NCBI GenBank assembly: GCA_037501455.1
Contig: CM074856.1
Location: 89,044,001 to 89,108,000 of the forward strand
Source of the DNA: Lantana camara
Taxonomy: Eukaryota > Streptophyta > Magnoliopsida > Lamiales > Verbenaceae
Direction of reading: 5' to 3'
DNA length: 64,000 bases
Of the stretch, positions 1-64,000 are shown piece after piece. Both the position numbers and the translations under genes were made by a program. The notes under the pieces are model-generated. The model searched no databases. It was not told where the DNA came from and saw only the letters and a program-made list of their open reading frames with translations. Within the stretch, counting starts at the first letter, position 1; every line of letters begins with the position of its first letter.

Positions 1-1194
1 GATGGTCATATATCATGCATTAATTCCCAAAGAATTCGAAAATAAAGCCATGGATTCAAAGAAGAAAATTTAAACCTAACTATTCATTCACATAATCTTA
101 TCTCAATCAATCATGGTTCAAACTCAGAGTTTCTTGGATCAAAATGACTAAAATTGAGTGGAGAAAACAATCATAAACTTACCCCTTGAATTTGGTTGAG
201 TTTGGAAGAGATTAGAGCTCAAAATCACTCAAGGTGAATAGTGACGGAAATAGTGATATGATCTCCAAGTTTGCAGCTATTTCCACTCCTTCCCTGGACT
301 TGGACGAAATGAGATTGGGAGAAACAAGTAGAGGGTTTAACTAGGGTCAATTGAGGCCAAACCTTGGTTAATTTGGTTAAGTATTGAGAGAGTTATGATT
401 TAAATGGTTAAGTGTGGTAGTTTTGCGGCTGATTCGTTTTTCGGTTGAATTTCGGAAGTCCAAATGAGTTTAGAAAAATATGAGGCTAATTTCATTAAAC
501 CTGAATCTTTGATACGAGTTCAACGAAGTTGACGGAACTCAAATCCGAGTTCCCGAGCTCAAGATATCACATACGGAACCAAGGGTACGCTAATTGCCCG
601 TTAGCCCCCGATTTGGTTCCACAATTCAAATTAAATTCATTACCACGTCAAACGAGTTCTAAAACATAAACCGAGCATATAAACATGTTCATTACACATA
701 AATCTACGACATACTAAATTTTCACGACATTTCGATATCAAATCATATAAAAACGGAGCGCGATTAAAACACTCATGCGCAAAACATATAAAATTCATAA
801 CGTTTCAAATTTAATGATGAAATTTCAATCTATTTTAAAATTAAATATAAAGGTCAACGATTAAAATATTGAAATTAATTAACATAATTATGGAAATACT
901 TATTTAACATTAAACCTTAATTAACAATTTAAATACTAAAATAACGAATTCAAATAAAGTGAAATAAATTAAAATAATAACCATTTATAACAAAATTAAA
1001 TATAAAACATTAACACTTAATGATTAAATTAAAAATACTAATTTTAATGAAATAAAATAATATAATAACAATTTATATTAAAATTTAATATTTAAAACAC
1101 TCATAAATAATTAATCACCTAATTAAATAATTTAATTGGGCAATTTATAAACACATACGACATATTTGAACGAATGAAAAATTGGGGCGTTACA
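1..1194 (-). mobile_element. R: 5' part of a gypsy LTR
   Basis: Read on the minus strand this is the first ~1.2 kb of a long Ty3/gypsy LTR; it starts at 1194 with TGTAACGCCCC and runs off the left edge. It is the same family as solo LTR S: 420-800 matches 62470-62860 closely, including the block around gagttcaacgaagttgacgg. A splice-donor-like GGTAAGT (minus) is at 181-182. The five bases after it (CACAC, 1195-1199) should be the TSD; the left copy is outside. No coding sequence. Confidence 0.8.
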
Positions 1195-1199
1195 CACAC

Positions 1200-1831
1200 A
1201 CCATGGGAGTCAGGTTGGAGAATTGCCCACTCGTCGGGCCACTTAATGATTATGTATTGACAAGTAATGAATTGACTTCTGTAAATCCGAGCGATGCACA
1301 CTTTAAACTACTCACTTGGGTTATTTCAAAACATTACTCGAAATTATGGATTGCATGTGCATGTGATATATTTATTATGCCCCTCAGTCAGTCTTTCAAC
1401 TGACCCCCATGTTGTTTAGTCTTTTGCAGGTTTGCTAGGCGGGGAATAAGGTCTTCTTGGAGTCTTTATTTTGGTTCTAGCACGTTCCCTGTTCATTATC
1501 TCTTACTATACTACTCTTGTTTATGTATAACTCTATTTTTGGGAGATTAATACTTGTAATTATTTGATGGCCGTGTAGGCCTGTGGTTATATCACTTATA
1601 CCCTTTGCTCTTAATGGAGCTTGATATGTGTTATTATTTTAAATTGCTTCCGCTTTTACTTATTGCATGGTCTTGTCTTCTGGTTTAAGGGTTAGCCCCG
1701 TTTAGCTAGGTGGAGTTATTTTGTCTTGTCACCCGTTCGCCATGTGTTTGATTCATGTATGGATTTCTATTTCATGCGTGGATTGGACTTATAGTGCAGG
1801 GGATGGGGTGCATATCTATAAGGGTGCTACA
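1200..1831 (+). mobile_element. T: 3' tail of a gypsy LTR
   Basis: Last ~630 bp of a plus-strand LTR into which R was inserted. It has the usual 3' modules of the Tekay-like LTRs here: the CAGTC...ACTG hairpin near 1388, a T-rich tract with TTTTGCAGG, TGCTAGGCGGGG near 1433, the TTGTCACCCGTTCGC box near 1725, and the end GGGTGCTACA at 1831. No primer-binding site follows, so it is probably a solo LTR. The next 87 bp (1832-1918) show nothing recognisable. Confidence 0.7.
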
Positions 1832-2648
1832 CTAGATCTCGATTGAGAGATGGGATGTAGGAGGATTTTATCTCACATATGTCAATGACTTAAAGGTTCT
1901 TTCGAATTGAGATATTCTTGTGACACCCTGTCTGATCAACCGTATAGGTATGACATATGTGCGCAATTTAATTTATTTAATTTCATTTATTTTTTAATTT
2001 ATTTCTTTAATTATTATTTCTTTTAAAATTTTAATACACTTATTTGAAATATTTGCCTCTTTGTTGGAAACGTCTTTCGTTTGTGTTCGATTTGAGATCA
2101 AAATTCCGTATCGTTTTAATATGTTGGAGTATTACATGTTGTGAATCCATTTTTGTGCTTGTTTTATATTTTCGGACTTGTTTGAAATGGTAACGCACCA
2201 TTTTATTTGTTTTGCGGACTCGAGGGCCTAACTGGTTTTAGCGTGCCTTGTGTTCCGAAATTTATAACTTGAGCTCGAGAATTCGGATTCGAATTTCGGA
2301 AGTGGTGTTGGAATTTTAATGAAGATACGGAACTATGGAATCTAGACTTACATTTTTCTAAGCCTATTTGATACCCCGAAATTTGCCCGAAAGACAGACT
2401 AACGACCATACGACTACCTTTCACTTATTTACACATAAGTCCCTCAATTTTCAATATTTTCACATGAAACCTGGACCCACATGACCCCAACTTGATACTC
2501 TATCATCCCTCTCTCCCTCACATTGATCCACACAAGGCAAGGAGGAGAAATTAAGCCATTTTTGGAGAAACTAATAGCAATCCCGTAACTATTCCCCCAA
2601 GTGAGATTTTGAGCTCCAATCTCCATTTTCCTCCATCTTCTTCAAGGG

Positions 2649-4828
2649 GTAAGTTCATATTTGATATCTATATGCTTATATGATCATATCCATCCATAAT
2701 TTTCTGATTTTGATCCATGATGATATGGTTTTGGACATTTGAATAAATAGTTAGGTCATTTGAAGAATATGTGATTTCTTTGAATTCTTAGGTTTAAGGT
2801 TTGATATGGAGCTATATATGAACTCCTTGTGGCTCATTTATTCTTGTGTGAACTTGTATTATGTGTTGGTTGAGTGGTTGTTGAGTTACTATTAATGGAG
2901 TTAAGGTTTTTCTTAATCTTTTCTTCCAATTATTTGTTGCCATCAATGGATTTGTTGTTGTCGGGTGTTGAAGTGTGTTTAAGGGCTGATCTGTGCATGC
3001 TTTGTTGTTACTTTGGGTGTGAAATTTTACTGCTTTGTTACCTGCTAGCTGTTGTCGTTGTTATATAATTGGAACAAGGGAAGAATAGGGACCTGCTGCC
3101 ATTTCCGCGACTGGAATGAATCTCCCCGGGCGGGGAGATTTGTACCTGGGAAGTCCCTGGCCGGGGACTTTCATGCCGAACCCTCTGTAATATCTCCCTA
3201 GCCGAGGAAAGTAGAGAAGAAAATTTCCCCTGGCGGGGAGATGACCTACTGATGCATAGCTTTCTCTTTGTGTTGCCTTTTATTTGCTTTGTATCTAAAT
3301 TTAAGGAGTTGTTTACTGCCTTCTTACGTGTGGGCTTGAAGATTGCATGGATGTGTTTTGCTTGTAATATACTATGCAATATGTGAATATATATATATAT
3401 ATAATACGTTATGTAGGTGTGTGTATATATGTACGTAATATATTGTATATATATATTTATACATATTTAAATATGGAACTTTGTATTAGTTTTTATATTA
3501 TGAACTTAGTTAATTAGATCTTGCATGTATGACTTTCGAGCTTCTTAATTCCTTTCCTATGCCTCTTATTTGTTTGTTTTTAATTTATATGCCATGTAAC
3601 CATGTTATACTATATGATAAATGCCTCGTATTAAATTTTATGAATTCATTTGATATGAATTTTTAAGTGATTTGAACTTGAACACTTTAAGTGGCTCTTT
3701 CTCGCATTCCATTTACATCCATTGCATCCATGAGCATCGCCATGCGTCTACATGATTCATGATCAAGTCTAAGTCTTGAGTATGTAATTGTTTATCTCAG
3801 ATTCGTGTCGAGAGGTGTCGGATCCACCATTTAACTCTTTTTTGACCGTCAACGCTCATCCGTTGGTACTTTGGTAAAAGGTGAGGTTTAGGTTTGTTTT
3901 CTTTTTAGTTAATACCACCTAGAACCCTATGTGCTCGTTTTCAAGCCCGCATGTGACTATACTTTTCTATTTATATAATAAATACGTGCTTATAAGATAT
4001 GTTTATGATCTTGTCATACGATTAAGTGTTTTGAACTATATGTACGAGCATATATGAGCTTGAAATATTTTGTAACGAGACTATGCTCCAAACCGCGTGT
4101 ATTCAAGCTAGGTACGGATTAGGATGACACGGAGAGGTACGTCTATAGCATATGCTAAGTTGCAAGGTAAGGTATGCTCTGATAAGGTATGTAAGTTTTA
4201 ATATGATAAGTTTGGTATGTAGCGAGTTTTGGTACTGGGTTGGTAATAGTTTACTTTAGGGGCCCCCGAGATGACCATTGGGTCGCCGGTTATGACGCCT
4301 GTGCACGATCTCATTTGAAGTACTCAAGTGTGACTCATGGAGGTTGAGGAGGCGTGATGCTTTGAGCCATCGGTGGATAACCGGGGAAGGCACTACATGG
4401 ATTAGCTATCCAGTCTGTTTTTGGTAATGGTAACAGTAATGTGCAGTGAGGGCTTGCTCCCCAAACTACATCGTTGATGGGGAAGGATTGTTTGTGATTT
4501 ATGCCTTACGTTTGTATTTCTATTAAGAATTGGGGAGTTAGAGTAAGACCCATGCTCGCCGGGAATAAGAATCAGTTTGATATGTTGATTATGAAACGGG
4601 ATAGGAGCTTTCCTTTATATTATAATACGAATACGTTAAGTTTGTTATGTTTGATAAGTATAAGTTTAAGTTTGATTCGAAAATGACTTTAGTATGCAAA
4701 ACCCTATCCCGGTTCATAGTCTTTTGTTTATTACGTGCTTTGATCTATATGTATACGTGTGTGGGTGTGCATTAACCCCTCACTCAGTCGGTGGACTGAC
4801 CCTATCCTTTCAACTTTTCAGATTGCAG
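2649..4828 (+). other. Putative intron inside the LTR leader
   Basis: A donor-like GGG|GTAAGT at 2649 and acceptor-like TTTTCAG / TTGCAG at 4821 / 4828 bracket the palindrome array. The acceptor follows a hairpin and a pyrimidine-rich stretch. Equivalent signals recur at equivalent places in the other gypsy LTRs of the window. Whether it is spliced is inference; no transcript evidence is available here. Confidence 0.4.
3121..3242 (+). repeat. Palindrome array, two doublets (5' LTR)
   Basis: Four imperfect palindromes: TCTCCCCGGGCGGGGAGA (3121-3138), AAGTCCCTGGCCGGGGACTT (3151-3170), a decayed TCTCCCTAGCCGAGGA (3193-3208), and ATTTCCCCTGGCGGGGAGAT (3223-3242). Centre-to-centre distances are about 31, 41 and 31 bp. 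The truncated 3' LTR has the same four at the same distances. Confidence 0.85.
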
Positions 4829-5266
4829 GTTTTGGGTCGTGCTAGGCGGAGTCTTGAGTCGGTCAAGTTCTAGTCTCCTATCCAAGTTGCATTTCATTTG
4901 CATCCAGACACATCTTGTATATGATTCAATCTTGATAGTGGAGGGATGTATATATTATGTATTTGTTGATTATTTATGTATGAATCTTATGAACTTTTGT
5001 TATGTATATATTTATTCGGGACAGGCTTCTGGGGATAGTTGAACCCGTTTTTGTGGATTTATCTTCTTGAGTTATGTTATATGCTTTCGGTTTCTTACTG
5101 TTTTGCGCGCTCTGGTCCTGTTTTAGCTCTTCCTGGCTTAGCGTGTGTGCGTAGGTTCCCGTTCGCTTAGTCTTGGGCTCATGTATGGATTTCTATTTCA
5201 TATGCGGGTTTGGGTCTAGGTGCGGGGGATGTGGTGACTCGCCGCTCCAGGTGCTACATCTTAAAG

Positions 5267-5284
5267 TGGTATCAGAGCTCCGGG
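5267..5284 (+). promoter_or_regulatory. Primer-binding site (initiator tRNA-Met type)
   Basis: TGGTATCAGAGCTCCGGG lies 8 bp after the LTR end. TGGTATCAGAGC is the usual plant tRNA-iMet primer complement, where minus-strand DNA synthesis starts. It fixes both the LTR border and the plus orientation. Confidence 0.9.
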
Positions 5285-5569
5285 TTGCAAAACCGGAGTT
5301 CTAGTGTTGTGCCATCTCGAGTATAGGTTGTAAGGCATAGGAACAACGTGCTAAGGTGTGCATTGCATTAAGATATGTGAACTTCCTTGAATTTTATGCT
5401 TTACAACTTGTTCAAATTCACTTAATTGTTGCTTTTGCATACCTTAATTGCGCATATTACTTTATAAACATGCTATGCTCACTATTAACCGCATGCATCA
5501 TATTTTCAAAGTAGATTGTATATTGTAGGTTGATTTTATACGACAACTAAACTGTGCCCCTCAACAATC

Positions 5570-6316
5570 ATGGTCCCTAAGATGAAGCTAGGGTCGACAA
5601 AAAAGAAGGGACTCTTACAAAATCCAAGGCGCCACAACGCTAATCACTCAATAAAAGTGCAAGGGATGGTGGCTCCAATTATGGGAAGGAATCCCTCATT
5701 CAAATCTGAAACGTCCTTTGCCCGGGAAATAATTTCGTGCACGCATTGTGGAGAACCTAATCACGTATATAGGAATTGTTGGAGAAGGTTAGATAATTGT
5801 ATTAGAAGCGGTTCCTTCATCCACAAACCAAATGTATGCCCTCGGACCCATTTAAGGCGACCGAATGAGTCCAATAGGTTGGCCCAACTCATGGACGAAA
5901 TTAGGAAAGATTTTCGAGAGACGAAACCCAAAACCAAGTCTATTATATGGGTTGAGGGTACGAAGGAAGCTCTTAGAGAAGAATCCAAGAAGCTAAAAGA
6001 GAAAAGTCGAGTAGGAGGATTTGGGTTGGAAAGTATCTCGGGATTCAGGCCAAAACAGAGACGAGAGAACTCTCAAGTGGGTCCAAAGGAAAAGAAGAAA
6101 GAACAAATATCTTCATCAACGGAACCATCTCCGTGTGTTCATTGTAGGAGGAGTTCTCATACCTATGAGAGTTGCTGGAAGAGATTGGGGCTATGTTATG
6201 GATGTGGATCGCCGAAACATAAATTGAAGGATTGTGAACGCGAAATCCAAAGAAATAACCAAAAGGTAATTGCATTCATATCACGAGCATTCATCCCGCA
6301 TCGTATCTTGAATTGA
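5570..6316 (+). CDS. Gag-like protein with duplicated zinc-knuckle pairs (248 aa)
   Basis: This is the only sizeable intact ORF of the element. ATG at 5570 is the first in frame, about 285 bp after the primer site. Two similar modules are visible. In the first, C57-C60-H65-C70 is a good CCHC knuckle, followed by a degenerate one (C77, S80 where Cys is expected, H85, C90). In the second, C189-C192-H197-C202 and C209-C212-H217-C222 are both intact. Each pair is joined by a similar CW(R/K)RL linker, so the pair looks duplicated. Between them is a basic, charged, probably helical stretch (residues 105-180). Gypsy gag normally has one such pair after a capsid domain; no capsid domain is recognisable here. 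Probable role: RNA binding and packaging in the cytoplasm. An alternative is a C-terminal gag remnant. Confidence 0.7.
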   Translation: MVPKMKLGSTKKKGLLQNPRRHNANHSIKVQGMVAPIMGRNPSFKSETSFAREIISCTHCGEPNHVYRNCWRRLDNCIRSGSFIHKPNVCPRTHLRRPNESNRLAQLMDEIRKDFRETKPKTKSIIWVEGTKEALREESKKLKEKSRVGGFGLESISGFRPKQRRENSQVGPKEKKKEQISSSTEPSPCVHCRRSSHTYESCWKRLGLCYGCGSPKHKLKDCEREIQRNNQKVIAFISRAFIPHRILN

Positions 6317-8192
6317 TGACAAATGTGGCGTATACATGAGCAAATCTAACCCGACATGCATAAGTTCAATATTTTCTTGATAGCTTGTTCGGTATGCATG
6401 CCATCAAGTGATACCTCCCCCTATGATGATGGTTGTCGGGTGAGAATGGGAATGGCAATTTCAAGAATTTGGGTGAAGAAAGCCGGGGTAAGACGGAAAT
6501 GATAACACTAATGGTTGGATGCGATGATAGAGAGGAATGGATGACCTCTTTCCTTTTCTTGAGAGGATATATATATATTCAAAAAGTGAGGAACCGTGTC
6601 GCGGGAACTCAAGTAGATAGAGTGAAAGGAAGTTACAAGTTATTCCCAAGATGAATCCAAGACAAAGGTCGATCAAGGGCATTCTCTTCCATTCGGGAAG
6701 CTTTCAAGAGGTACGGTGGGGAATGAATTGGGATTCAATGTGGGGATAGGAAGAAGAGCTAGAGCTTGTTCTCATACTGGAAAGGAAAAAGGGCAATTAC
6801 TAAGAACTCAGTCGAGGCAACGGCAAGGAATAGAGCACGTTACAAGAAATGGAATAACGGGTTAAGGATTTAATTGCGATAATAGCAAGAGGATGATAAT
6901 AGCACAGAAAGAAGGGGTTGTTTGATTACGGTCAAAGGAGAGGGAGCAATGGGAGAGAGTCGAACCAGGATAGTTATAGGGAATTTATTATTGGGGACGC
7001 AAGTATAGGAAAGAGATGAGAATTGTGTGGAGCCAGTAAGGTTGAGAATCTAATCCTTTGTAAGGGAAGCGCGTTGGTCGGATCGTAAATTCAAGATATC
7101 GAAAAGATGAGAGAAAGAGAAGCGAATATAAGAATTTGGAGAAATTACTTTCCTGAGAATGATGCTAGGATGAAAGAATTTGAAAGGATTGTGGATTGAC
7201 AGAAGTTCGTAAAGACACGAACAACAAGGCCTGGCCTTCGGGGGTTCCGAAGAGCATCTCTTTGATAGGTAATGTAAAACAAGAAAGAAATGCCAAGGAA
7301 ATCAAGGCCTAATTACATGAGGTATGGGGAGAGCATTGAAGGAGCGATGATTTTGGGAGTTCAAGGCAACCGAAGACGGTTATGCCAAAATGGATGACCA
7401 AGTTAAGACAGTTCATGGGTAAACAGGAAAGGTTTCAAAAGGGAAAGAATCAAAATAATCCCTCACTTACGATAAGGGATTGAAAAAGGACAAGTATCTG
7501 GGAAGAAGAAGATCGTTGTTGGGACATGGATTAATGGAAAAAGAAATGGGATCAGCAAGCTATGAGATTTGCTTAAGAAATCCGAGGTCAAAGAATTCGA
7601 GTCATGAGCTCTACAACAGCAACATCAACTCCTCAGTCGACCTTGACGATATGAAGGACTCCGAGCAATGGTGAACGGTACATAATTATTCATGGCACGT
7701 GCATCATACATCTTTATTCGTTATGTACTTGTTGTGTGCTTTGTTTGTGTGTGTATGTATCCGAGGGTGCGAGCATGTAGTTTTGACGGTAAGTCCAGGG
7801 TCGTGATTGCAACGGGCTTTTGAGGCAACAATGAACAGAAAGATGGCCATTTTTTAGAATTATCCCGAGTTAGAAGGTGCAAGTGGTGAGAGTCCAGTAA
7901 CTACGCCACTCGTGTAACCCCGAGCTCTGGAGTAGTTGGAATGAATCAAGCGATGGGTGATGAATCAAATTTGGACCTTCCTATCTTGCGAAACATTTAA
8001 GTTACTCTTATCCCGGATCAAGCGGAGAGGATTTTCCCATCAAGACTTCAAGAAGTGATCAATCCCCTTGTGCTTGAAGACCTTACCAAGATAACCCTTG
8101 TCGGGACGTCATGAACCTCGAACATTAGGTGAATACGGGAAGTTATTCGAGCTTGAAACTCGAGTAGGCGAACCTGGGGACCAAGTTCTCTT
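6317..8192 (+). other. Internal region without recognisable genes
   Basis: About 1.9 kb of purine-rich, plus-strand-biased sequence between gag and the polypurine tract, with stops in all frames; the longest ORFs are 60-75 codons. No RT, protease or integrase motif can be read in any frame. The last ~450 bp resemble the usual 3' untranslated end of chromoviruses. It is either a strongly decayed coding region or a spacer kept only for length and packaging. Confidence 0.5.
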
Positions 8193-8205
8193 AAGGGGGG
8201 GAGAT
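8193..8205 (+). promoter_or_regulatory. Polypurine tract
   Basis: AAGGGGGGGAGAT directly precedes the 3' LTR start (TGTGACACCCC at 8206). In retroelements this tract primes plus-strand DNA synthesis. Confidence 0.88.
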
Positions 8206-10676
8206 TGTGACACCCCGTCTGATCAACCGTACAGGTATGACGTATGTGCGCGATTTAGTTTATTTAATTTCATTTATTTGTTAATTTAATTCTTTAATTA
8301 TTATTTCTTTTGAAATTTGAATTCACTTATTTGAAATATTTACCTCTTTGTTGGAAACGTGTTTCGTTTGTGTTTGATTTGAGATCGAAATTTCGTGCTA
8401 TTTTAATATGTTGGAGTATTAAGTGTTGTGAATTCGTTTTTGTGCTTTTTTTATATTTTCGGACTTGTTTGAAATGGTAACGCGCCATTTTATTTGTTTC
8501 GGGGACACGAGGGCCTAACTAGTTTTAGCGCGCCTTGTGTTCCGGAATTTATAACTTGAGCTCGAGAATTTGGATTCGTATTCCAGAAGTGGCTTCGGAC
8601 TCGTAACAAAGATACGGAACTATGGAATCTAGATTTACATTTTTCTAAGCCTATTTGATACTCCGAAATTTGCCCGAAAGACAGACTAGCGACCATATGA
8701 CTACCTTTCACTTATTTGCACATAAGTCCCTCAATTTTCAATATTTTCACATGAAACCTGGACCCACATGACCCCAACTTGATACTCTATCATCCCTCTC
8801 TCCCTCACATTGATCCACACAAGGCAAGGAGTAGAAATTCAGCCATTTTTGTAGAAACTAATAGCAATCCCGTAACTATTCACCCAAGTGAGATTTTGAG
8901 CTCCAATCTCCATTTGCCTCCATCTTCTTCAAGGGGTAAATACACATTTGATATCTATATACTTATAAGATCATATCCATCCATAAATTTTATGATTTTG
9001 TTCAATGAATGATATGGTTTTGGACATTTGAATGAATAGTTAGGTCAATTGAAGAATATGTGATTTCTTGGAATTCTTTGGTTTAAGTCTTGATTTGAAG
9101 CTATATATGAACTCCTTGTACCTCATTTATTGTTGTGTGAACTTATATTAAGTGTTGGTTGAGTGGTTGTTGAGTTACCATTAATGGAGTTAAGGTTTTT
9201 CTCAAGCTTTTCATCCAATTAGTTGTTGCCATCAATGGATTCGTTGTTGTCGGGTGTTGAAGTGTGTTTAAGGGCTGATCTTTGCATGCTTTGATGTTAC
9301 TTTGGGTGTGAAATTTTGTAGCTTTGTTACCTGTTAGCTGTTGTCGTTGTTATATAATTGGAACAGGGGAAGAACAGGGACCTGTTGCCATTTCCACGAC
9401 TGGAATGAATCTCCCCGGGCGAAGAGATTTGTGCCTGGGAAGTTCCCTGCCGGGGACTTTCATGCCGAACCCTCTGTAACATCTCCCTGGCCGGGGAAAG
9501 TAGAGAAGAAAATCTCCCCTGGCAGGGAGATGACCTGCTGATGCATAGCTTTCTCTTTGTGTTGCCTTTTATTTGCTTTGTATCTAAAGTTAAGGAGTTG
9601 TTTAATGCCTTCATACGTGTGGGCTTGGTATTATGACCTTGCATGTATGACTTTCGAGCTTCTTAATTCCTTTCCTATTCCTCTTATTTGTTTGTTTTTT
9701 ATTTATATTCCATGTAAACATGTTATACTATATGATAAATGTCATGTATTGAATTTACATCCATTGCATCCATGAGCATCACCGTGCGTTTACATGATTC
9801 ATGATCAAGTCTAAGTCTTGAGTATGTAATTGTTTGTCTCAGATTCGAGTCGAGAGGTGTCGAATCTACCATTTAACTCCTTTTTTACCGTCAACGCTCA
9901 TCCCTTGGTACTTTGGTAAAAGGTGAGGTTTAGGTTTGTTTTCTTTTTAGTTAATATGACCTATAACCCTATGTGCTCATTTGCAAGCCCACATATGACT
10001 ATAGTATTATATTTTTATAATAAATACGTGCTTATATGATATGTTTATGATCTTGTCATAAGATTAAGTGTTTTGAACTATATGTACGAGCATATGTGAG
10101 CTTAAAATGTTTTGCAACAAGGCTATGCTCCAATCCGTGTGTATTGAAGCTAGCTACGGATTAGGATGACACGGAGAGGTACGTCTATAGGATATGCTAA
10201 GTTGCAAGGTAAGGTATGCTCTGATAAGGTACATAAGTTTTAATATGATAAGTTTGGTATATAGCGAGTTCTGGTACTGGGTTAGTAATGGTTTACTTTT
10301 GGGGGCCCCCGAGACATGAGTAAGGGAGACCCGGGACGACCATGGGGTCGCCGGTTATAACCCCTGTGCACACTCTCATTTGAAGTACTCACGTGCGACT
10401 CGTGGAGGTTGAGGAGGCGCGATGCTTTGAGCCCTCGGTGGGCCCTCGGTGGATAACCCGGGAAGGCACAATGTGGATTAGCTATCCCGTGTGTTTTTGG
10501 TAATGGTAACGGTAATCTGTACTGAGGGCTTGCTCCCCCCAACTACATCTTTGATGGGGAAGGATTGTTTATGATTTATGCTTTACGTTTGTATTTCTAT
10601 TAAGAATTGGGGAGTTAGAGTAAGACCCCGTGCTCGCCGGGTACAAGAATCAGTTTGATATGTTGATTATGAAACG
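8206..10676 (+). repeat. 3' LTR, truncated
   Basis: Matches 1919-4662 of the 5' LTR (the microsatellite block near 3390-3520 is missing here), then homology stops abruptly within gaaacggga. What follows belongs to a Tat-like element. The splice-acceptor region and 3' end are therefore absent. The donor-like site at 8936 has changed from GTAAGT to GTAAAT. Confidence 0.85.
9410..9531 (+). repeat. Palindrome array, two doublets (3' LTR)
   Basis: Palindromes are centred near 9418.5, 9449.5, 9490.5 and 9521.5 (31/41/31 bp), matching 3121-3242. Each LTR has its own mutations: the first palindrome is damaged here (GGGCGAAGAGA) but intact in the 5' LTR, while the third is better preserved here (TCTCCCTGGCCGGGGAAA). 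Confidence 0.85.
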
Positions 10677-11021
10677 GGAATAAAGAGCTCCTTGAATCGA
10701 CCTCTAAAAGCCTGATTGCACGCACTAAATTGCCTCTTTTGCTCTGAAGCTCAAAAATGCTAGGGGTTTATAGTAAAGAATGCGGTGGATGGACCATCGT
10801 TATTTATAAAGGATGGTTCGGAAGTTGAAAGGTCACAATGATTGCACCTGCGACAGCCTACCTGACACCATCATTATGCTTTTCCCGCCCAGCCGGGTTC
10901 GAATTTGAAATCTCTGCCAAAACCTAGAAGATAAATTGGCAGTCGGCGCGTGTACGGACGCATTATCCTCAACCAAAGTTTGGCAGCCACGTCACACGTA
11001 CCTACCAACCTGGGGGGCTAA
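10677..11021 (+). mobile_element. 3' end of a Tat-like gypsy internal region
   Basis: 345 bp of unique-looking sequence joined to the truncated LTR on the left and ending in a polypurine tract (CCTGGGGGGCTA, 11009-11020). No ORF domain is recognisable. It is assigned to a Tat-like element only because of the tract and the LTR that follows. Confidence 0.5.
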
Positions 11022-11564
11022 TGATGCGGTACCTTCCGAAAGCGCCACGTGGTCCTATGACTAAGAGATGACACGTAAGCAACGAGCTCCATGTGGAGTG
11101 ACACGTCATCACAACTCCCCTTTGGGGGTCGGTCGAACGTCCCCGACCACCCGTGTCCCACTCGATCGATGTGCATCGTCGAGACGCCAAATTGATCGGA
11201 CCTGGTACTCGAGTACCACCTTCCCTCATGTTGGACTCCAGACCTCAAGGTTATTTGGACCACTCGATCCATCGATCAACCGCACCGTATAACAGGCAAA
11301 TGGCATGGAGAAGAGGTCGAGAGACTTATAGGGTACAAGGGAATCAATTCTGACACAAAGGTGATGTACAGTACTACTGTTCCCCAACAAACTGGTTGAA
11401 GAATTAAATGCACCTCCAATGAAAGAACAGGTGTCTCACATCCACCTTGGGCCTATAAATATCCACAGCATTTATGGCATTGGTAAGCACAATTACTATT
11501 CATTCGACCTTCAGTGCTACTCTATCCTCCCTGAGCAAGTACCTGACTTAAACGTCGGAGTGCC
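11022..11564 (+). mobile_element. Tat-like 3' LTR, interrupted
   Basis: Begins TGATGCGGTACC after the polypurine tract. A TATA box (CCTATAAATATCC, 11452-11464) is followed by CCCTGAGCAAGTACCTGAC and TTAAACGTCGGAGTGCC, a 3' signature known from Tat/Grande-type LTRs (CTGACTT...CGTCGGAG). It is cut at 11564 by the LTR at 11565; flank GTGCC should be the TSD, whose partner is outside the window. A perfect GGTACTCGAGTACC palindrome lies near 11201. Confidence 0.65.
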
Positions 11565-12111
11565 TGTGACACCCTAAAGGAAAGGCACCACATCCACCGC
11601 ACCGTGAACCCGGTCCACACATGAAATGGAAAGTTCATACAAGAACCAAACTATCAGCGAACAGAGACAGAAATAAAAACTACTCTTGTGTTAGGCGGGA
11701 CTAGACCCTGTACCACGAATCAATAGAACAGGAATGCGGAAACAAGATAATTAATCAAGGCAACAATATGAATACAAATCAAACAGGAATGTAAACACGG
11801 GTTCAACTAGTTCAAACACCTGTCCTAACCTGTCCCGATTAACAGTACAAGGCAATAGCATAAAATGGGTTCAACTAGTGCCCTAGAATATTGTCCCGAA
11901 TTCAATAAAACAATGATATAAAATACAAGTGACCTACAAGGCCCGAATACAAAGTAGGAAATGAAGATACAGGACAAGGCAGTGCGACCAGAACAAGACT
12001 CGAACAAGGACCTCGACAGACACCCACCTAATGACCATAAAACCTGCAAGACAGACACTAAAAACAACGAGAGGGAGGGGTCAGCCAACTGACTGAGTGA
12101 AGGGATTACAC

Positions 12112-12158
<47 letters not shown>

Positions 12159-14071
12159 CAAGCAGTCAGGCAGGTGTAATTCCACTATACGTGATTTGTT
12201 ATTAAAAGCGGTAACAGGAATCAAGAATCAATTAACACGTACGGGTGGAATTACGTCCAAGTATGCAGTCAGGTAAGTAGGATATATAATGCATATGTTG
12301 ATATCCATAGGACTTCTGTTGATGCCCATTTTACCTTAACGATCCACGCGTTCGGGTGCTCAATAGGGACTGGGTATGCCAAAGGTTACGGATATCTATG
12401 TATTACATTTTAGGGGACCCGACGAGAACGGGTATTTATTCCATCTGGACTCCACTTTTCACTTATTATATTACAGGAATAGGGCAGGTAAACAGACAAG
12501 CAAGCAGGGACAGAAGTTTATTAATTACTAGCGGGGAAAAAAAGTACAGATTAACCTCTTTCTTCGGTGATGGTTCGGGTAACTAACCCTGGCCATCCAG
12601 GACAAGGTGATCTGGCGGGTTCATGACTCCCCCAAACCGAAACCCCATCTTCTACCAAACCTCCTGGCAGTTATCTGAGTTAGTCGAAACAGGATGGGAC
12701 TTGTGCAAGAGTTCACCGTTGGCCCGATACTTCCCCGGTTACCTCAATACACAAGCCCCTGGGCCCCAGGAACAGGTACAGGATCCACACCGGCGAGCCC
12801 AGCACTAGGAGAGCCGGGGCAATCAGGATCTCGTAAAATAGGCTCAGGGTTAACACTTACACAAGTTATAAAGCATTTTCGGTAGTAGTTGGTATACAAA
12901 GTATGGCAAGTTTAATATGAAAACCATTTAGCTTATTTTATATCATGCAAGGTTATAGGATGTTTATAAAAGAAAACCCTCACCTCCATGTACAAGAAAA
13001 ACCAAGAAAGGAACCACGAGTCTCAAAAGTTTCCACTGAGGAAATCACTGTACAAGAAAGGAAACACAGTGTACTTGTGAGACACGACTCAAAATGGTAC
13101 CAAGTAGGACGCACGACAAATGTTCATGAAGTGGTGTACGTGTCATGGCATGATTCAATATGAAATAAATTATAAAATGTTATGGATTGAAGTGATCGTG
13201 TTCATGTGAACAATTAAATGCAATCAAGTACAAATGAAATGCAACAGATAACATTTACTCGAATATGAACACGTATCACGTTTAATCACTAAAATTAAAT
13301 CATATAATTGTAAAACATATTTAATATACAAATTCACATTCTTAACATATCAATACATAGAAATGCATGTCAATTATTAGCACTTACGAACACAAAACGT
13401 AAAAGAAACGAAACCGAAAATGAAAACGAAAGAAAGGTAAAACGAGGCAAGCCACCTCCCCGTTACCCCCTCCAAGAGCAAACCCGGGAACGCCCGTTAA
13501 GGGACACTGGCGGCAAAGGGCATAGGGCTAACGGGCGTTACCCCTTGCCTGCACAAATGGGGTAACGCCCCGTTACCCTAAGCAGACACCCACAACAACA
13601 ACCTGTTACCTCCCCCAAGAACAAAAGCAGTAACGGTGGTTACTCACCACTGAAGTCCAGCTTCAAGCTCCGCCTTCAATGGCGGAGCATGCACCCCATA
13701 CACACACACCCCCCAGAAATTAACTCCAAATCACCCAAAATTCATACCACAAGTCATATACGACACTTAGATCATATATTCGCAAGTAAGAGCTCACGAA
13801 ACGAGCTTAAACACTTAAAACCCCAAACCCAGCATTATTCATCGTCTCTCCCACATAGCCACATTGACAAGGATTCAAGGCACGAAAGATACATGAAATC
13901 GAAGCACGTAATGAGAGGAGTACAAATCCTACCTTGGGTTGTTGATCGGACGGTCGGATCTCGTGGACTCGAGCTCAAGAGTCATGGGTTCCAAAAGAGG
14001 TGTTTTGCTCTCCTTGCTCTCTCTCCCTTCCTTGCTGAAACGTGGGAAATGGGAGGAGAGAAAGGGCTTGG
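11565..14071 (-). mobile_element. V2: gypsy LTR, 3' part
   Basis: Minus-strand Tekay-like LTR: on the plus strand it opens TGTGACACCC...CACCACATCC, the complement of the usual 3' end. It contains the inverted GCTAGGCGG module, the hairpin near 12085, a GGGCCC box near 12760, a palindrome array and a donor-like AAG|GTAGGA (minus) at 13931. Its 5' end is cut at 14071 by LTR U (flank CTTGG), so the rest should lie beyond the window. An (AT)n run occupies about 12114-12155. Confidence 0.75.
13450..13578 (-). repeat. Palindrome array in V2 (AACG-CGTT type)
   Basis: Palindromes are centred near 13459.5 (half decayed), 13493.5 (GGGAACGCCCGTTAAGGG), 13534.5 (GGCTAACGGGCGTTACC) and 13569 (GGGTAACGCCCCGTTACCC); spacing is about 34, 41 and 34.5 bp. 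The same dyad occurs in the unrelated Tat-like LTR at 22746. A separate hairpin, GCTCCGCC/GGCGGAGC with a 6-base loop, follows near 13667-13688. Confidence 0.8.
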
Positions 14072-14562
14072 TGTAGCACCCCGAGCGGTGGGCACCACAT
14101 CCCCCGTACTATAGCTCGACACGTGTAACGAAACAAAAACTTCGCACACGCGCCAAACCATAGAGAACGGGAGACAAGCAAAATCAAACTCCTAGACTAG
14201 GTGGTCTAGACCCTAATACAGGGTGCGCATCAAACAAAAGCAAGTGCAGAAGCAAAAGGATCTCGGAATACAAGTATACATACATATACGAAATACAATA
14301 ACAGAATTTAAAATAATTATACGTGTCATTCCAAAACGTATCAAATTCATATACATGAGTTCAAAAGCTTGAAAATATAAGATAAACCCAAAAGGAATGC
14401 ATGAGACCCGCTACAAGACTCCAAGACTCGAAACAAAGACTGCCGCCTAGCACGAGCCACGCCAACACCTGAAGCCCAAAGAAAAAAAAAAGGAGAGAAA
14501 TAACGAGGGTCAGTCCTAGAGACTGGTGAGGGGGCTAACCCACGCACCCTTATACGTATAAT
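14072..14562 (-). mobile_element. U: gypsy LTR, 3' end
   Basis: Opens TGTAGCACCCCGAGCGG...CACCACATCCCCC on the plus strand, the complement of a Tekay-like LTR 3' end. It has the inverted GCCTAGCAC / CTAGGTGG module and the AGTC-GACT hairpin near 14505. It is cut by the copia element at ~14562. The remainder should lie right of the window. Confidence 0.7.
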
Positions 14563-15139
14563 AAGGGTGGCGGGCCCGAAATAGAGTGACGGTGTGGCGC
14601 AATATTACAAAAAATTTCGCCATAACCTCGTTATCAAAATATTTCCAAAATATTTTAATAAACAGCGAACAAATCAGGCTGAATAACTCTAATATATACA
14701 GGAATCAATAACATAATTTTAAATCACATAGTATATAATCATAATATACAAATAATAATTTCGGCAGCATAACGGTATTACCGTACTGCAAAATTGGCTA
14801 TCAACGACACTTTTCCAGCACCTCGATATTTTCTCGTGAAACCGGTAGAGCTTCCCTGGAATATCCCCGGCTAAGATTTCGGAGTGTGGACTCCGGTAAT
14901 ATTTCGCTAAATACTCGAGAAAATATTTTCTAGAAAGACACCTTTTTTCTAAAACTAGAAAATCCCTATTTTCTAATAATTTAGTGGATTATATATTAAT
15001 TATATAACCACCTAATTAAATATAATTAATCCTTAATTTAGGATTAATTATTTCTAGAGAGAGAGAATATTAAAGTTGCCAAAGACAGAACGAAATGCTC
15101 TGAATATGAATGAATAAAAAATTATACAGCTTAAGCCCT

Positions 15140-15147
15140 TATTTATA
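15140..15147 (-). promoter_or_regulatory. Copia LTR TATA box
   Basis: TATAAATA on the minus strand, conserved in the right LTR at 22489-22496. It lies where an LTR promoter would be expected, with the G-box-like cluster upstream of it in the direction of transcription. Confidence 0.55.
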
Positions 15148-15239
15148 GGTATAGCCTTTGGTGTATTCATGTAATTTTTGTATTTTTTCTTTGGCGTCCA
15201 AGATGCTTCAGCCAATCCGAGACCACCGGAGTGTAGTGC

Positions 15240-15720
15240 ACGCCCAGACAAGCAACGTGGCACTGAGCACAAGCCAATTGGGGTCCACACGCACCCGTAC
15301 GCGCCGCCCATGTGGCAGCTGTGTATTTGGCTCGTGTGAAGGGCACGCTACCACGAGCAGCTGCCACGTGGCGGTCCGGTCTGGCCCGGTACGATCGTTG
15401 GTTCAACCACCGGACTGGTTCAGGGGTGAATCGGTCGGTTCAACTTGGTCCAGACCATCTGCCACATGGACAAATACCATTCGTCCACGTGTCCGGGTCG
15501 GTTCAACTTGAATCGACCCTATCCGAACCGTAATCGACCCTGCCCATCGACCCGATCCGTTGATCCGTTGACTGTCAGCCCAGATCCAATCTGGATTGTT
15601 CTCACGCGTTGACGTGGCGCGATCTGCGAGGTCCACGTGTCGAACACTGTGGCGCCCAATCAGCGCCACTTGGCGTCTGACACGCTGATGTGGCTTGACA
15701 TGTCAGCTACCCCGTCAGCA
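15240..15720 (-). promoter_or_regulatory. GC-rich G-box-like cluster in the copia LTR
   Basis: Contains CCATGTGG, GCCACGTGGC, CCACATGG, TCCACGTGTC, GACGTGGC and a second TCCACGTGTC within ~330 bp, plus GGTTCAACC/GGTTCAACTT repeats and CCGTTGATCCGTTGAC. ACGTG cores are known bZIP/bHLH sites, so this looks like the upstream enhancer part of U3. Function is inferred from motif density only. Confidence 0.45.
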
Positions 15721-16864
15721 CTTCTGCCACATCATCAATAAAACCTTTTTTTTTTTTTTGTTCAAAAATTTTATTTTCTCCAAAATAAAATTTCGGGCAT
15801 TTCCAACTCTTTGGAATTTAATTTATTTTCTCAAAATAAATTCCTTGGCTATTTTCAATCACATTGGAAATTCATTTCTCTATCTCCTTTTAATATTTTC
15901 TCTTTGATCTTCGTTGGCGCTTGCGGGGGGACATGCAGGACTAATTAATTTTAGCTCCAAACGGGTCAATCTATTATCATGCCATGATAATAATTGATTA
16001 CCATTTAACAATATTTAATTCCACTAAATAAATATTGTGCATTCTAAAATTAATTAAATTATTCACGAATTTCTCGATCTAGAATAATTTTTCATTTTAC
16101 TCCTCTGTACAGATATCCATGAAAAATAATTCTATACTACTATCATTTATTTTTCACTTCCAATCTGAAATTTCTTGATTCGTCTTAAGCTCAAATTCCC
16201 TGTATGTGAAACACATTCAACATACAACTTCGGTGACGCACACACGAAGTACTTTGGCCAAAGTTTTAATTCGAACTTTTTACAACTCTATTTCAGGGAT
16301 ATCTCTTAACCTTCCAGCAAAGCTACATATTTCTCGATCAGTATTTCTCTTTAGCACATTTCATGCAACCACCGAATGTACAAAGTATTTTGGCCACCCG
16401 TTACCGAGACCTCACTTCTGATTATATCACAATGATGAACACTACATGCCTAAAGTAGAAACATTGTCAAGATTAAAAGTGTAATGCTTCCGAGATTTTG
16501 TTCATTTTAGATAGCAGTATAAAATAAACAATCTCAGTGGTACAGTTCGATGTTTCCAACCTCATTAAAATCATCAATGTATTATAATTGGAAACTCCAT
16601 ATCCCTATGACGAAAGACTAATCATCTTATATAACACATTATAGTCTCGATAAGAACACTTTCTTATCATACCAACTAGAACTTTAATGACACGTGATTT
16701 TTGGTATTTAAAGTCTTTTCCTATGAAACACATTTCATATAAAAATACCATCACACGTCATTAATCATTAAATTTGTAAAATACTCATAACTTGCTTTAA
16801 TTTCAATATTATTAATCCAAAATATTTACAATATAATTGGATTTTCAGGGCATTAATCCCAACA

Positions 16865-16884
16865 ATCTCCCACTTGCCCTAAAT
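16865..16884 (-). promoter_or_regulatory. Copia polypurine tract
   Basis: The plus strand reads ATCTCCCACTTGCCCT just after the LTR end, so the sense strand is AGGGCAAGTGGGAGAT, adjacent to TGTTGGGATTAATGCC. It overlaps the last codons of the RNase H frame. Confidence 0.75.
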
Positions 16885-17394
16885 CCAATTGGCTAAACAT
16901 CTAAGGCCCATCCTTTTTGTATGAGTGTCAAAACTCTTTTGTGCCAAAGTCTTAGTGAAGGGATCTGCCCGATTGTTTACTGAGCCAATTTTTACTACTG
17001 CCACTTCTCCACGTTCCACATAATCTCGTATAATGTGAAACTTCCTCTCGATGTGCTTTGTACGTTTATGACTTCGAGGTTCCTTGGAGTTAGCTACCGC
17101 TCCAGCATTGTCACAGTACAAAGTGATCAGTGTAAGTCCGTCCTTGACAACTTCTAGATCCATTAGGAAATTCTGAAACCAATACGCATCTTTCCCTGCT
17201 TCCAAAGCTGCCATGAATTCAGCTTCCATGGTGGAGTCAGCAATGCAAGTTTGCTTAATACTCATCCAACTTACGGCTGCTCCTCCTAGAGTATACACGT
17301 ATCCAGATGTTGAACGCCTAGAATCCAAATCAGATTGAAAATTCGAATCCGTGTACCCTATAGGAATGAGCTCATCACTATGATAGACAAGCAT
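16879..17394 (-). CDS. Copia RNase H segment (171 aa)
   Basis: C-terminal RNase H domain of the copia polyprotein; it removes the RNA strand during reverse transcription. Motifs visible: GYTDSNFQSDLDSRRSTSGY near the start (first catalytic Asp), STMEAEFMAA (Glu), YCDNAGAV (Asp) and KHIERKFHIIRDYV. The expected catalytic acids are present. The frame is separated from the RT segment upstream by a single in-frame TAG in the LRRT-DYMLVY stretch, so the listed Met is not the true start. It ends next to the polypurine tract, as is usual. Confidence 0.85.
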   Translation of the reverse strand: MLVYHSDELIPIGYTDSNFQSDLDSRRSTSGYVYTLGGAAVSWMSIKQTCIADSTMEAEFMAALEAGKDAYWFQNFLMDLEVVKDGLTLITLYCDNAGAVANSKEPRSHKRTKHIERKFHIIRDYVERGEVAVVKIGSVNNRADPFTKTLAQKSFDTHTKRMGLRCLANWI

Positions 17395-17400
17395 ATAATC

Positions 17401-18123
17401 CTAAGTCCTTCTCAAGTACTTTAATATATGCTTTACAGCTATCCAGTCTTGGGGTCCAGGGTTTGACTGATATCTACTGACTAAACCTACAGCATAACAG
17501 ATATCTGGCCTTGTACATAACATGTCATACATGAGGCTTCCGAATGCCAAAGCATACGGAATATCTTTCATTTCTTCTGTCTCATCTGGGTTTTTGGGAC
17601 ACTGATCCCAAGACAGAAGAACTCCATGTCTAAAAGGTAATGAACCTTTCTTGGAATTAGCCATATTATATCTTGCCAACATCTTATCTATATATGCTGC
17701 TTGTGACAAACCAATCATTTTATTCTTACAATCACGACAAAGTCTGATCCCTAGAATATAACGGGCTTCACCTAGGTCTTTTATGTCAAATTGATTTGAC
17801 AACCAAACCTTGACTGCTGACAATATTCCTGTATTATTCCCAATGAGTAGAATATCATCCACGTATAGAACTAAAAATGTTACAACACTATCATGATGTC
17901 TCTTGTACACACATGGTTCATCAGGCAATTGTATAGATCCAAAGGATTTAATCGTCTCATTAAATCTGATGTTCCATGATCTAGACGCTTGCTTAAGACC
18001 ATAAATAGATCTATTAAGCTTGCATACCATATGCTCCTGATTTTTTTCTATAAAGCCTTCAGGCTGAGCCATGTATATCTCTTCTTGAAGGTGCCCGTTC
18101 AAGAAGGCAGTCTTTACATCCAT
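17401..18123 (-). CDS. Copia reverse transcriptase segment (240 aa)
   Basis: RT palm region of the copia polyprotein. Visible: MDVKTAFLNGHLQEEIYM (first catalytic Asp), YGLKQASRSWN, and LYVDDILLIGN with the YVDD active site intact, then QFDIKDLGEARYILGI and CTRPDICYAVG. It is separated from the next segment upstream by an in-frame TAG two codons before MDVK (IxQMDV), in a position that is normally Trp. Although this block looks well kept, the polyprotein as a whole is broken. Confidence 0.9.
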   Translation of the reverse strand: MDVKTAFLNGHLQEEIYMAQPEGFIEKNQEHMVCKLNRSIYGLKQASRSWNIRFNETIKSFGSIQLPDEPCVYKRHHDSVVTFLVLYVDDILLIGNNTGILSAVKVWLSNQFDIKDLGEARYILGIRLCRDCKNKMIGLSQAAYIDKMLARYNMANSKKGSLPFRHGVLLSWDQCPKNPDETEEMKDIPYALAFGSLMYDMLCTRPDICYAVGLVSRYQSNPGPQDWIAVKHILKYLRRT

Positions 18124-18126
18124 TTG

Positions 18127-18834
18127 CTAAATCTCATAATCAAAATGAGCAGCAATGGATAGGAGAATTCTTATGAACTTAAGCTTGCTATGCGAGAAGG
18201 TTTCATCATAATCGATACCTTTTTTTTGGGTATAACCCTTTGCCACAAGCCTTGCTTTAGAGGTCTCAACCTTTCCATCCACTCCCCTTTTTCTCTTGTA
18301 GACCCATTTGTATCCGATAGGTTTAATGCACTCAGGCGCCTCAACAAGTTCCCAAACTTTTTTGGAATACATTGAATCTAATTCAGAGTTCATGGCTTTG
18401 ACCCAACGGTCAGCGTCTATATCCTTTATTGCTTCATCATATGTGATAGGATCAGACACTTCAGAGTCACCCACTTGGGTTAATCCTAAGTATCTGTCAG
18501 GTGCCCTGACAATCCTCCCACTACGACGAGGTTGTTGTGTACTTGTCCCTACATCATATGTTGTATTTGGTACATCATATGTATCTAACACATTTTCAGT
18601 TATTATAGGTTCTTGGAATTCAGTATCTGAAACTTTCATTTTTTCCAACACAATTTTGCTTCTACCCTTGTGGTCACTTACAAAATCATCTTCGAGATAT
18701 TTAGCATTAGTTCTCACAAACACTTTATGATCTCTCGGATTGTAAAATATACCACCTCTTGTTCCTTTAGGATAACCTATGAACAAGCAAGCCACTGTTC
18801 TTGATTCCAACTTGTCAGGATCCTTCCTTAACAC
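18127..18834 (-). CDS. Copia integrase C-terminus and RT N-terminus (235 aa)
   Basis: Begins in the GKE-type tail of integrase (CLFIGYPKGTRGGIFYNP, a copia hallmark), passes through a variable acidic linker with RRSGRIVRAPDRY, and enters the RT fingers (WVKAMNSELDSMYSKKVWELVE, YKWVYKRKRGVDGKVETSKARLVAKGYTQKKGIDYDETFS). The TFS motif is followed by HSKLKFIRILLS. It is in continuity with the RT segment except for one stop. Confidence 0.85.
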   Translation of the reverse strand: MLRKDPDKLESRTVACLFIGYPKGTRGGIFYNPRDHKVFVRTNAKYLEDDFVSDHKGRSKIVLEKMKVSDTEFQEPIITENVLDTYDVPNTTYDVGTSTQQPRRSGRIVRAPDRYLGLTQVGDSEVSDPITYDEAIKDIDADRWVKAMNSELDSMYSKKVWELVEAPECIKPIGYKWVYKRKRGVDGKVETSKARLVAKGYTQKKGIDYDETFSHSKLKFIRILLSIAAHFDYEI

Positions 18835-19059
18835 ATGAGTTGGGGTTCCCCATATCCGAAGATAGGAGACACTAGGCTTTCACCCTCGCCATAGTTCCAT
18901 TGGTCTTTTAGGAACCAACTTGGATGGAACAAGGTTTAATATATGTGCCGCCGTTTTGAGTGCAAAGCACCAAAACAAACTTCGCAGGGTAGCATGGCTC
19001 ATCATGGATTTTACTATTTCCATCAAAGTTCTATTTCTCCTTTTTGCAACACTGTTCTG
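18835..19059 (-). pseudogene. Copia integrase core, broken linker segment
   Basis: Between the two larger ORFs the frame reads SAPGTP, an in-frame TAG (a Gln position in the family), then QNSVAKRRNRTLM. The family has a catalytic Glu in this ERRNRT motif; here it is Lys (AAA), so the DDE triad is lost. Further small frame damage follows before 18834. Confidence 0.75.
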
Positions 19060-19782
19060 CTAGGGTGTGCCTGGTGCAGATAGTTGTGATCTAATCCCAC
19101 TTGCAGTGAGAAATTCTAGAAACTCTGTAGACATATACTCACTACCACGATCTGATCGAAGTGCTTTGATAAGTTTTCCTGTTTGATTTTCAACTTCAGC
19201 CTTGAATTCTTTGAACTTTTCAGACTTATATCTCATCAAATAAACGTATCCGTATCTGGAGTAATCATCCGTAAAAGTGATGAAATATTCAAAACCTCCT
19301 CTTGCTTGAATACTCACAGGACCACACACATCCGTATGAATTAACTCAAGCAATTCCGTGGCTCGATTACCTTTAGTTTTAAAAGATCTCTTGGTCATTT
19401 TACCTTCCATGCAGGATTCACAGACTGGTAGTTCTGTTAAGTCCAAAGGACTTAACAATTCATCTGAAATTAGTCTTTGAATCCTATTTCGATTAATAAG
19501 ACGAAGACGTAAATGCCACTTGTATGCCTCGTTAGGCATAGGAGTTTTTCTTTTAGATGGTAAGTCAAGCTTAGTAGTGTTAAGCTCGGAATTAGGGTTT
19601 TTATCAGGGTATAACAAGAAAAGACCATCATTTAACGTGTCAGAGCAAATAAACCTTTTATTTTGCTTAATGGTAAAATTTTGTTCAAAACAAACACTGA
19701 AACCATTATTTATTAAACAACTCACAGAACTAAGATTTCTGCGAACACACAGTATGTACAGAGTGTCTTTCAGTATCGACAC
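19060..19782 (-). CDS. Copia GAG-pre-integrase and integrase N-half (240 aa)
   Basis: Contains the GAG-pre-integrase zinc region (WHLRLRLINRNRIQRL...CESCMEGKMTKRSF). The second zinc His of the HHCC motif, normally in an LGH sequence, is replaced (LRLRLIN). It continues into the integrase core: LELIHTDVCGPV (first Asp) and ALRSDRGSEYMS (second Asp). The ORF ends at SAPGTP, just before the third catalytic position, which is also mutated. It would join copia cDNA to host DNA in the nucleus if intact. Confidence 0.88.
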   Translation of the reverse strand: MSILKDTLYILCVRRNLSSVSCLINNGFSVCFEQNFTIKQNKRFICSDTLNDGLFLLYPDKNPNSELNTTKLDLPSKRKTPMPNEAYKWHLRLRLINRNRIQRLISDELLSPLDLTELPVCESCMEGKMTKRSFKTKGNRATELLELIHTDVCGPVSIQARGGFEYFITFTDDYSRYGYVYLMRYKSEKFKEFKAEVENQTGKLIKALRSDRGSEYMSTEFLEFLTASGIRSQLSAPGTP

Positions 19783-19895
19783 CCTATCGCCAAATACAAA
19801 TTTACAGTCTCTACTGCTAATACAGATATACTTGTATTATCCCCGAGCAGTAGCTGCATCTTGCCATCTTCAAGCTTTCTGGTTAGGTTGAACCG

Positions 19896-20276
19896 CTATA
19901 ACGAATTGCAGATATGATTAGTTGAACCCGAGTCCACACACCAGGAATCTGGTGGACTTCCAACTAAACATGATTCGATCAAACAAGATATCGATATACC
20001 TTGTCCAGATGGCTTAGCAGGAAGACTTGCTAAGTATTTTGGACAATTCCTCTTCCAGTGCCCATTTTCACCACTGTGGAAACACTTTCCTCCCCTCTTC
20101 TTAATCTTTTTCTTGGGATTGGGAATCTTTCCTTTTCTTTTTTTCCACTTATTGGCTTTTGGGGCCTTGGAAGTCGATGCCTGAGTCAGGAGAACCGTTC
20201 TCTTAGCTTTCATCACTCCCTCTGCCACTCTAAGTTCGTTCATCAATTCAGGCAGAGAAAAATCTAATTTGTTCAC
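19896..20276 (-). CDS. Copia gag C-terminus and protease start (126 aa)
   Basis: Lysine-rich region followed by a nucleocapsid knuckle CFHSGENGHWKRNC, in which the second Cys of CCHC is Ser, so zinc binding should fail. It then runs into WCVDSGSTNHICNS, the aspartic protease active-site region (DSG intact). The upstream gag segment is separated by a stop at 20284-20286. The break between this and the next ORF falls inside protease. Confidence 0.85.
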   Translation of the reverse strand: MNKLDFSLPELMNELRVAEGVMKAKRTVLLTQASTSKAPKANKWKKRKGKIPNPKKKIKKRGGKCFHSGENGHWKRNCPKYLASLPAKPSGQGISISCLIESCLVGSPPDSWCVDSGSTNHICNSL

Positions 20277-20286
20277 TTGAATAATT

Positions 20287-20805
20287 TTACCTGAATGTGT
20301 CGAACGACTTTGGCAGAGACCATAGGATCATATCCTGTTTACTGAGATCATCAAATTTAGCACCAAGGCTCTCAATCTCGTTCAGGCAAGCCATCATGTT
20401 CATAGCATGATCCTGAACAGGTGATCCCTCAGGCATCTTAGTAACTAACAGCCTTCTCATCAATTCAAGCCTCTTGGCTCGATTTTGTCCTCCAAACATC
20501 TGATGGAGATGATCCATCATGTTCATAGAAGTTGGTATCTCGTGCATTTGATGCTTAAGAACATTGGAGACAGAAGCCAAGATATATGACGTAACCAAAT
20601 CATTGGACTTGGTCCAATAGGCATAAGCATTTCTCATATCCTGATTGGCTGTAGTTTCCGGTACCCCCGGACAAGGTTCAGTGAGCACGTGTTTCAGATT
20701 CTCGTGACCAAACACGATGTCAAGATTCATTTTCCAGTCAGCATAGTTAGACCCTTCAACTCTATTTTCCTTTAGGATTGATTGAAGCGGGCTAGCAGTC
20801 ATCAT
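20287..20805 (-). CDS. Copia gag capsid region (172 aa)
   Basis: N-terminal gag: ILKENRVEGSNYADWKMNLDIVF is the typical start of plant copia gag, followed by the capsid-like region with AYWTKSNDLVTSYILASVS and LMRRLLVTKMPEGSPVQDHAMNM. Met at 20805 is a good start: first in frame, ~1.1 kb after the primer site. It ends early with a stop after KSFDTFR. Capsid protein of the virus-like particle. Confidence 0.88.
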   Translation of the reverse strand: MMTASPLQSILKENRVEGSNYADWKMNLDIVFGHENLKHVLTEPCPGVPETTANQDMRNAYAYWTKSNDLVTSYILASVSNVLKHQMHEIPTSMNMMDHLHQMFGGQNRAKRLELMRRLLVTKMPEGSPVQDHAMNMMACLNEIESLGAKFDDLSKQDMILWSLPKSFDTFR

Positions 20806-21896
20806 CGTTTAAAACTGAAATATTTTAAAATAGTGCAAGTTATGACTTTGTATTTTACTTCTTTTGCATCTAACCAATAAATGAAATCCACGTAAGCAAT
20901 TTTGGTTTACACAATAGTGACTTAACTAACCGCAGTTGACTCCCCGGAAGCGAGGTCGAAAACCGCTTAGAAAAGCAAGAACTATTCTGAGTTAACATGT
21001 CATCTAGGTAACTCTTACCAAACTATGTTAATCCACCACGTCAACCCTTTGCCTGTAAGTGAATATAACATAGCTCCGAAGGTAGGTTAATACATCACTT
21101 AGTCAAGTGTATACCATTACCTAGAAATTCATACGAGTAGATCAAGACACTCTACGGAAACGTGGTCGAGCTGATTTTTCCCATACTTCATTCTATCCGA
21201 AAAAATCTAATCTTGTATACTGCGAATACATACCCGCCGAAGGGAGTAGTACGTATCCACTATACTATAGATGGGTAATGGGGTCATGAGAATCCAACTC
21301 TTTTCATCTCGCTCCCACTTGAATTTTAAAATTTGTTGATTATCTTTGATTATTAAACAATCACTTTTGGCCTCTTATTGATCGAAAGTAATTAATCTAA
21401 TTAATTCGCTCCCACTAGGATTATTGAATAATCCTAATAATATTTTAAGGCTTTAATAACTATTTATTAATTAAGCCAAAAAATATTAATCCAATTATGC
21501 ATCGGGTTTAATTTCTATTAAACATTATTTACCTAATCATATTAATTAAATCATGCATAATTGAAGCAGCATAATATCTCATATTATCATGCCATATTTA
21601 AAATTAAAGCATGCTTGCAAATAATTATCACGCTTAAAATTTTAATGGCCAAAAGTAAATATGTTATAAATTATCACATAATTTAAATCATATTAACAGA
21701 TTCGTTAATTACCAGCAAGATAATTAAATTGTTTCCCAGAAAATTACCATTCCACCCAAATTCCCAGGAAAGACTGGAGGGGTCACAATGATCCCACAGA
21801 AAACTCAACCTCCTTAGATAGAATTTTCGTGCACAGTATCAGATTTAAAATTATGCATCATATGCTTTATCAATGCAAGTATATAATCAGAGACCC
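20806..21896 (-). other. Copia untranslated leader
   Basis: About 1.1 kb between the primer-binding site and gag, AT-rich with no ORF. CGAGGTCGAAAACCGC and similar short GC islands occur near 20950 and 21170. No repeat partner in the window. Long leaders of this kind are common in plant copia elements. Confidence 0.6.
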
Positions 21897-21908
21897 ACTC
21901 TGATACCA
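21897..21908 (-). promoter_or_regulatory. Copia primer-binding site
   Basis: The plus strand reads ACTCTGATACCA, i.e. TGGTATCAGAGT in sense, two bases from the LTR end: tRNA-iMet type with the last base changed. It confirms the minus orientation and the right LTR border at 21911. Confidence 0.88.
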
Positions 21909-21910
21909 GT

Positions 21911-22586
21911 TGCTGGGTGGTGGGCCCGAAAAAGAGTGATGGTATAGCGCAATATTTCAAAAAATTTTGACATAGCCTCGTTATCAAAATATTTCCAAAA
22001 TATTTTAATAAACAGCGGAACAAATCGGGCAGAATAACTCTAATATATATAGGCATCGATAACATAATTTTAAATCATAGAGCATATAATCATAATATGC
22101 AAATAATATTTTGGCAGCATAACGGTATTATCATACTGCAAAATTGGCTATTAACGGCACTTTTCTAGCACCTCGATATTTTTTCGTGAAACCGGCAGAG
22201 CTTCCCCACAATATCCCCGGCTAAGATTTCGAAGTGTGGACTCCGGTAGTATTTCGGTAGATACTCGAGAAAATATTTTCTAGAAAAACACCTTGTTTCT
22301 AAAACTAGAAAATGCCTATTTTCTAATAATTAAGTGGGTTATATATTAATTATATAACCACCTAATTAAATATAATTAATCCTTAATTTATGATTAATTA
22401 TTTCTAGAGAGAGAGAATATTAAAGTTGCCAAAGACAGAAAGAAATGCTCTGAATATGAATGAATAAAAAGTGTACAGCTTAAGCCCTTATTTATACGCA
22501 TAGCATTTGGGGTATTCGTTCAATTTTTGTATTTTTCCCTTGGCGTCTAAGATGCTTCAGTCAATCCGAGACCACCGGAGTGTAAT
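21911..22586 (-). repeat. Copia 5' LTR, interrupted
   Basis: Begins TGCTGGGTGGTGGGCCCG on the plus strand and follows the left LTR until GAGTGTA at 22584. There a Tat-like LTR begins (TGTTGAGTG at 22587; flank GTAAT). The missing ~1.6 kb should lie right of the window. Confidence 0.85.
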
Positions 22587-24048
22587 TGTTGAGTGTAGAA
22601 TTTGCATTGTTTTAAGCGTTAATTAGAGTATATTTTTGTGTCGTTTGATAGGTTTATGTGTTTATTTTGCTCCATTTAGGTGTTTTAGGAGTTGGAGATA
22701 AGAAACGGCGGAATGAAGCGAATTCACGCATTTTTGGAGGCAAAAGGAGTAACTCTCGTTACCCCTTAGAAATACATTTTTGTTAACCCCCGTTACCAGA
22801 GGCAGGAGGAGATGATTTTTGCCGCAGGAGGGGTAACGCCCGTTACCCCTGTGCAGAAGGAAAGTGGTAACACCCATTACCACTTATAAAAGTGTTATGG
22901 CGATTTCACACCAGTAACGGGCGCTAACGAGGTTTGTGCATGAGATGGTAACGCCCGTTACCTAGGGCGGCGAGAGACAGATTAGTGCTGCTCTTTAAGT
23001 ACGATTAGGAGTCTGATTTTGGGAGGCTTCCGACTTCTTCCTTCAGTTCGTCACCTATCTTGGAGAGGGAATTGCAGAGCTTTTGCAAGAGTTGTTCAGA
23101 GATCTCGAGAGGACGAAAGGATCGAATTCTTCAAATAATTTCAGTTTTTCGATTTTATTATTTCTTTTAGTATCAAACTAATTCCCTTAAGTTTTATTTT
23201 AATTAGTTTTCATATGTTAGATTCGTTTTTCCAGACTTTATGAATGTTTATGGTTTTGATTTTGAGACTTTGTTTTAAATTGATGAACATGAATTCAGTT
23301 AATGCAATTTCCTTTAGTTTTATGAGTTTTTCTTTAATTATGAGTAGTTAATTCTCTAGGGCTAGCGGAGTGATGATGAATGCATGATAAGTGTTTGATA
23401 TAATGCTTGAATGACTTGTGTTAATTCTTAGGTTTGAAAACAGGTTTAATTGACTTGCGATGGACTGATCACCCGTAGCATGATTTAGAATTGCCTAAGG
23501 ATCGAGAGATTAATGGTAATTGAGATTATTTTCATAACTTGTAAGTTGTAGAATGCAAAGAGGTTTGGTTCTAGCTTATACAACGGTAATCTTATTCCCT
23601 GCCAAGCCACTAGAATTTGAATTGCACTAGTTTTATTCATATGGTTTAATTAACTATTGATGATTTGGGAGAGCAATATTTAGCTTAATTGAGCACTTGG
23701 TTATGCCTTGAGAAAGGGTAATACAAATATAAGTGACTAGGTTGTAGAATTACACTTGTCAAACGGGTATTATATTAACTCTTGAATGTATGAATTATCA
23801 CCTCCCCTGCCTACTTAGTTTATTGATTTTAATCCGCGTGTTTTAGTAGTTACTTGTGCTTTCTTTTAGTTAATTGTTTAATTTGGTTTTAGTAGAGTAA
23901 TAAACAACAACTTGATTTCGTTCAGTCTTTATATTAGAAAGAAGTGTTGAGTAGTGATTGATTTGCCTTCCCTGTGGGTACGATCCTATTGTGCTACGCG
24001 TATGTTAGTGTACACTTGCCTGATTGGTTTTAACTTAAGAAAATCACA
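22587..24048 (+). repeat. Tat/Athila-like 5' LTR (1462 bp)
   Basis: TGTTGAGTGTAG at the start and AAAATCACA at the end, followed by a primer site of the TTTTTGGCGCCGTTGC type. The 3' part has CCTTCCCTGTGGGTACGATCC, a signature of these LTRs. A partial second copy is at 56640-57583. Near its start is a six-palindrome array (22746-22964). Confidence 0.8.
22746..22964 (+). repeat. Palindrome array, three doublets (Tat-like LTR)
   Basis: Six palindromes of the type GGTAACGCCCGTTACC, centred near 22755.5, 22789.5, 22839.5, 22873.5, 22920.5 and 22954.5. Spacings are 34, 50, 34, 47 and 34 bp. Examples: GGGGTAACGCCCGTTACCCC and AGTGGTAACACCCATTACCA. In the fourth, both CG-containing arms changed together to ACAC/CATT. 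Confidence 0.9.
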
Positions 24049-24057
24049 ATAAGTTTT

Positions 24058-24076
24058 TAGCGCTGTTGCAGAGGAA
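24058..24076 (+). promoter_or_regulatory. Tat-like primer-binding site
   Basis: TTTAGCGCTGTTGCAGAGG resembles the TTTGGCGCCGTTGCCGGGG primer site of Tat/Athila elements with three or four changes. It fixes the LTR end and plus orientation. 24077-24261 is leader without ORF. Confidence 0.65.
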
Positions 24077-24261
24077 GGTGTTTTAAATTAATATTACCTA
24101 ATTATTTTGATCTAGTGCTTTAGATCATTACTTTACTCTGTTTTCATTGTCTTTTGTCACTGTGGAATTGAGCTAAGGAATTACTTTTCCTTGTGCAGTT
24201 CGAGGCCGGGTGGCCTCGCCCCACAAGCACCCAACCTTCCTTTTGCTCGGTGCATGCGACA

Positions 24262-24491
24262 ATCTCAAGACCCAGAACTAGTACCCTAGGATCCGGAGAT
24301 TGAGAGAACACTTAGTGCTATTTGGAGTCAGCGTAAGAGAGATAAGAAACCGACTACCATACTGATGGCTGACCCACCTCAAGATCCACCACCACCGGCC
24401 ATAAGAGATTATAACATGCCGCAGGCTGGAGCAATTCAGACTGCAGCCCGTACCCCGATCGCAGCAAACAATTTTGAGATCAAACCAGCCA
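24262..24491 (+). pseudogene. Tat/Athila-like gag N-terminus, interrupted
   Basis: One frame reads QDPELVP-stop-DPEIERTLSAIWSQRK, then MADPPQDPPPPAIRDYNM and PQAGAIQTAARTPIAANNFE. DPEIERT and the RDY...A..NNFE(I/L)KPA pattern are typical of gag starts in this lineage. An in-frame TAG is at 24283-24285. The frame is cut at 24491 by the start of LTR W (flank AGCCA). The rest of the element should be to the right of the window. Gag would form the particle shell. Confidence 0.75.
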
Positions 24492-24705
24492 TGTAGCACC
24501 CTGAAGGGGCCACAACCCCACACCGTCGTACCTTTCAAGTGGATAGGAGACCTAGCACCCAAGAAGCACGCCGGCGAACAGACAAAACATTACAAGGTCA
24601 AAGTACTAGAAGGGAACATTGCAGCGGAAATATGAGAAATTTAAAACTTTCAAAACTTAAATCAGGAGACACAAGAGGCTAGTAACCAAGTACAAGGACT
24701 ATACA
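24492..24705 (-). repeat. W LTR, piece 1 (3' end)
   Basis: Opens TGTAGCACCCTGAAGGGG on the plus strand, the complement of a gypsy LTR 3' end. It belongs to the same LTR as 31252-32910 and 53996-~55657; together these make about 3.5 kb, close to the 4.0 kb LTR of element G, which they resemble. Interrupted at 24705 by Z (TSD ATACA). Confidence 0.75.
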
Positions 24706-24710
24706 TGTAA

Positions 24711-27700
24711 TGTAACACCCCGCTCGTCCTACAAATAAGGTACGTCACTTTTGAACCTTTTTATGTGTTTTAATTATGTGATTTTGTGCTTTGCGTGGCC
24801 CTATTTTGAACTCTTTAAGAGTTTAGGGGCTTGTTTGTAATTTTCTCTTTTAAGGGGTTTTCCGGTCATTTCTCGTTCGATCGAGAGTTCGACCTTTTTG
24901 ACCCTTGCTTTGCGTTCGGGGCATCAAAACGAGTCCGTAGACTCTGAGTTTGCCCAATCCTGACTTCGTTAGCCGTTCTTTCAACCGTTTTCGCGTGAGA
25001 GGACCCGAGATATATACCCCGGATCCTCGTTTTGCGTGCCAGAACTTCAGCTCCAGACTCATCGTCTTCCTCCCGCGATTGGCACTATTCATACAATGGA
25101 GGTGTGAAAACACACATATCTCCGTTCTCGCTCGTTTCTCGACGGAATTCGACGTTTGAGTAGTGGAAATTTATCATCTCGCCGAGCCCGACACGATAGT
25201 AAAAGAATTGGGACCTACAAATTAGAGGTGGTGGAGCTACGACGAGCTGCAGGTGGCGCGGCTTAGAGCTGCCACTTCACCGCCCATTCGCGGCGGCTTC
25301 CGGCGGTGATTTTCGGACACGCGCCTCAGACCCATGAAGGAGACATCCCGGCGCAACTCCAGTTCAAGCGGCGTGGCCAACGGTGGTCGGACGGCAGCGC
25401 ACGCGCCGACAGAAGACCGGCGGCGGTGGCGTGTGCACTGAAGCACCTCGCTCCGCCGCGTTCCGGTGAGATTCGTGGTTGGGCCTTGGTGGTTTCCGAC
25501 GTATTTTGGCCTCCTGAGTCCGATTCCGGGGTTGGTTTGAGCAAACAAAGGCCGAAGGTGGCTGAACCGACAAGTGGCGCATCGGCGGACTTTCGGCGGC
25601 TGTTTGGGACCTTTTTCCTGCCGGTTTTGGTGGTGGCTCCTTCACGAAAGTTGCTTAGAATGATGAATTGTAGTTGATGGCGTTGGCCCCGACTCCAGAA
25701 CCGGTGGTTTCCGGCGAACTGGTGGTGGACCGGCCGTGAACCGGCGGCCCTCTTTACCGGCGGTTTTTTCGACAAATTGGCTAGGGGCTTTCGAAGGCCT
25801 CGCTACGGCTTTCCAGCGGTATGTTCGGATTTCATTTTCGTTTTACGGTTTGCATTTAATTTAAGTTTTTGTCGTTGGGATTTAGTTTGGTTTTTCGTCA
25901 ACGAAGTCCGACGTGTTTGGTATTTTCTGAAATTGGTTGAGGGCTTTTATCGAGCAGGCCGAGGCGTACGTTTTTGTCCTTCCGGGGAATTTTTCGACCA
26001 CCGGAGGTGGTGGTCCGGCGGCCGCTCGTGGCGGTTCGGCTGGTTCCGGTGGTGGCATTCCGACACCCTTCGGACAGCAAGTTCCTCTCGTCGTGGTGAG
26101 TCCAACGCCACTTTCCGTACGTCAATCGGGTGTCCGATTGATCTATTGTGATTTATTTTGTATAATTTGAATATTTGGAATTAATTATTTTAATTGCAAT
26201 AAATTGTGTATTGTTGTATTTGTCGATCAATATGTATGCCAACGGATATGAAATCATGTATTAAATGAAATGTGATATGTATTGATGCTTTGAAGTGTAA
26301 ATTGAACGACCGTTATGCTGAAAGTGTATTAGTTGTTAATTGTTTTAAAATGTAATTCGTTCTTGTATGCTCAATAAATTAATGAATATGCATTGTATGG
26401 TATTTGAAAATATGTAATAAATGATGAATGTATTATTTCATGATTGTTGGTGATATTAGTTTCGTTTCATGCCATTAGATTTAATATAGCCCTTGTAGTA
26501 GGGGTGTTCGTGTAATTTCACTAAACATATAAATTGTATGACTTCCATTAATTAATCCTTGTCGATTGATAAACAAATATGCTAATTATGCTTTCGATTA
26601 AGAGAAATTATTATGCCTAAGCTTGAAGCTTTTTAATTAGGCTAATCACTTAAATTGAATTGGAATTTATTATATGATATAAGAATCTGTTATGCAATTT
26701 ATGATTTAGCCAGTATTGAATTAGTATGTCTTGGATGATTTAATTTGAGACTTTGTAATTTAGGTTTAATTACTTAATTTAAAATAAACCTATTACGCGA
26801 TATATGAATTGTATGAAACTTATATGATTAAATTAGTAACTTTTGCACATAAGAAATAAGTTATTCGTATGAATATGAATTAGTCATTTGATATACGAAT
26901 TTATATGAAATAATATGACATGCATTGCCTTTCCATTTTGGTTATTTGAATTAATTGTGCATAAGAACATCTCTTGATGTGTTTTATGAATATGTTGAGC
27001 TATGTGATATTTTATTTTGCAAGTAATTAGTATGAATTTGAACTTTACTTATGGGATTGCATTTCTTAAGTACTTGAACATGTGTCGTGCGTCTTTATAT
27101 GGTTGTCTGAGTCTGAGTCTGAGTTCTGTACTTTGTTTTGTGTGTTCAGTTGGTACAGATGCATCCGGGGTGGTGAATTGTGGTCGTGTAGGGTCCGGGG
27201 TGGACCATTTGCTTTGGGTTTGGCTTTGTCTGGTACCAGGTGAGGGTGTTTTCGTTCTAGTTACATATTAAACCCTACAACCTTATGTGACAAGTTTTGG
27301 CCAAAAACCTTATATATATATATGTTACTTTTAAAGTAGAGTCATCGAGTAAACATTGATCGAGTAAACCCTTTTCTAATAAATCATGAAATATGTTATG
27401 TTTCTTATGAATCAAATGTTTTGGCGAGATTATGTATGTATGATATGTTCACGGGCCCAGGGACTTAGTACTTGTAGCTATCCGGGGAGGCAAGGGCCGA
27501 CGGTGATCCCTTGTACTAGTCCTACCACATTTACGGTGATACCGGCCCTCGCTAGGAGGTTTAGCGGGGAATGGGAGATGAGTGCCCTTGGGGGAGTCAT
27601 GAAACCCCATTGGCCTATGTATGAGGTGGTCGGGTCTTGCTAACCCGTCCACCACCCGGAGGAAGAAGGTTGGAACTTATTTTATGATTATGAGTATGTT

Positions 27701-28664
27701 ATGATTGTTATGCACCGTGCGGGAAGGTCGGGACATGGATTGCCCAAACGACTATGTTATATGATTTGTGTGTATATTAATATACTTCATGATCTCGTAT
27801 TCAATGTATTAAAGATATTTGTCGTACACGGTCGGAGTTTGGTTGGAGATGATGCACGCTCACTCGCCGAGCCTTATTGATTTTGTATGAATTATGAACC
27901 TAATGAATTCAATATGATTAGTCGTAAAATCCGAGCATTGCTTAGTTATTATCTTGCCCTCTTGGGAACTAACCTTAAATAAAACCTTGCTCGGGATTTA
28001 TGACTTGCATGCGCATGTTGCTATATCTATGTATCGCTCCTGCTCGCTCAGTCTTCTAGAGACTGACCCTCCCCCTTCTTTTCCACTTTTCAGTTTTTAC
28101 AGGTTTGAGCTAGGCGGCTGTCAGTGTTTGTTGAGTTTGTAGCTGTTCGTTTAAGTTGTTAAGTACATTGCTTCGTTTTATGTTTGGAGTCTTATTTATG
28201 TAAGATGCGTCAGTTTGTCTGAGTCTATTATATACCTTGTTTCAATTTATGATAACCTTACATATGATATGGTTTTGCACAGGATTATAATTATGATTCG
28301 GATGTATGAATTTCGGGACAGGTTAGGACAGGTGCTCGGCTTAGATGAACCCGTTTTGATTATATGTTTCATCGGGACAGGTTTCTAGGGCCAGTTGAAC
28401 CCATTTAGTTGACATAGATTTACTTATTGAGATATATGGATTATCTTTGTTGATCAAGGTTTTTGAGAATTCGTATTTTGTATCGCTTCCTCATTCAGGT
28501 CTTGTATATTTACACTTGTACAGGGTTTAGGTACCGCCTAGCTTAGGTTGGTTTTTCGTTTGTCACCTGTTCGCTGTGGCTTGGTGCGTGTGCGGACTTT
28601 CCATTTCGTACACGTGTCAGGTCATAGTGCGGGGGTGTGGTGCCCCACCGCTTGGGGTGCTACA
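24711..28664 (+). mobile_element. Y: solo gypsy LTR (3954 bp)
   Basis: TGTAACACCCCGCTCG to GGGTGCTACA, flanked by TGTAA on both sides. It has the 3' modules of the group: hairpin CAGTCTTCTAGAGACTG near 28048, CAG sites at 28091 and 28100, GAGCTAGGCGG near 28107 and its complement CCGCCTAGC near 28532, and TTGTCACCTGTTCGC. A donor-like GTG|GTGAGT is at 26096. A GC-rich block (25235-26110) lies before the donor. No palindrome doublets are visible. Confidence 0.9.
25235..26110. repeat. CCGG/GGCGG-rich block inside LTR Y
   Basis: A GC-rich island in an AT-rich LTR, full of CCGGCGG, CCGGTGG and CGGCGG words (for example GGACCGGCCGTGAACCGGCG near 25724). Several overlapping ORFs of 75-149 codons are open on both strands, as expected from low stop frequency in GC-rich DNA; none has a recognisable domain. 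It could be the LTR's upstream/leader region or a captured host fragment. Confidence 0.5.
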
Positions 28665-29299
28665 TGTAACGCCCCGATTTCCAGTTATTTAGGTACGCTC
28701 GACACGTGTGAGTTTCGAGCATTAGGATTTTATTTTATTACTTTCGTTTATTCAACTTATATGTGTGATATTAATTTTATAAATTATATCTCAACATGAT
28801 TACGTGAAAATATGTGAAATAGGTGTCAACTTGAGAATTATTTTATAATTGGACTTAATTAGTACGTGAATTACTTTCCGAACATGTCTTAATTGCTTAT
28901 ATCAGTTAAGGACAATTACTTTCCGAACATGTCTTAATTGCTTAATTGTCCTTAACTGATATTTATTTAAATGTGAGGACCAAATTGTATAAACAACTTT
29001 TGGACCAAAGTGAATAAAATTGTAGGAATAGAACTTAATTGCAGAACTTATACATTTGAGGGACTTAATTACAAATTGTGCTTGATCATCCATATATGTA
29101 GAAGAATCATGTAATCTCCATCTCATTCATCATTTTATATCATAAAAACGTACCATTTTTTCTTCCATTTCCACGATCAACATCCAAAGAGGGAGAAGAA
29201 GATTTCATCCATTTCAAGCTAATATTTTGGAGGAATTATGAACCTTGAAGTGTCCTCATCCTCCTAACTTCATCTCATCTCTTCTTGCTTTCATTTAAG

Positions 29300-30909
29300 G
29301 TAGATATGAGATTTTATATGAATTCTTGAACTTATTGGTTAAAGCTAGGGTTCATGATTTAGACTAGATAAGGTGTGTATTTGTTGTTAGAAGCATGATT
29401 AGGAGCTTTAAACTTGAAATTCTTGTATAAATCTTGAGGTTTATGGAGTTTGATGATATATGTGTTCATGAGGTTGATCTTGAGATTCTTGATGATCAAG
29501 CTTGAATTATGTGTTTATATTGGGTTTTATTACACTTTAAGCATGTATACATATTTTCTTTCATGAATTATAGCATTTGGAAGTGAATTATAAGTGTTTT
29601 GATGAGATTTGGAATGTGTTCGTGCTTCCCCTGTTCTTCTACTATGTTTTCTGCATTTCCTGCATAACGGGAACGGCCCTTCTCGTTCCCTTTTTAATTG
29701 AGAACGATTGTTCCCATGTGTTAAATACATGCATGCTGGCGAGAATGGGAACGACCGTTCCCACTTTGGCTCACAGCCGGGAACGACCCTTCCCATTTTT
29801 GGGGAGCCACTTCGGGGAGCTGGGAACGGCCCTTCCCATTTTGAACTAAGGGCCGGAACGGCCATTCCCAGGCCTCTGGAGAGGCAGAAACTTTCTCCAT
29901 AAAACTTGAATTTCCATTTCCATTCATATACCCTTAAATGATCCATACATGTTAATATATGATCAATATCATACAATAATATGATTGTAACATGCTACAT
30001 TGATCAACGCATGTCATCTCGTTACATGATTATGTCGTGCATCATATTTGGTACCATTATTGAGTCATGTCTCACGAGTGCACAAATGTTTCCGTTTCTT
30101 ATCCAGTTCTTCTCCAGGGCGGAGATTATTGATCGTGAGCACGTTCATGCATCCATAAGTCGTCGTGTCGCTTGTCAGGTGAGGTTTAATTGCTAGTTAT
30201 ATAGAACCCGTATAACCCTTATGTGAAGTTTTGGGCCAAAAGGTAAATATATTTATCTGTAATCATTTCTAAACTCGTAAACAATTTCCAGCAAGTCATG
30301 TCCATGCAAAGCAATGCATGTATCGTGATTGAATCGTGACCGTGTATTGGCGAGTAGCATGATAGCACTTTGGGCCCGAGGGTTAATGTATCGGCCAACC
30401 GGGAAAGCAGAGGGCTGACGGGTAACTCTGCACTCCCCTCATCAGTTGGGATGACCCCTGAATCCACCAGGAGGTTTGGTGGAGGAAGGAATCTCGTACG
30501 TGGGAGTTATGAACCTAACGTACGTAGCATGGATGGTTAGGGCCTTGCAAACCCACCATCACCCGGAGTGAAAGGAGTTCATGAAATTATCACTATTGCA
30601 CTATAATAAACTGCATGATCACATGATAATTAAACAAAGCATGTACAGTTCACTATTGGTGTAAGGTTGGAGAATTACCCTCACTCGCCGGGGCCACTGA
30701 TTGAAAGCATGAAAATGATTAAAGTGTTAAACTTGACAGTTGTAATCTCGGGCGAGTTCCTAGTTCTATGTTATTCTTGAGTTTATATTATTTTCAGTTA
30801 TAAAGCCTTACCCGAGATTATAACTTGCATGTTATTTGCGCTAATATTTATTTATGCCCCTCACTCAGTCTTCCATAGACTGACGCCTCCACCTTTCAGG
30901 TTCTTGCAG
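29300..30909 (+). other. Putative LTR leader intron in Z
   Basis: Donor-like AAG|GTAGATATG at 29300 and acceptor-like ACCTTTCAG (to 30899) or TTCTTGCAG (to 30909). The palindrome array lies inside. Acceptor side: hairpin, pyrimidine-rich CGCCTCCACCTTTCAG, then GTGCTAGGCGGGA. Confidence 0.4.
29669..29872 (+). repeat. Palindrome array, three doublets (Z)
   Basis: Six palindromes of the type GGGAACGrCCsTTCCC, centred near 29676.5, 29707.5, 29754.5, 29786.5, 29829.5 and 29862.5. Spacings are about 31, 47, 32, 43 and 33 bp. The best is TGGGAACGACCGTTCCCA (29746-29763); also TGGGAACGGCCCTTCCCA (29821-29838). Confidence 0.88.
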
Positions 30910-31251
30910 GTGTGTGCTAGGCGGGAATAGGGTCGAGTCCAGGCTTTGCATTCGAGTCGAGCACAGTTCATTTACTTATTGTTGCACATGAATTATTGTA
31001 TTGTTAATTCTTATGTATTTTAAGAGATGATAATGTATTGATATGTGAGATGGGAATATGATTTACTTGACAAATGATCGATAATATAGCATGCTTCCGC
31101 TTTGAGGGTTAGTCCCGCCTAGCTAGTTGATTTATTTTATTTGTCACTCGTTCGCTATAGGTTGGTTCATGTACGGACTATCCATTTCGTATATGGATCG
31201 ACCTATGGTGCGGGGGTGTGGCATCTCTACGAAAAGTGGTGCTACAATACA

Positions 31252-32910
31252 GGAATTGAGTATTGAAAGAGATATTCCGATATAGTGTCAAGGGAAAATA
31301 TAACTACTGAAAACAAGTAACAAAGAACACCGAAGGCCAGATTGATAAGTACCTAATTGAACACTACTTTATCATCAAGAGGGTGGTGTTCAAGATGGTT
31401 CAGAAGAACCTGACCATAAGAGCACAACAAAGGATTTCCTATACTTCAAGATACCAGCCAACAAACGTCACTGAACCCGAAACCATGAGGTCAGAAAACA
31501 GGGTAGAGGTATTAGTCAAAAGGACTAAGTGAAGCATGACTTTTGAAACAATATAAGTACTTTAAAATATTAAGGTTTTCCCAAAGCTTTACTTTAAAAC
31601 AGGATTTCAAGCAGGCACACACAAGCACACACATCTTTATTTCTGGTTCATACATATTTTATAAAAAGGGAACAGAGTACGGGATATTATCCAAAAGTAT
31701 GAATCAATCTTTAAAACCAAAGTTGCCCACAAGCTAGGCATCATCCAACCTTTACTCCTCAAAAATCTTTAATAGAGCTGGTATCGAGATCCATTAGGGC
31801 CCCGACACCCATATACATATGCACCACCCCTTCTCCCCATATTGTCGCGCCCAGGGAGCTACCCCGCAATGACTTAAACAGAACGGGAGGAATTTACCAC
31901 CTCTCCCGACCTTCGATGTGGAGTAACCAACCTCCGATTAAACCATCATCAAGGTCATTACGGCGGCTAGTAACATAGTAGCCATTGGCGCACGCCTCTC
32001 GGTCTACTACTTAACCATACCGCCAGAGCCCAACAGAACAGGATTTCAAAAACTTGCATTTCAGAATAACATAAGTGCATGGAGCACACAGAGTTCAGGA
32101 ACTGAACCTTTAATCAAGGCAATAGAATAGTGAAAAAAACGTATATCATAAACCATTAACTTTAAACTTGAAGCATTGTCCCAAAATGGGAAAAACGTTT
32201 AACTGGGAAGATAAAATCTTTGAACTCGAATGAGTTGATTTTGAAATCATTTGAATACATAAGAATATTCATGGTTCCAGTTGAAATAGTTTAAACCTCA
32301 CCTACAGAAACGGTATTATGCAATAATACATGAGCCACAGTAAATCCAGACTTCACCTGTGAGTGGTGAATGATTAAGTTTCTATCCATAAACCATATGG
32401 TCACATAAACAAGTAGGGATGATCTCAAGTCATCCAATTGCACATAACGATATCATATGTATAGGATGAAACATTATCAAATCATATCATATCATGTGGC
32501 GAGATTTCGTGATAATTATTCAATAATCATCAAAGCATGAAGGCATAATTGGATTCGTATAACGCAGTACATAGGAGAGTAATACCATTTAATTCAGGAG
32601 AATCATTTAACTAAGAATGGAACATTGATTGTGAGTTATCCTTAAACTTGAGTTAATAGATCAATGCAAATCGAACAATCTTTAATCAATTTATGATCAT
32701 AGACATGAGCCTTAAGGAACTAAGTTCCAAACTATATTAATGATTCATGATTGAGTGAGGGTATCCAAGTATTGAAGTATAAGATCAACAAGAATGCAGA
32801 ACACTTAAACAAGGAATAATCTTTTCGAAGATAGGAATCAAGTAAACGATTAGTCTCAGTTGAAAGGTTGCATTAAGAGCTTAAGGATATATTTTCTTAG
32901 GGTCTTAAAA
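31252..32910 (-). repeat. W LTR, piece 2
   Basis: Middle of the old minus-strand LTR. The plus stretch CTTCAAGATACC...GTATTAGTCAAAAGGACTAAGTG (31458-31530) is the complement of the hairpin/acceptor region of G's LTR (38270-38360), showing the same family. Ends at 32910 with TAAAA, the TSD of X. No coding sequence. Confidence 0.75.
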
Positions 32911-33514
32911 TGTAACATCCCGCTCGTCCGGCCATTCCAAGTACGCCTTTACGAGAGAGCTACGTGCGCTTTTAATTATTTAATTACGTGAATTATATGT
33001 TTATTATATTCCTTATGTGATATATTTGAACTATATGACGTTTATTTGAACCATATGTGATTTATTTGCACGTATTTGCCCTCTTTACTTTGTTCTTGCT
33101 CCGTTTGTGCCCGTTTTTGTATCTGATTTTTGTGATTACGTGATATGTATGATTAATGTGTTATGAGTGTGTCCTTGTGCTCGTTGCTTGTTTTGAGTTC
33201 GTTTGATAAGGTTTTGGAACCGTTTTATGTGTTAGGGACTTAAGGGCCTAATGAGCTTTAGCGCACCTTGTGTTCCGGAAGGCATAACTTGAGCTCGGGA
33301 ATTCGGATTTGAATTCTGGAAGATGCGTTGGACTCATAACAAAGAAAGAAAGCCAAGGAATCAAGATTCATATTTTTCTAAGCCCATCTGATTCCCTGTT
33401 TTTTGACCGGAATGAGCACCTTGCGCCAATAGCCACCTCTGTTGACTAGTCATGCCTTGTGGGCCCATCCTAACCCTAACCAAAGCTAAACTATGACTAA
33501 ACCACATGAGTTAA

Positions 33515-33542
33515 ACTTTCTCTCTCTCTCTCTCTCTCTCTC
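33515..33542 (+). repeat. (CT)n microsatellite in X
   Basis: About 14 CT units in the leader part of LTR X, ~160 bp before the donor-like site. Confidence 0.9.
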
Positions 33543-34149
33543 TACCCCTTATCAGCTGAGTTCGAACCCCCTCCCCCAATAAGAGACATTTGCCCCATTT
33601 TGTGAAGAAAGAAGTGAAGAAGAAAGAAGAGAAGGGTTCCTATTCATTTGCTCCAAGAATTCAAGTCAAGCTTCATCAATTTCTTCTCCAATTAAGAGGT
33701 AAACTTGTTTTTGTGATCTCCTTGCCTTTCTGGTCATTTTAATTCCAACTTTGCATGATTTCATCCATATTTGCTCATTATATGATTTATAGCATGAATA
33801 GTGAGGTTTGAGCAATTTCTTGATTCTTGCATGTTTCTTGATGAATTCTTTTGATTCCAAGAATGTTATATGACTCTTTGACAACCTATTTGATTTATAT
33901 GAACTTGGTTTGAGTTCTTGTGAAGGATTCATGAGTGTGTCATTTAGGGTTTTGCGTGATATTTGAGGAATAAGAATATGATTACCCATCTCTTCATTTC
34001 CCTTCACTTTAGCTTCGTTTTTGGCATGTTCTAGGGCATGAACCTTTGGGTAATTGTTGCATATATCTTGTATAATGTGTTGACATGAGTTTAGATTGAG
34101 TTCTTGGTGTTTTAGGGGCTAAAATCTCGAGTTTTTGCTGCTGGAACAG

Positions 34150-34281
34150 ATCCAGGGCCGTGGATTTTTACACTAAAATCCACCCACGACCGTGGATTTG
34201 CTTGGCAGAATTTGGGGCATTTTTGGGCTGGGATCCACGGCCGTGGATCCCCTCTTTGTTAAAAATCCACGGTCCTGGATC
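34150..34281 (+). repeat. Palindrome array, two doublets (X; ATCCACGG type)
   Basis: Palindromes: ATCCAGGGCCGTGGAT (34150-34165), AAATCCAC/GTGGATTT arms (34176-34199), a perfect 22-bp palindrome at 34230-34251 (core GATCCACGGCCGTGGATC), and AATCCACGGTCCTGGATC (34264-34281). Centre distances are about 30, 53 and 32 bp. The position in the LTR (about 1240 bp from its start) equals that in 1919-5258, but the palindrome sequence is unrelated. Confidence 0.88.
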
Positions 34282-35824
34282 TTGGTGCAGAAACTTTTTG
34301 GCCCCGAACTTGTTTTCTTGCTTGTTTTGTTCGATTCCCTCCCCGTTCTTGACCCTAATGTGCTATGTACTTGTATATATGTATTATGTGCTATGCTATA
34401 ACTTGTCATTGCTTGATTTTAACATGTTTCATGAATGTATTATGTGTTGTGAGTGTCGTTGTGTTGCATTACGTTTATGGATTCGTTTAACGTGAAAAGT
34501 GCTTTATGTGATCTAAGTGCTCCCTTACTTGCACGTGTGACTTCCTACCTTGTTTGCTTGCCTTACTTGTAATTCCTTTGCTCTTATATGAGATGTATGT
34601 ACTCTTAACTTGGTATTTGACATGTTATATAGATTATATAAAGTTCTTGAACTTGTTAACGTGGATTATGTGAGCTATATTTCGAAATGATTCAATATGA
34701 CCTAATGTGACTTAAGTGTTAATTTCATTTCATACTTTATGCATCATTTGCATTGTAGCAGCCCAAAACAGGGCCTGGATGAAAACAGTAAGTTAAGGGC
34801 ATTGGTAAAGCATTTATAGATGGTGATCCAACTTTTTAAACCTTCATGCATTGCATTCTTACATAACTTTGTGCTCGTATATGATCTGACATGTTTTAAG
34901 GGGAATTCTTGACCTTTGATACAGTTTACTATTCATAACCCGAGCCTACCTTGTTTATATTGCTACTCGAACCCTAGAGGTTCATCACACATGTTTCCCA
35001 ATCATTTGAACTTGTTTCCCAAGCTCAGAGAGTCTTTCTTGAACCATAAGGGTATTTTTGGAACTTACCGACCAAAGCTACTATTCATCTGAAAAATGAG
35101 CTTTTGATTCTGATAACATTTCCTACCCAAGTTTATAGTAAAATCGACCCTTGAGCAGAGACGAATCTTTTGAAATCGTTCTTGACTTGGAAATCTATTT
35201 TGAGCATTGGTTTTATTGAAAATGTTTACGAAAACCCTAGTTCACTATTCCTTCTACGAACGGTTTTCATTCGGAAAATGTTTTCTCTTCGGATTTGAAC
35301 TACTTGAGCTATTTCAAGATTTTTGAGATGTTTTACAACTCTTGATTCACACCCTAGCTTGAAATTTTGAAGCGTACGCTTGTACGTAAGAATTCACTAT
35401 TCATTCTACGTTTTCAACTTTTTAACGGTAAAATGTTTTATAGTCGATATTGGACTCAAAACGTTTCTCTATTTATTTCTTGAATTTTGGAAACAATCCG
35501 GACTTGAAAATCATTCCCAAAAGTCATTTTTCACTCGTGTTGACTTTCGAGCTCAACTTTTATTCACTAAAAATAATGTATCTTTCAAACGGTAAATCCG
35601 ATTTCGACGTATAAATATGCGTTTCGAAGCTAATTTTTGCCCGGATGGAATGGTTATACTTCCATCCACTTACCTTCATGTTTTGGAGGTGAAATTAGCG
35701 AAATACCCCCCAGCAGTCCCATTTTACCTTCATAATGTCCAAAGCTTCCAAGAGAAGATATCCCACTTTTGCTCTCATACCCTTCCTTACATTTTATTTC
35801 CAATGTGAGGGGCTTATCTTCAAC

Positions 35825-35832
35825 TATAAATA
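35825..35832 (+). promoter_or_regulatory. G LTR TATA box
   Basis: ACTATAAATAGAGG in both LTRs (35825 and 46111). The pyrimidine-rich stretch about 55 bp downstream is a plausible transcript start region. W has the same arrangement on the minus strand at 54904-54912. Confidence 0.65.
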
Positions 35833-37484
35833 GAGGGCAAGAGGCATTAGAATCCTTGCTCAAAGTTGTGTTGACAACACCCTTTCTTCCTTTCCCTCTC
35901 CCCCTCTTTGTCTTCGGCTCCCCCCTCCATTAGCTAGGTTAGTTGTTTTGTTTTATGTTATGTTTTAGTTAGTTTATGTTTTTATGTTATGGTATGTTTA
36001 TATTATGTTTAGGTTGGGTCTTAGGGTCTTCCCTAAGCCATATAGGATTTTATTTTATGCATTTATTATATAGTTTTCATGATATGTTTGAATATATGTT
36101 TATATGTTTTAATTGTTTAGTATATGCTTGAATATGTTATGAATTGCTCTAGTATATGCTATGATCATGTGATATGGTTGTTATATTATGAGAATTGATG
36201 CATGATTATGGAATTTAAATTATGTTCATGCATGTTAGCTAATGGAATAGTGATTTACAATTAATTATGTCACAACTTGTTACATGTTCATATTGAATTT
36301 AATTGTTACATGTTATATGCCTAAGGTTCATGATATGATATGATATATGTTGTGACATGTTGTCACATTGTTATATGATTCTTGAATTATGAATTGAGCT
36401 TATGATATGATATGGATTAATGGATTAAAGCCTTGATCATATGTTATACACTTTAATAGTGTCACATGTTATAACCTAAGATAGAATAGTGTTTCATAAC
36501 TTGATCTTATGCCTTAATTGGATCTCTTAGCCATAGGTTATACCTTTAACCTAGATCACACTTGATTATATTAACATGAACTTGAAACTATAGGTTATAA
36601 TCAAGATCATAATTTAATTAGGGGGTGTGTGTGTGTGTACGTGCATGGTGTGTGTGTGTACCGTGTGTATGGGTGTGTGTGTATAGTAAGGGTTTGACCC
36701 TACCCTTTGACCCGACATGTGAATGGTAACATGTGAATAATAATCGTGAATAGTAATCTGGAATAGTGCTTTTGAATAGTAAAAATGAAATAAAACTTGT
36801 GCTTTCTTAATAGGCCTTTGCACCTAGGGTTTCCATATCCAGGGTCTAAAATGTGTTTTCAAAACGTGTTCTCTTTCATGGACTTGTTTCTTAACCTAAG
36901 GTTTGCGTGTTTCTTAACCTAATGTTTGCGATAGGATTCATAATTTGACTAAAGCTTACTCGGTTATAGTAAGATCTTAGTCCAACGTTAAGAGTAACTC
37001 ACTTTAATGTATTCCTTTGTGTGTTACCTTTCTTGAATACCTTAAATGGTATTACTCTCTTGTGTTACATGTTCTTTACATGTTTCTTGTTCATTGTTTC
37101 ATGCATTTCTTATGCATCATGGTTAGTAGTGGGTCTTAGTTCTTAAGCTCACTCTAGTACACCACCTACAGGAGTTAAAGTTGAGCACCGGGATCCCCAG
37201 GGCACCGCGTAATCTGTCTACCTACCTTTTGTTACTAATAGGTGAGGTGAAGTTAAAAACGTTTCCAAACTGGAACCACGATTATACTATCGTATCATAT
37301 GTTTCGAAATTCAAAGCTAAACCTCGTTTTGAACTATCCCTGTTATCGGGACATTCTTTTGAAAGGATCATTCATACTTTAATAGTATACCTTGATCAAC
37401 AGCACAGGTTTTCCAAAGTTCTGCATTCTTGTTCAAAGACAGTTACCTGTTCTGCATATGTTTTCAAAGTACAATTTCACATGT

Positions 37485-37572
37485 TTTACAGACAGCATCA
37501 CATGTTTACAGACAGAATCATATGTTTTACAGACAGCATCATATGTTTACAGACAGTTTCACATGTTTATAG
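37485..37572 (+). repeat. ~21-bp tandem repeat in the G LTR
   Basis: Roughly four and a half copies of ACATGTTTTACAGACAGCAT with single-base changes and one-base length shifts; the same block is at 47755-47847 in the 3' LTR. It was present before this copy inserted. Confidence 0.75.
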
Positions 37573-38815
37573 TTAGCACACTAGAGTGGTACTCTAGTCA
37601 CATCTAATCTTGAAATGCAAGCATACAGTTTACAGTTTGGGCCCGGCGGTTATGTGTGGAGCTGATGTTCGGGAGGTGTGCGCCAACGACATCACCAATA
37701 CCGGCTGCCACAATTAGACAATTGACACCGACTTTTAATAGGAGGTTTGTTAAGTCAGGACAATCTGTCTGGGAACGGACAACAAATCTGTTCCCATTAC
37801 ATGTTTACAGGTCGCCTAGGGCTAGCTAACCGAAGTGACAACCGGTGGAGGATGGTGCATGTTTGTATGTGTTGGTGGAGTATTGTTGACCTTGGTCCGA
37901 TGCTCTACTATATGTGGAGTTATTGTTGATCTTGGTCCGATACTCTACTTCATCATGTTTTTCTGGAGTAAGGATGGAGGAGCCTAGCTTGCGGGCAAAA
38001 TTCTGTTTCTTAAAGGATAGTTCATATTTGGAAAAGTTCCCTTTACCCGTATCCCTTTTTATGAAAGAACTATGAACCATCTACAGCATATGTGTGCGCG
38101 TGTGATAGCATTCATGAAAAGAGTTTTGAAACTCATAATCTTTTACAGCATTGCATTCAAACAGTTTTACCAATCGAACTTGTTTCAAGTTCTTCTTTAA
38201 AGCTTTGCATTAACAGTTTTGAATTACACTTCAAGTTCTTTATCATACATTACTTTCTTTTAAGTATTCCCTCACTTAGTCCTTTTGACTAATACCTTTC
38301 CCGTTTTCTTGCCTCGTGGTTTCAGGTCTTGTAGCCGTAGTCTAGAGGTATCTTGAAGCTCTAGATTGTCACTTTTCTTTCTGTCAGGACTTAGTATTAC
38401 TTCTCTTTTGTGTCCTGCATATGTTTTATAGCTGCATTGCTTTATGTTTCTGAATACTTGAGTATCTTTGTTATACTCTTTCTGCTACTCTGTTACCGAT
38501 ACATTGAACTCTGCTATATCGGTATTTATATGTGAATTTGTTATATGTTCTGATATGCCGAGTCTCTCTTACACGATCAATATGTTCTTGCTTGTTACAT
38601 GCCATCACGCACATGTTTTGAAAAGTTTTAAAATACTCTGATTTTCCGCTGCATAGCCACATCGTTATACATGTATAGTTCTGATAGACAGCCGTTCGCT
38701 GGAGTATTTCTTGAGTGATGGCTCACGCCATTACTTGAGAGGTGCTTCAGCGCGGGGGTTGAGACGCCGCTCTCTCCTCATGTTCCAGTACGGGTGGGGG
38801 CGTTACAGCCTGAGG

Positions 38816-38835
38816 TGGTATCTGAGCATCGGGTT
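38816..38835 (+). promoter_or_regulatory. G primer-binding site
   Basis: TGGTATCTGAGCATCGGGTT, 8 bp after the LTR end; tRNA-iMet type with one change (A to T at the eighth base). 38836-38994 is leader without ORF. Confidence 0.85.
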
Positions 38836-38994
38836 AAGTAAGAAGAGACTTAACCTAGATTGCTCTCCTGTTGCATCATGGATTGTTCACGCATTGCATC
38901 CAGGATCATTCTCATATTGCATCGAGATAGGATATTTGGGTATTACATGGTTCTGTTATCTGGATTTCATAACGGTGGTATCTTCTGTATAGCT

Positions 38995-39678
38995 ATGGCA
39001 GTTCAGCCACAACAGGATCCTAATCAGCAGATGGATGAGGCTTTCTTTGAGTAGTTTGAGGCCCCGCATACTGTGGCAGTTTCTCGCCGTGGAGGCACTC
39101 GTTTCTATACCTGGCGTAGATCTAGGAACAGTGGCAGGCCTGGGTATTCCTATCCTAACAGAGTGTTGCACTATCTCGAGTCTGAGAGAGATGGTTACTT
39201 TCAGGAGTATCAGAGGACCCGTGAGGTCAGGTTGGAGTCTATGCGCCATCAGGATCACTCACTGCAGTACCAGATTGATAGGAACATTGCTCGTGAGAAT
39301 GCTGCAGAGATGCCTCATATTGCTGATCAGAGGGCTGCTCGTATTGCTGAGCTGGAGGCAGATCTTATGGAGATGACTATCGACCGCGACACTTCTATGG
39401 AGCGTCACCAGCACTACCGTGCACGCGTGAGAGCTCGCCTGTATGACACCTATCACTTGTCCGATGAGCAGGAAATTGAGGAGGTCAAGGGTCAGGATGT
39501 CAGTCAGGCTTCTCAGGAGCCCGAGCCTATGCAGGAGCAGTCTGATGGAGGCGATGGAGGTTCTGATGATGATGATGACGATGGCGGAGATGACCCAGCA
39601 GGACACGGACAGGGCAAGGTCGTTGCTGTTTCTGATGACACCACCAGGGGTTCTTTAGACCATAGCTACCAGGGTTGA
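38995..39678 (+). CDS. Extra ORF upstream of gag in G (coiled-coil, acidic tail)
   Basis: An open frame begins MAVQPQQDPNQQMDEAFFE shortly after the primer site; a single TAG at 39052-39054 interrupts it, and it stays open to 39678 (201 codons from Met 39073). The N-terminal part is basic and aromatic (RRGGTRFYTWRRSR), the middle is a charged helix likely to form a coiled coil (RIAELEADLMEMTIDRDTSMERHQHYRARVRARL), and the tail is very acidic (GGSDDDDDDGGDDPAG). It does not resemble the gag capsid or zinc-knuckle regions, which come later at 40498-41530. It could be an additional leader protein or a captured fragment. I do not recognise its family. Confidence 0.55.
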
Positions 39679-40497
39679 TTGCTGATGGAGGTTTTTGTAT
39701 ATAGTACCGATGCATATATATATCTATCTATGGATGGCGGACGTATAGCCGGGACAGTTCAGGATTGACTTTTGGATGAGGGGATGTATAGCTATGATAG
39801 ATGATCCTCGACTTTTGGCACCACAGATGACTGTTCAGATGACTTGGTACCTACTAGGTTATTTTCAGTAGGGTTGGACGGATTGGTAAGGCCTGTAAGG
39901 GAGTCAACTCGATAGTGTCGGGTCCTCCCCATTTTGAATTAATACTGTTAACATGGGGCCTGTAGTAAAATTTTACCAAACCTTGCACAGTTATAATACT
40001 TTCGGCTTTATGTTGGATATCTATTTACTGCTTTCCATAACTGTCATTGCATGAGTCCTAGAGTGCTTCAAGATACCATTAGGGCCGATAGTAGGATCAT
40101 GCCATTTCATTTATTGATAGCATGCTATTATTCTTCATATGTTGAATATGCTTCTGGATATGTTGATCATACTTCTGATCATGATACAGTTCTGGTTGAT
40201 ATGACAGTACATGTTCTGTTCTCGTTTATATGTTGATCATGTTTCGGTATATGTTATACATGTTTCTGATATGTTGATATGTTACACAAGCTTTTGTTCC
40301 CGTTTACATGTTGTCTGATAGTTGTTCTTGATTATATGATATGTTGGAATCTTTGCTGACATGTTGTTGTGGGAATGAGTTGTTCTCATACTTATATGTG
40401 ACTACGTGGGAATGTGAATACGTGGTTACCGATTCTATGAATCATTATATGTCATGCATCGAACATATATCTGAATGCTTATGAATTCAGTAACAAC
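39679..40497 (+). other. Spacer between leader ORF and gag in G
   Basis: About 820 bp of AT-rich sequence with no ORF worth naming. TATGTTGATCAT and TATGTTGATATG words recur between 40140 and 40290. It separates the extra ORF from the gag start. Confidence 0.6.
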
Positions 40498-41476
40498 ATG
40501 CCACCGAGAAGAGCACCCCGGAATCGTGTACCACCACCGCCACCCCAAAGAGATGTCACGCCACCCCCTGAACGGGAAGGAACTCCAGAATTAAGGGATA
40601 CGACAATTCGCAAGAGCTTGTAATCAGAGAGATAATCCTCAAAATGAAAGGTCACTGGAAAAATTTCTGAGGATGAATCCACCTAAGTTCTATGGAGAAC
40701 CGAACGACCTAAAGGCTGAGAATTGGATTACTAGTCTTGAGAAGATTTTCGAGGCTATGGAGATCTACCCAAAGGATTGTGAACAAGTTCGGTATGCTAC
40801 TTTTCTTATGGAAGGAGCTGCATACAATTGGTGGAAGCACGTTCAGCACATGTGGATTGAGAACAACGTTGAAGGAAGTTGGGATGAGTTTATCGGAGAG
40901 TTTCAGTAGAAGTATACGCCTCAAGTAACTCGTGACCCACGAGAGGCTGAGTTTATGAGTTTGGTTCAGGGAACTATGAACGTGATGGAGTATGAGGCTA
41001 GGTTTGTGAGGCTGATCAAGTATGCGCCTCATATTCTGAATGATGAGCGTCGCAAGACGAAGAGGTTTATTGATGGATTGAAGCCCGAACTTCGGTGGGC
41101 ACTTACTTCTTTGGACATTGAGACCTACAACAGAGCTGTTGATAGAGCACTAAGGGTTGAAGCTGCACACAAGGAGATCTAGATAACTACTGCAAGACAA
41201 GGACCTTCTAACCCTAAGCCTTATCAAGGGAACAAGCGACCATCCGGATCTTTTCCCTAAGGAACCGGAAAGAAGCCAATGGTAGCACCACAACATCAAC
41301 AGCAGAAGGCTCCACAGAGACAGCAAGCACAGAAGCAGAAAGCACCACAGCAGTATTAGAGGGCGCCACAACAGCAGAGAGCACCTCAGCCAGGTCCAGA
41401 GGAAATTATTTGCCGATATTATCGCCGAACGGGACACACTGAGGAGAACTGTTATAAGAAAACCGGACAGTGTTTC
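40498..41476 (+). pseudogene. G gag (capsid and first zinc knuckle), broken
   Basis: Starts MPPRRAPRNRVPPPPPQRD, the usual chromovirus gag N-terminus. A frameshift and stop near 40620 move the reading to the frame with LEKFLRMNPPKFYGEPNDL and ENWITSLEKIFEAMEI and AAYNWWKHV (retrotransposon gag domain), which continues past TAG 40907-40909 through FMSLVQGTMNVMEYEARFV and RALRVEAAHKEI. Further stops: TAG 41180, TAA 41258, TAG 41357. A Gln-rich linker leads to knuckle [14 protein letters not shown], in which the second Cys is Tyr. Gag would assemble the particle and bind genomic RNA. Confidence 0.88.
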
Positions 41477-43354
41477 GTGTGTGGTTCGCCTGAGCACCAA
41501 ATGGATAGCTGCCTAAACAAGATCAGGAGATTTGGGGTCCAGGATAAAGGAAAAGTGGTGGTGGGTACAACGAACAAACCGGTGGTCAAAGGCAGAGCTT
41601 ATGCTTTCGATGGTAAGGAGGAGGTTCATCCTTCGTCTGTTGTGGAAGGTATTGTGCACATTCTTAATACACCAGTTAAGGTCTTGTATGACCCTGGTGC
41701 CACGCATTCATTTGTTGCATCTAAATTATGTGCGCATTTACAGTTTCCACTTGAATACTTGCCATATAAATTTGAAGTGAGTTCTCCTTTAGGAACTTAC
41801 CTTGTTACGGATCAAGTATATAAACGCTTCCCTATATGTATTGGTACCCGTTGTTACCCGACAAATCTTATTAAGTTGCCGATGACAAGTTACGACGTTA
41901 TAATTGGTATGGATTGGTTCTCTAAGTACCCAGCTAAGTTGGATTGTTACAAGAAAGAGATCATCTTGGAAGAAGATGAAAGTCGGACATCAGAAAGGAA
42001 TGTTGAGAAGTTATCAGTGATTTCTTCGATGGAAGCTAAGAAGCTAATTCAGAAAGGAGCCAGTGGATTTGTGGCTTCTCTTCTGAATAAACCGAAAGAT
42101 CAACTTAAGATCGAAGAAGTGGAAGTGGTGAATGAATTCTTAGAGGTGTTTCCTGAACATTTGAATTTGTTACCTCCTGACCGACAGTTGGAGTTTACGA
42201 TCGAGACGATATCAGGAGTGGAGCCGTACTCCAAGAAACCTTACAGAATGGCTCTAGCTAAATTGGAAGATCTAAGGAAGCAATTGGACGAACTGATTGA
42301 GTCAGGACATGTTCGACCGAGCACAACGCCGTGGGGAGCGCCTGTGCTTTTCGTCAAGAAGAAGGATGGATCATTACGTTTATGCATTGACTATCGGGAG
42401 CTGAACAGGATGACGACAAAGAATAAGTATCCTCTCCCTCATATTGAAGAGCTGTTTAATATACTTCAAGGATCGAAGGTCTACTCTAAGTTAGATCTAA
42501 AACAAGGATATTATCAATTGAAGATCAGGGAAGCAGATATTCCAAAGACTGCTTTCAACAGCCGATACGGACATTATGAGTTTGTAGTAATGCCGTTTGG
42601 TTTGACGAACGCACCAGCTGCATTCATGGATATGATGCACCGTATATTCAAGCCATTTCTCGACAAGTTTGTAGTAATCTTCATCGAGGATATCTTGGTG
42701 TTTTCAAAGACACTGGAGGAACATGTTGAACATCTTCGAATCATGTTACGCACTTTGCTGGATCACAAGCTATATGCAAAGTTCAGCAAATGTGAGTTCT
42801 GGCTTGAGAGAGTTACATTTCTCGGACACATCATATCAGGATCTGGAATCGAAGTAGATCCTTCGAAGATCGAAACGATCATGGCTTGGAAATCACCGAA
42901 GAATCCCTCAGAAGTGAGGAGTTTTCTGGGATTAGCTGGTTACTATCGAAGGTTTGTCAAAGATTTCTCGAAGATAGCTACACCTCTCACTAAGTTGACA
43001 AAGAAAGAAGGGAAATTTGAATGGACTGAGAAGTGTGAGCAAAGTTTTCAAAGACTGAAGGAGATGCTAACGACTGCACCCGTGTTAGCGTTACCAGAAG
43101 GAAAAGAAGGTTACACTGTCTACACCAATGCTTCGAAAGAAGAACTAGGAGGAGTTTTGATGCAGAATGGAAAAGTGATTGCGTATGCATCAAGGAAGCT
43201 CAAAACACATGAAGTTAACTACCCGACACATGATTTGGAGTTAGCCGCGATAATTTTCGTTCTTGGAAGTGGAGACATTACCTGTATGGGGTTACGTTTG
43301 AGATCTTTACTGATCATAAGAGCCTGCGCTATCTATTCACTCAGAAGGAGTTGA
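41477..43354 (+). CDS. G pol: protease, RT, start of RNase H (625 aa ORF)
   Basis: Same frame as gag. Residues 2-12 are the end of the second, intact zinc knuckle ([14 protein letters not shown] overall). Protease: residues 71-79 YDPGATHSF, where the catalytic D-S/T-G is D72-P-G. RT: about 240-430, with [20 protein letters not shown] (first Asp kept), [19 protein letters not shown], and [10 protein letters not shown] at 402-410, where the second Asp of the active site is E404. RNase [16 protein letters not shown], where the first catalytic Asp is N551; ASRKL and [12 protein letters not shown] are kept. The frame is lost near 43265 (residue ~597) by a small deletion. Three enzymes are thus inactivated by substitutions although the ORF is open. 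The listed Met is internal; translation would come from gag. Confidence 0.93.
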
Positions 43355-43935
43355 ATATGCGACAGAGAAGATGGATGGAATTTCTGGAGGAGTATGATTG
43401 CATTATTCAATACCATCCAGGAAAGGCGAATGTTGTAGCCGATGCACTAAGCAGGAAAGTTCGTCTGGCACAGATTTCTGCCAACCCCGAGATTGATCGA
43501 AGAGAAAGGTTGGAGGTGATAACTAAAGCTCGAATCGTGAATGTTGTGATGATATCACCATTGAAAGAGCAACTGTTGGAAGCTCAGAAGAACGACGAGT
43601 GGATCAAGAAATGTCTCGAATCTAAGGAGAAAGATGACAAGACTAAGTTCAGGATTGATGAACATGGAATATTAAGGTACAAAGGCCGAGTATGCATACC
43701 AACTGTTTTGAGGAAAGAGATTCTCGACGAAGCGCATAAGACTAAGTATACGATACATCCTGGAGGCACTAAGATGTATCAAGATGTTAAGACGCATTTC
43801 TGGTGGAACGGAAAGAAGAGAGACATAGCCAACTATGTCAAGAAGTGCTTAACTTGTGAGAAAGTTAAAGCTGAGCACCAGAAGCCGAGTGGTCAGTTGC
43901 AACCATTACCGATTCCGACATGGAAATGGGAGTAA
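43265..43935 (+). CDS. G pol: RNase H end and integrase zinc domain
   Basis: Frame after the frameshift (Met at 43351; coding sense from ~43265: [24 protein letters not shown]). Visible: [20 protein letters not shown] and [14 protein letters not shown] (end of RNase H), [20 protein letters not shown], and the integrase HHCC zinc finger [12 protein letters not shown]...[12 protein letters not shown]. It stops at TAA 43933-43935 immediately before the integrase core. Confidence 0.88.
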
Positions 43936-44514
43936 ATCACGATGGATTTTGTCACTGGATTACCCAAAGTCAGAGGAGAACAAGACAGTATCTGGGTGAT
44001 CATTGATCGATTGACAAAGTAAGCACACTTTTTGCCAGTAAAGACGACGGATAAGGTCAGCGCGTTGGCAAAGCTGTATTAGCAAGAGATTGTCATACTA
44101 CACGGAGTTCCGAACAGCATAGTATCGGACAGAGATCCGAAACTCAATTCGCAATTATGGAAAGAAATTCAGACCTTGATGGGAACTAAGTTGAACTTCA
44201 GTACTGCAGCACTTCCTCAAACGGATGGACAATCAGAAAGGATGATTAAATACTTGGAAGATCTGCTAAGAGCTTACGCTTTAGACTTCCAAGAAAGTTG
44301 GAAAGAGTGTTTACCTCTTGTGGAGTTTGCATACAACAATAGTTATCAAGCTTCTATTAAAGCTGATCCATATGAAGCCCTTTATGGAAGGAAATGTAGG
44401 TCCCCGTTATACTGGGATTTGGATGAAGCAAGATGTACTGAGGAGGGACCGATCAGAGTGAATTCAGCTAAATGGATAAGAGAAGCGACGGAAAAGATTC
44501 AGACCATTCGCTAG
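43936..44514 (+). pseudogene. G integrase catalytic core, broken
   Basis: Same frame, with stops TAA 44020-44022, TAG 44080-44082 and TAG 44512-44514. Visible: ITMDFVTGLPKVRG (first Asp), VPNSIVSDRDPKLNSQLW (second Asp), STAALPQTDGQSERMIKYLE (Glu). All three DDE residues are present, so only stops disable this part. LPLVEFAYNNSYQASI and PYEALYGRKCRSPLYW follow. The longest open piece is 44176-44514. Confidence 0.88.
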
Positions 44515-45001
44515 AGAATGAAAGCTGCCCAGGACAGGCAGAAGAGTTATGTTGATCGACGAAGAAGAGATTTAGAATTTGTAGTGGGCGAAAAGGTATT
44601 TCTGAAGGCATCGCCAAGGAAAGGATTTTCCCGAATTGGGAAAGGTGGAAAGCTAAACCCCGAGATATGTTGGACCGTATGAGATACTGGAGAGAGTCGG
44701 ACCGACTGCTTATAGACTGGATTTGCCTGCAAGTCTTACAGGAATCCACAATGTATTTCATGTATCTCAGCTTCGCAAGTGTTTCTCGGATGAGACAGAG
44801 GTTGTGCCGTTAGAAAAGATACCGTTGGAACCAGATTTGACTTATGTTTTGAAGCCCGTTAAGATTCTAGATAGGAAGTTTCAAGAGCTGAGGAATAGGA
44901 AAATTCCTTTGGTTAAAGTCCTTTGGAAGGGACATGGGACAGAAGAGGCAACCTGGAGACAGAAGAGAAAATGCAGAAGCATCACCCCGAGTTGTTTGTA
45001 G
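44515..45001 (+). pseudogene. G integrase C-terminus and chromodomain
   Basis: After TAG 44512 the frame reads RMKAAQDRQKSYVDRRRRD. A frameshift near 44665 moves it to GPTAYRLDLPASLTGIHNVF and HVSQLRKCFSDETEVVPLEK, then KPVKILDRKFQELRNRKIPL and VKVLWKGHGTEEATW, the chromodomain-like end of Tekay-type integrases, which in the family directs insertion to heterochromatin. A second shift near 44950 moves the end (EEKMQKHHPELF) to the frame that runs to 45114. Confidence 0.85.
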
Positions 45002-45035
45002 TTACAGCGGAAGAATCTGGGGACAGATTCTCTTT

Positions 45036-45048
45036 AAGGAGGGGTGAT
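45036..45048 (+). promoter_or_regulatory. G polypurine tract
   Basis: AAGGAGGGGTGAT next to the LTR start TGTAACAGCCC at 45049. W's homologous tract is on the minus strand at 56124-56138. Confidence 0.85.
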
Positions 45049-48000
45049 TGTAACAGCCCAAAACAGGGCCTGGATGAAAACAGTAAGTTAAGGGAATTGG
45101 TAAAGCGTTTATAGACCGTGATCCAACTTTTTGAACCTTCATGCATTGCATTCTTACATGAACTTTGTGCTCGTATATGATCTGACATGTTTTAAGGGGG
45201 AATTCTTGACCTTTGATACAGTTTACTATTCATAACCCTAGCCTACCTTGTTCATATTGCTACTCGAACCCTAGAGGTTCATCACACATGTTTCCCAATC
45301 GTTTGAACTTGTTTCCCAAGCTCAGAGAGTCTTTCTTGAACCATAAGGGTACTTTTGGAACTTACCGACCAAAGCTACTATTCATCTGAAAAATGAGCTT
45401 TTGATTCTGATATCATTTCCTACCCAAGTTTACAGTCAAATCGACCCTTGAGCCGAGACGAGTCTTTTGAAATCATTCTTGACTTGGAAATCTATTTTGA
45501 GCATTGGTTTTATTGAAAATGTTTACGAAAACCCTAGTTCACTGTTCCTTCTACAAACGATTTTCATTCGGAAAATGTTTTCTCTTCGGATTTGAACTAC
45601 TTGAGCTATTTCAAGATTTTTGAGATGTTTTACAACTCTTGATTCAGACCCTAGCTTGAAATTTTGAAGTGTACGCTTGTACGTAAGAATTCACTATTCA
45701 TTCTACGTTTTCAACTTTTTAACGGTAAAATGTTTTATAGTCGATATTAGACTCAAAACGCTTCTCGATTTATTTCTTGAATTTTGGAAACAATCCGGAC
45801 TTGAAAATCATTTCCGAAAGTCGTTTTTCACTCGTGTTGAGTTTCGAGCTCAAAACTTTTATTCACTAAAAATAATGTATCTTTCAAACGGTAAATCCGA
45901 TTTCGACGTACAAATATGCGTTTCGAAGCTAATTTTTGCCCGGACGGAATGGTTATACTTCCAGCCACTTACCTTCATGTTTTGGAGGTGAAATTACCGA
46001 AATACCCCCCAATAGTCCCATTTTACCTTCATAATGTCCAAAGCTTCCAAGAGAAGACTTTCATACCCTTCCTTACATTTTATTTCCAAGGTGAGGGGCT
46101 TATCTTCAACTATAAATAGAGGGCAAGAGGCATTAGAATCCTTGCTCAATGTTGTGTTGACAACACCCTTTCTTCCTCTCCCTCTCCCCCTCTTTGCCGT
46201 CGGCTCCCCCCTTCATTAGCTAGGTCAGTTGTTTTGTTTTATGTTATGTTTTAGGTAGTTTATGTTTTTATGTTATGGTATGTTTATATTATGTTTAGGT
46301 TGGATCTTCGGGTCTTCCCTAAGCCATATAGGATTTTATTTTACGCATTTATTATATAGTTTTCATGATATGTTTGAATATATGTTTATATGTTTTAATT
46401 GTTTAGTATATGCTTGAATATGTTATGAATTGCTCTAGTATATGCTATGATCATGTGATATGGTTGTTATATTATGAGAATTGATGCATGATTATGGAAT
46501 TTTAATTATGTTCATGCATGTTAGCTAATGGAATAGTGATTTACAATTAATTATGTCACAACTCGTTACATGTTGATATTGAATTTAATTGTTACATGTT
46601 ATATGCCTAAGGTTCATGATATGATATGATATATGTTGTGACATGTTGTATATGATTCTTGAATTATGAATTGAGCTTATGATATGATATGGATTAATGG
46701 ATTAAAGCCTTGATCATATGTTATACACTTTAACCAGTGTCACATGTTATAACCTAAGATAGAATAGTGTTTCATAACTTGATCTTATACCTTAATTGGT
46801 TCTCTTAGCCATAGGTTATACCTTTAACCTAGATCACACTTGATTATATTAACATGAACTTGAAACTATAGGTTATAATCAAGATCATAATTTAATTAGG
46901 GGGGGTGTGTGTGTGCATGCCGTGTGTGTGTGTGCGTACGTGCATGGTGTGTGTGTGTACCGTGTGTGTGGGTGTGTGTGTATAGTAAGGGTTTGACCCG
47001 ACCCTTTGACCCGACATGTGAATAGTAACATGTGAATAGTAATCGTGAATAGTAATCTGGAATAATGCTTTTGAATAGTAAAAATGAAATAAAACTTGTG
47101 CTTTCTTAATAGGCCTTTGCACCTAGGGTTTCCATATCCAGGGTCTAAAATGTGTTTTCAAAATATGTTCTCTTTCGTGGACTTGTTTCTTAACCTAAGG
47201 TTTGTGATAGGATTCATAATTTGACTAAAGCTTACTCGGTTATAGTAAGATCATAGTCCAACATTAAGAGTAACTCACTTTAACGTATTCCTTTGTGTGT
47301 TACCCTTCTTGAATACCTTAAATGGTATTACTCTCTTGTGTTACATGTTCTTTACATGTTTCTTGTTCATTGTTTCATGCATTTCTTATGTATCATGGTT
47401 AGTAGTGGGTCTTAGTTCTTAAGCTCACTCTAGTACACCACATACAGGAGTTAAAGTTGAGCACTGGGATCCCCAAGGCACCGTGTAATCTGTCTACCTA
47501 CCTTTTGTTACTAATAGGTGAGGTGAAGTTAAAAACGTTTCCAAACTAGAACCACGATTATACTATCGTATCATATGTTTTGAAATTCAAAGCTAAACCT
47601 CGTTTTGAACTATCCCTGTTATCGGGATATTCTTTTGAAAGGATCATTCATCCTTTAATAGCATACCTTGATCAACAGCACATGTTTTCCAAAGTTCTGC
47701 ATTCTTGTTGAAAGACAGTTACCTGTTCTGCATATGTTTTCAAAGTACAGTTTCACATGTTTTACAGACAGCATCACATGTTTACAGACAGAATCATATG
47801 TTTTACAGACAGCATCATATGTTTACAGACAGTTTCACATGTTTATAGTTAGCACACTGGAGTGGTACTCTGGTCACTGCTAATCTTGAAATGCAAGCAT
47901 ACAGTTTACAGTTTGGGCCCGGCGGTTATGTGTGGAGGTGATGTTCGGGAGGTGTGCGCCAACGGCATCACCAATACTGACCGCCACAATTAGACAATTG

Positions 48001-49082
48001 ACACCGACTTTTAGCAGGAGGTTTGTTAAGTCAGGACAATCTGTCTGGGAAAGGACAGCAAATATGTTCCCATTACATGTTTACAGGTCGCCTAAGGCTA
48101 GCTACCCGAAGTGATAACCGGTGGAGGATGGTGCATGTTTGTATGTGTTGGTGGATTATTGTTGACCTTGGTCCGATGCTCTACTATATGTGGAGTAATT
48201 GTTAATCTTGGTCCGATACTCTACTTCATCATGTTTTTTCTGGAGTAAGGATGGAGAAGCCTAGCTTGCGGGCAAAATTCTGTTTCATAAAGGATGGTTC
48301 ATATTTGGAAAAGTTCCCTTTATCCGTATCCCATTTTATGAAAGAACTATGAACCATCTACAACATATGTGTGCGCGTGTGATAGCATTCATGAAAAGAG
48401 TTTTGAAACTCATAATCTTTTACAGCATTGCATTCAAACAGTTTTACCAATCGAACTTGTTTCAATTTCTTCTTTAAAGCTTTGCATTAACAGTTTTGAA
48501 TTACACTTCAAGTTCTTTATCATACAGTACCTTCTTTTAAGTATTCCCTCACTTAGTCCTTTTGACTAATACCTTTCCCGTTTTCTTGCCTCGTGGTTTC
48601 AGGTCTTGCAGCCGCAGTATAGAGGTATCTTGAAGCTCTAGATTGTCACTTTTCTTTCTGTCAGGACTTAGTATTACTTCTCTTTTGTGTCCTGCATATG
48701 TTTTATGGCTGCATTGCTTTATGTTTCTGAATACTTGAGTATCTTTGTTATACTCTTTCTGCTACTCTGTTACCGATACATTGAACTCTGCTATATCGGT
48801 ACTTATATGTGAATTTGTTATATGTTTTGATATGCCGAGTCTCTCTTACACAATCAATATGTTCTTGCTTGTTACATGCCATCACGCATATGTTTTGAAA
48901 AGTTTTAAAATACTCTGATTTTCCACTGCATAACCACATCGTTATACATGTATAGTTCTAATAGACAGCTGTTCGCTAGAGTATTTCTTGAGTGATGGCT
49001 CACACCATTACTTGAGAGGTGCTTCAGTGCGAGGGTTGAGACGCCGCTCTCCTCATGTTCCTGTACGGGTGGGCGCGTTACA
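45049..49082 (+). repeat. G 3' LTR (4034 bp)
   Basis: TGTAACAGCCC to GGGCGCGTTACA. It matches 34754-38807 almost throughout. Differences include the TGTAGC/TGTAAC start, the size of the TG-rich patch (46903-46982) and a few indels of ~10-20 bp (for example near 46040 and 47200). TATA at 46111, donor-like TAG|GTCAGT near 46223, tandem repeat 47755-47847, hairpin TTAGTCCTTTTGACTAA near 48553. Confidence 0.92.
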
Positions 49083-49087
49083 TGCAT

Positions 49088-50380
49088 TCATATACATATG
49101 CCAAGCGTCTAACTAGTTCATGTTAAGTCTAAGCTTGTCCTTTGCCCTTTGTTTTGTTCTTAGGTTTGTCTCGAGGTTGAAGAGATGGTTTCTTTGGTTC
49201 GGTTTGGTCGACAAGGTGGGGTTTTCTTTCCTTTTAGCTCTGATGACCTACAACCTTACGTGTATTTTAAGCCAGCATGCGACTTATATATATATATATA
49301 TAGATAGATAGATAAGTGTTTGATAAGTATTTTGTGGGAATTGTCCCCTTTGTTATGAGATTCTTTGAAAGGGCTTTTATATGTATATGTAAGCTAAGTT
49401 TTGATTATTCATTTTCAAAAGGGTTGGTGTGAGTTTTGTTTTGCGAGCTTTGGGGCATTGAAAGATATGTCCATGTGTGCGTGTGTATAAGCTTTGCGAT
49501 AAGTGTAAGTTTGGGCCCCGGAGTTATATATAATGGGAGACCCGGGTCGGCCACGGGGTCACCGGTTGCAACCCCTGTATACTTCTCCACCAAAGTGAGG
49601 CTTAGCTCATCCTCGGGAGGTCGAGGGGAAAGCGGGTCTCATATATCGGCGGTATAACCCATCAGGGTCGGGTAGGATCCCCCTATGCCACCATTATAAG
49701 GTAAGATATGTGTGGGGTTGAGAGTGGCCGCTCTCTTCTCCAAACGGAGAAAGGTTGGATTGATTTATGTTTTTTTTTTTTTTTCTTTGTCTTTGCTTTG
49801 TTTTTTTGCTATGGAGTAAGTGGGTTGGGACCCGAACTCGCCGAGTCATTTAGTCTAAGTCTTCATTTCCATTATGGTTTGTGAATCGGGATTGGACTTC
49901 TAATTTCTAAAACTTGGTGATTTTGGCCTTAGGCCCTAAACATTTCTTCTTATATGTAGTATCACGGGTTTAAATGATTTAGAATGCAAAAACCAGCCCC
50001 GGTTCATGAACACTCTTCGATTTGATTATGCTATGCTCTTACTTATACGTACGCGTGCGTGTGTTAGCCCCCTCACCAGTCTTTATGACTGACCCCTCTT
50101 TGTTGTTTTTTTTTCCCCCTTTTTTTTTAGTTTGCAGGTACCCGGTTGGGGAGTCGAGCTAGGCGGCGGTCTTTTGTTTTGGGAGTCGTTTTGTTGAGTC
50201 TTTAGCTTAGCTCTTGCATTTGCATACTTACTTTCCCACTATGGCACTATGTATAATTTGGTACTATGTATAAATACGTATAATTTATGTTTTGTAATTC
50301 AAGCTTTGTATGATTTATTTGGCCCTGGGTGGGCAAGGCATGATGTAATCTGTTTATCTTGCTTTTATTTTGATGTATGT
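49088..50380 (+). repeat. X LTR, middle piece
   Basis: Continuation of X after G. It includes the GGGCCCCGGAG box (49514), CCGGTTGCAACCCCTG, the hairpin CAGTCTTTATGACTG (50073-50087), a long T/C tract with TTTTAGTTTGCAG (to 50137), and GAGCTAGGCGGCGGTC (50155-50170). Runs of T near 49770 and 50105. The complement GACCGCCTAGC is in the third piece at 53847. Confidence 0.85.
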
Positions 50381-53300
50381 TGTAGCACCCCTACACGTGG
50401 AGATGCCACATCCCCGCACTACAGGTCGATCCACACACGAAATGGATAATCTGTACATGAACCAACCTGCAGCGTACGGGTGACAATAAAATAAAATGAC
50501 AACTTTCTAGGCGGGAGTAACCTCAAATCAAATAACGTAATGTATAAAAGTAAAGCGGAAACATAATTCATTCAATAACAATTACCAACATCGAATGCAT
50601 GCTATCTTAGTGAGCATTTACCAAGTAAACTATGTTCTAATGATGGTTGCCGAATCCATCAATTAAATCCTTTACTTACCGTGCAAAATATAAGATTGTA
50701 ATATAGCAGTAAAGGGTCGAACCCAAGGGACTAGATAGATTTATATTCAATGTATCCAAGAGAATATTCAAAAGAGATTAGGAAGGGGGGGGGGGGGGGG
50801 GGGGGTTTTGTTTGTAATTAAAACAAACTACTCTGAAACTTAAAATCAGATTCTTCAAATAACTAAAACAAAGAATAAAAAGAGTTGTGAAGGTTGATTA
50901 TGAAAGAGATATCTCAGCTAGGTTGTTACTTCATTCCATGCCTGTATTTAATCCTTGATGCACAAATCAAATCTGATCGAATGGTAGATTAACTTACAAT
51001 AGACAAGAAGCTCATCTATATCATCCTTTCTTATTTTTAATTTAATCAAGAGAAGCTCTTCAACTAAATCCTTACCACATAGCAGTCCCGCGAACAAGTA
51101 TCTAGGATTTAACTATGTGATAGCATTGAGCACCAAAAGGACATTAATCATGATTCAAAATCTCAAGAAGCTTGGATTTATAAAATCATATTACACATGC
51201 CTCACCATATTATTGAGTAAACATGGTGGTAAACTCTCAATGGTGTGTGGTTCTTATATACCTTTACAAGACTATTACGTATCAAGTATTGGTATAACCT
51301 TATCAAGTTATTATCTAGGCATCGATTGATCAGAAAGATGATTCGAAAACAACTTATACAAATACGTTCAAGGTATGCATAAATACCGTAGATCAGATCC
51401 GCGTTCGTTCACTTAGACCTCATAAATATTGGCAAGGAATAAAGCTACAACCTAACTAAGACAAGTATATTCAGCCACGGATCATGATGCAAAGCATACA
51501 ACAAACACTTGAAGCATAAACTGAACTTCAAAGCTTGGATAAAACTGAATCTAAATACTTTAGCTTATAAACTGAAAGTGATCACAATCTGGATGATGGA
51601 GCTCCTCGATGCTTCCTGCTGCTAGCTACTGCTGTATTCCGGTTTTTCCTTCTCCTTTCAAAAGTTACCTTACATTCCCCTTACTTAGCTTACTTAAAAT
51701 AAAAACGTCTCATTAAGCCTATCTATTACAAAGATCAAGGGAAAAAAGTAGCTTTTCCAAATCCCAATTAGCATGATTAGGATCCTTGAAACTCCAAAAT
51801 TGAAGGATCAATTCTTGCATGTTGGCCAGGTTAGCAAGCTGTTGCATGTGTGCCACCTGTCCCAACAAGAGGATTCAGCCGCACTTGTTGACCGTGGTCT
51901 GCTGTACGCGCATTGGCCTTAGGGATGATCATGTATTGGGGTCATGGCTCAGGCATTTTCAATACTTAGCACCTTTTTCTTCATGATTCTGCCAAATCCC
52001 TCATTTATCAATATGTTGCTGCAAAAGCCAAATAAAAGCAAATTAAGTAGAAATCTAATTCTAATTCAGGGGGAAATAAAAGAGATTTTCATGTATTTTA
52101 CGCATACTATCATCTAACATTACATATCAATACATTATCATCTCTTAAATGTATAATAAATAGCAATAATTTTCATGCACAATAAATAAAATGCACGTAT
52201 TACACTTACAAACAATTTAGATGCAACATGTTGGAACAATTACATTAATTTATGGGTGGGTGTATAAGTAAAGAAATTTAAATAATTTAAACATGTAATT
52301 AACGCATCAAGTATGAAATCTTGAATAGCAACTATGGTGGCATACATAAATACGACGCAAATTAAATTAATACACATATGATGCACGTGCTGGTGAATGC
52401 ATTGAACCTGTTACCGTAGTAGGATAAATTTCATCCCGGCACCTTTCCTTGATTGTTGTAATATAACCTTGTCTCGAATTGTTAATTGTTTCTTGGTTAC
52501 CCACGGTCTTCTAAATCCTCAAAATTCTTCGGCCTCGACTCATACATTTCCATGAATTAGTTTTGGAATTCCCTCGAACCCAACTCTTTCCCAGTTATCA
52601 ATATCTAAATGGTTCCCAAACCTTTTCCATAATTAATTCTTCGATTAAAGTATCCTTATAGTCCCTTGTGTAACTTGATAGTCCAAGATTGGAACTCTTG
52701 AATTCCACCATGTCTACACTCCCGTCATGAATATCCAAAATTTTTTTCCCGAAGAATCAATCTCCAACAACAGTCCGGGTATTCACCCTAGTTAGTATTT
52801 TGCCTTTCTTGATTGCTTCCATTTATTGCCCCATATCTTTCAATGTAGTTTCCCAACACGACAATTCAACTTGGATCGGAGAATAAACCCACTTTACCCG
52901 AGTGTAGAATCCCTAGCATATTGGCTTTCCATACTGGTTGTTCGATCCTTCTAGCTGTCATATTAGGAATCCGAATCTTATTGATGTGAACCCAAATGTA
53001 ATTCCCAAACTTGCCCTTCGGTCGGAGCTACTTAACTAACTTCCTTCCACGCCCTGATTTTGACCTCAACTAACTGAAAATCCTCAACTTGCACACACTT
53101 CCTTATCCTTCTCAAATCCTGTAGTGGACTAAAATTATCGAACAATTGACCGTGGTTTGGTATCATTTCCACAACCTGTAACTCGCAACTTTCTTTGAAA
53201 ATAAATGCATATGGGTAAGGCGTGCACATGTCACACAATTGTCACATAATTGATGCCGATAACAAGAATTTAATACATAATCCCAAATTTCCTCTTGAAT

Positions 53301-53782
53301 GCTTGGCTCATGGAAATGGAGAGCAAGGAAGCAAAATGTTTGTATGGAAATGAAATGAAAGAAAGAGATGATTCTACGTTATTCATCTCTTAAATGAGAT
53401 GACTCACCACATTTTACAATTAAATCCCAAAGCTTATCAAGTTCATGCAATTGAGGATGCAAAGATAAAAGAATGATCAATTTAGTCCACAAGATTTTCA
53501 TGCAATTTAGTCCTTAAAGAAAAGGAAATGAGCATTTAAGGACAATTAAGCAATTGAATCATGCTCGGCAATTAATCCATGTAGCAATTGAATTCCAATT
53601 ATACAATAATTCGCAAATTGACACGTTTTCACATATTTTCACGTAATCATGTTGAAATGCAATTTATAAAATTAATATAACACGTATAAATTGAATAAAC
53701 GAAAATAATAAAAATAAAATCCTAACGCTCGAAACTCACACGTGTCGAGCATACCTGACTGTCTTGAAATTGGGGCGTTACA
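50381..53782 (-). mobile_element. V: minus-strand gypsy LTR-derived insertion
   Basis: TGTAGCACCCC at the left, GGGGCGTTACA at the right, TSD TATGT at 50376-50380 and 53783-53787. Its first ~450 bp (53782 leftward) match the start of Z, and its last ~260 bp (50381-50640) plus the bases after N match the end of Z. Without N it is 1925 bp, shorter than Z. The stretch ~52230-53280 does not align with Z by eye and has no clear domain, and the palindrome array is missing. It may be a divergent LTR subtype or a recombined one. Confidence 0.8.
50641..52112 (-). mobile_element. N: solo Tat-like LTR (1472 bp)
   Basis: Starts TGATGGTTGCC and ends GCATACTATCA, flanked by TCTAA at 50636-50640 and 52113-52117; removing it restores the alignment of V to Z. 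Minus-strand sense: it begins TGATAGTATGCG and near its end has CCCTTGGGTTCGACCCTTTA, like the CCCTGTGGGTACGATCC signature of the Tat-like LTR at 22587. A 21-base poly-G run is at 50785-50805. No ORF of interest. Confidence 0.8.
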
Positions 53783-53787
53783 TATGT

Positions 53788-53990
53788 ATTATGTTATGCG
53801 ATCCTATAGCTTCCGCGCATGTTTTGTTTCTCTTGCGCACTCTGTTCAGGGTCTAGACCGCCTAGCCTAGAGGTGTGTTTTGTTTGTCACCCGTTCACCA
53901 TGGTTCGATGCGGGAGCGGAGTCCCCATTTCGTTACCCGTGTTGGGCTATGGTGCGGGGGATGTGGCGCCCTCCGCTCCGGGGTGTTACA
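53788..53990 (+). repeat. X LTR, 3' end
   Basis: Last 203 bp of X: GACCGCCTAGC (complement of GCTAGGCGGCGGTC at 50157), TTGTCACCCGTTCACC, CCCATTTCGT, GTGCGGGGGATGTGG and the end GGGGTGTTACA. Followed by TSD TAAAA. Confidence 0.88.
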
Positions 53991-53995
53991 TAAAA

Positions 53996-55657
53996 CAACC
54001 CTAATTAGAAAAGGAATGTGAACTTTGAAACCTAATTTGAGTATCGTTTTTGAGAATTTTTGAAAAAGGCTTTGACCGTTGAATTTTTCTCTTCAAAATG
54101 ATTCTTTAGGTTAATAGTCAAAATTGTTGGTCAAAGTCAAAGTCAATGGTCAAAGTCAATGGTCAAAGGTCATTATTCAAGTATACGGTATGTATACGGT
54201 CTTTATACAGTATGTATACGATATTTATACAGGGATACCTACCATATCTATATAGTATTTATACAAGAATACATGCGGTATCTATACTAGAATACATACG
54301 GTATTTATACAAAAATACATACGTATTTATTTAAAAATACATTTAGTATTTATACGAAAGTATAGACGTATCTATACATAGAGGAATCAAATACGTATAC
54401 GTATATTATACATGTATACCATAACATATATCAATTGGTCAAGTATAATTATGTAACAATTAAACTATAGTCTAATTTCTAAAATATAACATTAAAGAAC
54501 ATGCAATAAATTAAATTAAATCATGTAATAAATTAAATTACCTAAGTATGATCATAAAATAATTAAAATGTAACATATAATATGCTAGAATAATTTTCAC
54601 ATAATTAATTTGTAACAAAATTAAATTATGTAACACCTTTCATAATAAACTATACTATAAGAAACATAATTCATAAATTCATGAATATTTAAAGCATAAA
54701 TTAAATCACATAATTCATGCATAAAATAAAACATATATTAAAATCTAAACGAAGCATAATTAATAAATGAATTAAAACATAAATTAAAACATAAAATAAA
54801 CTAATTATAACATAAAAAAAAATATAAGAAAACATACCTTTCAAGGGGGGAGGAGCTCGGTTTTAGGGGAGTAAATTAGCACATTTTGAAGGCCTCTCAT
54901 GCTCTATTTATAGGTGAAGGTTGGGGTCACTTTGTAATTTTTTCAAAATTAAAGGATAACATGGGGTTCTTTTCATAATTTCTCTAAAATAGGTTAGTTT
55001 CTTTCATAATTGTTGGAAGAGGGGTATTCTGGTAATTACACCTTTACACTGTGTATTTTAGGAGCTAAAAAAGTTCCCAAGAGCTAGAAAATAAAATTAC
55101 CTTCGAAACGGTTACTCATGGATCAAAATCGGATGTACGGTTTAAAAGTTATAAACTTCGGAAGAAAGGATTTTTCTTAATTTAATAAAACGTTTTTATT
55201 TATAAAAAAATTATAAGATATGACTTGCAAGTCCGAGAATCTCTTCAAAAATGTAGAAAAAATCGAGGAACGATATGGCGATGATTTCGAGGGATAAAAA
55301 GTTTGCCGATGGAAATATATTCCGCCGACAGAAAATTTCCTTTGAAAATAAATTCTTAAATTGCTCTGTACATATAAACGAAACCTCGAAGCGTTGAAAA
55401 GAGAACTGAAAAATTCTAAGAAAATTAGTATAGGTTCTCTAGGGTTTCTCGAATAGAATAGCATAGTGTCGGTTTGGAAATAAATAGCGGTTTTAGGGTT
55501 TCGGTGCCATTTCCCCCCCCCCCCCCCCCCCAAACATCACATAATGTCACAAAATTAAAGAACACTTAATTCATGTAGAGATGCAATGCATGAAGCATTT
55601 TAAGGATGGATCAAGATATATAAACGCATTCCGATTATCCTTAGTTTACCGTTTCCA
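53996..55657 (-). repeat. W LTR, piece 3 (5' part)
   Basis: Upstream part of the minus-strand LTR, homologous to the start of G's LTR: the complement of 55580-55660 gives GGGCCTAG...CGTTTATA...TTCATGCATTGCAT, as at 45068-45155. TATA box (minus) at 54904-54912; donor-like AAAG|GTATGT (minus) at 54837. A 19-base poly-C run lies at 55513-55531. No genes. Confidence 0.75.
54170..54420. repeat. Degenerate ATAC-rich tandem repeat in W
   Basis: About ten irregular copies of a 20-25 bp unit like ATACATACGGTATTTATAC, ending in GTATACGTATATTATACATG. The start abuts several GGTCAAAGTCAA repeats (54124-54170). No equivalent in the two G LTRs, so it expanded in W or its subfamily. Confidence 0.7.
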
Positions 55658-56119
55658 ACTAGGCCCCCGAAAACATGTCTGTTGATATTGTCCGCTTTGG
55701 TGCCTAAAATCGACATCCTCACGGTTTTGTTCCTCCCAATGGCTAAGATCACCATCCGGGAAAAGGCCTCAACAGTGGGAGGTTTCCACCCACTTAAAAA
55801 GTGTTAGTTTCCCTCCCCAACCGATGTGGGACAAGCACCTTTGGCTTTTACAGTCCACCCCCCTAAGAGGGACCAGCGTCCTCGCTGGCACACCGGCCCG
55901 GGCCCCGGCTCTGATACCATTTGTAACAACCCAAAAACCCGCCTGTTGATATTGTCCGCTTTAGTGCCTAAAATCGACACCCTCACGGTTTTGTTCCTCC
56001 CAATGGCTAAGATCACCATCCGGGAAAAGGCCTCAACAGTGGGAGGTTTCCACCCACTTATAAAGTGGGCTTAGTTCCCCTCCCCAACCGATGTGGGACA
56101 AGCACCTTTGGCTTTTACA
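55658..56119 (-). mobile_element. TRIM/SMART-type miniature LTR element
   Basis: Two direct repeats of ~195-198 bp (55658-55852 and 55922-56119; the left one has a degenerate outer end) flank just 69 bp. On the minus strand the right repeat ends GTTGTTACA, followed after two bases by primer site TGGTATCAGAGC (55908-55919); the 69 bp end in a polypurine stretch (CCCTCTTAGGGGGGTGGAC, 55853-55871) abutting TGTAAAAGCC. Conserved words such as TGTTGATATTGTCCGCTTT and CCCAACCGATGTGGGACAAG are known from a widespread plant miniature family. No coding capacity. Confidence 0.75.
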
Positions 56120-56123
56120 ACAA

Positions 56124-56138
56124 CCTCCCCCCTTAAAA
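56124..56138 (-). promoter_or_regulatory. Polypurine tract of W
   Basis: The plus strand CTCCCCCCTTAAAAG gives CTTTTAAGGGGGGAG in sense, preceded by AGGACAGATTC as in G (GGGACAGATTC). W's LTR should start right here, but the TRIM occupies the junction. Confidence 0.7.
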
Positions 56139-56639
56139 GGAATCTGTCCTGGGATTCCACAACCGTTCCAGGGACAACTTCGGCTGATGTTCTTGTATCT
56201 TTATTTCGGTTCCCACCTTACTTTCCAAATGTTGTGTCCTTTCCTCAGGATCTTTATTAAGAGATTTTCCGATTTCTCAACCTAGGTAATTTCATTTCCA
56301 AAAATCTTATCTGGATTAGACCATCGGTTGAATTTGATCCTCATGATACTTCCTTCATTACCAAAACTCGGGACGACTCAGGGAGGTACCCGAGAGTCTA
56401 ATACGCATGCTTTCATCATGTCCTCTAGACTCTTTATCGTTCTTAGCGACTATCCATATGTCTGAGGATGTGCTATTGTGATGAAATCTAAGTTTGTTCC
56501 CATAACTCTGGAATACTCTACCAAAATCGTGATGTGAACTTTGAATCTCTATCAGCCGCTATATTAACCGGTGCTCCATGAAATCTAACAATCTCCTCTT
56601 GATACCGTTTTTGTTAAAGATTTATTCTTATTCGCTATC
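56139..56639 (-). pseudogene. W integrase core remnant
   Basis: On the minus strand, frames with many stops give pieces such as MGTNLDF...AHPQTYG and TIKSLEDMMKACVLDS, clearly homologous to G's integrase around QTDGQSERMIKYLEDLLRAY. The Glu-containing segment is mutated. Too damaged to code. Confidence 0.7.
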
Positions 56640-57583
56640 TGTTGTGTGTAGAAATTGTATGATTTTAAGCATTAATTAGATTATATTCTGGTGCCGTTTG
56701 ATGCGTTTATGTGTTTATTTGGCTTCGTTCAGGTGTCTATAGAGTTGGAGTTATGAAACAGCGAAGCAGAGCGATTTCACGCATGTTTGGGAGATAAAGT
56801 GCTAACTCCCGTTACCACTTAGCAGTATAAAAGGAGTAACTCCCGTTACTGGCCACAGGAGGGGAGTTTTGGTGAGAATAGAGGGGTAACGCCCGTTACC
56901 CTTATGTAGAGGAAAGGTTGTAACGCCCGTTATCACTGTTAAAGCGTTATGGCGATTCTAAAGCAGTAACGGGTGTTAACATAAGTAAGGCAATATTAGG
57001 TAACGCCCGTTACCTAGGGCGGCGAGAATTATCCTAGGGCTGCTATATTAATGCATTTTGGAGTCTTTAGTCAGGAGAGTTTCAGAGGGAGAGCCACAGA
57101 TAGACAGAAGGAGTTACAAAGAAAAAGTGTTTTCCTTCCAGGTCAAGACCTAGGGTTTGGAAGAAGGCTCCGAAGTTTCAGAGATTTTCAGAGAATTCGA
57201 GAAGACGACAGGATTGAATTCTGAGAACTATCTTTGGTTTTATTGTTGCTTTAATTTCCAAACTAATTCCTTTGAGTTTAGTTTTAGTTTCGTATGCTAG
57301 TTTTGTTTTTGGATATTGCTGAATGTTTATGAGATTAATTGTTAGACTTTGTTTAGATTCATTGACGATGATTTATTTTAATGCAATTTCCTTTAGTTTT
57401 ATAATTTTGGCTTCAATTATGAGTAGCTAATTATCTAGGGCTAGAGGAAGTGATGAGGATTACATGATGGATGCGTGATGAGATGCTTGAATGACTTTTG
57501 TTAATCCTTAGTTTCAAAACAGGTTTGAACGGACTTGCGATGGCTTGATCACCCTTAGCATGTGTCATAATTACCTCTTAAAA
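56640..57583 (+). mobile_element. Tat-like LTR fragment, 3' truncated
   Basis: Matches 22587-23500 of the Tat-like LTR, starting TGTTGTGTGTAG, and stops near GATCACCCTTAGCATG. The remaining ~550 bp of the LTR are absent. Flank CTATC on the left; no matching TSD is visible at the truncated end. Confidence 0.8.
56804..57011 (+). repeat. Palindrome array, three doublets (second Tat-like copy)
   Basis: Centres near 56808.5, 56842.5, 56892.5, 56926.5, 56972.5 and 57006.5: spacings 34, 50, 34, 46, 34. Best units: GGGGTAACGCCCGTTACCC and AGGTAACGCCCGTTACCT. The second unit reads GAGTAACTCCCGTTACTG. Spacing agrees with the first copy to within 1 bp. Confidence 0.9.
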
Positions 57584-59177
57584 AGCTAAGCATTTCTTGA
57601 CATTTTCAGCTACGTCTCTTTACATTCAATTCCTCTAGAAGTGTTTCTTGTGATCTTGCTACATCTTCATCCCTCCAAGATGTATCGCCTAATATGTCTC
57701 ATGTGCCTCATCTTTTACTTCTTCTTGAATTACTGACGGCATACAAACTCTGCCTTTATACCTCAAAATCCCATCTTCACTAACTCTGGATTTCGGTCTA
57801 AACATCCTTTCCCTTGAAAGGTGAACATTCCTTGATCCACTTATCATTAGACTGTACTCTCATCCCTTTCTATTTTAGTGGTGATAATATATCGGGTTAG
57901 CTAGTCTAGCTTTCCGACCTAGCGCATCAGCTACCACATTAGCTTCTTAAGATGGTACCAAATTATGCATTCATGGTCCTCCTTACTGAACAGATAGAAT
58001 AAACTCTTTCGATTTGTGAAAACTTCAAATATAACCCAATAGAGGTAATGCTTCTACTTGATAAGAGCGAAAACGATTCTTGGTAACTCCAAGTTATGTG
58101 TAAGGTAATTGATCTCATGTGGTTTAAGCTTTCTTGAAGTATGCACTGTTATTTCTCCATATTACCTCAAAATGCTACCTCATCCTTCTTTTGACGCGAC
58201 TGTTTAAACTATATAACCTTCTTTTCTTTCAATAGGGTTAATCACTCGCAAGATATTAATATCCTCTTAACTCTTAAATCTTTGGTCGCCCTTCCATGTC
58301 CCTTGAAGCTTTTCTTCTTATCTCATTGATGAAGAGTGCATCCAGTTTTGAGAGGCTTGTCACTAATTTCCAGTAGTATCAATTTAAGTCCCAAGAAACG
58401 TTCTTTCCTTCAAAAGAATTACTTGAAGGTTTCCACTTCATACTCGTTTCAAACTTTGTGAAATCTACATCAATCCCTAAACAGTTGCAATATGCCCGAG
58501 AATGGTGACTCTTTCTCCAGCCAAAATTTTCATTGACTGAACTTGGCTTATGGCTTGTGATCCAACAAAGTCTCCATCACAGAAGCAAAGAGGTCCTGTT
58601 TATTCTTACAACATGGTTGGTATTGGTACATAAAGTCGATCTTTACTTTATTTCTTTGGAAACATTTCATAATACTCCATCTGTCAAGAAACCTCTAATT
58701 CAGATGTATTCCTCAATAATTAAAAATCCATCACTGTCTCTATCCTTAAGAGTTTATCTTCAACTTCCTGAGCCAGAGATTATATGATCAGAGAGTGTAT
58801 CTCCTTCCTACCTAAAGTTGTATTCGTTGAACTTAGTAGTGACCTGTGCTCCAGCGAAGTGCCCAATACAAGTTGTCATATGAATCATGTATCTTTAGCC
58901 ATTGAATACATCAGTATGTTGCCAATGGGAATCAGGACAACTTGTAAAGATACCATCAAAAAATCCAACATGTTCTCAATTATAGTAAATGCAATTGTCA
59001 ATTCCAATATATCTTCGTGAAATTAGAGTGCCCTCAATTTATGGAAAACGGTCCTGGAACATTCTTCTTTATCTTTCAATTGGAGATGCCTTGCCCTTAT
59101 TCAGGTCTAACTTGAATTATACTCGGGAACCTCGTAGTTTTCCAAATAACTTCTCGATCAGCGGTAGGGGATATTAC
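57584..59177 (-). pseudogene. W pol remnant: RNase H and integrase zinc region
   Basis: Minus-strand fragments in shifting frames: [20 protein letters not shown] and DEAHET near 57680-57780 (integrase N-terminus), [17 protein letters not shown] near 57890-57960, and KEGYIV...TVASKEG near 58180-58240 (RNase H). All have direct counterparts in G at 43330-43770 and 43105-43145. Stops and indels throughout. RT core sequence towards 59177 is too decayed to read with confidence. Confidence 0.7.
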
Positions 59178-60957
59178 TGTAGCGCCCCAACGGAGGGCCC
59201 CACATCCCCCACACCGAGACCCGACCCGCATATGAAATGGAGAGTCCGTACACGAGCCGAATCACGGCGAACGGGGACCCACTCACACACTAGGCTAGGC
59301 GGGAACTAGAACTGTCGAGACCAATCAACCAACCCATGAATTAAATGCCAGTGCAGAAGCAGGACAGAAAATCAATCACGAGGTTTAACGGAAAAGATCA
59401 CTAACATAAGTACCTAAACTCGGAAAAATTAAAACATAAATCATAATCACAAATTCACGGGTTCCATTATCCCTAGAGGTCTGTCCCGAATCAATATCAA
59501 AACATAATCATAATCGTACAATGCTCACAGTTGATCAAGTTTACAAGGTGCACGTGACAAGACTCAACTTAAATAAAAGACTTGACAGACACGACTTCCC
59601 ACCTAGCACTCCAAACCTGCTAGAAACTGAAAACAATCCGGGTTCAGTCTATAGGAGACTGGTGGGTATAAAACAGGGCATAATGTAAATAATATCGCAG
59701 AATTTAAACACCCACACATGCACGCTATAATCCCGTGCGAGGTTTTTAAGATATTTCTCAAGTGGTTAAAATAAAGGAAAACAACGCTCGGGATTACAGC
59801 TATCAAATTTATTCATTCATTCATAAGGTTTCATAGCCCGGCGAGAGGGCGTGCATAATCTCCAACCTTCTCCTCGTGTGTGCATATCAATTCAATCTTT
59901 TCATTAGTGATCATTCACATTCATACATATTCGTTCATAATCATAGTCATAATCATAATCACATCATGCATATTCATAATCATAAACACTTACAACTTTT
60001 TCCTCCGGGTGGTGGACGGGATTGCAAGGCCCGGCCACCTAATCATATCAATGTGGCTATGAGTTCATGAGTCCTCAAAGCCCGGTTAGCGTTTTCTCGT
60101 CAAAAACTCCTTGACGAGGTCCGTTTCGTCATAGTGCATTGTGGAACTAGCACATGGGATCCCCGTCGGCCCGATACCTCCCCGGATAGCCACATGTACT
60201 AAATTCCTGGGCCCGTGTTCAATTCATATCATGCACTTGTAAAAATCATAGGTAGGGTTCATAAATAAAAGGGGTCATACATTTGAAATCATTTACTCAA
60301 AATGACTCGATATATAAATATAGTATTTTGGCTTAAAACCTTTCACGTAAGGTATATATCTGGTCGTTTTAGCTATTAGAAGAGAAACCCACCTGTTACA
60401 CCTTACCGACAATACCAAAGAAAGAAAGATTTGAGGTGTCCTATGCCCGCCCTGGAGAAAACTGTACAAAGACAACATAATGTATACGTGAGACTCAAGA
60501 CTCTATATGAACCACATATGACGCACGGCACTGTTATGCACATGATATGGAGGCATAAAAGATGATATTATGTCATGAACACGTTCATGTGCACTATTAA
60601 GGAATTTAAAGCACATAATCAAACCATTCGTTCATTCATTTCATTCAAATTCATAAATTCATAAATCCATAACTCATATCAATTTAATCTAAGAATTCAT
60701 TTAATATTCATAACACGTAATATTCATATTTACAATTAGAAATAGAATAAATAAAACGTTCAATCAATAATCGGTAAATTAAAAACGTGAAATAGTTATC
60801 AATTAATTTCTAAAATTGAATTAAATCAAATAATATTTAAAATATATAATAAATATATATATATATACTCATATATGCATGCAATTACGTAACATAATTA
60901 ATATGCATGCATTTCATGCATAAACAACTTCATGCAATATTTATACTTAGTACATAC

Positions 60958-60958
<1 letters not shown>

Positions 60959-61022
<64 letters not shown>
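60959..61022. repeat. (TA)n microsatellite
   Basis: About 32 uninterrupted TA dinucleotides within S, followed by CA-rich repeats to ~61165. Length is likely polymorphic. Confidence 0.95.
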
Positions 61023-61025
<3 letters not shown>

Positions 61026-61332
61026 ACGTAGCACTCAAGCATGCATGACGCACACACACACAATATATATATATACAGTAACACACGCATGCATGCACCC
61101 TTCTACTGTACCAATCTGCACAGCAAGCACACACAACCTTCAAGCATACATAAATACACACGCACACACCCTGAACTAAAGAAGAACAGCAGCCCAAGGT
61201 CTGAATCAACACACACACGCAGCGACCTAAGAGCAAAGAGAAGGAAGAGAAGCAGCAACTCAGCAAGAAAGGAAAGAAGAAGAAGAACGAAGCAGCAGAA
61301 GGAAAAGGGAACAGAACAGAGCATCACGCAGT

Positions 61333-61459
61333 GGCTACCCGCCCGGGTAGCCAATCCTTCTCTAATCTCCCCGGCCGGGTAGGAGGTACAGAAAGTCTCT
61401 GTAACAGGAGTACCCGGCCGGGTACTCTCCAAGAGGAAACTCTCCCCGCCCGGGGAGAG
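61333..61459 (-). repeat. Palindrome array, two doublets (S)
   Basis: GGCTACCCGCCCGGGTAGCC (61333-61352), CTCCCCGGCCGGGTAGGAG (61367-61385), the perfect GAGTACCCGGCCGGGTACTC (61408-61427) and CTCTCCCCGCCCGGGGAGAG (61440-61459). Centre distances are about 33.5, 41.5 and 32 bp. Arms differ in sequence among the four; the CCG(G/C)CCGG centre is shared. Confidence 0.9.
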
Positions 61460-61722
61460 TGTTACAAAAGCAAACAAGCAGCAACAGTAGGCGGCAACGA
61501 AACAGGGCAAGAAAAGAGGTGGAAAAGGGACAGACCAAACACCCACAAAACTTACCCAATTCAAGCCAACACAAAAGGTTTGAAGCCCGGGGAGAGTGTT
61601 ACAAAAGCAAACAAGCAGCAACAGTAGGCGGCAACGAAACAGGGCAAGAAAAGAGGTGGAAAAGGGACAGACCAAACACCCACAAAACTTACCCAATTCA
61701 AGCCAACACAAAAGGTTTGAAG
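61449..61722. repeat. Exact 137-bp tandem duplication in S
   Basis: 61449-61585 and 61586-61722 read the same base for base. The left breakpoint is in the middle of the last palindrome (after CTCTCCCCG), so the second copy begins with its right half, CCCGGGGAGAG. Absence of differences suggests a recent event. Confidence 0.9.
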
Positions 61723-63184
61723 AGGCTACAAATGTACAGGAACAAGACCTGGAATAACCTCAACATACGCAGCAACCCACAAGGAAAAGGCAGCAGTTCA
61801 TGCGAGGGAAAAACAGGGCAACCGGGAAGGAACAGAGCAAGGTAATCCAAGATCAAACAACCATCATTCTTACAGGAATTGTGGTAAAAAGAAACAACAT
61901 TTAACACCGAAATGAATCACAGAAGCTAGCAGCAAACCGGTACGTGAAGCAAGGGAAAAATTCAGTTTGAAGTTCAAGCCCTTCATAACCATCCATTAAT
62001 GATATCTCACCAACCTCTTAACCATCAATGAATACAAGCATACTCTGTCATAAATTAAGTAAAAGAATCATATATATAGTATCAAAACAAGTCATAGATC
62101 AAGGAAAGTCAAGAAATCCTCAAAACACTTTAAAACCTAACTATTCATTCCAATCTTTAAACCCACATGAAATCTGACTCAAATTAAGAGATGAATAGAT
62201 CAAAATGACCAGAGAAGAATATATAACATAATCCTAACTCACCTTGTTGATTGGATGAAAGTTGATTGAGATTTGAGCTCCTAAATCTCAAGGGTTGCAC
62301 AGTTACGGGAAAAACTGGGATGCAGAAGCTTTGGATGAATTTTCTGGTTTGTGTGAGGTTTGGTTCGATATGGGGAAGTTAAGGGCTGATAGAGGGTTGA
62401 ACTAGGGTTAAAAGGCCACCAACCATAGTTAATTTGGTTAAGTTTTGATGAAGTTATGGCCATTTTAGTGAAAGGTGGTTGTTTGGATGCCGTTTCGTTT
62501 TTTGGTTGGATTTCGGAGGTTCAAATAATTACAAAAAATTATAAAGCTAAGTTTATTAAACTTGGATCTTCGATACGAGTTCAACGAAGTTGACGGAACT
62601 CAAATCCGAGTTCCCGAGCTCAAGATATCACGTAAGGAACCAAGGGTGCGCTAATTGCTCATTAGCCCCCGATTTGGTTCCACGATTCAAATTAAATTCG
62701 TTAATGCATCAAACGAGTTTGAAAACACAAAACGAGTATATAGGCATGTTCATAACACATATATTTATGACATACTACAATTTCACGACATTTCAATATC
62801 ATCTCATATAAGAACTAAGCACAATTTAGACAATCATGCACATAACCTTAAATAATTTCATGCATAATAAAAAAAATTAAAGCTAAATAAATTAAACTCT
62901 ATTATTAAATAAAATTCAAGTCAACGGAATTATACAAATTAATTCAGCTAATTAATCTTATGGTTTAATTAACACTAAACACTTAATTAACAATTAATTC
63001 ACTTAATTAACGAAATAAAATATTAGGTAAAATAAAATAAAATGAAATAATAACAATTTATAATAAAATTAAATATTTAAAACACTTATAACCAATTAAT
63101 CACATAATTAAATGATTTAATTGCGTAATTTATAAACAAATACGACACATTAGTTTAAATGAAAAACCGGGGCGTTACAATTAC

Positions 63185-64000
63185 ATTTTTCTTACTATCA
63201 GGGAATTCAGTTCTCTTCGTATCATTATACCAACTAGATGTTTCACATAACACGAGTGTTTCCTACATCAACGCATTATGGCAGTTACACCTCAATTTTA
63301 TTACTTTAGTAAATTACTTCTTCCATCCTCTTACACTCAATCGGAGTTGTTCATTATGGTTTTCCTAAACAAATGGTCTTACTTCCTTCATTGTTGATAT
63401 AGTCTTAACACACTTATGCTCAGGAGGTAATAAATTTCGGTGTCCAAAGCCTCCTTTAAGAACTCATATACTACCTCCATTTCTCTTACAAGAGTTGATC
63501 TTTATTGCTTATTCAAAGAACAGGCTACGTCTACTCACCAAGATTACCGTTTAACTTGCCCTAACACATACTTCATTTCTTCTACTTCTCAACCTTTATC
63601 CTTTCCTTGGATGATCCCATATCTCATTCCAGTAGCATGATAGAATTCAACGAATAGTAGCGATTAACATCCGATAAAGTTATGCGTTTATATGCCAATT
63701 GTGCAATAAAGCAAATCTCAAAAGAGATTTAATGTTATGTTTGCATGACCAAGTACTCAATCATGAACAAGTATGCCCAGATATAACTTTGATACGATGA
63801 ATGCATGGCGCTAGGGTTATAGAACCTTAACTAGCTTGTTAAAAGTGTGTACCGTACTTCTGGCCATATTAGCGAAATTTGAGTTCCCTCTTCATTCCAA
63901 AGCAAGTACTTTTCGATGCCAGGAACAACGATTAAAATATAATGCATGTGGATCAGGAATGATGCACAGCATGTCACAGAGGCAATATTCATGAAACACG
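63185..64000 (-). pseudogene. W pol remnant: RT N-terminus
   Basis: Continuation of W's pol after S. The complement of 63400-63490 reads EEVVYEFLKEALDTEIYYLL, matching G's [20 protein letters not shown]; the complement of 63280-63360 has an [15 protein letters not shown] stretch broken by stops. The rest to the window end is AT-rich and too decayed to assign. Confidence 0.55.

Follow-up and report, generated by a model that had tools for sequence, protein, structure and literature searches.

Many LTR retrotransposons of Lantana camara carry paired palindromes whose letters depend on the family and whose spacing within the pair is nearly constant. These palindrome sets point to a control module in the LTRs, similar to a feature described in another plant transposon group.

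RESULTS

Palindrome arrays in the window and in the genome

A sequence-only reading of the window, i.e. the whole 64-kb stretch of DNA that was analysed, had placed palindrome arrays at eight sites. All eight were recovered on re-measurement (Table 1), with spacings within 2 bp of the earlier values; the gaps of A, B1 and B2 were reproduced, while those of E changed from 30/53/32 to 32/51/32 and those of F from 33.5/41.5/32 to 32/43/32. Dyads are ~20 bp long, and each LTR carries four to six of them. Near-perfect GC-rich dyads (log-odds of at least 16) occurred eight times in the window, every one inside an array, whereas 20 local dinucleotide shuffles of the window averaged 0.25. One palindrome had 1,083 exact copies across the 1.27 Gb genome and its control had none. 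A satellite or simple tandem repeat was ruled out because the repeating unit is a symmetric doublet and the spacers are unlike one another. One half of the B0 dyad at 13459.5 has decayed. B0 may also have two further sites, a half site near 13602 and one at 13636.5, which would break the alternation of its gaps.

Table 1. Palindrome arrays and the LTRs that carry them (window coordinates)
Feature	Position	Strand	Dyad centres	Gaps (bp)	Remarks
Array A1	3119–3243	+	3129.5, 3160.5, 3201.5, 3232.5	31/41/31	
Array A2	9408–9532	+	9418.5, 9449.5, 9490.5, 9521.5	31/41/31	
Array B0	13449–13579	−	13459.5, 13493.5, 13534.5, 13568.5	34/41/34	GTAACG-type
Array B1	22745–22965	+	six, 22755.5–22954.5	34/50/34/47/34	
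Array B2	56798–57017	+	six, 56808.5–57006.5	34/50/34/46/34	
Array D	29666–29872	+	29676.5, 29707.5, 29754.5, 29786.5, 29829.5, 29861.5	31/47/32/43/32	GGAACG-type
Array E	34147–34283	+	34157.5, 34189.5, 34240.5, 34272.5	32/51/32	ATCCACG-type
Array F	61332–61460	−	61342.5, 61374.5, 61417.5, 61449.5	32/43/32	
Element A 5' LTR	1919–5258	+			Tekay/Del-like; starts TGTGACACC, ends GGTGCTACA
Element A 3' LTR	8206–10679	+			extent is the match to the 5' LTR
LTR of B0		−			homologous with D on the downstream side of the array
LTR of B1	about 22587–23482	+			~0.9 kb
LTR of B2	about 56640–57562	+			read as solo LTR
LTR D	28665–31246	+			TGTAACGCCCCG...GGTGCTACA; flanks CTACA/ATACA; read as solo LTR
LTR E	from about 32924	+			start extrapolated; interrupted by element at 34757
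LTR F	59178–62976	−			start extrapolated; extent from matches to both ends of LTR A

A systematic 200-kb sample, drawn from contig C2 only, contained 10 further arrays: five fit the geometry, three were incomplete but compatible and two did not fit. Eight of the 22 groups of at least three similar sites were retained as core-type arrays, and 14 were judged on visual inspection to be palindromic repeats of another kind or chance groupings (L027, L032, L033 474–840, L034, L035, L036 and L043) and were dropped. Arrays L041 and L044 7492 were added from a separate list, and the isolated site L040 9402.5 was excluded. Composite loci joining two families were seen at L068, L074, L078 and L081.

The sole copia element found in the window (14559–22584) was without an array, as were the LTRs of element C (34757–49080), the most complete Ty3 element in the window. 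No array was seen in the LTR ending at 28664. In the three-position test this LTR fit, and two of the positions agreed in LTRs A and D. A search of viral contigs with the motif and RT words yielded 20 stretches, each with one match to a single motif, and no confirmed Ty3 relatives.

Host LTRs

Del is the same lineage as Tekay. Judging by LTR homology, arrays A1, A2, B0, D, E and F appear to lie in LTRs of one Tekay/Del-like group, the placement of D, E, F and B0 being by such homology alone. Element A, whose 5' LTR end was taken as 5262 in computations, has a Met-type PBS at 5267–5278, and 50 aa of its ORF match the ORF that encodes the Ty3-type protease/RT in element C (E about 1e-8), a thin basis for class assignment. 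No RT was found in element A, no chromodomain was reported among 30 of the 121 scanned ORF pieces, and the 222 candidates returned for its gag-like ORF (5534–6313) included none at E ≤ 0.001.

Upstream of the array, LTRs A, E and F can be matched to each other; between A and F the match continues through the array, and array F is in register with array A. Downstream of the array, LTR D matches F, and the B0 LTR matches both D and F. The arrays lie 1.2 kb into LTRs A and E, 1.0 kb into D and about 1.4 kb into F with its duplication removed (E and F starts extrapolated). Related LTRs bear differing motifs at similar offsets. The duplication in LTR F is a 137-bp tandem repeat, 100% identical, that starts within the last palindrome. 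The B1/B2 LTR is a different LTR, with no coding region assigned to it, and the Tat-like label that the sequence-only reading gave to some LTRs is provisional; with the motif excluded, its match to the Tekay/Del-like LTRs spans only 51 AT-rich bases (E 1.7e-4). The B2 LTR is enclosed by a minus-strand Ty3 remnant, with integrase on one side and downstream fragments on the other, and no clear target-site duplication was found.

Rigid spacing within doublets

The doublet gap, measured from centre to centre, is rigid at 31–34 bp. For the A family, represented by A1 and 20 genome copies, this gap was 31 bp in 34 of 40 cases, whereas the gap between doublets took its modal value in 6 of 19 and spread from 39 to 52 bp (p 8e-5; per-bp retention 0.985 versus 0.947). 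The rigidity in the geometry proposed earlier is confined to the doublet gap. Short and long gaps alternate in all six array types (p about 1.2e-4 by gap exchange, with B0 as 34/42/33), a value that is optimistic because A and F are related. Helical phase was sought in all gaps; the long gaps showed none, which rules out helical phasing of all gaps.

A palindrome scan blind to the motif gave a more mixed picture. The 30–32.5 and 33–35.5 bp bins were high (6 versus 0.93 and 4 versus 1.02), but so were the 21–23.5 bp (6 versus 1.11) and 75–77.5 bp (5 versus 0.99) bins. The genome-wide distance distribution was based on 50 listed places with CGGCCG core pairs 20–50 bp apart, all from the start of contig C1. 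Arms agreed at 23 of these places, which among the matches listed fell at 31–32 bp (14) or 42–48 bp (9) and nowhere else.

A common core and family-specific arms

A CGNNCG core is common to most palindromes across families. Among window sites, k1 is G-C in 25/38 and k2 is C-G in 24/38; the second B0 site was set 1 bp off (13492.5) in the core, alternation, pairing, wobble, window arm-versus-sister and CpG counts. The recurrence of the core indicates that sequence is also constrained and that the dyads are not wholly free. The sequence-only reading had described the palindromes as different between arrays, which is true of the arms, and had proposed a constraint on symmetry and spacing rather than sequence. 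The latter contrast is not supported as regards the core, whereas the constraint on symmetry and within-doublet spacing is borne out: 205 of 266 arm cells (k3–k9, window) were paired, compared to 102 and 107 when the arms were slid by one base. Arms within a site also resembled each other more than those of sister sites, a value equalled in 316 of 20,000 permutations for the window and reached in 222 of 20,000 for the genome sample. CpG was concentrated in the sites (59 in 743 bp versus 9 in 520 bp of spacers), but when the arrays were assessed as possible CpG islands their observed/expected values were only 0.50–1.04.

In one LTR pair, B1 and B2, dyads were better conserved than spacers (89/108 versus 64/110 identical; p 1e-4), with the core at 31/36 and the arms at 58/72. 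The remaining LTR was identical at 489/666, over which the dyads were in excess at p 0.056 only. The array differs by a single 1-bp indel.

Paired arm changes, proposed earlier as a check, were clear between A1 and F, where two-sided changes kept pairing in 6 of 7 cases, but not between B1 and B2 (2 of 4, with 13 one-sided breaks). An A-family alignment (A1, F and 20 copies; distinct rows) had 356 of 468 cells paired versus 335.7 ± 3.8 after shuffling; some inner sites were unsymmetrical in many copies. When the 5' and 3' LTRs of element A were compared, the nine changed pairs were all one-sided, with no compensation, i.e. pairing was lost after insertion. Covariation was found at k8 in the ACACG family (22/35 paired versus 10.8 ± 2.8), weakly at k9 in the GGAACG family and not at k6 or k7 in the ACACG set. 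As these sites were gathered by the inner half site, the invariance of k3–k6 is built in by construction and was excluded from the evidence. In array F, arm sequence varies among three of the four sites, each of which is nonetheless almost perfectly symmetric.

TATA context and folding

The sequence TATATAAT lies 57 bp upstream of A1 and A2, and TATATTAA occurs at 57044, some 27 bp beyond B2, and is not kept in B1. There was no consistent TATA box, TATAWAW being found within 250 bp on either side of only 6 of 18 arrays. When folded on the LTR strand, all eight arrays were more stable than dinucleotide shuffles (z −2.66 to −5.75). All except B2 reached −40 kcal/mol per 110 nt, the level counted as miRNA-like in maize transposable elements (Martin et al. 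2023, PMC10760457). Overlapping windows reached it in 110/253 cases when centred in arrays and in 331/12,525 elsewhere. No conserved fold was found over the eight arrays, and a conserved whole-array RNA fold was rejected since topology differs between them. Wobble pairs had no sense-strand preference (14 G-U versus 24 A-C).

DISCUSSION

Our leading explanation, to which we give an even chance, is that the arrays form a cis-regulatory LTR module to which dimeric proteins bind, each doublet taking two dimers. The unit would be the doublet, with its two dyads about three helical turns apart. Each dyad, made up of the core and an arm particular to the family, would hold one dimer of a DNA-binding protein, the two dimers within a doublet would touch each other, and the gap to the next doublet would act as a flexible linker. 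Since the geometry is kept while the arms change, the binding address would differ from family to family. We infer protein binding, its dimeric state, an action on transcription and the location of the arrays in U3. In its favour are the rigid doublet gap in the A family, the distances at the listed genome places with agreeing arms, the B1/B2 dyad conservation relative to spacers, the paired arm changes between A1 and F and in the A family set beside the uncompensated ones between the LTRs of element A, and the Sirevirus precedent of CGG-CCG palindromes discussed below. The core is conserved at least as well as the arms in B1/B2, which supports the protein module because its inner four bases would be the loop of an RNA hairpin. 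Counted against it are outer arms that vary yet covary, which tolerant protein contact does not explain, the lack of a consistent TATA box, the array-less element C, the unsymmetrical inner sites, the two sample arrays off the geometry, and the modest B1/B2 pairing and excess over the remaining LTR.

RNA or single-stranded DNA hairpins with a 7–8-bp stem and a GNNC loop, their pairing selected for packaging, dimerization or host small-RNA processing, are possible but rather unlikely. They would account for the favourable folding of all eight arrays, seven at the miRNA-like level, for outer arms that covary without a fixed sequence (k8, and weakly k9), and for the closer match of arms within a site than between sister sites. 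However, fold topology is unlike between arrays, the would-be loop belongs to the conserved core, wobble pairs lack strand bias, k6 and k7 do not covary in the ACACG set, and the fixed doublet gap has no obvious role if the hairpins are separate.

We also advance, quite tentatively, that the doublet is an interchangeable LTR address system in which common machinery sets the spacing and dyad form and the arm code is specific to each family or composite locus. Each code might be read by its counterpart in a set of related DNA-binding proteins, encoded by the host or by the element, and the arms might diverge to escape cross-recognition or silencing.

Mutational symmetrization, in which a hairpin acts as template for strand switching in replication or reverse transcription and one arm is copied onto the other, giving symmetry without functional selection, would suit array F, with its differing but symmetric sites and a duplication starting within a palindrome. 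We consider it improbable, as it leaves the rigid doublet gap, the B1/B2 dyad conservation and the shared core unexplained, and the post-insertion changes of element A are one-sided throughout. Equally doubtful is inheritance of the geometry from one ancestral LTR array without present function: partial matches link LTRs A, E, F, D and B0, and the arrays of A, E, D and F lie at similar offsets, but B1/B2 dyads outlast their spacers in an LTR with only the short AT-rich match to the others, two-sided changes preserve pairing, and doublet gaps stay constant while those between doublets drift.

The arrays had been thought to match no named feature, but the closest published one is the CGG-CCG palindromic repeated motif (RM) of Sirevirus (Ty1/copia) LTRs. 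According to the accessible text of Bousios et al. (2010, PMC2829016), there are 3–14 RMs per 3' LTR, with CGG and CCG split by spacer bases; they lie upstream of the TATA box and are suspected of a cis-regulatory role and of being small-RNA targets. A follow-up is cited in PMC10760457 and PMC5311732 (Bousios et al. 2016). As described there, the RMs resemble our arrays in being short, repeated, element-specific GC-rich LTR palindromes. The CGG-CCG core of the RMs, and their clustering of CpG into an island, may be further points of likeness. In contrast, the hosts here are Ty3/Tekay-like rather than Ty1/copia, on the thin basis of element A only, CGG and CCG abut in the CGNNCG core, and the doublets are rigid, a spacing that the accessible RM description does not include. 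RMs are counted over one LTR plus linker, and the minimum of eight copies for an element exceeds the dyad load per LTR seen here, internal regions being covered through the window-wide palindrome scan only. The Sirevirus-like order of array then TATA was seen only in B2, A1 and A2 having TATATAAT upstream instead.

Del LTRs are described in the accessible text of Cruz et al. (2014, PMC4029996) as having CpG islands and, within their 5' half, a GC-rich region that is variable and suspected to be regulatory, features that resemble ours, although the cluster including all eudicot Del was reported without CpG islands. The main text of that report does not contain the word stem palindrom or the terms inverted, hairpin or dyad. 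The accessible part of the maize survey (PMC10760457) describes LTR palindromes as miRNA-like structure, and Ty3 LTRs without an obvious structural peak. The earlier interpretation as a whole is partly supported.

Should the doublet prove to be regulatory, its signature of two ~20-bp dyads 31–34 bp apart with any arms would find control modules in plant LTRs and would carry the palindrome idea over from Sirevirus to Ty3 LTRs. The arrays would also provide natural variants with which to weigh protein binding, RNA pairing and symmetrization as the means of palindrome upkeep.

Palindrome arrays in the window

Eight palindrome arrays (A1, A2, B0, B1, B2, D, E and F) had been placed in LTRs of the window by a sequence-only reading. 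All eight were present when the sequence was read and their centres re-measured, the spacings differing by no more than 2 bp. Each array contains two or three doublets of neighbouring dyads (single palindromes, most with a CGNNCG core). Counting arm pairs outward from the centre, pairing exceeded expectation out to k9 but no longer at k10, giving a dyad length of ~20 bp. Pairs k1 (G-C in 25/38 window sites) and k2 (C-G in 24/38) are largely fixed, and the central pair was complementary in just 13/38. The arrays also stood out from shuffled sequence: the window holds 8 dyads with log-odds of at least 16, every one inside an array, whereas 20 local shuffles averaged 0.25.

Across the 38 sites, arms paired with their own partners at 267 of 380 positions (k0–k9) compared to 170.7 ± 11.4 with arms exchanged between sites (best of 5,000 shuffles, 212), a contrast inflated by relatedness of the sites. 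The effect was smaller within arrays, being matched by 316 of 20,000 permutations in the window, by 847 with one array per family and by 222 in an independent sample. Taken singly, only F fell below 5% (199/5,000); the other seven window arrays gave 831–3,364 of 5,000, none below 5%.

Window features by position
Feature	Position	Strand	Description
Element A (Tekay/Del-like), LTRs	1919-5258 and 8206 onward		bear A1 and A2
Element A, Met-type primer site	5267		
Ty1/copia element	14559-22584	minus	~670-bp LTRs (~92% identical); RVT_2/integrase ORFs
Ty3 element C	34757-49080		4-kb LTRs 95% identical; long pol ORF; apparently inserted into LTR E
TRIM-like small element	55653-56141	minus	two ~210-bp terminal copies (91%) flanking a short stretch
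Met-type primer site	55908-55919		inside TRIM-like element
137-bp tandem duplication	61448-61721		copies 100% identical; starts within last palindrome of array F

Element A and the protease/RT ORF of element C match over 50 aa. A sensitive comparison gave mutual matches upstream of the array among LTRs A, E and F, continuing through the array between A and F (69% over 124 bp). Downstream of the array, D matched F, and B0 matched both D and F. The array lies ~1.2 kb from the LTR start in A and E, ~1.0 kb in D and ~1.4 kb in F after removal of the 137-bp duplication, the E and F starts being extrapolated. From these matches and similar offsets we conclude that related LTRs carry different palindromes at similar positions. 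The B1/B2 LTR is a separate type of ~0.9 kb sharing a GTAACG motif with B0. The window palindrome scan found no array in the Ty1/copia element, and no such array was seen in element C, LTRs included.

Doublet geometry across the genome

In the 1.27-Gb assembly containing the window, an exact 16-mer of family A occurred 1,083 times compared to 0 for the reversed control. All four sites were present in 11 of 24 copies read, and those 11 all had gaps of 31–32/43–45/31–32. In A1 plus 20 copies, the within-doublet gap was 31 bp in 34/40 cases, whereas the between-doublet gap spanned 39–52 bp, with the mode in 6/19. The geometry claimed as conserved is thus rigid within doublets but variable between them, which makes the doublet the fixed unit.

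CGGCCG core pairs 20–50 bp apart numbered 16,239 compared to 1,302 for the control. Among 50 such places listed, 23 had agreeing arms, all at 31–32 (14) or 42–48 bp (9), and the remaining 27 were spread over 20–49 bp. At 20 further loci, picked for core pairs 20–50 bp apart and not for a gap of 32, the gap was 32 in 33/86 cases and 31 in 3/86.

A systematic sample (20 × 10 kb from one contig, C2) contained 44 core-type palindromes, part of them from other repeats, compared to 6.9 in shuffles. Ten arrays were kept: five were complete with the expected form (32/52/32, 34/40/34 twice, 32/51/32 and 32/39/31), three were incomplete and in register (34/74 twice and 85/34), and two fell outside the expected geometry (31/32/70/32 and 20/50/20). 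When this sample was scanned without regard to the arms, 26 neighbouring pairs sharing a motif lay no more than 60 bp apart: 11 at 32–34, 5 at 38–45, 9 at 21–22 (a different repeat in L035) and 1 at 13.

Four loci (L068, L074, L078 and L081) are composite, with ATCCAC-type and GGAACG-type palindrome families close by. Other palindrome-rich repeats without doublet geometry (L027, L032, L033, L034, L035 and L036) include a TGTCCGACACGTG-type repeat, CCGACGG/CCGAGGG-type repeats, which in L034 come in ~72-bp steps, and an AATCGC-type repeat with 21-bp steps.

Arm changes and RNA folding

Between B1 and B2, identity was 89/108 in dyads, 64/110 in spacers and 489/666 in the remaining LTR (dyads above spacers, p = 1e-4; dyads versus remaining LTR, p = 0.056). 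The array contained a single 1-bp indel, and the remaining LTR several, of up to 43 bp.

The expectation of paired arm changes held in part. Between A1 and F, 6/7 two-sided changes were still complementary (chance 1/3 each, p = 0.007), and there were also 9 one-sided breaks; between B1 and B2, only 2/4 paired, with 13 one-sided breaks. For A2 and F, 5/7 two-sided changes still pair. Comparison of element A's own LTRs gave nine changed pairs, every one of them one-sided, with pairing in one copy but not in the other. In the A-array family (20 genome copies, A1 and F; distinct rows), 356/468 cells paired compared to 335.7 ± 3.8 when shuffled.

Covariation was also followed in ACACG and GGAACG family sites, which were picked out of 40 genome pieces by their inner half site. 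Paired sites exceeded expectation at k8 in the ACACG family (22/35 versus 10.8 ± 2.8), k9 leaning the same way (14 versus 9.2 ± 2.6), and at k9 in the GGAACG family (20/51 versus 13.6 ± 3.0), with k8 leaning likewise (30 versus 25.2 ± 2.9); k7 showed no such lean in either family. These covarying outer arms are better accounted for by two open alternatives, maintenance of pairing itself and template switching, than by a module of bound protein dimers. At array site 3 of L045–L064 (site 2 in opposite orientation), several copies have in common unsymmetrical sites that join two different half sites.

On the LTR strand, predicted folding was stronger than in shuffles for each of the eight arrays (z −2.66 to −5.75), with a topology that varies from array to array. 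Seven reach the miRNA-like structure level that a maize study applies (PMC10760457). Wobble pairs had no sense-strand preference (14 G-U versus 24 A-C).

Relation to published features and interpretation

The nearest known feature is the palindromic repeated motif of Sirevirus LTRs (Bousios et al. 2010, PMC2829016), which has a CGG-CCG core and lies in clusters upstream of the TATA box. Variable CpG islands are described in Del LTRs by Cruz et al. 2014 (PMC4029996), where the word palindrome is absent from the main text. In maize Ty3 elements, Martin et al. 2023 (PMC10760457) saw no structural peak that stood out. Passages on palindromic insertion targets (PMC6911290) and on LTR models (PMC3601003) contain no description of paired-dyad arrays. 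Open-access titles and abstract openings, a scope outside which most subscription papers lie, yielded none on Ty3 LTRs whose dyads are paired at a fixed distance.

Paired protein dimers sitting on DNA would form a module at the doublet. The rigid three-turn gap and conserved core fit this module, and we give it an even chance. Symmetry and doublet spacing look to have been under constraint during element activity, decaying later.
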